Assembly (NCBI GenBank): GCA_947650365.1
Contig: OX393551.1
Coordinates: forward strand, 2,686,001 to 2,750,000
Source: Chamaelirium japonicum
Lineage: Eukaryota > Streptophyta > Magnoliopsida > Liliales > Melanthiaceae
DNA length: 64,000 bases
Direction: 5' to 3'
This document shows positions 1-64,000 of this stretch, piece by piece. The position numbers and the translations under genes were made by a program. Numbering within the stretch: the stretch's first letter is position 1; each line of letters begins with the position of its first letter. The notes below the pieces were generated by a model. That model had not been told where the DNA came from. It saw nothing but the letters and a program-made list of their open reading frames with translations, and ran no database searches.

Positions 1-61
1 GAAGGAATTAGAATGGATCGTACGAATGAATTCGAATGTATCCTTTCTAATTCCTTCGTAC

Positions 62-345
62 GATCCATTCTAATTCCTTCGTACGATCCATTCTAATTCA
101 TTCGTACGATCCATTCTAATTCATTCGTACGATCCATTCTAATTCATTCATACGATCCATTCTAATTCATTCGCACGATCCATTCTAATTCATTCGTACG
201 ATCCATTCTAATTCCTTCGTACGATCCATTCTAATTCATTCGTACGATCCATTCTAATTCATTCGTACGATCCATTCTAATTCATTCATACGATCCATTC
301 TAATTCATTCGCACGATCCATTCTAATTCATTCGTACGATCCATT
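62..345 (+). repeat. 138-bp higher-order tandem (6 monomers)
   Basis: The CATACG-variant monomer recurs at 149 and 287, and the order of core variants (CATACG, CGCACG, CGTACG, CCTTCG, CGTACG, CGTACG) is the same in both copies. The period is exactly 6 x 23 bp. Copies differ little until the second one breaks off near 345. Confidence 0.8.
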
Positions 346-505
346 CTATTTCATTCGTATGACCCATTCTAATTCATAAGTACGATCCATTCTAATTCTT
401 TCGTACGATCCATTCTAATTCATTCGCACGATCCATTCTAATTCATTCGTACGATCCATTCTATTTCATTCGTATGACCCATTCTAATTCATAAGTACGA
501 TCCAT
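311..505 (+). repeat. 115-bp higher-order tandem (5 monomers)
   Basis: The series GCACG, CTATTTC, GTATGACCC, ATAAGTACG starts at 311 and again at 426, a shift of exactly 5 x 23 bp. The rare ATAAG (376 and 491) and GACCC changes are shared, which indicates recent local duplication. The second copy is partial. Confidence 0.82.
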
Positions 506-1809
506 TCTAATTCATTCGCACGATCCATTCTAATTCATTCATACGAATCCATTCTATTTCATTCGTACGATCTATTCTATTTCATTCGTACGATCTATTC
601 TAATTCATTCATACGATCCATTCTAATTCATTCGTACGATCCATTCTAATTCATTCGCACGCTATTCTAATTCATTCGTAGGATCCATTCTAATTCATTA
701 CTACGATCCATTCTAATTCATTCGTACGATCCATTCTAATTCATTCGTACGATCCATTCTAATTCATTCGTACGATCCATTCTAATTCATTCGTACGATC
801 CATTCTAATTCATGCGCACAATCTATTCCAATTCATTCGCACGATCTATTCTAATTCATTCGTACGATCCATTCTAATTCATTCGTACGATCCATTCTTA
901 TTCATTCGTACGATCCATTCTAATTCATTCCTACGATCCATTCTAATTCATTCGCACGATCCATTCTAATTCATTCGTACGATCCATTCTAATTCCTTCG
1001 TATGATCCATTCTAATTCATTCGCACGAATGTAGCCATTCTAATACATTCGTACGATCCATGCTAATTCATTCATACGGTATGATTCATTCTAAATGATC
1101 CATTCTAATTCATTCGCACAATCATTCGTGCGAATGAATTAGAATGGATCGTATGAATGAATTAGAGTGGATACATTCGTACAAATGAATTAGAATGGAT
1201 CGTACGAATGAATTAGAATTCGCACGAATGAGTAAGAATAGATCGTACGAATGAATTAGAGTGGATCATATGAATGAATTAGAATGGATCGTATGAATGA
1301 ATTAGAATGGTTCGTGCGAATGAATTCGAATGGATCGTACGAATGAATTAGAATAGATCCAATCTAATTCATTCATACGATCCATTCTAATTCATTCGTA
1401 CGATCCATTCTAATTCGTGCGAATGTATCCATTCTAATTCATTCGTACGATCCATTCTAATTCATTCGTACAATCCATTCTAATTCATTCGCACGATCCA
1501 TTCTAATTCATTCGCATGATCCATTCTAATTCATTCGTACGATCGATTCTAATTCATCCATTCTATTTCATTCGTACTATCCATTCTAATTCCTTCGTAC
1601 GATCCATTCTAATTCATTCGCACGAATGTATCCATTCTAATTCATTCGTACGAATGGATCGTATGAATGAATTAGAATGGATCGTACGAATGAATTAGAA
1701 TGGATCGTGCTAATGAATTAGAATGGATCGTACGAATGAATTAGAATAGATTGTGCGAATGAATTAGAATGGATCGTACGAATGAATTAGAATGGATCGT
1801 ACGAATGAA

Positions 1810-1862
1810 TTAGACTAGATTGTGCGAATGGATTAGAATGGATCATACGATTGAGTAAGAAT
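1810..1862. repeat. Module M3 (CAATCGTATG / TAATCC dimer)
   Basis: In F: TTACTCAATCGTATGATCC then CTAATCCATTCGCACAATCT. R copies near 1815, 7605, 13108, 46190, 46510, 54360, 55435, 56225 and 60595; F copies near 5545, 32510, 41290, 44040, 44450, 56875, 57440 and 59520. In R it is often followed by GATCATGCTAATG and GAATTGATCG monomers (about 46270, 54460, 56450), so the underlying unit is several hundred bp. Confidence 0.84.
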
Positions 1863-2906
1863 GGATTGTACGAATGAAATAGAATAGATCGTACGAATGA
1901 ATTAGAATGGATCGTATGAATGAATTAGAATCGATCGTACGAATGAGTAAGAATGGATCGTACGAATGAATTAGAATGGATTGAATTAGAATGAATCGTA
2001 TGAATGAATTAGAATGTATCGTACGAATGAATTAGAATGGATCGTGCGAATGAATTAGAATGGGTCGTACGAATGAATTAGAATGGATACACGATCCAGA
2101 TCCATTCTAATTCATTCGCACAATCTATTCTCATACAATCCATTCTAATTCATTCGCACGAATGTATCCATTCTAATTCATTCGTACGATCCATTCTAAT
2201 CCATTTGTACGAATGTATCCACTCTAATTAATTCATACGATCCATTCTAATTCATTCGCACGAATGTATCCATTCCAATTCATTCGTACGATCCATTCTA
2301 ATTCATTCGCACAATCTATTCTAATTCAATCGTACGATCAATTCTAATTCATTAGCATGATCCATTCTAATTCATTCGTACGATCTATTCTAATTCATTC
2401 GTACGATCCATTCTAATTCATTCGTACGATCCATTCTAATTCCTTCGCACGATCCATTCTAATTCATTCGTACGATTCATTATAATTCAATCCATTCTAA
2501 TTCATTCGTACGATCCATTCTAATTCATTCGTACGATCCATTCTAATTCATTAGTACGATCCATTCTAATTAGAATAGATTGTATGAATTAGAATGGATC
2601 GTATGAATGAATTAGAATAGATCGTACGAATGAATTAGAATGGATTGAATTAGAATGAATCGTACGAATGGATTAGAATGGATCGTGTGAATGAATTAGA
2701 CTATGGATCGTACGAAGGAATTAGAATGGATCGTACGAATGAATTCGGATGTATCCTTTCTAATTCATTCGTACGATCCATTCTAATTCATTCGTATGAT
2801 CCATTCTAATTCATTCGTACGATCCATTCTAACTCATTCGCACGATCCATTCTAATTCATTCGCACGATCCTACGAATGAATTAGAATAGATTGTGCGAA
2901 TGAATT

Positions 2907-2938
2907 AGAATGGATCTGGATCGTGTATCCATTCTAAT
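2907..2938. repeat. J2, second recurrent switch junction
   Basis: Arms GAATGGAT and ATCCATTC around CTGGATCGTGT. Copies in this sense are near 2907, 3349, 5307, 19119, 35685 and 38223. Reverse-complement copies (ACACGATCCAG) are near 2081, 4070, 4539, 17227, 31235 (right arm lost), 36071 (degenerate), 40666 and 43307. Flanks are also conserved: an AGATTGTGCG monomer on one side and a GACCCATTC monomer on the other. Confidence 0.88.
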
Positions 2939-3729
2939 TCATTTGTACGACCCATTCTAATTCATTCGTACGATCCATTCTAATTCATTCATATGATCCA
3001 TTCTATTTCATTCGTACGATCCATTCTTACTCATTCGTACGATCCATTCTAATTCATTCGCATGATCCATTCTAATTCATTCATATGATCCATTCTAATT
3101 CATTCGCACGAATGTATCCATTCTAATTCATTCGTACGATCCATTCTAATTCATTTGTACGAATGTATCCACTCTAATTCATTCGTACGATCCATTCTAA
3201 TTCATTTGTACGAATGTATCCTTTCTAATTCATTCGTACGATCCATTCTAATTCATTCGTACGATCCATTCTAACTCATTCGCACGATCCATTCTAATTC
3301 ATTCGCACGATCCTACGAATGAATTAGAATAGATTGTGCGAATGAATTAGAATGGATCTGGATCGTGTATCCATTCTAATTCATTCGTACGACCCATTCT
3401 AATTCATTCGCACGATCCATTCTAATTCATTCGCACGATCCATTCTAATTCATTCATACGATCCATTCTAATTCATTCATATGATCCACTCTAATTCATT
3501 CATACGATCCATTCTAATCCATTCGCACAATCTATTCTAATTCATTCGTACGATCCATTCTATTTCATTCGTACGATCCATTCTATTTCATTCGTACGAT
3601 CCATTTTAATTCATTCGTACAATCCATTCTAATTCATTCGTACGATCCATTCTAATTCATTCATACGATCCATTCTATTTAATTCGTACGATCCATTCTT
3701 ACTCATTCGTACGATCCATCCTAATTCAT

Positions 3730-3745
3730 TTGCACGAAGGTATCC
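3730..3745. repeat. Module M1 (GAAGGTATCC 28-bp monomer)
   Basis: A 28-mer with TTGCACGAAGGTATCC, usually preceded by TATTTC and TTACTC monomers and followed by GTACTATCC and two CCTTCG monomers. F copies: 3730, 8611, 10894, 17447, 22996, 33765, 36243, 36881, 40956, 42943, 44569, 44689, 49189, 56949, 57514, 61485, 63839. R copies: 10018, 13919, 14901, 24030, 26173, 29189, 30082, 31750, 32041, 33225, 38764, 39434, 45870, 49921, 51649, 56612, 62849. Seventeen each way by my count. Confidence 0.88.
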
Positions 3746-5745
3746 ATTCTAATTCATTCGTACGAATGAAATAGAATGGATTGTACGAATGAAATAGAAT
3801 GGATCGTACGAATGAATTAGAACGGATTGTACGAATGAATTAGAATGGATCGTACGAATGAAATAGAATGGATCGTACGAATGAAATAGAATGGATCGTA
3901 CGAATGAATTAGAATAGATTGTGCGAATGGATTAGAATGGATCGTATGAATGAATTAGAGTGGATCATATGAATGAATTAGAATGGATCGTGTGAATGAA
4001 TTAGAATGGATCGTGCGAATGAATTAGAATGGATCGTGCGAATGAATTAGAATGGGTCGTACGAATGAATTAGAATGAATACACGATCCAGATCCATTCT
4101 AATTCATTCGCACAATCTATTCTAATTCATTCGTAGGATCGTGCGAATGAATTAGAATGGATCGTGCGAATGAGTTAGAATGGATCGTACGAATGAATTA
4201 GAATGGATCGTACGAATGAATTAGAATGGATTGTATGAATGAATTAGAAAGGATACGTTCGTACAAATGAATTAGAATGGATCGTACGAATGAATTAGAG
4301 TGGATACATTCGTACAAATGAATTAGAATGGATCGTACGAATGAATTAGAATGGATACATTCGTGCGAATGAATTAGAATGGATCATATGAATGAATTAG
4401 AATGGATCGTGCGAATGAATTAGAATGGATCGTACGAATGAGTAAGAATGGATCGTACGAATGAAATAGAATGGATCGTATGAATGAATTAGAATGGATC
4501 GTACGAATGAATTAGAATGGGTCGTACGAATGAATTAGAATGGATACACGATCCAGATCCATTCTAATTCATTCGTACAATCTATTCTAATTCATTCGTA
4601 GGATCGTGCGAATGAATTAGAATGGATCGTGTGAATGAGTTAGAATGGATCGTACGAATGAATTAGAATGGATCGTACGAATGAATTAGAATGGATCGTA
4701 CGAATGAATTAGAAAGGATACATCCGAATTCATTCGTACGATCCATTCTAATTCCTTCGTACGATCCATAGTCTAATTCATTCGCACGATCCATTCTAAT
4801 TCATTCGTACGATTCATTCTAATTCAATCCATTCTAATTCATTCTTACGATCTATTCTAATTCATTCATACGATCCATTCTAATTCATACAATCTGTTCT
4901 AATTAGAATGGATCGTACTAATGAATTAGAATGGATCGTACGAATGAATTAGAATGGATCGTACGAATGAATTAGAATGGATTGAATTAGAATGAATCGT
5001 ACGAATGAATTAGAATGGATCGTGCGAAGGAATTAGAATGGATCGTACGAATGAATTAGAATGGATCGTATGAATGAATTAGAATAGATCGTACGGATGA
5101 ATTAGAATGGATCATGCTAATGAATTAGAATTGATCGTACGAATGAATTAGAATAGATTGTGCGAATGAATTAGAATGGATCGTATGAATGAATTAGAGT
5201 GGATACATTCGTACAAATGGATTAGAATGGATCGTACGAATGAATTAGAATGGATACATTCGTGCGAATGAATTAGAATGGATCGTATGAGAATAGATTG
5301 TGCGAATGAATTAGAATGGATCTGGATCGTGTATCCATTCTAATTCATTCGTACGACCCATTCTAATTCATTCGCACGATCCATTCTAATTCATTCGTAC
5401 GATTCATTCTAATTCAATCCATTATAATTCATTCGTACGATCCATTCTTACTCATTCGTACGATCGATTCTAATTCATTCATACGATCCATCCTAATTCA
5501 TTCGTACGATCTATTCTATTTCATTCGTACAAACCATTCTTACTCAATCGTATGATCCATTCTAATCCATTCGCACAATCTAGTCTAATTCATTCGTACG
5601 ATCTATTCTAATTCATTCGTACGATCCATTCTAATTCATTCGCACAATCTATTCTAATTCATTCGTACGATCCATTCTAATTCATTAGCACGATCCATTC
5701 TAATTCATTCGTACGATCCATTCTAATTCATTCATACGATCCATT

Positions 5746-8375
5746 CGTACGAATGAATTAGAATGGATACATTCGTGCGAATCAATTAGAATGGATCGTA
5801 CGAAGGAATTAGAATGGATAGTACGAATGAATTAGAATGGATGAATTAGAACCGATCGTACGAATGAATTAGAATGGATCATGCGAATGAATTAGAATGG
5901 ATCGTGCGAATGAATTAGAATGGATTGTACGAATAAATTAGAGTGGATCGTAGGAATGAATTAGAATGGATACATTCGCACGAATTAGAATGGATCGTAC
6001 GAATGAATTAGAATGGATCGTACGAATGAATTAGAATGGATCGTATGAATGAATTAGATTGGATCGTATAAATGAATTAGAATGGATCGTACGAATGAAT
6101 TAGAATGGATCGTGCTAATGAATTATAATGGATCGTACGAATGAATTAGAGTGGATACATTCGTACAAATGAATTAGAATGGATACATTCGTACGAATGA
6201 ATTAGAATGGATCGTACGAATGAATTAGAATGGATACATTCGCACGAATTAGAATGGATCGTACGAATGAATTAGAATGGATCGTACGAATGAATTAGAA
6301 TGGATCGTATGAATGAAATAGATTGGATCGTATAAATGAATTAGAATGGATCGTACGAATGAATTAGAATGGATCGTGCTAATGAATTAGAATGGATCGT
6401 ACGAATGAATTAGAGTGGATACATTCGTACAAATGAATTAGAATGGATACATTCGTGCGAATGAATTAGAATGGATCGTGCGAATGAATTAGAATGGATC
6501 GTACGAATGAATTAGAATGGATCGTATGAATAAATTAGATTAGATCGTATTAATGAATTAGAGTGGATCGTACGAATGAATTAGAATAGATCGTACGAAT
6601 GAATTAGAATGGATACGAATGGATCGTACGAATGAGTAAGAATGGATCGTACGAATGAAATAGAATGGATTATACGAATGAATTAGAATGGATACATTCG
6701 TGCGAATGAATTAGGATGGATCGTATGAATGAATTAGAATGGATCGTACGAATGAATTAGAATGGATACATTCGTGCGAATGAATTAGAATGGATCGTAT
6801 GAATGAATTAGAATCGATCGTACGAATGAATTAGAATGGATCATGCGAATGAATTAGAATGGATCGTGCGAATGAATTAGAATGGATCGTATGAATGAAT
6901 TAGAATGGATCGAATGAATGAAATAGAATGGATCGTACGAATGAATTAGAATGGATCGTGTGAATGAATTAGAATGGATCGTACGAATGAATTAGAATGG
7001 ATCGTACAAAGGAATTAGAATGGATCATATGAATGAATTAGAATGGATCGTGCGAATGAATTAGAATGGATCGTACGAATGAATTAGAATGGATACATTC
7101 GTGTGAATGAATTAGAATGGATCATACGAAGGAATTAGAATGGATTGTACGAATGAATTAGAAAGGATCGTACGAATGAATTAGAATGGATCGTACGAAT
7201 GAATTAGAATGGATACATTCGTGCGAATGAATTAGAATAGATCATGCGAATGAGTAAGAATGGATCGTGCGAATGAATTAGAATGGATCATATGAATGAA
7301 TTAGAATGGATCGTATGAATGAATTAGAATGGATCGTGCGAATAAATTAGAATGGATCGTATGAATGAATTAGAATAGATTGTGCGAATGAATTAGAACG
7401 GATCGTACGAATGAATTAGAATGGATACATTCGTGCGAATGAATTAGAATGGATCGTATGAATGAATTAGAATCGATCGTACGAATGAATTAGAATGGAT
7501 CATGCGAATGAATTAGAATGGATTAAATTAGAATGAATCGTACGAATGAAATAGAATGGATCGTGCGAATGAATTAGAATGGATCGTATGAATGAATTAG
7601 AATAGATTGTGCAAATGGATTAGAATGGATCATACGATTGAGTAAGAATGGATTGTACGAATGAAATAGAATAGATCGTACGAATGAATTAGAATGGATC
7701 GTGCGAATAAATTAGAATGGATCGTATGAATGAATTAGAATGGATCGTACGAATGAATTAGAATGGATTCATTCGTGCGAATGAATTAGAATGGATCGTG
7801 CGAATGAATTAGAATTGATCGTGCGAATAAATTAGAATGGATCGTACGAATGAATTAGAATGGATCGTATGAATGAATTAGAATAGATTGTACGAATGAA
7901 TTAGAATGGATTAGAATGAATTAGAATGGATCGTGCGAATGAATTAGAATGGATCGTACGAAGGAATTAGAATGGATCGTATGAATGAATTAGAATGGAT
8001 CGTGCGAATGAATTAGATTGGATCGTATGAATGAATTAGAATGGATCGTGCGAATGAAATAGAATCGATCGTACGAATGAATTAGAATGGATCGTACGAA
8101 TGAAATAGAATGGATCGTACGAATGAATTTGAATGGATACATTCGTGCGAATGAATTAGAATGGATCATACGAATGAGTAAGAATGAATCGTGCGAATGA
8201 ATTAGAATAGATCATATGAATGAATTATAATGGATCGTATGAATGAATTAGAATGGATCGTGCGAATGAATAAGAATGAATTAGAGTGGATCGTGCGAAT
8301 GAATTAGAATGGATCGTACGAATGAATTAGAATGGATTGTACAAATGAATTAGAATGGATCGCATGAATTAGAAT
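5746..8375 (-). repeat. Longest uninterrupted R block
   Basis: About 2.6 kb without an orientation switch, the longest in the window. It is built of 23-bp monomers with frequent 28-bp ACATT variants and one module-M3 copy near 7600-7680. It contains the 264-bp tandem at 5971-6498. It enters through TCGTACGA at 5746 and leaves through a GATCCATTCTTACTC join near 8380. Confidence 0.9.
5971..6498 (-). repeat. 264-bp tandem duplication
   Basis: The rare 24-bp monomer with CATTCGCACGAATTAG occurs at 5971 and 6235. The monomers between, including TATAAATG, GTGCTAATG and GAGTGGATACATTC variants, are in identical order. The period resolves as one 24-mer, two 28-mers and eight 23-mers (264 bp). Copies differ at only a handful of bases (for example GAATTAGATT/GAAATAGATT and TATAATGG/TAGAATGG). 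Confidence 0.85.
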
Positions 8376-9609
8376 AGATCCATTCTTACTCATTCGTACG
8401 ATCCATTCGTATCCATTCTAATTCATTCGTACGATCCATTCTAATTCATTAATACGATCCAAACTAATTCATTCATACGATCTATTCTAATTCATTCGTA
8501 CGATCCATTCTAATTCATTCGCACGATCCATTCTAATTTATTCATACGATCCATTCTATTTCATTCGTACGATCCATTCTTACTTATTCGTACGATCCAT
8601 TATAATTCATTTGCACGAAGGTATCCATTCTAATTCATTCGTACGATCCATGCTAATTCATTCGCATGAATTAGAATGGATCGTACGAATGTATTAGAAT
8701 AGATCGTACGAATGAGTAAGAATGGATCGTACGAATGGATCGTACGAATGAATTAGATTGGATCGTATGAATGAATACATTCTAATTCATTCGCATGAAT
8801 TATCCATTCTAAGTCATTCGTACGATCCATTCGATCTCATTCGTACAATCCATTCTATTTCATTCGTACGATCCATTCTAATTCATTCGCACGATCCATT
8901 CTAATTCATTCGCATGATCCATTCTAATTCATTCGTACGATTGATTCTAATTCATTCATACGATCCATTCTAATTTATTTGCACGATCCATTCTAATTCA
9001 TTCATACGATCCATTCTAATTAATTCATATGATCCATTCTAATTCATTCGCACGATCCAATCTAATTCATTCGTACGATCCATTCTAATTCATTCTAATG
9101 GATACATTCGTGCAAAAGAATTAGAATGGATTGTATGAATGAATTAGAATCGATCGTACGAATGAATTAGAATGGATCATGCGAATGAATTAGAATGGAT
9201 CGTAAGAATGAATTAGAATGGATCGTATGAATGAATTAGAATGGATCGTGCGAATGAATTAGAATGGATCGTACGAATGAAATAGAATGGATTCACACGA
9301 ATGTATCCAATCTAATTCATTCGTACGTTCCATTCTAATTCATTCGTACAATCTATTCTAACTCATTCGTACGATCCATTCTAATTCATTCGCACGATCC
9401 ATTCTAATTCATTAATACGATCCATTCTAATTCATTCGCACGATCCATTCTAATTCATTCACACTCATACGATCCATTCTAATTCATTCGCACGAATGTA
9501 TCCTTTCTAATTCATTCATACGATCCATTCTAATTCATTCGCACAATCTATTCTAATTCATTCGAACGATCCATTCTAATTCATTCGTACGATCCATTCT
9601 AATTCATTC
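8376..9609. repeat. Mosaic of short F and R blocks
   Basis: F runs near 8376-8660, 8778-9090 and 9300-9605 alternate with R runs at 8665-8775 and 9095-9290. The stretch 8376-8490 carries the CCATTCGTATCC/AATACGATCCAATC module also seen at 12720-12840, 25750-25880, 27330-27440, 57930-58040 and 60140-60200. The switch at 9285-9312 is a J1 junction with one changed base. Confidence 0.83.
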
Positions 9610-10140
9610 GTACGAATGAATTAGAATGGATACATTCATGCGAATGAATTTGAATGGATCATACGAATAAATTAGAATGGATTCATTCGTGCGAATGAAT
9701 TAGAATGGATCGTACGAATGAGTAAGAATGGATCGTATGAATGAATTAGAATGGATTGAATTAGAATGAATCGTACGAATGAATTAGAATGGATCATACG
9801 AATGAATTAGAATGGATCGTACGAAAGAATTAGAATGGATTGAATTAGAATGAATCGTACGAATGAATTAGAATGAATCATACCGTACGAATGAATTATA
9901 ATGGATCATACGAAGGAATTAGAATGGATTGTACGAATGAATTAGAATGGATCATACAAATGAATTAGAATGGATCGTACGAAGGAATTAGAATGGATCG
10001 TACGAATGAATTAGAATGGATACCTTCGTGCAAATGAATTAGAATGGATCGTACGAATGAGTAAGAATGGATCGTACGAATGAAATAGAGTGGATCGTAT
10101 GAATGAATTAGAATGGATCGTATGAATGAATTAGAATGGA
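9610..10140 (-). repeat. R block, inverted match to 36115-36320
   Basis: It carries, in order, the AATCATACCGTACG motif (module M4, about 9870), AAGGAATTAG monomers, module M1 at 10018 and a terminal J1 at 10134. Read on the minus strand, 9965-10159 gives almost the same 64-residue translation as the plus strand of 36117-36311. The two are thus inverted copies about 26 kb apart. Confidence 0.87.
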
Positions 10141-10161
10141 TACATTCGTGCGAATCCATTC
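10134..10161. repeat. J1, the commonest orientation-switch junction
   Basis: 28 bp: arms GAATGGAT and ATCCATTC around ACATTCGTGCGA. It joins R (left) to F (right). I find 19 copies in this sense (starts 10134, 11873, 14306, 14546, 15288, 15482, 24595, 26708, 28416, 29754, 42814, 48899, 49274 partial, 50714, 53097, 54788, 56728, 58879, 61562 partial). Another 14 are reverse-complemented (9285, 12040, 12962, 16520, 23142, 32341, 33660, 36115, 39366, 43552, 50492, 60985, 62096, 63567). The flank on the TCGTGCG side is the same in most complete copies: a TATTTC monomer, then CGTACG, CGCACG and CATACG monomers. This indicates one ancestral junction that spread. Confidence 0.9.
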
Positions 10162-10557
10162 TATTTCATTCGTACGATCCATTCTAATTCATTCGCACGA
10201 TCCATTCTAATTCATTCATACGATCCATTCTAATTTCTTCGTACGATCCATTCTAATTCATTCGTACGATCGATTCTAATTCATTCATACGATACATTCT
10301 AATTCATTCGTACGATCCATTCTAATTCATTCGTACGATCCATTCTAATTCGTGCGAATGTATCCATTCTAATTCATTCGTACGATCCATTCTAATTCAT
10401 TCGTACGAATGTATCCATTCTAATTCATTTGTACGAATGTATCCACTCTAATTCATTCGTACGATCCATTCTAATTCATTAGCATGATCCATTCTAATTC
10501 ATTCGTACGATCCATTCTAATTCATTTATACGATCCAATCTAATTCATTCGCACGAT

Positions 10558-10582
10558 CCATTCGCATTCACTCAAACGATCC
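10558..10582. repeat. Module M2 (divergent CTCAAACG monomer)
   Basis: A 23-bp monomer with CGCATTCACTCAAACG in place of TAATTCATTCGTACG, several substitutions from consensus yet well conserved between copies. F: 10558, 12230, 23470, 28652, 43892, 58373, 59256, 61076, 62187, 63658. R: 14182, 15163, 28229, 31470, 53056, 54700, 58788. It is usually next to CGCACG and often within 150-250 bp of J1. Confidence 0.87.
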
Positions 10583-10975
10583 ATTCTAATTCATTAATAT
10601 GATCCATTCTAATTCATTTACATGATCCATTCTAATTCATTCGCACGATCCATTCTAATTCATTCATACCATCCATTCTATTTCATTCGTACGATCCATT
10701 CTAATTCATTCGTACGATCCATTCTAATTCATTCATACGATCCATTCTAATTCATTTGCACAATCTATTCTAATTCATTCGTACGATCCATTCTAATTCA
10801 TTCGCACGATCCATTCTAATTCATTCATATGATCCATTCTATTTCATTCGTATGATCCATTCTTACTCATTCGTACGATCCATTCTAATTCATTTGCACG
10901 AAGGTAATCATTCTAATTCATTCGTACTATCCATTCTAATTCCTTCGTACGATCCATTCTAATTCCTTCGTACGA

Positions 10976-11895
10976 ATGAATTAGAATGGATCGTACGAAT
11001 GAATTAGAATGGATACATTCGTGCAAAAGAATTAGAATGGATTGTATGAATGAATTAGAATGGATCGTGCGAATGAATTAGAATGGATCATGCGAATGAA
11101 TTAGAATGGATCGTACGAATGAGTAAGAATGGATCGTACGAATGAATTAGAATGGATTGAATTAGAATGAATCGTATGAATGAATTAGAATGGATCGTAC
11201 GAATGAATTAGAATGGATCGTACGAATGAATTAGAATGGATGGAATTAGAATGAATCGTACGAATGAATTAGAATGAATCATACCGTACGAATGAATTAG
11301 AATGGATCATACGAAGGAATTAGAATTGATCGTACGAATGAAATAGAATGGATCATGCTAATGAATTAGAATGGATCGTACGGATGAATTAGAATGGATA
11401 CATTCGTGCAAAGGAATTAGAATGGATCGTACAAATGAATTAGGATGGATCGTACGAATGAATTAGAATGGATCGTGCGAATGAATTAGAATGGATCGTA
11501 CGAATGAAATAGAATGGATTCGCACGAATGAATTAGAATGGATCGTTCGAATGAATTAGAATAGATTGTGCGAATGAATTAGAATCGATCGTACGAATGA
11601 ATTAGAAAGGATATATTCGTGCGAATGAATTAGAATAGATTGTATGAATGAATTAGATTGGATCGTATTAATGAATTAGAATGGATTGTGCGAATTAATT
11701 AGAATGGATCGTATGAATGAATTAGAATGAATAGATTCGTGCGAATGAATTTGAATGGATCGTACGAAGGAATTAGAATGGATACATTCGTGCGAATGAA
11801 TTAGAATGGATCGTACGAAGGAATTAGAATGGATTGTACGAGTGAATTAGAATGGATCGTAATAATGAATTAGAATGGATACATTCGTGCGAATC
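10976..11895 (-). repeat. R block with M4 and GATATATTCG module
   Basis: Contains the M4 motif at about 11280 and, at about 11605-11780, an AAAGGATATATTCG...GTATTAATG...ATAGATTCG series. That series is shared with 45690-45800, 53985-54170 and 55843-56030. It ends at J1 (11873-11900). Confidence 0.87.
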
Positions 11896-13068
11896 CATTC
11901 TATTTCATTCGTACGATCCATTCTAATTCATTCGCACGATCCATTCTAATTCATTCATACGATCCATTCTAATTGGATCGTATGAATGAATTAGAATGGA
12001 TCGTGCGAATGAATTAGAATGGATCGTACGAATGAAATAGAATGGATTCGCACGAATGTATCCATTCTAATTCATTCATACGATCCATTCTATTTCATTC
12101 ATACGATCCATTCTATTTCATTCGTACGATCCATTCTAATTCATTCGTATGATCCATTCTAATTCATTCGTACCATTCATTCTAATTCAATCCATTCTAA
12201 TTCATTCCATTCTAATTCATTCGCACGATCCATTCGTATTCACTCAAACGATCCGTTCTACTTCATTCATACAATCCATTCTAATTCTTTTGCACGAATG
12301 TATCCATTCTAATTCATTCGTACGATCCATTCTAATTCATTCGTATGATCTATTCTAATTCATTCGCATGATCCATTCTAATTCCTTCGTATGATCCATT
12401 CTAATTCATACGTACGATCTATTCTAATTCATTCATACGATCCATTCTAATTCATTTGCACGATCCATTCTAATTCATTCGCATGATCCATTCTAATTCA
12501 TTCGTACGATCGATTCTAATTCATTCATACGATCCATTCTAATTCATTCGCACGAATGTATCCATTCTAATTTATTTGTACGATCCATTCTAATTCATTC
12601 TTACGATCCATCCTAATTCATTCGCACGAATGTATCCATCCTAATTCATTCGCACGAATGTATCCATTCTAATTCATTCGTACAATCCATTCTATTTCAT
12701 TCGTACGATCCATTCTTACTCATTCGTACGATCCATTCGTATCCATTCTAATTCATTCGTACGATCTATTCTAATTCATTCGTACGATCCATTCTAATTC
12801 ATTAATACGATCCAATCTAATTCATTCATACGATCCATTCTAATTAGATTAGACCGTATACATGAATTAGAATGGATCGTACGAATGAATTAGAATGGAT
12901 CGTACGAATGAGTAAGAATGGATCGTGCGAATGAATTAGAATGGATCGTACGAATGAAATAGAATGGATTCGCACGAATGTATCCATTCTAATTCATTCA
13001 TACGACCCATTCTAATTCATTCGTACGATCCATTCTTACTCATTCATACGATCTATTCTAATTCATTC
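11896..13068. repeat. F-rich segment, distant duplicate of 57700-58050
   Basis: A short F run (11896-11975), R run (11976-12055), then F from 12056 to 12845, R 12850-12970 and F 12975-13068. J1 copies sit at 12040 and 12962. An M2 monomer is at 12230-12254. From about 12480 to 12840 the monomer order matches 57729-58040 about 45 kb away, apart from one extra 28-bp monomer and single-base changes. Confidence 0.85.
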
Positions 13069-14325
13069 GTACGAATGAAATAGAATGGATCGTACGAATG
13101 AATTAGAATAGATTGTGCGAATGGATTAGAATGGATCATACGATTGAGTAAGAATGGATTGTACGAATGAAATAGAATAGATCGCACGAATGAATTAGAA
13201 TGGATCGTATGAATGAATTAGAATGGATCGTGCGAATGAATTAGAATGGATCGTACGAATGAATTAGAATGGATCGTACGAAGGAATTAGAATGGATCGT
13301 ACGAATGAATTAGAATGGATCGTACAAATAAATTAGAATGGATACGAATGGATCGTATGAATGAATTAGAATGGATCGTACGAATGAAATAGAATGGATC
13401 GTACGAAGGAATTAGAATGGATCATATGAATGAATTAGAATGGATCGTATGAATGAAATAGAATGGATCGTACGAATGAATTAGAATGGATTGAATTAGA
13501 ATGAATCGTACGAATGAATTAGAATGGATCGTACGAATGAATTAGAATGGATCGTACGAATGAATTAGAATGGATTGAATTAGAATGAATCGTACGAATG
13601 AATTAGAATGGATCGTGCGAATGAATTAGAATGGATCGTACGAATCGATCGTGCGAATGAAATAGAATGGATCGTATGAATGAATTAGAATGGATCGTGC
13701 GAATGAATTAGAATGGATTGTACGAATATATTAGAATGGATTGAATTAGAATGAATCGTACGAATGAATTAGAATGAATCATACCGTACGAATGAATTAG
13801 AATGGATCATACGAAGGAATTAGAATGGATCGTACGAATGAATTAGAATGGATCGTATGAAGGAATTAGAATGGATCGTACGAAGGAATTAGAATGGATA
13901 GTACGAATGAATTAGAATGGATACCTTCGTGCAAATGAATTAGAATGGATCGTACGAATGAGTAAGAATGGATCGTACGAATGAAATAGAATGGATCGTA
14001 TGAATGAATTAGAATGGATCGTACGAATGAATTAGAATGGATCGTACAAATGAATTAGAATGGATCGTATGAATGAATTTGAATGGATCGTGCGAATGAA
14101 TTATAATGGATCGTACGAATGAAATAGAATGGATACATTCGTGCGAATGAATTAGAATGGATCATCTGAATGAATTAGAATGGATCATTTGAGTGAATGC
14201 GAATGGATCGTGCGAATGAATTAGAATGGATCGTACGAATGAAATAGAATTGATCGTACGAATGGATCGTACGAATGAATTAGAATGGATCGTATGAATG
14301 AATTAGAATGGATACATTCGTGCGA
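13069..14325 (-). repeat. R block, first half of 982-bp composite
   Basis: Contains module M3 (about 13108), a GGATACGAATGG short monomer (about 13340) whose surroundings match 39080-39250, M4 (about 13785), M1 (13919) and an M2 monomer at 14182-14206. The part from about 13830 onward belongs to the 982-bp tandem duplication. Confidence 0.88.
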
Positions 14326-15700
14326 ATCCATTCTATTTCATTCGTACGATCCATTCTAATTCATTCGCACGATCCATTCTAATTCATTCATACGATCCAT
14401 TCTAATTCATTCGTACGATCCATTCTAATTCATTCATACGATCCATTCTAATTCATTCGTACGATCCATTCTAATTCCTTCGTACGATCCATTCTAATTC
14501 ATTCGTATGATCCATTCTAATTCATTCGCACGATCCATTGAATTTGAATGGATACATTCGTGCGAATCCATTCTATTTCATTCGTATGATCCATTCTAAT
14601 TCATTCGCATAATCTATTCTAATTCGTACAATCTATTCTAATTCATTACTATGATCCATTCTAATTCATTCGCACAATATATTCTAATTCATTCATACGA
14701 TCCATTCTAATTCATTCGTACGGTATGATTCATTAGAATGGATCATATGAATGAATTAGAATGGATCGTATGAATGAATTAGAATAGATTGTGCGAATGA
14801 ATTAGAATGGATCGTACGAATGAATTAGAATGGATCGTACGAAGGAATTAGAATGGATCGTACGAAGGAATTAGAATGGATAGTACGAATGAATTAGAAT
14901 GGATACCTTCGTGCAAATAAATTAGAATGGATCGTACGAATGAGTAAGAATGGATTGTACGAATGAAATAGAATGGATCGTATGAATGAATTAGAATGGA
15001 TCGTACGAATGAATTAGAATGGATCGTACGAATGAATTAGAATGGATCGTATGAATGAATTAGAATGGATCGTGCGAATGAATTATAATGGATCGTACGA
15101 ATGAAATAGAATGGATACATTCGTGCGAATGAATTAGAATGGATCATATGAATGAATTAGAATGGATCGTTTGAGTGAATGCGAATGGATCGTGCGAATG
15201 AATTAGAATGGATCATACGAATGAAATAGAATTGATCGTACGAATGGATCGTACGAATGAATTAGAATGGATCGTACGAATGAATTAGAATGGATACATT
15301 CGTGCGAATCCATTCTATTTCATTCGTACGATCCATTCTAATTCATTCGCACGATCCATTCTAATTCATTCATACGATCCATTCTAATTCATTCGTACGA
15401 TCCATTCTAATTCATTCGTACGATCCATTCTAATTCCTTCGTACGATCCATTCTAATTCATTCGCATGATCCATTGAATTAGAATGGATACATTCGTGCG
15501 AATCCATTCTATTTCATTCGTATGATCCAATCTAATTCATTCGCACAATCTATTCTAATTCGTACAATCCATTCTAATTCATTACTACGATCCATTCTAA
15601 TTCATTCGCACAATCTATTCTAATTCATTCGTACGATCCATTCTAATTCATTCGTACGGTATGATTCGTTAGAATGGATCATATGAATGAATTAGAATGG
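13830..15700. repeat. 982-bp composite tandem duplication with junctions
   Basis: Module M1 occurs at 13919 and 14901, and J1 at 14306 and 15288, both 982 bp apart. Rare variants (TATAATGG, CATTTGAG or CGTTTGAG M2 monomer, GAATTGATCG) follow in the same order. Further right, a second J1 pair (14546 and 15482) and GGTATGATTC F-to-R joins (about 14720 and 15660) are shared, with the shift reduced to 936 bp by loss of two monomers. Each unit carries its own two R-to-F switches, so inverted blocks were copied as a set. Confidence 0.88.
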
Positions 15701-16520
15701 ATCGTACGAATGAATTAGAATGGATCGTACGAATGAATTAGAATGGATCGTATGCATGAATTAGAATGGATCGTGCGAATGAATTAGAATGGATCGTACG
15801 AATGAATTAGAATGGATCGTACAAATGAATTAGAATAGATCGTATGAATGAATTAGATTGGATCGTATTAATGAATTAGAATGGATCGTACGAATGAATT
15901 AGCATGGATTGAATTAGAATGAATCGTACGAATGAATTAGAATGAATCATACCGTACGAATGAATTAGAATGGATCATACGAAGGAATTAGAATGGATCG
16001 TATGAATGAATTAGAATGGATCGTACGAATGAAATAGAATGGATCGTATGAATGAATTAGAATGGATCGTGCGAATAAATTACAATGGATCGTATGAATG
16101 AATTAGAATGGATCGTACGAAAGAATTAGAATAGATAGTGCGAATGAATTAGAATGGATCGTACGAATGAATTAGAATGGATCGTACAAATGAATTAGAA
16201 TAGATTGTGCGAATGAATTAGAATGGATCGTACGAATGAATTTGAATGGATCGTGCGAATGAATTAGAATGGATCGTACGAATGAATTAGAATCGATTGT
16301 GCGAATGAATTAGAATGGATCGTACGAATGAATTAGAATGGATCGTATGAATGAATTAGAATGGATCGTATGCATGAATTAGAATGGATCGTGCGAATGA
16401 ATTAGAATGGATCGTACGAATGAATTAGAATGGATCATACGAAGGAATTAGAATGGATCGTATGAATGAATTAGAATGGATCGTGCGAATGAATTAGAAT
16501 GGATCGTACAAATGAAATAG
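15666..16520 (-). repeat. R block ending in J1
   Basis: About 37 monomers with M4 (about 15945), a GTATGCATG variant seen twice (about 15750 and 16365) and the typical three-monomer approach to J1 at 16520-16547. Confidence 0.88.
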
Positions 16521-16529
16521 AATGGATTC

Positions 16530-18399
16530 GCACGAATGTATCCATTCTAATTCATTCATACGATCCATTCTAATTCATTCATACGATCCATTCTATTTCA
16601 TTCGTATGATCCATTCTTACTCATTCGTACGATCCATTCTAATTCATTTGCATGATCCATTCTAATTCATTCATACGATCCATTCAAATTTCTTCGTACG
16701 ATCCATTCTAATTCATTCGTACGATCCATTCTAATTCATTCGCACGATCCATTCTAATTCATGCATACGATCCATTCTAATTCATTACTACAATCCATTC
16801 TAATTCATTCATACGATCCATTCTAATTCCTTCGTATGATCCATTCTAATTTATTCGCACGATCCATTCTAATTCATTCGTACGATCCATTCTAATTCAT
16901 TCGTACGATCCATTCTAATTCATTCGCACGAATGTATCCATTCTAATTCATTCGTACAATCCATTCTTACTCATTCGTAATGAATTAGAATGGATACATT
17001 CGTGCAAAAGAATTAGAATGGATTGTATGAATGAATTAGAATGGATCATGCAAATGAATTAGAATGGATTGTGCGAATGAATTAGAATGGATCGTACGAA
17101 TGAATTAGAATAGATCATACGTATGAATTAGAATGGATACATTCGTGCGAATGAATTAGAATAGATCGTGCGAATGAATTAGAATGGATCGTACGAATGA
17201 ATTAGAATGGATCGTACGAAGGAATTAGAATGGATACACGATCCAGATCCATTCTAATTCATTCGCACGATCCATTCTAATTCATTCGTACGATCCATTC
17301 TAACTCATTCGCATGATCCATTCTAATTCATTCGCACGATCCATTCTAATTCATTCGCACGATACATTCTAATTCATTCGTACGATCCATTCTAATTTAT
17401 TCGCACAATCCATTCTTACTCATTCGTACGATCCATTCTAATTCATTTGCACGAAGGTATCCATTCTAATTCATTCGTACTATCCATTCTAATTCCTTCA
17501 TACGATCCATTCTAATTCCTTCGTACGATCCATTCTAATTCATTCGTACGATCCATTCTAATTCATTCATACGATCCATTCTAATTTATTCGCACGATCC
17601 ATTCTAATTCATTCTTACTCAATCGTATGAATGAATTAGAGTAGATACATTCGTACAAATGAATTAGAATGGATCGTACGAATGAATTAGAATGGATACA
17701 TTCGTGCGAATGAATTAGAATGGATCGTATGAATGAATTAGAATGGATCGTATGAATGAATTTGAAAGGATACATCCGAATTCATTCGTACGATCCATTC
17801 TAATTCATGCGCACAATCCATTCTAATTCATTCGTACGATCCATTCTAATTCATTCATACAATCCATTCTACTTCTTTTGCACGAAAGTATCCATTCTAA
17901 TTCATTCGTACGATCCATTCTAATTCATTCATACAATCCATTCTAATTCATTCTAATCCATTCTAATTCATTCGTACGATCCATTCTAATTCATTCGCAC
18001 AATCTATTCTAATTCCTTCGTACGATCCATTCTAATTCATTCGCACAATCTATTCTAATTCATTCGAACGATCCATTCTAATTCATTCGTACGATCCATT
18101 CTAATTCATTCGTACGATCCATTCTAATTCATTCGCACGATCCATTCTTATTCATTCGCACGATCCATTCTAATTCATTAGCATGATCCATTCTAATTCA
18201 TTCGTATGATCCATTCTTACTCATTCGTACGATCCATTCTAATTCATTCGTTCGATCCATTCTAATTCATTCGTACGATCCATTCTAATTCATTCGCACG
18301 ATCCATTCTACTTCATGCATTCGATCCAATCTAATTCATTCATACGATCCATTCTAATTCATTCGCACGAATGTATCCATTCTAATTCATACGTACAGG
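16530..18399. repeat. Alternating F and R blocks
   Basis: F 16530-16975, R 16978-17235, F 17245-17620, R 17622-17775, F 17778-18395. The switches are J2 (17227) and J3 (about 17765). The F-to-R join CATTCGTAATGAATTAG near 16975 recurs at about 47485. A partial copy of the 240-bp unit (GTTCGATCC at 18250) ends at an unusual ACAGGTATG break near 18395. Confidence 0.85.
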
Positions 18400-19125
18400 T
18401 ATGAATGAATTAGAATGGATCGTACGAATGAGTAAGTATGGATCGTACGAATGAATTAGAATGGATTGAATTAGAATGAATCGTACGAATGAATTAGAAT
18501 GGATCGTACAAATGAATTAGAATGGATCGTGCTAATGAATTAGAATGGATCGTACGAATGAATTAGAATGGATCGTATGAATGAATTAGAATGGATACAT
18601 TCGTGCAAAAGAATTAGAATGGATTGTATGAATGAATTAGAATGGATCGTGCGAATGAATTAGAATGGATCGTACGAATGAATTAGAATGGATCGTATGA
18701 ATGAATTAGAAAGGATCATAGTAATGAATTAGAATGGATCCTACGAATGAATTAGAATGGATCGTATGAATGAATTAGAATGGATCGTACGAATGAATTA
18801 GAATGGATTGAATTAGAATGAATCGTACGAATGAATTAGAATGGATCGTACGAATGAATTAGAATGGATCGTGCTAATGAATTAGAATGGATCGTACGAA
18901 TGAATTAGAATGGATCGTATGAATGAATTAGAATGGATACATTCGTGCAAAAGAATTAGAATGGATTGTACGAATGAATTAGAATGGATCGTGCGAATGA
19001 ATTAGAATGGATCGTACGAATGAATTAGAATGGATCGTATGAATGAATTAGAATGGATCGTAGTAATGAATTAGAATGGATCCTATGAATGAATTAGAAT
19101 AGATTGTGCGAATGAATTAGAATGG
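18400..19125 (-). repeat. R block with 342-bp tandem
   Basis: The 15-bp monomer at 18461 and the GTGCAAAAG 28-bp monomer at about 18601 recur at 18803 and 18943, exactly 342 bp later. The period equals thirteen 23-mers plus one 15-mer plus one 28-mer. GTGCTAATG and GTAGTAATG variants are shared. It ends at J2 (about 19119). Confidence 0.86.
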
Positions 19126-19134
19126 ATCTGGATC

Positions 19135-20437
19135 GTGTATCCATTCTAATTCATTCATACGACCCATTCTAATTCATTCGTACGATCCATTCTAATTCAT
19201 TCGCACGATCCATTCTAATTCATTCATACGATCCATTCTAATTCATTCATACAATCCATTCTAATTCTTTTGCACGAATGTATCCATTCTAATTCATTCG
19301 TTCGATCCATTCTAATTCATTCATACAATCCATTCTAATTCATTCTAATCCATTCTAATTCATTCGTACGATCCATTCTAATTCATTCGCACAATCTATT
19401 GTAATTCATTCGTACGATCCATTCTAATTCATTCGTACGATCCATTCTATTTCATTCGTACGATCCTTTCTAATTCATTCGCACAATCTATTCTAATTCA
19501 TTCGTACGATCCATTCTAATTCATTCGTACGATCCATTCTATTTCATTCGTACGATCCATTCTAATTTATTCGCATGATCCATTCTAATTCATTCATACG
19601 ATCCATTCTAATTCATTCATACGATCCATTCTAATTCATTCGTACGATCCATTCTAATTCATTCGTACAATCTATTCTAATTCATTCGTACGAATGTATC
19701 CACTATAATTCATTCATACGATCCATCCTAATTCATTTGTACGAATGTATCCACTCTAATTGATTCATACGATCCATTCTAATTCATTCGCCCGAATGTA
19801 TCCATTCCAATTCATTCGTACGATCCATTCTAATTTATTCGCACAATCTATTCTAATTCATTCGTACGATCAATTCTTATTCATTAGCATGATCCATTCT
19901 AATTCATTCGTACGATCTATTCTAATTCATTCGTACGATCCATTCTAACTCATTCGCACGATCCATTCTAATTCTTTCGTACAATCCATTCTATTTCATT
20001 CGCTTGATCCATTCTAATTCATTCATACGATCCATTCTAATTCATTCGTACGATCCATTATAATTCATTCATACGATCCATTCTAATTCATTCGCACAAT
20101 CTATTCTAATTCATTCGTACGATCCATTCTAATTCATTCGCACGATCCATTCTAATTCATTCATACGATCCATTCTAATTCATTCGTACGATCTATTCTA
20201 TTTCATTCATACAATCCATTCTTACTCAATCGTACTATCCATTCTAATTCCTTCGTACGATCCATTCTAATTCCATCGTACGATCCATTCTAATTCATTC
20301 GTACGATCCATTCTAATTCCTTCGTATGATCCATTCTAATTCATTCGTACGGTATGATTCATTCTAATTCATTCGTACGATTCATTCTAATTCAATCCAT
20401 TCTATTTCATTCGTACGATCCATTCTTGCTCATTCGT
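19135..20437 (+). repeat. F block, about 1.3 kb
   Basis: About 56 monomers. The right part (about 20100-20450) matches 22140-22490 in the order of rare variants (CAATCGTACTATCC, CCTTCG pairs, GGTATGATTC, 15-bp monomer), a shift of about 2,040 bp. It ends in a turn-around at CTCATTCGTGCGAATG. Confidence 0.88.
20350..20402. repeat. Module M4 (GGTATGATTC plus 15-bp monomer)
   Basis: In F: CGTACGGTATGATTC, a GATTCATTC monomer, then the 15-bp monomer TCTAATTCAATCCAT, which lacks exactly the 8-bp core. F copies near 20350, 22385, 24725, 27225, 34970, 36395, 43775, 44230, 48570 (start only), 53300, 57105, 58205. R copies (GAATCATACCGTACG) near 9885, 11275, 13785, 15945, 23910, 29065, 31310, 45605, 49725. 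Truncated ones mark F-to-R switches at about 14720 and 15660. Confidence 0.84.
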
Positions 20438-20439
20438 GC

Positions 20440-21008
20440 GAATGAATTAGAATGGATCGTACGAATGAATTAGAATGGATACGAATGGATCGTACGAATG
20501 AGTAAGAATGGATCGTACGAATGAAATAGAATAGATTGTACGAATGAATTAGAATGGATCATACGAATGAATTAGAATGGATTCATTCGTGCGAATGAAT
20601 TAGAATGGATCGTACGAATGAGTAAAACGGATCGTGCGAATGAATTAGAATGGATCGTACGAATGAAATAGAATGGATTGTACGAATGAGATAGAATGGA
20701 TCGTACGAATAAATTAGAATGGATACATTCATGCGAATGAATTAGAATCGATCATACGAATGAATTAGAATGGATTCATTCGTGCGAATAAATTAGAATG
20801 GATCGTACGAATGAGTAAGAATGGATCGTACGAATGAATTAGAATGGATCGTATGTATGAATTAGAATGGATTGAATTAGAATGGATTGTACGAATGAGA
20901 TAGAATGGATCGTGCGAATGAATTAGAATGGATCGTACGAATGAATTAGAATGGATTGTACAAATGAGATAGAATGGATCGTATGAATGAATTAGAATGG
21001 ATACATTC
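20440..21008 (-). repeat. R block ending in J3
   Basis: Contains a GGATACGAATGG short monomer (about 20470), repeated GAGATAG monomers and the J3 junction at about 21000. The last 60 bp and the junction are nearly repeated at 22586-22650. Confidence 0.88.
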
Positions 21009-21025
21009 GAATTCATTCGTACGAT
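20995..21025. repeat. J3, switch junction with GAATTC centre
   Basis: A GGATACATTCGAATTCATTCG join. Copies in this sense are near 4715, 17765, 21000, 22638, 30605, 41845 and 42165. Reverse-complement copies (GAATGAATTCGAATGTATCC type) are near 20, 2735, 30430 and 42510. Several have AAAGGATACATCC. The turn lies in CGAATTCATTCG, not in the TCGTACGA core. Confidence 0.84.
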
Positions 21026-22478
21026 CCATTCTAATTCATTCGTACGATCCATTCTAATTCATTCGTACGATCCATTCTTACTCATTCGTACGATCCATTC
21101 TAATTCATTCGTTCGATCCATTCAAATTCATTCGTACGATCCATTCTAATTCATTCGCACGATCCATTCTAATTCATGCATACGGTCCAATCTAATTCAT
21201 TCATACGATCCATTCTAATTCATTCGCACGAATGTATCCATTCTAATTCATTCGTACGATCCATTCTAATTCATTCGCACGATCCATTCTAATTCATTCA
21301 TACAATCCATTCTAATTCTTTTGCACGAATATATCCATTCTAATTCATTCGTTCGATCCATTCTAATTCATTCGTACGATCCATTCTAATTCATTCGCAC
21401 GATCCATTCTAATTCATGCATACGATCCAATCTAATTCATTCATACGATCCATTCTAATTCATTCGCACGAATGTATCCATTCTAATTCATTCGTACGAT
21501 CCATTCTAATTCATTCGTACGATCTATTCTAATTCATTCATACGATCTATTCTAATTTATTCGCACGATCCATTCTAATTCCTTCATATGATCCATTCTA
21601 ATTCATTCGTACGATATGATTCATTCTAATTCATTCGTATGATTCATTCTAATTCAATCCATTCTAATTCATTTGTATGATCCATTCTAATTCATTCGTA
21701 CGATCCATTCTAATTCATTCGTATGATTCATTCTAATTCAATCCATTCGAATTCATTCGTACGATCCATTCTTACTCATTCGTACGATCCATTCTAATTC
21801 ATTCGCACGAATGAATCCATTCTAGTTCATTCGTATGATCCATTCTAATTCATTCGCATGAATTATCCATTCTAAGTCATTCGTATGATCCATTCTATCT
21901 CATTCGTACAATCCATTCTATTTCATTCGTACGATCCATTCTAATTCATTCGCACGATCCATTCTAATTCATTCACATGATCCATTCTAATTCATTCGTA
22001 CGATCGATTCTAATTCATTCATACGATCCATTCTAATTTATTCACACGATCCATTCTAATTCATTCATACGATCCATTCTAATTCATTCATATGATCCAT
22101 TCTAATTCATAAGTATGATCAATTCTAATTCATTCGCACAATCTATTCTAATTCATTCGTACGATCCATTCTAATTCATTCGCACGATCCATTCTAATTC
22201 ATTCATACGATCCATACTAATTCATTCGTACGATCTATTCTATTTCATTCGTACAATCTATTCTTACTCAATCGTACTATCCATTCTAATTCCTTCGTAC
22301 GATCCATTCTAATTCCTTCGTGCGATCCATTCTAATTCATTCGTACGATCCATTCTAATTCCTTCGTATGATCTATTCTAATTCATTCATACAGTATGAT
22401 TCATTCTAATTCATTCGTACGATTCATTCTAATTCAATCCATTCTATTTCATTCGTACGATCCATTCTTACTCATTCG
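21010..22478 (+). repeat. F block, duplicated at 34410-35515
   Basis: It starts with the 240-bp tandem, then continues through GGTATG/GATATG, two 15-bp monomers, a GCACGAATGAATCC 28-mer, a GCATGAATTATCC monomer and TAAGTC and CTATCTC variants. The same ordered series occurs at about 34410-35480, and its second half at 37590-38030. This segmental duplication exceeds 1 kb, and the copies are about 13.4 and 15.9 kb away. Confidence 0.9.
21111..21590 (+). repeat. 240-bp higher-order tandem (copy set 1)
   Basis: GTTCGATCC occurs at 21111 and 21351, 240 bp apart. The unit is ten monomers in fixed order: eight 23-mers and two 28-mers, marked by ATGCATACG, GATCCAATC and TTCTTTTGCACG. The second unit is complete or nearly so to about 21590. 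Confidence 0.88.
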
Positions 22479-22479
22479 T

Positions 22480-23604
22480 GCGAATGAATTAGAATGGATC
22501 GTACGAATGAATTAGAATGGATCGTACGAATGAATTAGAATGGATTCATTCGTGCGAATGAATTAGAATGGATCGTACGAATGAATTAGAATGGATTGTA
22601 CGAATGAGATAGAATGGATCGTATGAATGAATTAGAATGGATACATTCGAATTCATTCGTACGATCCATTCTAATTCATTCGTACGATCCATTCTAATTC
22701 ATTCGTACGATCCATTCTTACTCATTCGTACGATCCATTCTAATTCATTCGTTCGATCCATTCGTATCCATTCTAATTCATTCATACGATCCATTCTAAT
22801 TCATTCGCACGATTCATTCTAATTAAATCCATTCTAATTCATTCTTACGATCCATTCTTACTCATTCGTACGATCCATTCTAATTCATTCGCACAATCCA
22901 TTCTAATTCTATCCATTCTAATTCATTCGTACGATCCATTCTTACTCATTCGTACAATCCATTCTAATTCATTCGCACAATCCATTCTAATTCATTTTCA
23001 CGAAGGTATCCATTCTAATTCACTCGTACTATCCATTCTAATTCCTTCGTACGATCCATTATGAATGAATTAGAATGGATCGTGCGAATGAATTAGAATG
23101 GATCGTGCGAATGAATTAGAATGGATCGTGCGAATGAAATAGAATGGATTCGCACGAATGTATCCATTCTAATTCATTCGTACGATCCATTCTATCTCAT
23201 TCGTACAATCCATTCTATTTCATTCATACGATCCATTCTAATTCATTCATACGATCCATTCTAATTTATTCGCACGATCCATTCTAATTCATTCATACGA
23301 TCCATTCTAATTCATTCATATGATTCATTCTAATTCATTCGCACGATCCATTCTAATTCATTCGTACGATCCAATCTAATTCATTCGCACGATCCAGTCT
23401 AATTCATTCGCACGATCCATTCTAATTCAATCCATTCTAATTCATTCCATTCTAATTCATTCGCACGATCCATTCGCATTCACTCAAACGATCCATTCTA
23501 ATTCATTCATTCAATCCATTCTAATTCATTCATACGATCCATTCTAATTCATTCGTACGATCCATTCTAATTCATTCATACAATCTATTCTAACTCATTC
23601 GTAG
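22480..23604. repeat. Short R/F blocks
   Basis: R 22480-22645 ends in J3 (about 22638), F 22648-23060, R 23062-23150 ends in J1 (23142), F 23160-23604. An M1 copy is at 22996 and an M2 monomer at 23470-23494. The right end begins the segmental duplication shared with 28590-29950. Confidence 0.85.
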
Positions 23605-24800
23605 GATCGTGCGAATGAATTAGAATGGATCGTGCGAATGAGTTAGAATAGATCGTACGAATGAATTAGAATGGATCGTACGAATGAATTAGAATGGATC
23701 GTACGAATGAATTAGAAAGGATACATTCGTACAAATGAATTAGAATGGATCGTACCAATGAATTAGAGTGGATACATTCGTACAAATGAATTAGAATGGA
23801 ACGTACGAATGAATTAGAATGGATCGTACGAATGAATTAGAATGGATCGTACGAATGAATTTGAATGGATTGAATTAGAATGAATCGTACGAATGAATTA
23901 GAATGAATCATACCGTACGAATGAATTAGAATGGATCATACGAAGGAATTAGAATGGATACATTCGCACGAAGGAATTAGAATGGATCGTACGAAGGAAT
24001 TAGAATGAATAGTACGAATGAAGTAGAATGGATACCTTCGTGCAAATGAATTAGAATGGATCGTACGAATGAGTAAGAATGGATCGTACGAATAAATTAG
24101 AATGGATTGTACGAATGAATTAGAATGGATCTTACGAATGAATTAGAATGGAACGTATAGATTGTGCGAATGAATTAGAATGGATCGTACGAATGAATTA
24201 GAATGGATCGTGCGAATGAATTAGAATGGATCGCACGAATATATCCATTCTAATTCATTCATACGATCCATTCTAATTCATTCGTACGATCCATTCTTAC
24301 TCATTCGTACGATCCATTCTAATTCATTCGCACGAATGAATCCATTCTAATTCATTCGTATGATCCATTCTAATTCATTCGCATGAATGTATCCATTCTA
24401 ATTCATTCATACAATCCATTCTAATTCATTAATACGGTCCAATCTAATTCATTCGTACGATCCATTCTAATCCATTCGTATTCATTCGCATGGATTGAAT
24501 TAGAATGGATCGTACAAATGAATTAGAATGGATCGTACGAATGAATTAGAATGGATCGTACGAATGAGTAAGAATGGATCGTGCGAATGAATTAGAATGG
24601 ATACATTCGTGCGAATCCATTCTATTTCATTCGTACGATCCATTCTAATTCATTCGCACGATCCATTTTAATTCATTCATACGATCCATTCTACTTCATT
24701 CGTATGATCCATTCTAATTCATTCATACGGTATGATTCATTCTAATTCATTCGTACGATTCATTCTAATTCAATCCATTCTAATTCATTCGTACGATCCA
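23405..24800. repeat. Segmental duplication SD1, copy A
   Basis: About 1.4 kb of F-R-F-R-F structure. In order: 15-bp monomer, CATTCCATTC join, M2, CGTAGGATCGTGCG switch, 28-mers, M4, M1 (24030), GGAACGTATAGATTG break, GATCGCACGAATATATCC junction, GCATGGATTGAATTAG switch, J1 (24595) and a GGTATG F block. The same order occurs at 28590-29950, shifted by 5,182 bp at the left and 5,159 bp at the right, a one-monomer difference. Confidence 0.9.
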
Positions 24801-25160
24801 TTCTAATTCATTCGTACGATCCATTCTAATTCCTTCGTACGATCCATTCTAATTCATTCGTACGATCCATTCTAATTCATTCGTACAATCCATTCTAATT
24901 CATTCGTGCGATCCATTCTAATTCCTTCGTACGATCCATTTTAATTCATTCGCACGATCCATTCTAATTCATTCATACGATCCATTGCAATTTATTCGCA
25001 TGATCCATTCTAATTCATTCATACGATCCATTCTAATTCAATCATATGATCCATTCTAATTCATTCGCATGATCCATTCTAATTCATTCGTACGATCCAT
25101 TCTAATTCATGCATACGATCCATTCTAATTCATTCGTACAATCCATTCTAATTCTTTTGC
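24620..25160 (+). repeat. F block after J1
   Basis: About 23 monomers, including a GGTATGATTC series and a TTGCAATTTATTCG variant. It turns around at TTTTGCACGAATGAATTAG near 25160. Confidence 0.87.
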
Positions 25161-25164
25161 ACGA

Positions 25165-25745
25165 ATGAATTAGAATGGATCCTACGAATGAATTAGAATA
25201 GCGTGCGAATGAATTAGAATGGATCGTACGAATGAATTAGAATGGATCGTACGAATGAATTAGAATAGATTGTGCGAATGAATTAGAATAGATTGTGCGC
25301 ATGAATTAGAATGGATCGTACGAATGAATTAGCATGGATCGTACGAATGAATTAGAATGGATCGTACGAATAAATTAGAATGGATCGTATGAATAAATTA
25401 GAATGGATCGTAGTAATGAATTAGAATGGATCCTATGAATGAATTAGAATAGCGTGCGAATGAATTAGAATGGATCGTACGAATGAATTAGAATGGATCG
25501 TATGAATGAATTAGAATAGATTGTACGAATGAAATAGAATAGATCGTACTAATGAAATAGAATGGATTCGTATGAATGAATTAGAATGGATCGTGCGAAT
25601 GAATTAGAATGGATCGTACTTATGAATTAGAATGGATCGTACGAATGAATTAGAATGGATCCTATGAATGAATTAAAATAGCGTGCGAATGAATTAGAAT
25701 GGATCGTACGAATGAATTAGAATGGATCGTATGAATGAATTAGAA
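25165..25745 (-). repeat. R block with 21-bp monomer tandem
   Basis: A 2-bp-deleted monomer with AGCGTGCG recurs at 25201, 25452 and 25681. The spacings are 251 bp (one 21-mer and ten 23-mers) and 229 bp (one 21-mer, eight 23-mers and one 24-mer). Each copy follows a GATCCTA(C/T)G monomer. Confidence 0.84.
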
Positions 25746-25749
25746 TAAA

Positions 25750-26120
25750 TCCATTCTTACTCATTCGTACGATCCATTCGTATCCATTCTAATTCATTCG
25801 TACGATCTATTCTAATTCATTCGTACAATCCATTCTAATTCATTAATACGATCCAATCTAATTCATTCGTACGATCCATTCTAATTCATTCGTACGATCC
25901 ATTCTAATTCCTTCGTACGATCCATTCTAATTCATTCGTACGATACATTCTAATTCCTTTGTACGATCCATTCTAATTCATTCGCACAATCGATTCTAAT
26001 TCTTTCGTACGATCCATTCTATCTCATTCGTACAATCCATTCTATTTCATTCATATGATCCATTCTAATTCATTCGCACGATCCATTCTAATTCATTCGC
26101 ATGATCCATTCTAATTCATT
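25750..26120 (+). repeat. F block with CGTATCC module
   Basis: It opens with TCTTACTC then CCATTCGTATCC, the same order as at 8376, 12720, 27330, 57930 and 60140. It ends abruptly at CATTCATAATGGATCG. Confidence 0.86.
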
Positions 26121-26123
26121 CAT

Positions 26124-26720
26124 AATGGATCGTACGAAGGAATTAGAATGGATAGTACGAATGAATTAGAATGGATACCTTCGTGCAAATAAATTAGAAT
26201 GGATTGTGCGAATGAATTAGAATGGATCGTACGAATGAGTAAGAATGGATCGTACGAAAGAATTAGAATGGATTGAATTAGAATGGATTGTGCGAATGAA
26301 TTAGAATGGATCGTACGAATGAGTAAGAATGGATCGTACGAATGAATTAGAATGGATTGAATTAGAATGAATCGTGCGAATGAATTAGAATGGATCGTAC
26401 GAATGAATTAGAATGGATACGAATGAATCAGAATGGATCGTATGAATGAATTAGAATGGATCGTGCGAATGAATTAGACTGGATCGTTCGAATGAATTAG
26501 AATGGATCGTACGAATGAATTAGAATGGATCGTGCGAATGAATTAGAATGGATCATATGAATGAATTAGAATGGATCGTATGAATGAATTAGAATGGATC
26601 GTGCGAAAAAAATTAGAATGGATCGTATGAATGAATTAGAATGGATCGTACGAATGAAATAGAATGGATTGTACGAATGAGATAGAATGGATCGTACGAA
26701 TGAATTAGAATGGATACATT
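26124..26720 (-). repeat. R block with M1 and 15-bp monomers
   Basis: Includes M1 at 26173, a repeated 15-bp monomer (about 26275 and 26355), a GGATACGAATGAATCAG variant and GAGATAG just before J1 (26708-26735). Confidence 0.87.
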
Positions 26721-26729
26721 CGTGCGAAT

Positions 26730-27537
26730 CCATTCTATTTCATTCGTACGATCCATTCTAATTCATTCGCACGATCCATTCTAATTCATTCATACGATCC
26801 ATTCTAATTCATTCGTACGATCCATTCTAATTCATTCGCACAATCTATTCTAATTCATTCATACGATCCATTCTAATTCATTCATCGTATCCATTCTAAT
26901 TCATTCGTACAATCCATTCTAATTCATTCGTACGATCCATTCTAATTCATTCGTACGATCCATTCTAATTCATTCGCACAATCTATTCTAATTCATTCGA
27001 ACGATCCATTCTAAGTCATTCGTACGATCCATTCTAATTCATTCATTCGATCCATTCTAATTCATTCGCACGATCCATTCTATTTCATTCGTATGATCCA
27101 TTCTAATTTATTCGCACGATCCATTCTAATTCATTCATACGATTCATTCTTATTCAATCCATTCTAATTCATTCGTACGATCCATTCTAATTCATTCATA
27201 CGATCCATTCTAATTCATTCGTACGGTATGATTCATTCTAATTCATTCGTACGATTCATTCTAATTCAATCCATTCTAATTCATTCGTACGATCCATTCT
27301 AATACATTCGTACGGTCCATTCTAATTCATTCATACGATCCATTCGTATCCATTCTAATTCATTCGTACGATCTATTCTAATTCATTCGTATGATCCATT
27401 CTAATTCATTAATACGATCCAATCTAATTCATTCATATGATCTATTCTAATTCATTCGCACGAATATATCCTTTCTAATTCATTCGTACGATCCATTCTA
27501 ATTCATTCGCACGAATATATCCTTTCTAATTCATTCG
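26730..27537 (+). repeat. F block after J1
   Basis: About 35 monomers with an irregular ATTCATCGTATCC monomer (about 26885), GGTATG, 15-bp monomers and two successive GCACGAATATATCC 28-mers near 27460-27530. It ends at CATTCGTATGGATCG. Confidence 0.87.
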
Positions 27538-27539
27538 TA

Positions 27540-28430
27540 TGGATCGTACGAAGGAATTAGAATGGATCGTACGAATGAAATAGAATGGATTGTGCGAATG
27601 AATTAGAATGGATCGTACGAATGAAATAGAATGGATCGTGCGAATGAATTAGAATGGATCGTACGAATGAATTAGAATGGATCGTACGAATGACTTAGAA
27701 TGGATCGTTCGAATGAATTAGAATAGATTATGCGAATGAATAAGAATGGATCGTACGAATGAATTAGAAAGGATACATTCGTGCGAATGAATTAGAATGG
27801 ATCGTATGAGTGTGAATGAATTAGAATGGATTGTGCGAATGAATTAGAATGGATCGTACGAATGAATTAGAATGGATCGTACGAATGAATTAGAATGGAT
27901 ACATTCGTGCAAAAGAATTAGAATGGATTGTATGAATGAATTAGAATGGATCGTGCGAATAAATTAGAATGGATCGTATGAATGAATTAGAATAGATCAT
28001 GCGAATGAATTAGAATGGATCATACGAATGAATTAGAATGGATTGTGCGAATGAATTAGAATGGATCGTACGATTGAATTAGAATGGATCGTACGAAGGA
28101 ATTAGAATGGATCATGCGAATGAATTAGAATAGATCATACGAATGAATTAGAATGGATCGTACGAATGAATTAGAATGGATACATTCGTGCAAAAAAATT
28201 AGAATGGATTGTATGAATGAATTAGAATGGATCGTTTGAGTGAATGCGAATGGATCGTGCGAATGAATTAGAATGGAATGAATTAGAATGAATTGAATTA
28301 GAATGAATCGTACGAATGAATTAGAATGGATCGTACGAATGAATTAGAATGGATCGTACGAATGAAATAGAATGGATCGTATGAATGAAATAGAATGGAT
28401 CGTATGAATGAATTAGAATGGATACATTCG
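27540..28430 (-). repeat. R block ending in J1
   Basis: About 39 monomers, with GTGCAAAAG 28-mers at about 27910 and a relative at 28190, an M2 monomer at 28229-28253 and a GGAATGAATTAGAATGAATTG irregular join near 28275. It ends at J1 (28416-28443). Confidence 0.88.
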
Positions 28431-28589
28431 TGCGAATCCATTCTATTTCATTCGTACGATCCATTCTAATTCATTCGCACGATCCATTCTAATTCATTCA
28501 TACGATCCATTCTAATTCCTTCGTACGATCCATTCTAATTCATTCGTACGATCCATTCTAATTCATTCGCACGATCCATTCTAATTCAT

Positions 28590-29950
28590 TCGTACGATTC
28601 ATTCTAATTCAATCCATTCTAATTCATTCCATTCTAATTCATTCGCACGATCCATTCGTATTCACTCAAACGATCCATTCTAATTCATTCATACAATCCA
28701 TTCTAATTCATTCATACGATCCATTCTAATTCATTCGTACGATCCATTCTAATTCATTCATACAATCTATTCTAACTCATTCGTAGGATCGTGCGAATGA
28801 ATTAGAATGGATCGTGCGAATGAGTTAGAATGGATCGTACGAATGAATTAGAATGGATCGTACGAATGAATTAGAATGGATCGTACGAATGAATTAGAAA
28901 GGATACATTCGTACAAATGAATTAGAATGGATCGTACGAATGAATTAGAGTGGATACATTCGTACAAATGAATTAGAATGGATCGTACGAATGAATTAGA
29001 ATGGATCGTACGAATGAATTAGAATGGATTGAATTAGAATGAATCGTACGAATGAATTAGAATGAATCATACCGTACGAATGAATTAGAATGGATCATAC
29101 GAAGGAATTAGAATGGATACATTCGCACGAAGGAATTAGAATGGATCGTACGAAGGAATTAGAATGGCTAGTACGAAAGAAGTAGAATGGATACCTTCGT
29201 GCAAATGAATTAGAATGGATCGTACGAATGAGTAAGAATGGATCGTACGAATGAATTTGAATGGATCGTACGAATGAATTCGAATGGAACGTATAGATTG
29301 TGCGAATGAATTAGAAAGGATCGTACGAATGAATTAGAATGGATCGTACGAATGAATTAGAATGGATCGTGCGAATGAATTAGAATGGATCGCACGAATG
29401 TATCCATTCTAATTCATTCATACGATCCATTCTAATTCATTCGTACGATCCATTCTTACTCATTCGTACGATCCATTCTAATTCATTCGCACGAATGAAT
29501 CCATTCTAATTCATTCGTATGATCCATTCTAATTCATTCGCATGAATGTATCCATTCTAATTCATTCGTACGATCCATTCTAATTCATTAATACGATCCA
29601 ATCTAATTCATTCGTACGATCCATTCTAATCCATTCGTATTCATTCGCATGGATTGAATTAGAATGGATCGTACGAATGAATTAGAATGGATCGCACGAA
29701 TGAATTAGAATGGATCGTACGCATGAGTAAGAATGGATCGTGCGAATGAATTAGAATGGATACATTCGTGCGTATCCATTCTATTTCATTCGTACGATCC
29801 ATTCTAATTCATTCACACGATCCATTCTAATTCATTCATATGATCCATTCTATTTCATTCATATGATCCATTCTAATTCATTCGTACGGTATAATTCATT
29901 CTAATTCATCGTACGATTCATTCTAATTCAATCCATTCTAATTCATTCGT
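28590..29950. repeat. Segmental duplication SD1, copy B
   Basis: Second copy of the 23405-24800 segment, with the same five-part orientation pattern and the same junctions. Private changes include CGCATGAG (29722), GGCTAGTACG (29167) and a J1 whose right arm reads GCGTATCC (29754). A GGTATAATTC and an ATTCATCG indel mark the right end. Confidence 0.9.
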
Positions 29951-30044
29951 ACGATCCATTCTAATTCCTTCGTATGATCCATTCTAATTCATTCGTACGA
30001 TCCATTCTAATTCATTCGTACAATCCATTCTAATCCATTCGTGC

Positions 30045-32345
30045 GAATGGATTAGAATGGATAGTACGAATGAATTAGAATGGATACCTTCGTGCAAATG
30101 AATTAGAATGGATCGTACGAATGAATTAGAATGGATCGTATGAATGAATTAGAATGGATCGTGCGAATGAATTAGAATCGATCGTACAAATGAATTAGAA
30201 TGGATCGTACGAAGGAATTAGAATGGATCGTATGAATGAATTAGAATGGATCGTGCGAATGAATTAGAATGGATCGTACGAATGAATTAGAATGGATCAT
30301 GCGAATGAATTAGAATGGATCGTATGAATGAATTAGAATGGATCGTGCGAATGAATTAGAATAGATCATACGAATGAATTAGAATGGATCGTACGAATGA
30401 ATTAGAATGGATTGAATTAGAATGGATCGTACGAATGAATTCGAATGTATACATTCTAATTCAATCGTATGATCCATTCTATCTCATTCGCACGATACAT
30501 TCGTACGAATGAATTAGAATGGATCGTGCGAATGAATTAGAATGGATCGTACGAATGAATTAGAATGGATTTTACGAATGAGATAGAATGGATCATATGA
30601 ATGAATTAGAATGGATACATTGGAATTCATTCGTACGATCCATTCTAATTCAATCCATTCTAATTCATTCGTACGATCCATTCTAATTCGTTCGTATGAT
30701 CTATTCTAATTCATTCGCACGATCCATTCTAATTCATTCATACGATCCATTCTAATTCATTCGCATGATCCATTCTAATTCATTCGTACGATCCGTTCTA
30801 ATTTATTCGCACGATCCATTCTAATTCATTCATACGATCCATTCTAATTCATTCATATGATCCATTCTAATTCATTCGCACGATCCATTCTTACTCATTC
30901 GTACGATCCATTCTAATTCATTTAGAGTGGATACATTCGTGCGAATGAATTAGAATGGATCGTATGAATGAATTAGAATCGATCGTACAAATAAATTAGA
31001 ATGGATTCATTCGTGCGAATTAATTAGAATGGATCGTACGAATGAATTAGAATAGATCGTGCGAATGAATTAGAATGGATCATATGAATGAATTAGAATG
31101 GATCATGCGAATGAATTAGAATGGATCGTACGAATAAGTAAGAATGGATCGTACGAATGAAATAGAATGGATCGTATGAATGAATTAGAATGGATACGTG
31201 CGAATGAATTAGAATTGATCGTACGAATGAATTAGAATGGATACACGATCCAGATCATATGAATGAATTAGAATGGATTGAATTAGAATGAATCGTACGA
31301 ATGAATTAGAATGAATCTTACCGTACGAATGAATTAGAATGGATCATACGAAGGAATTAGAATGGATCGTACAAATGAATTAGAATGGATCGTACGAATG
31401 AATTAGAATGGATTGAATGGATACATTCGTGCGAATGAATTAGAATGGATCATATGAATGAATTAGAATGGATCGTTTGAGTGAATGCGAATGGATCATG
31501 CGAATGAATTAGAATGGATCGTACGAATGAATTAGAATAGATTGTGCGAATGAATTAGCATGGATCGTACGAATGAATTAGAATGGATCGTACGAATGAA
31601 TTCGAATGGATCGTATGAATGAATTAGAGTGGATACATTCGTACAAATGGATTAGAATGGATCATAGAATGAATTAGAATGGATCGTACGAAGGAATTAG
31701 AATGGATCGTACGAAGGAATTAGAATGGATAGTACGAATGAATTAGAATGGATACCTTCGTGCAAATGAATTAGAATGGATCTTATGATTGAGTTAGAAT
31801 GGATCGTACGAATGAAATAGAATGGACTGTATGAATGAATTAGAATGGATCGTGCGAATGAATTAGAATGGATCATGCGAATGAATTAGAATGGATCGTG
31901 CGAATGAATTAGAATGGATCGTACGAATGAATTAGAATGGATCGTACGAATGAATTAGAATGGATTGAATTAGAATGGATCGTACGAGAAGAATGGATCG
32001 TACGAAGGAATTAGAATGGATAGTACGAATGAATTAGAATGGATACCTTCGTGCAAATGAATTAGTATGGATCGTACGAATGAGTAAGAATGGATCGTAC
32101 GAATGAATTATTATGGATCGTACGAATGAATTAGAATGGATCGTACGAAGGAATTAGAATGGATAGTACGAATGAATTAGAATGGATCGTATGAATGAAT
32201 TAGAATGGATCGTATGAATGAATTAGAATGGATCGTGCGAATGAATTAGAATGGATCGTACGAATGAATTAGAATGGATCGTACGAGTGAATTAGAATGG
32301 ATCGTAGTAATGAATCAGAATGGATCGTACGAATGAAATAGAATA
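30045..32345 (-). repeat. R-dominated stretch with two F islands
   Basis: R throughout except F near 30448-30505 and 30615-30925, both entered through J3-type joins (about 30430 and 30605). The switch at 30921 (ATTTAGAGTGG) is the same join as at 35515 and 38031. J2 at 31235 is broken: its right arm is missing and R continues. M1 copies lie at 30082, 31750 and 32041. An irregular GTACGAGAAGAATGG monomer at about 31985 resembles GTACGATAAG at about 33455. Confidence 0.86.
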
Positions 32346-32354
32346 GATTTGCAC

Positions 32355-32880
32355 GAATGTATCCATTCCAATTCATTCGTACGATCCATTCTAATTCATT
32401 CGCACAATCTATTCTAATTCATTCGTACGATCAATTCTAATTCATTAGCATGATCCATTCTAATTCATTTGTACGATCTATTCTATTTCATTCGTACAAT
32501 CCATTCTTACTCAATCGTATGATCCATTCTAATCCATTCGCACAATCTATTCTAATTCATTCGTACGATCCATTCTATTTCATTCGTACGATCCATTCTA
32601 ATTCGTGCGATCCATTCTAATTCATTCATACGATCCATTCTAATTTATCCGCATGATCCATTCTAATTCATTCATACGATCCATTCTAATTTATTCGTAC
32701 GATCCATTCTAATTCATTCGCACGATCCATTCTAATTCATCCATAAGATCCATTCTAATTCATTGATACGATCCATTCTAATTCATTCGTACGATCCATT
32801 CTAATTCATTCGTACGATTCATTCTAATTCAATCCATTCTAATTCATTCGTACGATCCATTCTAATTCCTTCGTATCCAT
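32355..32880 (+). repeat. F block after divergent J1
   Basis: Entered at 32341 through a J1 with GATTTGC. An M3 module sits near 32500-32560. It ends at CCTTCGTATCCATTCGAATTAG. Confidence 0.85.
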
Positions 32881-32884
32881 TCGA

Positions 32885-33670
32885 ATTAGAATGGATCGTA
32901 CGAATGAATTAGAATGGATCGTACGAATGAATTGGAATAGATACATTCATGCGAATGAATTAGAATGGATCGTATGAATGAATTAGATTGCATCGTATTA
33001 ATAAATTAGAATGGATCGTGCGAATGAATTAGAATGGATCGTACGAATGAATTAGAATGGATAGATTCGTGCGAATGAATTTGAATGGATCATACGAAGG
33101 AATTAGAATGGATCGTACGAATGAATTAGAATGGATCGTATGAATGAATTAGAATGGATCGTACGAAGGAATTAGAATGGATCGTACGAAGGAATTAGAA
33201 TGGATAGTACGAATGAATTAGAATGGATACCTTCGTGCAAATGAATTAGAATGGATCGTACGATTGAGTAAGAATGGATCGTACGAATGAAACAGAATGG
33301 ATCGTATGAATGAATTAGAATGGATCGTGCGAATGAATTAGAATGGATCATGCGAATGAATTAGAATGGATCGTGCGAATGAATTAGAATGGATCGTACG
33401 AATGAATTAGAATAGATCGTACGAATGAATTAGAATGGATTGAATTAGAATGGATCGTACGATAAGAATGGATCGTACGAAGGAATTAGAATGGATCGTA
33501 CGAAGGAATTAGAATGGATCGTACGAATGAATTAGAATGGATCGTACGAATGAATTAGAATGGATTTAATTAGAATGGATCGTCCGATAAGAATGGATCG
33601 TATGAATGAATTAGAATGGATCGTGCGAATGAATTAGAATGGATCGTACGAATGAAATAGAATGGATTCG
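32885..33670 (-). repeat. R block with GATAAG monomers
   Basis: Contains M1 (33225) and three irregular short monomers lacking a box (GTACGATAAG and GTCCGATAAG, about 33455 and 33595). The approach to J1 at 33660-33687 is standard. Confidence 0.87.
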
Positions 33671-33679
33671 CACGAATGT

Positions 33680-35515
33680 ATCCATTCTAATTCATTCGTA
33701 CGATCTATTCTAATTCATTCGTACGATCCATTCTTACTCATTCGTACGATCCATTCTAATTCATTTGCACGAAGGTATCCATTCTAATTCATTCGTACTA
33801 TCCATTCTAATTCCTTCGTACGATCCATTCTAATTCCTTCGTACGATCCATTCTTATCGTACGATCCATTCTAATTCAATCCATTCAAATTCATTCGTAC
33901 GATCCATTCTAATTCATTCGTACGATCCATTCTAATTCATTCGCACGATCCATTCTAATTCATTCGCATGATCCATTCTAATTCATTCGCACGATCCATT
34001 CTAATTCATTCATACGATCCATTCTATTTCATTCGTACGATCCATTCTTACTCAATCTTACGATCCATTCTAATTCATACGATCCATTCTATTTTATTCA
34101 TACGATCCATTTTAATTCATTTGCACGATCCATTCTAATTCATTAGCACGATCCATTCTAATTCATTCGTACGATCCATTCTAATTCATTCATACGATCC
34201 ATTCTAATTCATTCGTACGATTCATTCTAATTCATTCGTACGATCCATTCTAATTCATTCGCACGATCCATTCTAATTCATTCGTACGATCCATTCTAAT
34301 TCATTCGTACGATCCATACTAACTCATTCGCACGATCCATTCTAATTTATTCATACGATCCATTCTAATTCATTCGTACGATCAATATTCTAATTCATTC
34401 GCACGATCCATTCTAATTCATTCGTACGATCCATTCTTACTCATTCGTACGATCCATTCTAATTCATTCGTTCGATCCATTCTAATTCATTCGTACGATC
34501 CATTCTAATTCATTCGCACGATCCATTCTAATTCATGCATAAGATCCAATCTAATTCATTCATACGATCCATTCTAATTCATTCGCGCGAATGTATCCAT
34601 TCTAATTCATTCGTACGATCCATTCTAATTCATTCGCACGATCCATTTTAATTCATTCATACAATCCATTCTAATTCTTTTGCACGAATGTATCCATTCT
34701 AATTCATTCGTTCGATCCATTCTAATTCATTCGTACGATCCATTCTAATTAATTTGCACGATCCATTCTAATTCATGCATACGATCCAATCTAATTCATT
34801 CATATGATCCATTCTAATTCATTCGCACGAATGTATCCATTCTAATTCATTCGTACGATCCATTCTAATTTATTTATACGATCTATTTTAATTCATTCAT
34901 ACGATCCATTCTAATTTATTCGCACGATCCATTCTAATTCCTTCGTATGATCCATTCTAATTCATTCGTACGGTATGATTCATTCTAATTCATTCGTACG
35001 ATTCATTCTAATTCAATCCATTCTAATTCATTCGTACGATCCATTCTAATTCATTCGTATGATCCATTCTAATTCATTCGTACGATTCATTCTAATTCAA
35101 TCCATTCTAATTCATTCGTACGATCCATTCTTACTCATTCGTACGATCCATTCTAATTCATTCGCACGAATGAATCCATTCTAATTCATTCGTATGATCC
35201 ATTCTAATTCATTCGCATGAATTATCCATTCTAAGTCATTCGTACGATCCATTCTATCTCATTCGTACAATCCATTCTATTTCATTCGTACGATCCATTC
35301 TAATTCATTCGCACGATCCATGCTAATTCATTCGCATGATACATTCTAATTCATTCGTACGATCGATTCTAATTCATTCATACGATCCATTCTAATTTAT
35401 TCGCACGATCCATTCTAATTCATTCATACGATCCATTCTAATTCATTCATATGATCCATTCTAATTCATTCGCACGATCCATTCTTACTCATTCGTACGA
35501 TCCATTCTAATTCAT
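33680..35515 (+). repeat. Long F block, copy of 21010-22110
   Basis: About 80 monomers. M1 is at 33765, an irregular TTCTTATCGTACG join at about 33850 (also at 60010), and the second set of the 240-bp tandem at 34470-34950. The second half repeats the 21540-22110 series. It ends at ATTTAGAATGG (35515). Confidence 0.9.
34470..34950 (+). repeat. 240-bp higher-order tandem (copy set 2)
   Basis: GTTCGATCC at 34470 and 34710, again 240 bp apart, with the same ten-monomer order as at 21111. A third, single copy starts at 37003. Partial ones are at 18250, 19300 and 48790. Point changes (ATAAGATCC, GCGCGAATG) are private to this set, so the set was tandem before it was dispersed, or each set was converted separately. 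Confidence 0.87.
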
Positions 35516-35920
35516 TTAGAATGGATACATTCGTGCGAATGAATTAGAATGGATCGTATGAATGAATTAGAATCGATCGTACAAATGAATTAGAATGGAT
35601 CATGCGAATGAATTAGAATGGATCGTAGTAATGAATTAGAATGGATCCTACGAATGAATTAGAATAGATTGTGCGAATGAATTAGAATGGATCTGGATCG
35701 TGTATCCATTCTAATTCATTCGTACGACCCATTCTAATTCATTCGCACGATCCATTCTAATTCATTCGTACGATCCATTCTAATTCATTCGCATGATCCA
35801 TTCTAATTTATTCGTACGATCGATTCTAATTCATTCATACGATCCATTCTAATTCATTCGCACGAATGTATCCATTCTAAATGAATTAGAATGGATCGTA
35901 TGAATGAGTAAGAATGGATC
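35100..35920. repeat. Segmental duplication SD2, copy A
   Basis: An F-R-F-R segment: 15-bp monomer, GCACGAATGAATCC, TAAGTC, CTATCTC, the ATTTAGAATGG switch (35515), GAATCGATCG, GTAGTAATG, J2 (35685) and the CTAAATGAATTAG switch (35881). Copy B is at 37590-38460, shifted by 2,516 bp at the first switch and 2,539 bp at the second. Confidence 0.89.
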
Positions 35921-36114
35921 GTGCGAAAGAATTAGAATGGATTGTACGAATGAAATAGAATAGATCGTACGAATGAATTATAATGGATCATGCTAATGAA
36001 TTAGAATTGATCGTACGAATGAATTAGAATGGATCGTGCGAATGATTTAGAATGGGTCGTACGAATGAATTAGAACGGGTACACGATCCAGATCCATACC
36101 ATACGAATGAAATA

Positions 36115-38030
36115 GAATGGATTCGCACGAATGTATCCATTCTAATTCATTCATACGATCCATTCTAATTCATTCATACGATCCATTCTATTTCATTCAT
36201 ACGATCCATTCTTACTTATTCGTACGATCCATTCTAATTCATTTGCACAAAGATATCCATTCTAATTCATTCGTACTATCCATTCTAATTCCTTCGTACG
36301 ATCCATTCTAATTCCTTCGTACGATCCATTCTAATTCATTCGTACGATCCATTCTAATTCCTTCGTATGATCCATTATAATTCATTCGTACGGTATGATT
36401 CATTCTAATTCATTCGTACGATTCATTCTAATTCAATCCATTCTAATTCATTCGTACGATCCATTCTAATTCATTCGTACGGTCCATTCTATTCCTTAGT
36501 ACGATCAATTCTAATTCATTAGCATGATCCATTCTAATTCATTCGTACGATCTATTCTATTTCATTCGTACAATCCATTCTAATTCATTCGTACGATCCA
36601 TTCTTACTCATTCGTACGATCCATTCTAATTCATTCGTACGATCCATTCTAATTCATTCGCACGATCCATTCTAATTCATTCGTACGATTCATTCTAATT
36701 CAATCCATTCTAATTCATTCGTACGATCCATTCTTACTCATTCGTACGATCCATTCTAATTCATTCGCACGATCCATTCTAATTCATTAATACGGTCCAT
36801 TCTAATTCATTCGCACGATCCATTCTAATTCATTCACACAATCTATTCTATTTCATTCGTACGATCCATTCTAATTCATTCGCATGAAGGTATCCATTCT
36901 AATTCATACAATCCATTCTAATTCATTCATACGATCCAATCTAATTCATTCATACAATCCATTCTAATTCTTTTGCACGAATGTATCCATTCTAATGCAT
37001 TCGTTCGATCCATTCTAATTCATTCGTACGATCCATTCTAATTCATTCGCACTATCCATTCTAATTCATGCATACGATCCAATCTAATTCATTCATACGA
37101 TCCATGCTAATTCATTCGCACGAATGTATCCATTCTAATTCATTCGTACGATCCATTCTAATTCATTCGTACGATCTATTCTAATTCATTCATACGATCC
37201 ATTCTAATTTATTCGCACGATCCATTCTAATTCCTTCGTATGATCCATTCTAATTCATTCGCACGAATGTATCCATTCTAATTCATTCGTACGATCCATT
37301 CTAATTCATTCGCACGATCCATTCTAATTCATTCGCACGATCCATTCTAATTCCTTCGTATGATCCATTCTAATTCATTCGCACGAATGTATCCATTCTA
37401 ATTCATTCATACGATCCATTCTAATTCATTCGCACGATCCATTCTAATTCATTCGCACGAATGTATCCATTCTAATTCATTCGTACGATCCATTCTAATT
37501 CATTCGTACGATCTATTCTAATTCATTCATACGATCCATTCTAATTTATTCGCATGATCCATTCTACTTCATTCGTACGATTCATTCTAATTCAATCCAT
37601 TCTAATTCATTCGTACGATCCATTCTTACTCATTCGTACGATCCATTCTAATTCATTCGCACGAATGAATCCATTCTAATTCATTCGTATGATCCATTCT
37701 AATTCATTAACATGAAATCCATTCTAAGTCATTCGTACGATCCATTCTATCTCATTCGTACAATCCATTTTATTTCATTCGTACGATCCATTCTAATTCA
37801 TTCGCACGCTCCATTCTAATTCATTCGCATGATCCATTCTAATTCATTCATACGATTGATTCTAATTCATTCATACAATCCATTCTAATTTATTCGCACG
37901 ATCCATTCTAATTCATTCATACGATCCATTCTAATTCATTCATACGATCCATTCTAATTCATTCATATGATCCATTCTAATTCATTCGCACGATCCATTC
38001 TTACTCATTCGTACGATCCATTCTAATTCA
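36115..38030 (+). repeat. Long F block, about 1.9 kb
   Basis: Entered at J1 (36115). The first 200 bp is the inverted partner of 9965-10159. It then holds M4 (about 36395), a degraded M1 (36881), one 240-bp unit (37003) and two near-identical runs ending in GCACGAATGTATCC (about 37255 and 37375). It ends at the ATTTAGAATGG switch, 38031. Confidence 0.89.
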
Positions 38031-38460
38031 TTTAGAATGGATACATTCGTGCGAATGAATTAGAATGGATCGTATGAATGAATTAGAATCGATCGTACGA
38101 ATGAATTAGAATGGATCATGCGAATGAATTAGAATGGATCGTGCGAATGAATTAGAATGGATCATAGTAATGAATTAGAATGGATCCTACGAATGAATTA
38201 GAACAGATTGTGCGAATGAATTAGAATGGATCTGGATCGTGTATCCATTCTAATTCATTCGTAAGACCCATTCTAATTCATTCGCACGATCCATTCTAAT
38301 TCATTCGTACGATCCATTCTAATTCATTCGCATGATCCATTCTAATTCATTCGTACGATCGATTCTAATTCATTCATACGATCCATTCTAATTCATTCGC
38401 ACGAATGTATCCATTCTAAATGAATTAGAATGGATCGTACGAATGAGTAAGAATGGATCG
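37590..38460. repeat. Segmental duplication SD2, copy B
   Basis: Matches 35100-35920 monomer by monomer through both orientation switches and J2 (38223). Private differences include TAACATGAAATCC (about 37710), one extra CATACG monomer and GTAAGACCC. Confidence 0.89.
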
Positions 38461-40525
38461 TACGAATGAATTAGAATGGATCATATGAATGAAATAGAAT
38501 GGATCGTACGAATGAAATAGAATGGATCGTACGAATGAATTAGAATGGATCGTACGAATGAATTGGAATGGATACATTCGTGCGAATGAATTAGAATGGA
38601 TCGTATGAATGAATTAGAGTGGATACATTCGTACAAATGGATTAGAATGGATCGTACGAATGAATTAGAACGGATACATTCATGCGAATGAATTAGAATG
38701 GATCGTATGAATGAATTAGATTGGATCGTATGAATGAATTAGAATGGATTGTATGAATTATAATGGATACCTTCGTGCGAATGAATTAGACTGGATCGTA
38801 CGAATGAAATAGAATGGATTGTGTGAATGAATTAGAATGGATCGTGCGAATGAATTAGAATGGATCGTATTAATGAATTAGAATGGATCGTGCGAATGAA
38901 TTAGAATGGATCGTATGAATGAGTAAGAATGGATCGTACGAATGAATTAGAATGGATTGAATTAGAATGAATCGTACGAATGAATTAGAATGGATCGTGC
39001 GAATGAATTAGAATAGATCGTACGAATGAATTAGAATGGGTCCTATGAATGAATTAGAATGGATCATACGAAGGAATTAGAATCGATCGTACGAATGAAT
39101 TAGAATGGATCGTACAAATGAATTAGAATGGATACGAATGGATCGTATGAATGAATTAGAATGGATCGTACGAATGAAATAGAATGGATCGTACGAAGGA
39201 ATTAGAATGGATCATATGAATGAATTAGAATGGATCGTATGAATGAATTAGAATGGATCGTGCGAATAAATTAGAATGGATCGTATGAATAAATTAGAAT
39301 GGATCGTACGAATGAATTAGAATGGATCGTGCGAATGAATTAGAATGGATCGTACGAATGAAATAGAATGGATTCTCACGAATGTATCCATTCTAATTCA
39401 ATGGATCGTGCAAATGGATTGTATGAATTAGAATGGATACCTTCATGCGAATGAATTAGAATGGATCGTACGAATGAAATAGAATGGATTGTGTGAATGA
39501 ATTAGAATGGATCGTGCGAATGAATTAGAATGGATCGTATTAATGAATTAGAATGGATCGTGCGAATGAATTAGAATGGATCATTCGAATGAGTAAGAAT
39601 GGATCGTACGAATGAATTAGAATGGATTGAATTAGAATGAATTGTACGAATGAATTAGAATGGAACGTACGAATGAATTAGAATGGATCGTAGAATGGAT
39701 CGTATGAATGAATTAGATTGGATCGTACGAATGAGTAAGAATGGATCATACGAATGAATTAGAATGGATCATGCTAATGAATTAGAATGGATCGTGCGAA
39801 TGAATAAGAATGGATCGTGCGAATGAATTAGAATGGATCGTACGAATGAATTAGAATGGATCGTACGAATGAATTAGAATGGATCGTTCGAATGAATTAG
39901 AATAGATTGTGCGAATGAATTAGAATGGATCGTACGAAGGAATTAGAATAGATTGTGCGAATGAATTAGAATGGATCGTACGAATGAATTAGAATGGATT
40001 AGAATGAATTAGAATGGATCGTATGAATGAATTAGAATGGATCGTACGAATGAATTAGAATGGATACTTTCGTGCAAAAGAAGTAGAATGGATCGTACGA
40101 ATGAATTAGAATGGATCGTACGAATGAATTAGAATAGATTGTGCGGATGAATTAGAATGGATCGTACGAATGAATTAGAATGGATCGTATGAATGAATTA
40201 GAATGGATCGTATGAATGAATTAGAATGGATCGTGCGAATGAATTAGAATGGATCGTACGAATGAATTAGAATGGATCGTACGATTGAATTAGAATGGAT
40301 ACATTCGTGCAAAAGAATTAGAATGGATCGTGCGAATGAATTAGAATAGATTGTGCGCATGAATTAGACTAGATCGTACGAATGAATTAGAAAGGATCGT
40401 ATGAATGAATTAGAATCGATCGTACGAATGAGTAAGAATGGATCGTACGAATGAATTAGAATAGATCGTACGAATGAGTAAGAATGGATCGTACGAATGA
40501 ATTAGAATGGTTCGTACGAATGAAT
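38421..40525 (-). repeat. Long R block with 670-bp repeat
   Basis: About 2.1 kb of R with one 20-bp F scrap at 39380-39400 after J1 (39366). The series GTATGAATTA, GGATACCTTC, GTGTGAATG, GTATTAATG, GAGTAAG, 15-bp monomer at 38750-38990 recurs at 39420-39660, a 670-bp shift. The stretch 39660-39760 is shared with 47640-47740. Confidence 0.88.
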
Positions 40526-40529
40526 TCAT

Positions 40530-41570
40530 TCGTACGATCCATTCTAATTCATTCGTACGATCCATATTCTAATTCATTCGCACGATCCATTCTAATACAT
40601 TCATACGATCCATTCTAATTTATTCGCATGATTCATTCTAATTCATTCGTATGATCCATTGAATTAGAATGAATACACGACCCAGATCCATTCTAATTCA
40701 TTCGTGCGAATCCATTCTATTTCATTCGTACGATCCATTCTAATTCATTCGCACGATCCATTCTAATTCATTCATACGATCCATTCTAATTCATTCGTAT
40801 GATCCATTCTAATTCATTCGTACGATCCATTCTAATTCATTCGCACAATCTATTCTAATTCATTCGTACGATCCATTCTAATTCATTCGCACGATCCATT
40901 CTATTTCATTCGTACGATCCATTCTTACTCATTTGTACGATCCATTCTAATTCATTTGCATGAAGGTATCCATTCTAATTCATTCGTACTATCCATTCTA
41001 ATTCCTTCGTACGATCCATTCTAATTCCATCGTACGATCCATTCTAATTCATTCGTACGATCCATTCTAATTCATTCGTACGATCTATTCTAATTCATTC
41101 GTACGATCCATTCTAATTTATTCGTACAATCCATTCTAATTCAATCCATTCTAATTCATTCGTACGATCCATTCTTACTAATTCGTACGATCCATTCTAA
41201 TTCATTCGTACAGTCTATTCTAATTCATTCGTACAATCCATTCTAATTTATTCGTACAATCCATTCTAATTCATTCGTACAGTCCTTTCTTACTCAATCG
41301 TATGATCCATTCTAATCCATTTGCACAATCTATTCTAATTCATTCGTACGATCCATTCTATTTCATTCGTACGATCCATTCTAATTCATACGATCCATTC
41401 TATTTCATTCATACGATCCATTCTAATTCATACGATCCATTCTATTTCATTCGTACGATCCATTCTAATTCATTCGCACGATCCACTCTAATTCATTCAT
41501 ATGATCCATTTTAATTCCTTCGTACGATCCATTCTAATTCATTCGTACGATCCATTCTAATTCATACGAA
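40530..41570 (+). repeat. F block with short 19-bp monomers
   Basis: Begins with a palindromic TACGAATGAATTCATTCGTA turn at about 40515-40540. J2 is at about 40666 after a 15-bp R scrap. M1 is at 40956, M3 at about 41290, then alternating 23-bp and 19-bp (TAATTCATACGATCC) monomers at 41370-41470. This series recurs inverted at 54255-54460, 55290-55470 and 56080-56320, and direct at 59463-59702. Confidence 0.87.
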
Positions 41571-43570
41571 TGGATCGTATGAATGTATTAGAATGGATCG
41601 TATGAATGAATTAGAATGGATCGTGCGAATGAGTTAGAATGGATCTTACGAATGAATTAGAATGGATCGTACGAATGAATTAGAATGGATCGTATGAAGG
41701 AATTAGAATGGATCGTCCGAATGAATTAGAATGGATCGTACGAATGAATTAGAATGGATCGTGCGAATGAATTAGAATGGATCGTATGAATGAATTAGAA
41801 TTGATCGTACGAAGAAATTAGAATGGATCGTACGAATGAATTAGAAAGGATACATTCGAATTCATTCGTACGATCTATTCTAATTCCTTCGTACGATTCA
41901 TATTCTAATTCATTCGCACGATCCATTCTAATTCATTCATACGATCCATTCTAATTTATTCGCACGATCCATTCTAATTCATTCGTACGATCCATTCTAA
42001 TTCATTCGCACAATCTATTCTAATTCATTCGAACGATCCATTCTAATTCATTCGCACGATCCATTCTAATTTATTCATATGATCCATTCTATTTCATTCG
42101 TACGAAGGAATTAGAAAGGATCGTACGAATGAATTAGAATGGATCGTATGAAAGAATTAGAAAGGATACATTCGAATTCATTCGTACGATCCATTCTAAT
42201 TCATTCGTACGATCTATATTCTAATTCATTCGCACGATCCATTCTAATTCATTCGTACGATCCTTTCTAATTCCTTTGTACGAATGAAATAGAATGGATC
42301 GTATGAATGAATTAGAATGGATCGTGCGAATGAATTAGAATGGATCTTTCGAATGAATTAGAATAGATTGTGCGAATGAATTAGAATGGATCGTACGAAT
42401 GAATTAGAATGGATCGTGCGAATAAATTAGAATGGATCGTATGAATGAATTAGAATGGATCGTGCGAATGAATTAGAATATGGATCGTACGAAGGAATTA
42501 GAATGGATCGTACGAATGAATTCGAATGTATCCTTTCTAATTCAATCGTACGATCCATTCTAATTCCTTCGTACGATCCATTCTAATTCATTCGTACGAT
42601 CCATTCTAATTCATTCGCACGATCCATTCTAATTCATTCGTACGATCCAATCTAATTCATTCGTACGATCCATTCTAATTCCTTCGTACGATCCATTCTA
42701 ATTCCTTCGTACGATCCATTCTAATTCATTCGTACGATCCATTCTAATTCATTCGTACGAATCATTAGAATGGATCGTACGAATGAATTAGAATGGATCG
42801 TATGAATGAATTAGAATGGATACATTCGTGCGAATCCATTCTATTTCATTCGTGCGAATCCATTCTATTTCATTCGTACGATCCATTCTAATTCATTCGC
42901 ACGATCCATTCTTACTCATTCGTACGATCCATTCTAATTCATTTGCACGAAGGTATCCATTCTAATTCATTCGTACTATCCATTCTAATTCATTCGTACG
43001 ATCCATTCTAATTCATTCGTGCGATCCATTCTTACTCATTCGTACGATCCATCATTCGTACGACCCATTCTAATTCATTCGTACGATCCATTCTAATTCA
43101 TTCGCACGATCCATTATAATTCATTCGCACGAATGTATCCATTCCAATTCATTCGTACGATCCATTCTAATTCATTCGCACGATCCATTAGAATGGATTG
43201 TATGAATGAATTAGAATGGATCGTATGAATGAATTAGAATGGATCGTGCGAATGAATTAGAATGGATCGTACGAATGAATTAGAATGGGTCGTACGAATG
43301 AATTAGAATGGATACACGATCCAGATCCATTCTAATTCATTCGCACAATCTATTCTAATTCATTCGTAGGATCCAATCTAATTCATTCGTACGATTCATT
43401 CTAATCCATTCGTATTCATTCGCATGGATTGAATTAGAATGGATCATACGAATGAATTAGAATGGATCGTACGAATGAATTAGAATGGATCGTACGAATG
43501 AGTAAGAATGGATCGTGCGAATGAATTAGAATGGATCGTACGAATGAAATAGAATGGATTCTCACGAATG
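41571..43570. repeat. Fine F/R mosaic
   Basis: About ten switches in 2 kb: R 41571-41860, F to 42103, R to 42170, F to 42275, R to 42520, F to 42765, R to 42835, F to 43190, R to 43310, F to 43425, R to 43560. J3 occurs at about 41845, 42165 and 42510, J1 at 42814 and 43552, J2 at 43307. Two CTATTTCATTCGTGCGAATCC repeats stand side by side at 42840-42870, as if J1's right half were duplicated. Confidence 0.85.
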
Positions 43571-44845
43571 TATCCATTCTAATTCATTCATACGATCCAT
43601 TCTAATTCATTCGTACGATCCATTCTAATTTCTTCGTATGATCTATTCTTATTCATTCGCACAATCTATTCTAATTCATTCGTACGATCCATTCTAATTC
43701 ATTCGCACGATCCATTCTAATTCATTCGTACGATCCATTCTAATTCATTCGTACGATCCATTCTAATTCATTCGTACGGTATGATTCATTCTAATTCATT
43801 CGTACGATTCATTCTAATTCAATCCATTCTAATTCATTCATACGATCCATTCTATTTCATTCGTACAATCCATTCTAATTCATTCGCACGATCCATTCGC
43901 ATTCACTCAAACGATCCATTCTATTTCATTCATACGATCCATTCTATTTCATTCGTACAATCCATTCTAATTCATTCATATGATCCATTCTAATTCATTT
44001 GTACGATCTATTCTATTTCATTCGTACAATCCATTCTTACTCAATCGTATGATCCACTCTAATCCATTCGCACAATCTATTCTAATTCATTCGTACGATC
44101 CATTCTATTTCATTCGTATGATCCATTCTTACTCATTCGTACGATCCATTCTAATCTAATTCATTCATACGATCCATTCTAATTTATTCGCACGATCCAT
44201 TCTAATTCCTTCGTATGATCCATTCTAATTCATTCGTACGGTATGATTCATTCTAATTCATTCGTATGATTCATTCTAATTCAATCCATTCTAATTCATT
44301 CGTACGATCCATTCTAATTCATTCGTACGATCCATTCTAATTCATTCGTACGATTCATTCTAATTCAATCCATTCTAATTTATTCATACGATCCATTCTA
44401 ATTCATTCGTACGATCTATTCTATTTCATTCGTACAATCCATTCTTACTCAATCGTATGATCCATTCTAATCCATTCGCACAATCTATTCTAATTCATTC
44501 GTACGATCCATTCTATTTCATTCGTACGATCCATTCTTACTCATTCGTACGATCCATTCTAATTCATTTGCACGAAGGTATCCATTCTAATTCATTCGTA
44601 CTATCCATTCTAATTCCTTCGTACGATCCATTCTAATCCATTCGCACAATCTACTCTAATTCATTCGTATGATCCATTCTATTTCATTTGCACGAAGGTA
44701 TCCATTCTAAATCATACAATCCATTCTAATTCATTCATACGATCCAATCTAATTCATTCATACGATCCATTCTAATTCATTCGCACGAATATATCCATTC
44801 TAATTCATTCGTACGATCCATTCTAATCCATTTGTACGAATGTAT
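43570..44845 (+). repeat. F block with two M3 copies
   Basis: M2 at 43892, M4 at about 43775 and 44230, M3 at about 44040 and 44450, and M1 at 44569 and 44689. The 410-bp shift between the M3 copies shows another local duplication. It ends in a degraded join, GAATGTATTAGAATTAG. Confidence 0.88.
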
Positions 44846-44849
44846 TAGA

Positions 44850-47005
44850 ATTAGAATAGATTGTGCGAATGAATTAGAATGGATCGTACTAATGAATTAG
44901 AATAGATTGTGCGAATGAATTAGAATGGATCGTACGAATGAATTAGAATGGATCGTACAAATGAATTAGAATGGATCGTATGAATGAATTAGAATGGATC
45001 GTGCGAATAAATTAGAATGGATCGTATGAATGAATTAGAATAGATTGTGCGAATGAATTAGAATGGATCGTACGAATGAATTAGAAAGGATATATTCGTG
45101 CGAATGAATTAGAATAGATCGTACGAATGAGATAGAATGGATGGTGCGAATGAATTAGAATGAATCGTACGAATGAGTAAGAATGGATCGTGCGAATGAA
45201 TTAGAATGGATCACATGAATGAATTAGAATGGATCGTATAGAATGGATCGTGCGAATAAATTAGAATGGATCATATGAATGAATTAGAATAGATTGTACG
45301 AATGAAATAGAATGGATTGTACGAATGAGATAGAATGGATCGTACGAATGAATTAGAATGGATATATTCATGCTAATGAATTAGAATGGATCATCTGAAT
45401 GAATTAGAATGGATTCATTCGTGCGAATGAATTAGAATGGATCGTACGAATGTGTAAGAATGGATCGTACGAATGAATTAGAATGGATTGAATTAGAATG
45501 AATCGTACGAATGAATTAGAATGGATCGTACGAATGAATTAGAATGGATCGTACGAATGAATTAGAATGGATTGAATTAGAATGAATCGTACGAATGAAT
45601 TAGAATGAATCATACCGTACGAATGAAATAGAATGGATCGTACTAATGAATTAGAATAGATTGTGCGAATGAATTAGAATGGATCGTACGAATGAATTAG
45701 AAAGGATATATTCGTGCGAATGAATTAGAATAGATCGTATGAATGAATTAGATTGGATCGTATTAATGAATTAGAATGGATCGTGCGAATGAATTAGAAT
45801 GGATCGTACGAAGGAATTAGAATGGATCGTATGAAGGAATTAGAATGGATAGTACGAATGAATTAGAATGGATACCTTCGTGCAAATGAATTAGAATGGA
45901 TCGTACGAATGAGTAAGAATGGATCGTACGAATGAAATAGAATTGATCCTATGAATGAATTATAATGGATCGTGCGAATGAATTAGAATGGATCGTACGA
46001 ATGAATTAGAATGGATCGTACGATTGAATTAGAATGGATCGTACGAATGAATTAGAATGGATCGTATGCATGAATTAGAATGGATCGTGCGAATGAATTA
46101 GAATGGATCGTACGAATGAATTAGAATGGATCGTACGAAGGAATTAGAATGGATCGTACGAATGAATTAGAAAGGATCGTATGAATAGATTGTGCGAATG
46201 GATTAGAATGGATCATACGATTGAGTAAGAATGGATTGTACGAATGAAATAGAATAGATCGTACGAATGAATTAGAATGGATCATGCTAATGAATTAGAA
46301 TTGATCGTACGAATGAATTAGAATAGATTGTGCGAATGAATTAGAATGGATCATACGAATGAATTGGAATGGATACATTCATGCGAATGAATTAGAATGG
46401 ATCGTATGAATGAATTAGAGTGGATACATTCGTACAAATGAATTAGAATGGATCGTACGAATGAATTAGAATGGATTGAATTAGAATGAATCGTACGAAT
46501 GAATTAGAATAGATTGTGCGAATGGATTAGAATGGATCATACGATTGAGTAAGAAAGGATTGTACGAATGAATTAGAATGGATTGTACGAATATATTAGA
46601 ATGGATCGTACGAATGAATTAGAATAGATTGTACGAATGAATTAGAATGGATCGTACGAATGAGTAAGAATGGATCGTACGAATGAATTAGAATGGATCG
46701 TACGAATAAATTAGAATGGATCGTACGAATAAATTAGAATAGATTGTACGAATGAATTAGAATGGATCGTACGAATGAATTAGAATGGATCGTACGAATG
46801 AATTAGAATGGATCGTACGAATGAATTAGAATGGATCATATGAATGAATTAGAATGGATCGTACGAATTAATTAGAATGGATCGTACGAATGAATTAGAA
46901 TGGATACATTCGTGCGAATGAATTAGAATGGATTGTACGAATAAATTAGAATGGATCGTACGAATGAATTAGAATAGATTGTACGAATGAATTAGAATGG
47001 ATCGT
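44850..47005 (-). repeat. Long R block, partly homogenised
   Basis: About 94 monomers. 45690-45800 carries the GATATATTCG module. M3 occurs at about 46190 and 46510, the first within a run (46180-46440) matching 54350-54610 at a shift of about 8,176 bp. From about 46590 to 46995 monomers are unusually uniform, almost all consensus with a repeating AGATTGTACG variant. It exits at GATCGTACGTCTAATTC. Confidence 0.88.
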
Positions 47006-47006
47006 A

Positions 47007-47935
47007 CGTCTAATTCATTCGTACGATCCATTCTAATTTATTCATACAATCCATTCTACTTCTTTTGCACGAATGTATCCATTCTAATTCATTCGTACGA
47101 TCCATTCTAATTCCTTCGTACGATCCATTCTAATTCCTTCGTACGATCCATTCTAATTCATTCCCATGAATGTATCCATTCTAATTGATACGTACGATCC
47201 ATTCTATTTCATTCGTATGATCCATTTTTACTCATTCGTACGATCCAATCTAATTCATTCATACGATCCATTCTACGATCCATTCTAATTCATTCGTACG
47301 TTCCATTCTAATTCATTAGCACGATCAATGCTAATTCATTCGTACGATCCATTCTAATTCATTCGTACAATCCATTCTATTTCATTCGTACGATCCATTC
47401 TTACTCATTCGTATGATCCATTCTAATTCATTCGCACGAATGTATCCATTCTAATTCATTCGTACAATCCTTTCTTACTCATTCGTAATGAATTAGAATG
47501 GATACATTCGTGAAAAAGAATTAGAATGGATTGTATGAATGAATTAGAATGGATCGTGCAAATGAATTAGAATGGATCGTGCGAATGAAATAGAATGGAT
47601 CGTACGAATGAATTAGCATTGATCGTGCTAATGAATTAGAATGGAACGTACGAATGAATTAGAATGGATCGTAGAATGGATCATATGAATGAATTTGATT
47701 GGATCGTACGAATGAGTAAGAATGGATCATACGAATGAAATAGAATGGATCGTATGTATCTATTAGAATGGATACATTCATGGGAATGAATTAGAAAGGA
47801 TCGTACGAAGGAATTAGAATGGATCGTACGAAGGAATTAGAATGGATCGTACGAATGAATTAGAATGGATACATTCGTGCAAAAGAAGTAGAATGGATTG
47901 TATGAATGAATTAGAATGGATCGTATGAATAAATT
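47007..47935. repeat. F then R block
   Basis: F 47007-47485 with a CCCATGAATGTATCC 28-mer (also at about 59195) and an irregular CTACGATCC join (about 47275), then R 47488-47935. The R part shares GGAACGTACG...GTAGAATGG with 39660-39720, and GTATCTATTAG...CATGGGAATG with 50335-50370. It exits at AAATTAGACGTACG. Confidence 0.85.
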
Positions 47936-47939
47936 AGAC

Positions 47940-49335
47940 GTACGATCCATTCTAATTCATTCGTACAATCTATTCTAATTCATTCGTAAGATCCATTCTA
48001 ATTTATTCGTACAATCGATTCTAATTCTTTCGCACGAATGTATCCATTCTAATTCATTTGTACGATCCATTCTAATTCATTCATATAATCCATTCTAATT
48101 CATTCGTACGATCCATTCTAATTCCTTCGTACGAATGTATCTACTCTAATTCATTCATACGATCTATTCTAATTCATTCGCACGATCCATTCTAATTCAT
48201 ACGTACGATCCATTCTAATTAATTCATATGATCCATTCTAATTCATTCGTACGATCCATTCTAATTCATCCGCATGATCTATTCTAATTCATTCATACAA
48301 TCCATTCTATTTCATTCGTACGATCTATTCTAATTCATTCGCAAGATCCATTCTAATTCATTCATACGATCCAATCTAATTCATTCATACGATCCATTCA
48401 AATTCATTAATACGATCCAATCTAATTCATTCATACGATCCATTCTAATTCCTTCGTACGATCCATTCTAATTCATACGATCCATTCTAAATCATTCGTA
48501 AGATCCATTATAATTCATTCATATGATCCATTCTAATTCCTTCGTATGATCCATTCTAATTCATTAGTACGGTATGATTCATTCTAATTCATTCATACGA
48601 TCTATTCTAATTCATTCGCACGAATATATCCTTTCTACTTCATTCGTACGATCCATTCTAATTCATTCGCACAATTCATTCTAATTCATTCGTACGATCC
48701 ATTCTAATTCATTCGCACGATCCATTCTAATTCATTCATTCAATCCATTCTAATTCTTTTGCACGAATGTATCCTTTCTAATTCATTCGTTCGATCCATT
48801 CTAATTCATTCGTACGATCCATTCTAATTCCTTCGTACGATCCATTGTAATTCATTCGTACGATACATTCTAATTCATTCGCACGATCCATTGAATTAGA
48901 ATGGATACATTCGTGCGAATCCATTCAATTTCATTCGTACGATCCATTCTAATTCATTCGCACGATCCATTCTAATTCATTCATACGATCCATTCTATTT
49001 CATTCGTACGATCCATTCTAATTCATTCGTACGATCCATTCTAATTCATTCGCACAATCTATTCTAATTCCTTCGTACGATCCATTCTAATTCATTAACA
49101 CGATCCATTCTAATTCATTCATACGATCCATTCTATTTCATTCGTACGATCCATTCTTACTCATTCGTACGATCCATTCTAATTCATTTGCACGAAGGCA
49201 TCCATTCTAATTCATTCGTACTATCCATTCTAATTCCTTCGTACGATCCATTCTAATTCCTTCGTACGATCCATTCGGATACATTCGTGCAAATCCATTC
49301 TATTTCATTCGTACGATCCATTCTAATTCATTCGC
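47940..49335 (+). repeat. F block, about 1.4 kb
   Basis: About 60 monomers. A 15-bp R scrap leads into J1 (48899). A partial 240-bp unit is near 48750-48830 and M1 is at 49189. A J1 fragment lacking its left arm lies at 49274. It ends in an unusual ATTCGCACCTTCGTGCAAATG hairpin-like turn at about 49330. Confidence 0.87.
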
Positions 49336-49337
49336 AC

Positions 49338-50500
49338 CTTCGTGCAAATGAATTAGAATGGATCGTACGAATGAGTAAGAATGGATCGTACGAATGAAAT
49401 AGAATGGATCGTATGAATGAATTAGAATGGATTAGAATGGATCGTATGCATGAATTAGAATCGATCGTACGAATGAATTAGAATAGATTGTGCGAATGAA
49501 TTAGAATGGATCGTATGAATGAATTGGAATGGATACATTCGTGCGAATTCATTAGAATGGATCGTACGAATGAGTAAGAATGGATCGTACGAATGAATTA
49601 GAATGGATTGAATTAGAATGAATCCTACGAATGAATTAGAATGGATCGTATGAATGAATTAGAATGGATCGTACGAATGAATTAGAATGGATTGAATTAG
49701 AATGAATCGTACGAATGAATTAGAATGAATCATACCGTACGAATGAATTAGAATGGATCATACGAAGGAATTAGAATGGATCGTACGAATGAATTAGAAT
49801 GGATCGTACGAATGAAATAGAATAGATCGTACGAATGAATTAGAATGGATCGTACGAATGAATTAGAATGGATACATTCGTGCGAATGAATTAGAATGGA
49901 TAGTACGAATGAATTAGAATGGATACCTTCGTGCAAATGAATTAGAATGGATCGTACGAATGAGTAAGAATGGATCGTACGAATGAATTAGAATGGATCG
50001 TATGAATGAATTAGAATGGATCGTGCGAATGAATTAGAATGGATCGTATGAATGAAATAGAATGGATTGTACGAATGAGATAGAATGGATCGTACGAATG
50101 AATTAGAATATGGATCGTGCGAATGAATTAGAATCGATCGTACGAATGAGATAGAATGGATCGTACGAATGAATTAGAATGTATACATTCATGCGAATGA
50201 ATTAGAATGGATCATACGAATGAATTAGAATGGATCGTACGAAGGAATTAGAATGGATCATATGAATGAATTAGAATTAGAATGGATCGTACGAATGAGT
50301 AAGAATGGATCATACGAATGAAATAGAATGGATCGTACGTATCAATTAGAATAGATACATTCATGGGAATGAATTAGAATGGATCGTACGAATGAATTAG
50401 AATGGATCGTACAAATGAATTAGAATGGATCGTATGAATGAATTAGAATGGATCGTGCGAATGAATTAGAATGGATCGTACGAATGAAATAGAATGGATT
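49338..50500 (-). repeat. R block
   Basis: Holds 15-bp monomers, M4 (about 49725), M1 at 49921, an ATATGGATCGTGCG break (about 50110) and a direct ATTAGAATTAG box duplication (about 50275). It ends at J1 (50492-50519). Confidence 0.88.
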
Positions 50501-50509
50501 CGCACGAAT

Positions 50510-50813
50510 GTATCCATTCTAATTCATTCGTACGATCCATTCTAATTCATTCGCACGATCTATTCTAATTCATTCGCACGAATGTATCCATTCTAATTCA
50601 TTCGTATGAATGAATAGAATGGATCATACGAATGAATTAGAATGGATACATTCGTGCGAATGAATTAGAATGGATCGTGCGAATGAATTAGAATGGATCG
50701 TACGAATGAATTAGAATGGATACATTCGTGCGAATCCATTCTTTTTCATTCGTACGATCCATTCTAATTCATTCGCACGATCCATTCTAATTCATTCATA
50801 CGATCCATTCTAC
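50510..50813. repeat. Short F-R-F blocks between J1 copies
   Basis: F 50510-50605 after J1 (50492, one orientation), R 50610-50735, F 50736-50813 after J1 (50714, the other orientation). Two oppositely oriented J1 copies 222 bp apart make this a compact nested inverted repeat. Confidence 0.84.
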
Positions 50814-50814
50814 G

Positions 50815-53105
50815 TATGAATGAATTAGAATGGATCGTGCGAATGAATTAGAATGGATTGTACGAATGAATTAGAATGGATACATTCGTGCGAATGAATT
50901 AGAATGGATCGTACGAATGAAATAGAATGGATCGTACGAATGAGTAAGATTGGATCGTACGAATGAAATAGAATGGATCGTATGAATGAATTAGAATGCA
51001 TCGTGCGAATGAATTAGAATGGATTGTACGAATGAATTAGAATGGATACATTCGTGCGAATGAATTAGAATGGATCGTACGAATGAAATAGAATGGATCG
51101 TACGAATGAATTAGAATGGATCATACGAAGGAATTAGAATTGATCGTACGAATGAATTAGAATGGATCGTACGAATGAATTAGAATGGATCGTACGAATG
51201 AATTAGAATAGATACATTCGTGCGAATGAATTAGAATGGATCATACGAATGAATTAGAATGGATTCATTCGTGCGAATGAATTAGAATGGATCGTACGAA
51301 TGAGTAAGAATGGATCGTACGAATGAATTAGAATGGATTGAATTAGAATGAATCGTACGAATGAATTAGAATGGATCATACGAAGGAATTGGAATGGATC
51401 GTACGAATAAATTAGAATGGATCGTACGAATGAATTAGAATGGATCGTATGAATGAATTAGAATGGATCGTGCGAATGAATTAGAATGGATCGTACGAAT
51501 GAATTAAAATGGATCGTATGAATGAAATAGAATGGATCGTACGAATGAATTAGAATGGATCGTACGAATGAATTAGAATGGATCGTACGAAGGAATTAGA
51601 ATGGATCGTACGAAGGAATTAGAATGGATAGTCCGAATGAATTAGAATGGATACCTTCATGCAAATGAATTTGGATGGATCGTACGAATGAGTAAGAATG
51701 GATCGTACGAATGAAATAGAATGGATCGTATGAAAGAATTAGAATGGATCATGCGAATGAATTAGAATGGATCGTACGAATGAATTAGAATGGATACATT
51801 CGTGCGAATGAATTAGAATGGATCGTATGAATGAATTAGAATCGATCGTACGAATGAATTAGAATGGATCATGCGAATGAATTAGAATGGATTGTGCGAA
51901 TGAATTAGAATGGATCATACGAATGAAATAGAATGGATTGTACGAATGAGATAGAATGGATCGTACGAATGAATTATAATGGATACATTCATGCGAATGA
52001 ATTAGAATGGATCAGACGAATGAATTAGAATGGATTCATTCGCACGAATGAATTAGAATAGATTGTGCGAATGAATTAGAATAGATCGTACGAATGAATT
52101 AGAATGGACACATTCATGCGAATGAATTAGAATGGATCGTATGAGTGTGAATGAATTAGAATGGATCGTGCGAATGAATTAGAATGGATCGTATTAATGA
52201 ATTAGAATGGATCGTGTGAATGAATTAGAATGGATCGTACGAATGAGTAAGAATGGATCGTGCGAATGAATTAGAATGGATTGTACGAATGAAATAGAAT
52301 GGATTCATTCGTGCGAATGAATTAGAATGGATCGTACGAATGAGTAAGAATGGATCGTACGAATTAATTAGAATGGATCGTACGAATGAATTAGAATGGA
52401 TTGAATTAGAATGGATCATACGAATGAATTAGAATAGATTGTACGAATGAATTAGAATGGATCGTACGAATGAATTAGAATGGATCGTACGAATGTATTA
52501 GAATGGATACATTCGTGCGAATGAATTAGAATGGATCATACGAATGAATTAGAGTTGATACATTCGTGTGAATGAATTAAAATGGATAATACAAATGAGT
52601 AAGAATGGATCGTATAATTAGAATGGATCGTATGAATGAATTAGAATGGATACATACGAATGAATTAGAATGGATCGTATGAATGAATTAGAATGGATCG
52701 TGCGAATGAATTAGAATGGATCGTACAAATGAATTAGAATGGATCGTATGAATGAATTAGAATGAATCGTACAAATGAATTAGAATGGATCGTACTAATG
52801 AATTAGAATAGATTGTGTGAATGAATTAGAATGGATCGTACGAATGAAATAGAAAGGATACATTCGTACAAATGAATTAGAATGGATCGTACGAGTGAAT
52901 TAGAATGGATACATTCGTACAAATGAATTAGAATGGATCGTACGAATGAATTAGAATGGATACATTCGTGCGAATGAATTAGAATGGATCGTACGAATGA
53001 ATTAGAATGGATCGTTTGAATAAATTAGAATAGATCGTACTTAGGAATTAGAATGGGTCGTTTGAGTGAATACGAATGGATCGTGCGAATGAATTAGAAT
53101 GGATA
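50815..53105 (-). repeat. Long R block, 166-bp tandem at left
   Basis: About 2.3 kb of R. At the left end, a seven-monomer unit (six 23-mers and one 28-mer) repeats with a 166-bp shift (TACATTCG at 50881 and 51047). M1 is at 51649. An irregular GTATAATTAG monomer is near 52615. An M2 monomer at 53056 precedes J1 (53097). Confidence 0.89.
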
Positions 53106-53111
53106 CATTCG

Positions 53112-53920
53112 TGCGAATCCATTCTATTTCATTCGTACGATCCATTCTAATTCATTCGCACGATCCATTCTAATTCATTCATACGATCCATTCTAATTCA
53201 TTCGTACGAACCATTCTAATTCATTCGTATGATCCATTCTAATTCATTCGTACGATCCATTCTAATTCCTTCGTATGATCCATTCTAATTCATTCGTACG
53301 GTATGATTCATTCTAATTCATTCGTACGATTCAATCTAATTCAATCCATTCTAATTCATTCGTACGATCCATTCTAATTCATTCGTACGATCCATTCTAA
53401 TTCATTCGTTCGATCCATTCTAATTCATTCGTACGATTCATTCTAATTCTAATTCATTCGTACGATCCATTCTAATTCCTTCGTACGATCCATTCTAATT
53501 CATTCCTACGATCCATTCTAATTCATTCGCACGATTCATTCTAATTCATTCGTACGATCTATTCTATTTCATTCATACGATCCATTCTAATTCATTCATA
53601 CGATCTATTCTAATTCTTTCGCACGAATGCATCCATGCTAATTCATTCGTACGATCCATTCTAATTCATTCGTACGATCCATTCTAATTCATTCGTACGA
53701 TCCATTCTAATTCATTTGCACAATCTATTCTAATTCATTCGCACGATCCATTCTAATTCATGCATACGATCCATCTAATTCATTCGCACGAATGTATCCA
53801 TTCTAATTCATTCGCACAATCTAATTCATTCATACGATCCATTCTAATTCATTCGTACGATCTATTTTAATTCATTCATACGATCCATTCTAATTCATAC
53901 AATCTATTCTAATTAGAATG
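53112..53920 (+). repeat. F block after J1
   Basis: About 35 monomers with M4 (about 53300), a TTCTAATTCTAATTC box duplication (about 53440) and a GCACAATCTAATTC deletion. It switches to R at CTAATTAGAATGG (about 53918), the same join type as at 2571, 4898 and 62340. Confidence 0.87.
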
Positions 53921-54795
53921 GATCGTACTAATGAATTAGAATAGATTGTGCTAATGAATTAGAATGGATCGTACGAATGAATTAGAAAGGATATATTCGT
54001 GCGAATGAATTAGAATTGATCGTATGAATGAATTAGATTGGATCGTATTAATGAATTAGAATGGATCGTGCGAATGAATTAGAATGGATCGTACGAATGA
54101 ATTAGAATGGATAGATTCGTGCGAATGAATTTGAATGGATCGTACGAAGGAATTAGAATGGATAGTACGAAGGAATTAGAATAGATCATACGAAGAAATT
54201 AGAATGGATCGTACGAATGAATTAGAATGGATCGTATGAATGAATTAGAATGGATCATGCGAATGAATTAAAATGGATTGTATGAATGAAATAGAATGGA
54301 TCGTATGAATTAGAATGGATCGTACGAATGAAATAGAATGGATCGTACGAATGAATTAGAATAGATTGTGCGAATGGATTAGAATGGATGATACGATTGA
54401 GTAAGAATGGATTGTACGAATGAAATAGAATAGATCGTACGAATGAATTAGAATGGATCATGCTAATGAATTAGAATTGATCGTACGAATGAATTAGAAT
54501 ATATTGTGCAAATGAATTAGAATGGATCGTACGAATGAATTGGAATGGATACATTCGTGCGAATGAATTAGAATGGATCGTATGAATGAATTAGAGTGGA
54601 TACATTCGTACAAATAAATTAGAATGGATCGTACGAATGAATTAGAATGGATACATTCATGCTAATAAATTAGAATGGATCATATGAATGAATTAGAATG
54701 GATCGTTTGAGTGAATGCGAATGGATCGTGCGAATGAATTAGAATGGATTGTACGAATGAATTAGAATGGATCGTACGAATGAATTAGAATGGAT
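53920..54795 (-). repeat. R block, SD3 copy A
   Basis: 53960-54480 matches 55820-56340 with a shift of 1,858 bp (ATATATTCG at 53991 and 55849). In order: GATATATTCG, GTATTAATG, ATAGATTCG, AAGAAATTAG, a 19-bp monomer, M3. An M2 monomer is at 54700-54724. It ends at J1 (54788-54815). Confidence 0.89.
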
Positions 54796-54804
54796 ACATT
54801 CGTG

Positions 54805-56735
54805 TGAATCCATTCTATTTCATTCGTACGATCCATTCTAATTCATTCGCACGATCCATTCTACTTTATTAATACGATCCATTCTAATTCATTCGTACGA
54901 TCCATTCTAATTCATTCGCACGAATGTATCCATTCTAATTCATTCGTACATGTATGAATGAATTAGAATGGATCGTACGAATGAATTAGATTGGATCGTG
55001 CGAATGAATTAGAATGGATCGTACGAATGAATTAGAATGGATTGAACGAATGAATTAGAATGGATACATTCGTGCGAAAGAATTAGAATTGATCGTATGA
55101 ATGAATTAGAATGGATCGTATGAATGAAATAGAATGGATCGTACGAATGAAATAGAATGGATCGTATGAATGAATTAGAATGGATCGTGCGAATGAATTA
55201 GAATGGATCGTACGAATGAATTAGAATAGATTGTGCGAATGAATTAGAATGGATCGTACGAATGAATTAGATTGGATCGTACGAATGAATTAGAATGGAT
55301 CGTGCGAATGAATTAGAATGGATCGTACGAATGAATTAGAATGGATCGTATGAATGAAATAGAATGGATCGTATGAATTAGAATGGATCGTATGAATGAA
55401 ATAGAATAGATCGTATGAATGAATTAGAATAGATTGTGCGAATGGATTAGAATGGATCATACGATTGAGCAAGAATGGATTGTACGAATGAAATAGAATA
55501 GATCGTACGAATGAATTAGAATGGATCGTATGAATGAATTAGAATGGATCGTGCGAATGAATTAGAATGGATCGTACGAATGAATTAGAATGGATCGTAC
55601 GAAGGAATTAGAATGGATTGTACGAATGAATTAGAATAGATCATACGAATGAATTAGAATGGATACGAATGGATCGTACGAATGAGTAAGAATGGATCGT
55701 ACGAATGAAATAGAATGGATCGTACGAATGAATTAGAATGAATCGTATGAATGAATTAGAATGGATCGTACGAATGAATTAGAATGGATCGTACGAATGA
55801 ATTAGAATGGATTGAATTAGAATGGATCGTACGAATGAATTAGAAAGGATATATTCGTGCGAATGAATTAGAATAGATCGTATGAATGAATTAGATTGGA
55901 TCGTATTAATGAATTAGAATGGATCGTGCGAATGAATTAGAATGGATCGTACGAATGAATTAGAATGGATAGATTCGTGCGAATGAATTTGAATGGATCG
56001 TACGAAGGAATTAGAATGGATCGTACGAAGGAATTAGAATAGATCATACGAAGAAATTAGAATAGATCGTACGAATGAATTAGAATGGATCGTATGAATG
56101 AATTAGAATGGATCGTGCGAATGAATTAAAATGGATAGTATGAATGAAATAGAATGGATCGTATGAATTAGAATGGATCGTACGAATGAAATAGAATGGA
56201 TCGTACGAATGAATTAGAATAGATTGTGCGAATGGATTAGAATAGATCATACGATTGAGTAAGAATGGATTGTACGAATGAAATAGAATAGATCGTACGA
56301 ATGAATTAGAATGGATCATGCTAATGAATTAGAATAGATCGTACGAATGAATTAGAATAGATTGTGCGAATGAATTAGAATGGATCGTACGAATGAATTA
56401 GAATGGATTGTACGAATGAAATAGAATAGATCGTACGAATGAATTAGAATGGATCATGCTAATGAATTAGAATTGATCATACGAAGGAATTAGAATGGAT
56501 CGTACGAATGAATTAGAATGGATCGTACGAATGAATTAGAATGGATCGTACGAAGGAATTAGAATGGATCGTACGAAAAAATTAGAATGGATAGTACGAA
56601 TGAATTAGAATGGATACCTTCGTGCAAATGAATTAGAATGGATTGTATGAATGAATTAGAAGGGATCATACAAATGAATTAGAATGGATTGTACGAATGA
56701 ATTAGAATGGATCGTACGAATGAATTAGAATGGAT
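54805..56735 (-). repeat. Short F then long R block, SD3 copy B
   Basis: F 54805-54950 ends at an ACATGTATG break; R follows to 56735. M3 occurs near 55435 and 56225, and 19-bp monomers near 55370 and 56160. 55820-56340 is the second copy of SD3. M1 is at 56612. It ends at J1 (56728). Confidence 0.88.
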
Positions 56736-56744
56736 ACATTCGTG

Positions 56745-58600
56745 CGAATCCATTCTATTTCATTCGTACGATCCATTCTAATTCATTCATACGATCCATT
56801 CTAATTCATTCGTACGATCCATTCTAATTCATTCGTACGATCCATTCTAATTCATTCGTACAATCCATTCTTACTCAATCGTATGATCCATTCTAATCCA
56901 TTCGCACAATCTATTCTAATTCATTCGTACGATCCATTCTATTTCATATGCACGAAGGTATCCATTCTAATTCATTCATACTATCCATTCTAATTCCTTC
57001 GTACGATCCATTCTAATTCATTCGTACGATCCATTCTAATTCATTCGCACGATCCATTCTATTTCATTCGTACGATCCTTCGTATGATCCATTCTAATTC
57101 ATTCGTACGGTATGATTCATTCTAATTTATTCGTACGATTCATTCTAATTCAATCCATTCTAATTCATTCGTACGATCCATTCTAATTCATTAATACGAT
57201 CCAATCTAATTCATTCTTACGATCCATTCTAATTCATTCGTACGATCCATTCAAATTCATTCGCACGATCCATTCTAATTCATTCGCACGATCCATTCTA
57301 ATTCATTCATACGATCCATTCTAATTCATTCGTACGATCAATTCTAATTCATTCATACGATCCATTCTAATTCATTCGTACGATCCATTCTAATTCATTC
57401 GCAAGATCCATTCTAATTCATTCGTACGATCCATTCTTACTCAATCGTATGATCCATTCTATTCCATTCGCACAATCTACTCTAATTCATTGGTACGATC
57501 CATTCTATTTCATTTGCACGAAGGTATCCATTCTAATTCATTCGTACTATCCATTCTAATTCCTTCGTACGATCCATTCTAATTCATTCGTACGATCCAT
57601 TCTAATTCATTCGCACGATCCATTCTAATTCATTCGTACGATCCATTCTATTTCATTCATACAATCCATTCTAATTCATTCATACGATCCATTCTAATTC
57701 ATTCGCACGATCCATTCTAATTCATTCGCATGATCCATTCTAATTCATTCGTACGATCGATTCTAATTCATTCATACGATCCATTCTAATTCATTCGCAC
57801 GAATGTATCCATTCTAATTCATTCGTACGATCCATTCTAATTCATTCATACGATCCATCCTAATTCATTCGCACGAATGTATCCATTCTAATTCATTCGT
57901 ACAATCCATTCTATTTCATTCGTACGATCCATTCTTACTCATTCGTGCGATCCATTCGTATCCATTCTAATTCATTCGTACGATCTATTCTAATTCATTC
58001 GTACGATCCATTCTAATTCATTAATACGATCCAATCTAATTCATTCGTACGATCCATTCTAATTCATTCGCACGATCCATTCTAATTCATTCGCACGATC
58101 CATTCTAATTCATTCATACGATCCATTCTAATTCACTCGTACGATCCATTCTAATTCATTCATACGATCCGTTCTAATTCATTCATATGATCCATTCTAA
58201 TTCATTCGTACGGTATGATTCATTCTAATTCATTCGTACGATTCATTCTAATTCAATCCATTCTAATTCATTCATACGATCCATTCTAATTCATTCGTAC
58301 GATCCATTCTAATTCATTCATACGATCCATTCTAATTCACTCGTACGATCCATTCTAATTCATTCGCACGATCCATTCGCATTCACTCAAACGATCCATT
58401 CTAATTCATTCATATGATCCATTCTAATTCATTCGCACGAATGTATCCATTCTAATTCATTCGTACGATCCATTCTAATTCATTTGTCCGAATGTATCCA
58501 CTCTAATTCATTCATATGATCCATTCTAATTCATTCGCACGAATGTATCCATTCCAATTCATTCGTACGATCAATTCAAATTCATTCGCACGATCTATTC
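56745..58600 (+). repeat. Long F block, about 1.9 kb
   Basis: About 80 monomers. M3 copies at about 56875 and 57440 and M1 copies at 56949 and 57514 give a 565-bp duplicate. M4 is at about 57105 and 58205. 57729-58040 is the distant copy of 12480-12840. M2 is at 58373. It exits at CTATTCGAGAATGG. Confidence 0.89.
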
Positions 58601-58601
58601 G

Positions 58602-58890
58602 AGAATGGATCGTATTAATGAATTAGAATGGATCGTGCGAATGAATTAGAATGGATCGTACGAATGATAAAGAATGGATCGTGCGAATGAATTAGAATGG
58701 ATCATATGAAAGAATTAGAATGGATCGTATGAATGAATTTGAACGGATCGTATGAATGAATTCGAATGGATCGTACGACTGAATTAGAATGGATCGTTTG
58801 AGTGAATGGGAATGGATCGTGCGAATGAATTAGAATGGATTGTACGAATGAATTAGAATGGATCGTACGAATGAATTAGAATGGATACAT
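58602..58890 (-). repeat. Short R block
   Basis: About 12 monomers with an M2 variant (GTGAATGGGAATGG, 58788-58815), ending at J1 (58879, spacer base changed to TTGGTGCG). Confidence 0.86.
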
Positions 58891-58899
58891 TGGTGCGAA

Positions 58900-60580
58900 T
58901 CCATTCTATTTCATTCGTACGATCCATTCTAATTCATTCGCACGATCTATTCTAATTCATTCATACGATCCATTCTAATTCATTCATACGATCCATTCTA
59001 ATTCATTCGTGCGATCCATTCTAATTCATTCATACGATCCATTCTAATTTATTCGCACGATCCATTCTATCTCATTCGTACAATCTATTCTATTTCATTC
59101 GTACGAATGTATCCATTCTAATTCATTCGTACGATCCATTCTAATTCCTTCGTACGATCCATTCTAATTCCTTCGTACGATCTATTCTAATTCATTCCCA
59201 TGAATGTATCCATTCTAATTGATATGTACGATCCATTCTAATTCATTCGTGCGATCCATTCGCATTCACTCAAACGATCCATTCTAATTCATTCATATCA
59301 TCCATTCTAATTCATTCGCACGAATGTATCCATTCTATTTCATTCGTACGATCTATTCTAATTCATTCGTACGATCCATTCTAATTCATTCGTACGATCC
59401 ATTCTAATTCATTCGCACAATCTATTCTAATTCATTCATACGATCTATTCTAATTCATTACCATGATCCATTCTAATTCATTCGTACGATCTATTCTATT
59501 TCATTCGTACAATCCATTCTTACTCAATCGTATGATCCATTCTAATCCATTCGCACAATCTATTCTAATTCATTCGTACGATCCATTCTATTTCATTCGT
59601 ACGATCTATTCTAATTCATACGATCCATTCTATTTCATTCATACAATCCATTTTAATTCATTCGCACGATCCATTCTAATTCATTCATACGATCTATTCT
59701 AATTCATTCGTACGATCCATTCTAATTTCTTCGTATGATCTATTCTAATTCCTTCGTACGATCCATTCTAATTCCTTCGTACGATCCATTCTAATTCATT
59801 CGCAAGAATCTATCCATTCTAATTCATTCGTACGATCCATTCTAATTCATTCGCACGATCCATTCTAATTCATTAATACGATCCAATCTAATTCATTCAT
59901 ACGATCTATTCTAATTCATTCGCACGAATATATCCTTTCTAATTCATTCGTACGATCCAATTTCATTTATCCGTATGATCTATTCTATTTCATTCGTACG
60001 ATACATTCTTATCGTACGATCCATTCTAATTCAATCCATTCTAATTCATTCGTACGATCCATTCTAATTCATTCGTACGATCCATTCTAATTCATTCGTA
60101 CGATTCATTCTAATTCAATCCATTCTAATTCATTCGTACGATCCATTCTTACTCATTCGTACGATCCATTCGTATCCATTCTAATTCATTCGTACGATCT
60201 ATTCTAATTCATTCGTACGATCCATTCTAATTCCTTCGTACGATCCATTCTAATTCATTCGTACGATCCATTCTGATTCATTCGCACGATCCATTCTAAT
60301 TCATTCGTACGATCCATTCTATTTCATTCATACGATCCATTCTAATTCATTCATACGATCTTTTCTAATTCTTTCGCACGAATGTATCCATTCTAATTCA
60401 TTCGTATGATCCATTCTAATTCATTCGCACGATCCATTCTAATTCATTCATACGATCCATTCTAATTCATTCGCATGATCCATTCTAATTCATTCGCACG
60501 ATCCATTCTAATTCATTCGTACGATCCATTCTAATTCATTCTAATTCATTCGCACGATCCATTCTAATTCATGCATACGA
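58900..60580 (+). repeat. Long F block, inverted partner of SD3
   Basis: 59463-59702 repeats, in the opposite orientation, the series at 56080-56319: M3, 19-bp monomers, CATTTTAATTC. M2 is at 59256. The TTCTTATCGTACG irregular join (about 60010) recurs from 33850. The block ends at GCATACGAATGAATCG. Confidence 0.88.
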
Positions 60581-60584
60581 ATGA

Positions 60585-60990
60585 ATCGTACGAATAGATT
60601 GTGCGAATGGATTAGAATGGATCATACGATTGAGTAAGAATGGATTGTACGAATGAAATAGAATAGATCGTATGAATGAATTAGAATGGATCGTGCGAAT
60701 AAATTAGAATGGATCGTATGAATAAATTAGAATGGATCGTGCGAATGAATTAGAATATAGATCGTACGAATGAATTAGAATGGATCGTACGAATGAATTA
60801 GAATGGATCGTGCGAATGAATTAGAATGGATCGTACGAATGAATTAGAATAGATTGTGCGCATGAATTAGAATGGATCGTACGAATGAATTAGAATGGAT
60901 CGTACGAATGAATTAGAATGGATCGTACGAATGAATTAGAATGGATCGTGTGAATGAATTAGAATGGATCGTACGATTGAAATAGAATGG
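60585..60990 (-). repeat. R block with M3
   Basis: Starts directly with M3 (about 60595), has an ATATAGATCG break (about 60755) and ends at J1 (60985-61012) through a GTACGATTGAAATAG monomer. Confidence 0.87.
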
Positions 60991-60999
60991 ATTCGCACG

Positions 61000-61865
61000 A
61001 ATGTATCCATTCTAATTCATTCGTACGATCCATTCTAATTCATTCGTACAATCCATTCTAATTCATTCGCACGATCCATTCGCATTCACTCAAACGATCC
61101 ATTCTAATTCATTCATATGATCCATTCTAATTAATTCGTACGATCCATTCTAATTCATTCGTACGATCCATTCTAATTCATTCGCACAATCTATTCTAAT
61201 TCATTCGTATGATCCATTCTAATTCATTCGCACGATCCATTCTAATTCATTCGTACGATCCATATTCTAATTCATTCGCACGATACATTCTAATTCGAAC
61301 CATTCTAATTCATTCGTACGATCCATTCTAATTCATTCATACAATTCATTCTAATTCATTCGCACAATCTATTCTAATTCATTCGTACGATCCATTCTAA
61401 TTCATTCGCACGATCCATTCTAATTCATTCGTACAATCCATTCTTACTCATTCGTACGATCCATTCTAATTCATTTGCACGAAGGTATCCATTCTAATTC
61501 ATTCGTACTATCCATTCTAATTCCTTCGTACGATCCATTCTAATTCCTTCGTACGATCCATTCGGATACATTCGTGCGAATCCATTCTATTTCATTCGTA
61601 CGATCCATTCTAATTCATTCGCACGATCCATTCTAATTCATTCATACGATCCATTCTATTTCATTCGTACGATCCATTCTTACTCATTCGTACGATCCAT
61701 TCTAATTCATTCGCACGATCCATTCTACCATTCTATTTCATTCGTACGATCTATTCTAATTCATTCGCACGATCCATTCTAATTCATTCATACGATCCAT
61801 TCTAATTCCTTCGTACGATCCATTCTAATTCATTCGTACGATCCATTCTAATTCATTCGCACGAT
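61000..61865 (+). repeat. F block with embedded J1 fragment
   Basis: M2 is at 61076 and M1 at 61485. A J1 at 61562 follows CCATTC directly, so its left arm is missing and orientation stays F. A CTACCATTC dimer break is at about 61730. The J1, M2 order is repeated at 62096 and 63567. Confidence 0.86.
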
Positions 61866-62340
61866 GGATCGTACGAATGAAATAGAATGGATTGTACGAA
61901 TGAGATAGAATGGATCGTACGAATGAATTAGAATGTATAATTCATGCGAATGAATTAGAATGGATCGTGCGAATGAATTAGAATGGATCGTACGAATGAA
62001 TTAGAATGGGTCGTACGAATGAATTAGAATGGATCGTATGAATGAATTAGAATGGATCTTGCGAATGAATTAGAATGGATCGTACGAATGAAATAGAATG
62101 GATTCGCACGAATGTATCCATTCTAATTCATTCGTACGATCCATTCTAATTCATTCGTACAATCCATTCTAATTCATTCGCACGATCCATTCGCATTCAC
62201 TCAAACGATCCATTCTAATTCATTCATATGATCCATTCTAATTCATTCGCACGAATGTATCCATTCTATTTCATTCGTACGATCTATTCTAATTCATTCG
62301 CACGATCCATTCTAATTCATTCATATGATCCATTCTAATT
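61866..62340. repeat. R block then F block
   Basis: R 61866-62100 with a GTATAATTCATGCG 28-mer variant ends at J1 (62096). F 62110-62340 repeats the J1, GTACAATCC, M2 order seen after 60985 and 63567, then switches at CTAATTAGAATGG. Confidence 0.86.
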
Positions 62341-63575
62341 AGAATGGATTGTACGAATGAATTAGAATAGATTGTGCGAATGAATTAGAATGGATCGTGC
62401 GAATGAGTTAGAATGGATCATACGGAGGAATTAGAATGGATCGTACGAATGAATTAGAATGGATCGTGCGAATGAATTAGAATGGATCGTACGAATGAGT
62501 AAGAATGGATCGTACGAATGAAATAGAATGGATCGTACGAATGAATTTTAATGGATCGTGCGAATGAATTAGAATTGATCGTACGAATGAATTAGAATAG
62601 ATTGTGCGAATGAATTAAAATGATTCGTATAAATGAATTAGAATGGATCGTATGAGTGAATTAGAATGGATACGAAGGAATTAGAATGGATCGTACGAAT
62701 GAATTAGAATGGATCGTATGAATGAAATAGAATGGATCGTACGAATGAATTAGAATGGATCGTGCGAATGAATTAGAATGGATCTTACGAATGAATTAGA
62801 ATGGATCGTACGAAGGAATTAGAATGGATAGTACGAATGAATTAGAATGGATACCTTCGTGCAAATGAAATAGAACGGATCGTACGAATGAATTAGAATG
62901 GATCGTATGAATGAATTAGATTGGATCGTATTAATGAATTAGAATGGATCGTACGAATGAATTAGAATAAATCGTACGAATGAATTAGAATGGATACGAA
63001 TGGATCGTACGAATGAGTAAGAATGGATCGTACGAATGAAATAGAATGGATTGTACGAATGAATTAGAATGGATACATTCGTGCGAATGAATTAGGATGG
63101 ATCGTATGAATGAATTAGAATGGATCGTACGAATGAATTAGAATGGATACATTCGTGTGAATGAATTAGAATGGATCGTATGAATGAATTAGAATAGATT
63201 TTACGAATGAATTTGAATGGATCATGCGAATGAATTAGAATGGATCGTGCGAATGAATTAGAATGGATCGTATGAATGAATTAGAATAGATCATACGAAT
63301 GAATTAGAATGGATCGTACGAAGGAATTAGAATGGATCGTACGAAGGAATTAGAATCTATTCTAATTCATTCGTATGAATTAGAATGGATCGTACGAATG
63401 AATTAGAATGGATCGTGCGAATGAATTAGAATGGATTGTACGAATGAATTAGAATGGATCGTACGAATGAATTAGAATGGATCGTACGAATGAATTAGAA
63501 TGGATCGTATGAATGAATTAAAATGGATCATGCGAATGAATTAGAATGGATCGTACGAATGAAATAGAATGGATT
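62341..63575 (-). repeat. R block with small F interruption
   Basis: Contains M1 (62849) and a GGATACGAATGG short monomer (about 63000). A 25-bp F scrap near 63350-63375 sits in a perfect turn, GAATTAGAATCTATTCTAATTC. It ends at J1 (63567-63594). Confidence 0.87.
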
Positions 63576-63584
63576 CGCACGAAT

Positions 63585-64000
63585 GTATCCATTCTAATTC
63601 ATTCGTACGATCCATTCTAATTCATTCGTACAATCCATTCTAATTTATTCGCACGATCCATTCGCATTCACTCAAACGATCCATTCTAATTTATTCATAT
63701 GATCCATTCTAATTCATTCGCACGAATGAATCCATTCTAATTCATTCGCACGATCCATCTAATTCATTCATACGATCCATTCTATTTCATTCGTACGATC
63801 CATTCTTACTCATTCGTACGATCCATTCTAATTCATTTGCACGTTGGTATCCATTCTAATTCATTCGTACTATCTATTCTAATTCCTTCTTACGATCCAT
63901 TCTAGTTCCTTCGTACGGATGAGTAAGAATGGATAGTACGAATGAATTATAATGGATCGTACGAATGAATTAGCATTGATCGTGCTAATGAATTAGAATG
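63585..64000. repeat. F block, then R to window edge
   Basis: F 63585-63920 with M2 (63658) and a mutated M1 (GCACGTTGGTATCC, 63839). R resumes at TTCGTACGGATGAG and runs off the window, so the array continues past this edge; the first base of the window is also inside a monomer. Confidence 0.87.

Follow-up and report, generated by a model that had tools for sequence, protein, structure and literature searches.

A satellite array whose strand flips again and again raises the question of how its junctions arise and spread. Since the strands must alternate, switches from R to F (RF) and from F to R (FR) are equal in number in any such array, and a comparison of their diversity therefore tells a junction carried in the copied segment from one made by the copying event. 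Strand switches are thus a tracer of satellite spread, a process hard to study directly. For the stretch of DNA analysed here, which we call the window in its whole length of 64,000 bp, the first-pass annotation had proposed that a few founder junctions of RF polarity are carried as part of the amplified unit, and that the FR ends are made anew at each insertion or inversion. The question is how much of this holds, and in which arrays.

Strand switches of the 23-bp array

The window is fully occupied by a 23-bp satellite (63,979 of the 64,000 bases lie at most 15 bases from a monomer match) and comes from a host genome of 1.52 Gb with plant-type telomeres. From position 1 to 64000 it forms 117 alternating-strand blocks, in which F is ATCCATTCTAATTCATTCGTACG and R its reverse complement. 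Strand and phase were segmented with a 46-state Viterbi path, which gave blocks of 9 to 2293 bp and 70 RF plus 70 FR switches before merging; once blocks shorter than 30 bp were merged, 58 RF and 58 FR switches remained, i.e., a strand flip about every 550 bp. The earlier estimate of about 64 RF switches lies between the two counts. Among the 12 RF and 12 FR switches removed by merging, some look spurious and some real; in the unmerged segmentation the junction J1 described below sits 15 bp from an FR switch at 14540/14555, 15476/15491 and 48893/48908. The window contained no Rfam match at the gathering threshold and no open reading frame of 200 aa, and the tandem-repeat rows listed for the array gave only multiples of 23 bp and local periods, with no regular multi-monomer period across it. 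Other sampled loci, e.g., L030 and C1a, contain non-satellite stretches, and many arrays of the sample are close to the end of a contig. Among the matches listed, many junction places fall at 1.3-4.4 Mb of C1 to C3 or within 2 Mb of the end of C2, and C1 has further ones dispersed over its interior.

Junction families were defined by average linkage of the ±30 bp flanks with a 13% cut, and switches where the monomer cover was 90% or less were left out of the counts. On this basis the 58 RF switches of the window fell into 8 families (29, 11, 11, 2, 2 and smaller; Simpson index 0.313, half-sampling interval 0.212-0.503) and the 58 FR switches into 29 families (6, 6, 6, 3, 3 and smaller; 0.038, interval 0.018-0.068), an 8.2-fold ratio of the indices. 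The three largest families held 88% of the RF against 31% of the FR switches. The contrast was robust to other flank sizes and cuts, and a boundary comparison that tolerates jitter gave 6-10 families for 57 RF and 22-36 for 58 FR switches. In the array of the window one polarity of flip has thus been copied repeatedly from few ancestors, and the opposite polarity is diverse.

The three large RF families are J1 (29 copies), J2 (11) and J3 (11), together 51 of the 58 RF switches; between 9285 and 63594 they make up 42 of 46 (J1 29, J3 8, J2 5), and the 45 FR switches of that interval form 25 families, the largest of 6. J1 lies on the plus strand at 9285-9308, 12040-12063, 12962-12985, 16520-16543, 23142-23165, 32341-32364, 33660-33683, 36115-36138, 43552-43575, 50492-50515, 60985-61008, 62096-62119 and 63567-63590, as a variant one base shorter at 24224-24246 and 29383-29405 (both plus), and on the minus strand at 10138-10161, 11877-11900, 14310-14333, 15292-15315, 24599-24622, 26712-26735, 28420-28443, 29758-29781, 42818-42841, 50718-50741, 53101-53124, 54792-54815, 56732-56755 and 58883-58906. 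J2 is found singly at 5314-5336, 19120-19142, 35685-35707 and 38224-38246 (plus) and at 2085-2107, 17232-17254 and 43310-43332 (minus). It also occurs in a conserved pair with an FR switch 55 bp away, at 2872-2930 (FR 2872, J2 2908-2930) and 3314-3372 (FR 3314, J2 3350-3372) on the plus strand and, inverted, at 4077-4136 (J2 4077-4099, FR 4136) and 4542-4601 (J2 4542-4564, FR 4601) on the minus strand. J3 lies at 2738-2756, 30434-30452 and 42515-42533 (plus) and at 4716-4734, 17768-17786, 20999-21017, 22639-22657, 30613-30631, 41848-41866 and 42164-42182 (minus); a further family member has its switch at position 39 (plus), where the core was unmatched within 4 edits.

The FR switches had been described as diverse, and so they are at the level of families, although they are not all unique: 43 of the 58 in the window have a same-family FR elsewhere in it (35 and 39 under stricter jitter-tolerant cuts), so that not all of them were made anew. 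Two recurrent FR families, for example, have switches at 9096, 30923, 35517, 35880, 38033 and 38419, and at 10974, 13073, 20436, 22478, 25163 and 30041.

Descent and copying of the junctions

Several findings bear on the descent of J1 in the C2/C3 lineage, i.e., the window together with five further loci. The variant GAAATAGAATGG in the nearest monomer of the R arm is present in 48 of 58 J1 copies (and absent from the other 10), against a background of 8.4% of such monomers across the loci of this lineage. When all 58 copies are compared pair by pair, the flank in common measures, at the median, 79 bp for the R arm and 52 bp for the F arm, which agrees with the conserved flanks of several monomers noted earlier. 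Because most copies share both the linked variant and the flanks, they are copies rather than repeated inventions, and these data support one main origin of J1, followed by copying in both orientations. The exact 24-base core of J1 occurs 13,395 times genome-wide and J2 has 4,940 exact copies; J1 is present in both orientations in L013. Non-overlapping duplicates of at least 250 bp and at least 96% identity numbered 331 direct and 313 inverted (334 and 315 with five overlapping pairs kept), so that the inverted spread first suggested for the junctions is matched by the duplicates. A run of J1 on one strand of C2, seen among the matches listed, was dropped from consideration, the same all-plus pattern appearing late in other listings, which we attribute to reverse matches being left off there.

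What travels with J1 has no sharp limits. Agreement among its copies fades gradually on both arms and homology stops at many points, so that the fixed ends of a fold-back mobile element are lacking. In 65 of the 113 sampled J1 arms bounded by an FR, the best homology stops short of that FR. Of the duplicates in the C2/C3 lineage, 48 contain a single RF without an FR, and 12 a single FR without an RF; of 468 duplicate ends, 86 fall at an FR and 54 at an RF.

The proposal that all FR ends are made anew at each insertion was not supported by these comparisons. In the C2/C3 lineage 82 of 98 FR switches have a sister in that lineage, and five of the seven FR families with at least 4 members are internally more divergent than J1 (0.041-0.069 against 0.034), and by that measure some FRs do not look younger than J1. 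In 6 adjacent pairs one and the same FR lies 55 bp from J2. A search for insertion footprints (empty sites) found none above control with arms of 80 or 140 bp, a test of little power since many zero-edit matches are an uninterrupted copy inside the searched stretch.

Other arrays and the origin of the bias

The family counts cover the window, nine 10-kb loci and one 40-kb stretch of C1, loci of one lineage not being independent replicates. L029 and L031 are in the sample file and stand outside the C1 and unplaced groups of the main comparison; in the duplicate, recurrence and jitter analyses the group of other arrays includes them where they pass. The five further loci on C2 and C3 show the bias of the window, and pooled with it give 10 families for 101 RF (Simpson 0.368) and 36 for 98 FR switches (0.042). 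In the C1, C20 and C100 arrays the two polarities cluster to much the same degree, with 12 families for 46 RF (0.188) and 14 for 45 FR (0.154). With jitter tolerance and the 13% cut these C1-type arrays show a threefold bias (50 RF in 8 families, 0.427; 49 FR in 15 families, 0.141), which is 1.4- and 1.5-fold at the 7% and 10% cuts. The prediction of few clusters for one polarity and many for the other is thus borne out in the C2/C3 lineage, and weakly or not at all in the C1-type arrays: among the arrays examined, the bias belongs to one array family and is no general rule of this satellite.

In the C1, C20 and C100 arrays an FR founder has been amplified too (8,546 exact copies genome-wide, against 15,706 of the RF founder), and in many cases it keeps set distances to the dominant RF junction. 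Among the matches listed, which hold 98 C1 copies of that RF junction, 21 have a listed FR-founder copy within 420 bp, where 2000 rotations gave a mean of 5.4 and a maximum of 14, and 8 have one at exactly 180 bp.

How the bias arose was approached by simulation. The density-matched model is simple; it relies on a deletion rule of our own that controls junction density, and the setting for the bias suppresses, in addition, inverted insertions free of junctions. Copying blind to polarity never reached an 8-fold Simpson ratio in 60 such runs (maximum 3.7-fold), nor was the observed ratio reached in 96 earlier, far denser arrays, which held far too many junctions, so that our conclusions rest on the 60 runs. 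At a setting giving about 40 FR families, a 90% preference for insertions bearing an RF gave a ratio of at least 8 in 3 of 20 runs, with 18 RF families, and a 100% preference in 20 of 20, with 1 RF family; the observed 10 families lie between. The model thus supports the view that the diversity gap of the C2/C3 lineage exceeds what polarity-blind copying produces, and would need copied segments that almost invariably carry an RF.

The explanation we favour, by a little over even odds in our estimate, is that, within one array lineage, founder junctions were spread by short segments, as a rule free of FR switches. The satellite, in which no gene was found, would grow by the copying of segments in either orientation. 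Within the C2/C3 lineage, to which the window belongs, a few RF junctions, above all J1, would have been copied many times on short segments with an RF junction inside but usually no FR junction. Each copy would retain its old RF, and the strand change would be closed by a different FR, which would leave the RF switches poor in kinds and the FR switches rich. In the other sampled arrays, where the bias is weak or absent, junctions of both polarities would have been amplified, and one RF-FR pair often keeps a constant spacing. We infer insertion of the copied segment, with the new FR junction formed in the same step. A bolder version, which we consider rather improbable, is that J1 and, less so, J2 and J3 favour themselves in this one lineage, copying or conversion starting at or favouring an RF in nearly every case (90-100% under the simple model); the switch point with the little more than 100 bp commonly shared would then be a selfish module spreading between chromosomes within the satellite.

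The most serious competitor, to which we give roughly one chance in four, is that gene conversion turned RF sites already present into J1, J2 or J3, or that these three were preferentially retained there, J1 having swept like a favoured allele. Since every RF junction is flanked by R on the left and by F on the right, homologous conversion can swap RFs and leave FRs untouched; the gradual fading of J1 homology, its frequent end before the next FR, the greater divergence of most larger FR families and the lack of insertion footprints above control would all fit. Such a sweep would require an advantage specific to J1, in a window with no Rfam match at the gathering threshold and no reading frame of 200 aa, and the somewhat higher switch density of the window (58 RF in 64 kb against 29 in 40 kb on C1) fits, weakly, junctions that were added over junctions that were replaced. 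Drift blind to polarity, by which copying and loss make a few junctions common by chance, here of RF type, would account for the weak or absent bias of the C1-type arrays, as expected where there is no rule; as simulated, this model fails, and Ewens sampling under a theta common to the two polarities gave at most about 7e-6 (seven thetas, 3000 draws each), which makes it unlikely.

Spacer length between the arms enters two further readings. A hotspot at which J1 re-forms repeatedly, such as a preferred fold-back site, could explain why J1 and the main C1-type RF family share a median spacer of 12 nt and why the linked variant is missing from some J1 copies; that variant in most copies, the flanks of several monomers and the 13,395 exact cores disfavour this origin, which we regard as highly improbable. 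Spacers of 0-4 nt occur in 32 of 99 FRs and 11 of 100 RFs of the C2/C3 lineage, as might be expected if FR junctions, once few, had been trimmed at hairpin tips and were diverse in appearance only. Both arms were shared by FRs of different families in just 2 of 8,686 comparisons, where 7.5 are expected under independence; with no excess of shared arms, trimming of a common FR ancestor was rejected and is the least credible of all the readings. A spacer-0 FR family of 11 members, amplified in C1-type arrays, speaks against trimming as well, and leaves spacer length unsupported as a cause of the bias. Satellite assemblies are error-prone, and an assembly or chimeric-read artefact has to be weighed; it is very unlikely, as the junctions are present in thousands of copies, divided almost evenly between the strands, and stand on more than one chromosome-sized contig among the matches listed.

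Comparison with known satellites

Strand switches inside long simple-satellite arrays are known from human HSat and other inverted satellite arrays, and in higher-order repeats blocks of several monomers are copied together at high identity. The present array differs from the latter: the tandem-repeat rows listed show no regular multi-monomer period, and the copies detected lie in both orientations. A sequence-based literature search found no paper on this satellite sequence. Conserved inversion sites in satellites are already known from Tribolium, whereas the literature searched gave no precedent for a polarity bias limited to one lineage.

The closest likeness is with the TmSat1/TmSat2 arrays of Tribolium madens, for which the accessible part of the published study describes macro-dyad symmetries with the conserved inversion sites INV_1a, INV_1b and INV_2, such symmetries being documented in Tribolium only according to that text (PMC13081366). 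In both systems the satellite flips strand, and a few inversion-site sequences, in Tribolium unlike ordinary monomers, exist in thousands of near-identical copies; here they are J1, J2 and the C1-type RF and FR founders. The Tribolium subarrays, as described there, extend over kilobases and most arrays have two of them, a second satellite forms a cassette with fixed transition zones, and the arrays lie in putative (peri)centromeres (PMC13081366), whereas here a single satellite is cut into many short blocks and many of the arrays sampled are near contig ends. Our analysis differs from that study, as far as its accessible text goes (PMC13081366), in comparing the two polarities, and read in this way the junctions suggest that one satellite has, within a single genome, two lineages that were amplified on segments of different kinds.

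Satellite and switch families in the window

A single 23-bp satellite, whose F strand reads ATCCATTCTAATTCATTCGTACG, fills the whole window (C3:2,686,001-2,750,000 in an assembly of 1.52 Gb), and neither an Rfam match at the gathering threshold nor an ORF of 200 aa was found in it. An exact satellite 28-mer is present in 224 copies within the window and, genome-wide, in 621,619 and 616,939 copies on the two strands; by a crude extrapolation of its density in sampled arrays (2.2-5.4 per kb), the satellite would total some hundreds of megabases.

Strand switches from R to F (RF) and from F to R (FR) were called by strand and phase segmentation, merging blocks shorter than 30 bp (70 RF and 70 FR switches before merging, 58 and 58 after), and families were obtained by comparison in both orientations followed by clustering. 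The first-pass annotation had noticed that RF switches reuse three junctions, J1, J2 and J3, while FR switches are diverse, and both observations were borne out: in the part of the window it covered, the three junctions account for 42 of 46 RF switches, and 45 FR switches fall into 25 families. The clustering by polarity which it had proposed gave, for the whole window, 8 RF families (29, 11, 11, 2, 2, ... members) versus 29 FR families (6, 6, 6, 3, 3, ...), with Simpson indices, the chance that two random switches belong to one family, of 0.313 and 0.038, respectively. This contrast holds under other flank widths, cuts and jitter-tolerant comparison. The cores that we take to be J1, J2 and J3 of that annotation are GAATGGATTCGCACGAATG joined to TATCC, GGATCTGGATCGTGT joined to ATCC and GAATTCGAATG joined to TATCC, all of them also found inverted.

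Three J1 copies (14540-14555, 15476-15491 and 48893-48908) have an R arm of just 15 bp with a similar FR adjoining, a conserved pair which disappears from view once short blocks are merged. The order FR, RF, FR, RF is repeated at 23604-24604 and 28786-29763, and part of this stretch (24167-24884 and 29326-30042) is a direct duplicate of 97% identity that holds two RF switches and one FR switch.

Polarity in other arrays

Elsewhere we sampled twenty 10-kb stretches and eleven further ones, part of which contained satellite. Five satellite loci on contigs C2 and C3 repeat the window pattern (43 RF in 7 families, Simpson 0.467; 40 FR in 17 families, 0.068), and together with the window they give 101 RF in 10 families (0.368) and 98 FR in 36 (0.042). 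As a general rule the bias failed: in arrays of contigs C1, C20 and C100, 46 RF fall into 12 families and 45 FR into 14, with Simpson indices of 0.188 versus 0.154 and overlapping half-sampling intervals (0.121-0.273 and 0.095-0.213). At one clustering setting (13% cut, jitter-tolerant) these indices become 0.427 for RF and 0.141 for FR, so that arrays of this group may still have a mild bias.

The main RF family of this C1 type has 15,706 exact copies genome-wide and a C1-type FR family 8,546; one FR family of the C2/C3 lineage has 2,270. Among the matches listed, 21 of 98 C1-type RF copies on C1 have the C1-type FR within 420 bp (5.4 expected), with recurring spacings of 180 bp (8 cases), 377 bp (4) and 382 bp (3). 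Abundant families of both polarities at repeated spacings mean that founders of both polarities exist, and we infer that the content of the amplified segment differs between the two array lineages. In the region of C1 at ~2.49-2.83 Mb, C1-type RF spacings of 6122, 1607 and 4287 bp recur at 2.490 and 2.660 Mb, and spacings of ~8.0 kb plus 2662 bp at four places, among the matches listed, which suggests direct duplications of at least 10 kb carrying whole switch sets.

At its start (L039, first 1000 bases), contig C3 carries CCCTAAA repeats of the plant telomere type, whereas C2 terminates within satellite and its last 1000 bases (L037) lack the telomere repeat. On C3, positions 500,001-510,000 are not satellite, and J2 has its first place at 1.29 Mb among the matches listed. 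The stretches L012 (C2, 1.0 Mb) and L014 (C3, 0.5 Mb) are alike in their first 50 bases, possibly another subterminal repeat.

Descent and copying of the junctions

A linked variant in the nearest R-arm monomer is found in 48 of 58 J1 copies of the C2/C3 lineage versus 8.4% of such monomers overall. Agreement between J1 copies declines gradually outward along both arms, and for pairs drawn from 58 copies (53 of the C2/C3 lineage and 5 of C1 loci) the median length in common is 79 bp along the R arm and 52 bp along the F arm. The variant and the common flanks show that most J1 copies are related by descent; the 10 copies of the 58 that lack the variant could be recombinants or separate. Genome-wide, the exact J1 24-mer occurs 13,395 times, exact J2 4,940 times and a 76-bp J2 haplotype 1,919 times, the matches listed for this haplotype including places at both ends of C2 and on C3.

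The first-pass annotation further supposed that FR ends are made anew at each insertion or inversion, which does not hold for all of them: 43 of the 58 window FRs have a sister in the window (35 to 48 at other jitter-tolerant cuts), and in 6 adjacent pairs one particular FR recurs at a distance of 55 bp from J2. Nor do FRs look uniformly newer, within-family divergence exceeding that of J1 in 5 of 7 lineage FR families with at least 4 members. Trimming of one ancestral FR is likewise unsupported, because different FR families do not have both arms in common (2 such cases seen, 7.5 expected).

Copying in both orientations, also part of the earlier proposal, was confirmed by non-overlapping duplicates of at least 250 bp and at least 96% identity (313 inverted versus 331 direct). 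Since strands alternate, geometry implies that copying a segment with a single RF would add exactly one FR junction, and a single-FR segment one RF junction. When polarity-blind copying was simulated in 60 runs, the Simpson ratio never exceeded 3.7, against ~9 observed in the C2/C3 lineage, with 10 RF and 36 FR families; chance alone is thus unlikely there, within this simple model. The observed pattern sits between a simulated 90% preference for RF-bearing insertions (18 RF and 42 FR families; ratio of at least 8 in 3 of 20 runs) and a 100% preference (1 and 39; 20 of 20).

Two routes could have spread J1: short RF-bearing segments would be pasted in, or existing RF junctions would be converted to J1, and conversion remains a rival to pasting. 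The ends of J1 homology favour neither: among 113 arms with an FR in view, the best homology reaches it in 48, extending more than 60 bp beyond it in 24, and stops short in 65. Homologous segments of the C2/C3 lineage end at an FR in 86 and at an RF in 54 of 468 cases, those of other arrays in 71 and 79 of 816, counts in which an unshared switch by itself forces an end. A search for empty sites gave none above control.

Comparison with known systems

A literature search for the monomer strings found no paper containing them, and among the matches listed in a wider search nothing fitted besides PMC13081366; within what these searches covered, the lineage-limited polarity bias appears to be new. 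The nearest published case found is Tribolium madens, whose satellite arrays, according to the portion of that paper available, flip strand at inversion sites conserved in thousands of copies, such symmetries being stated there to be documented only in Tribolium (PMC13081366). The plant-type array resembles that of T. madens, as far as described in that portion, in having conserved inversion sites, but differs in its far shorter blocks and in the presence of one satellite only within the window (PMC13081366).
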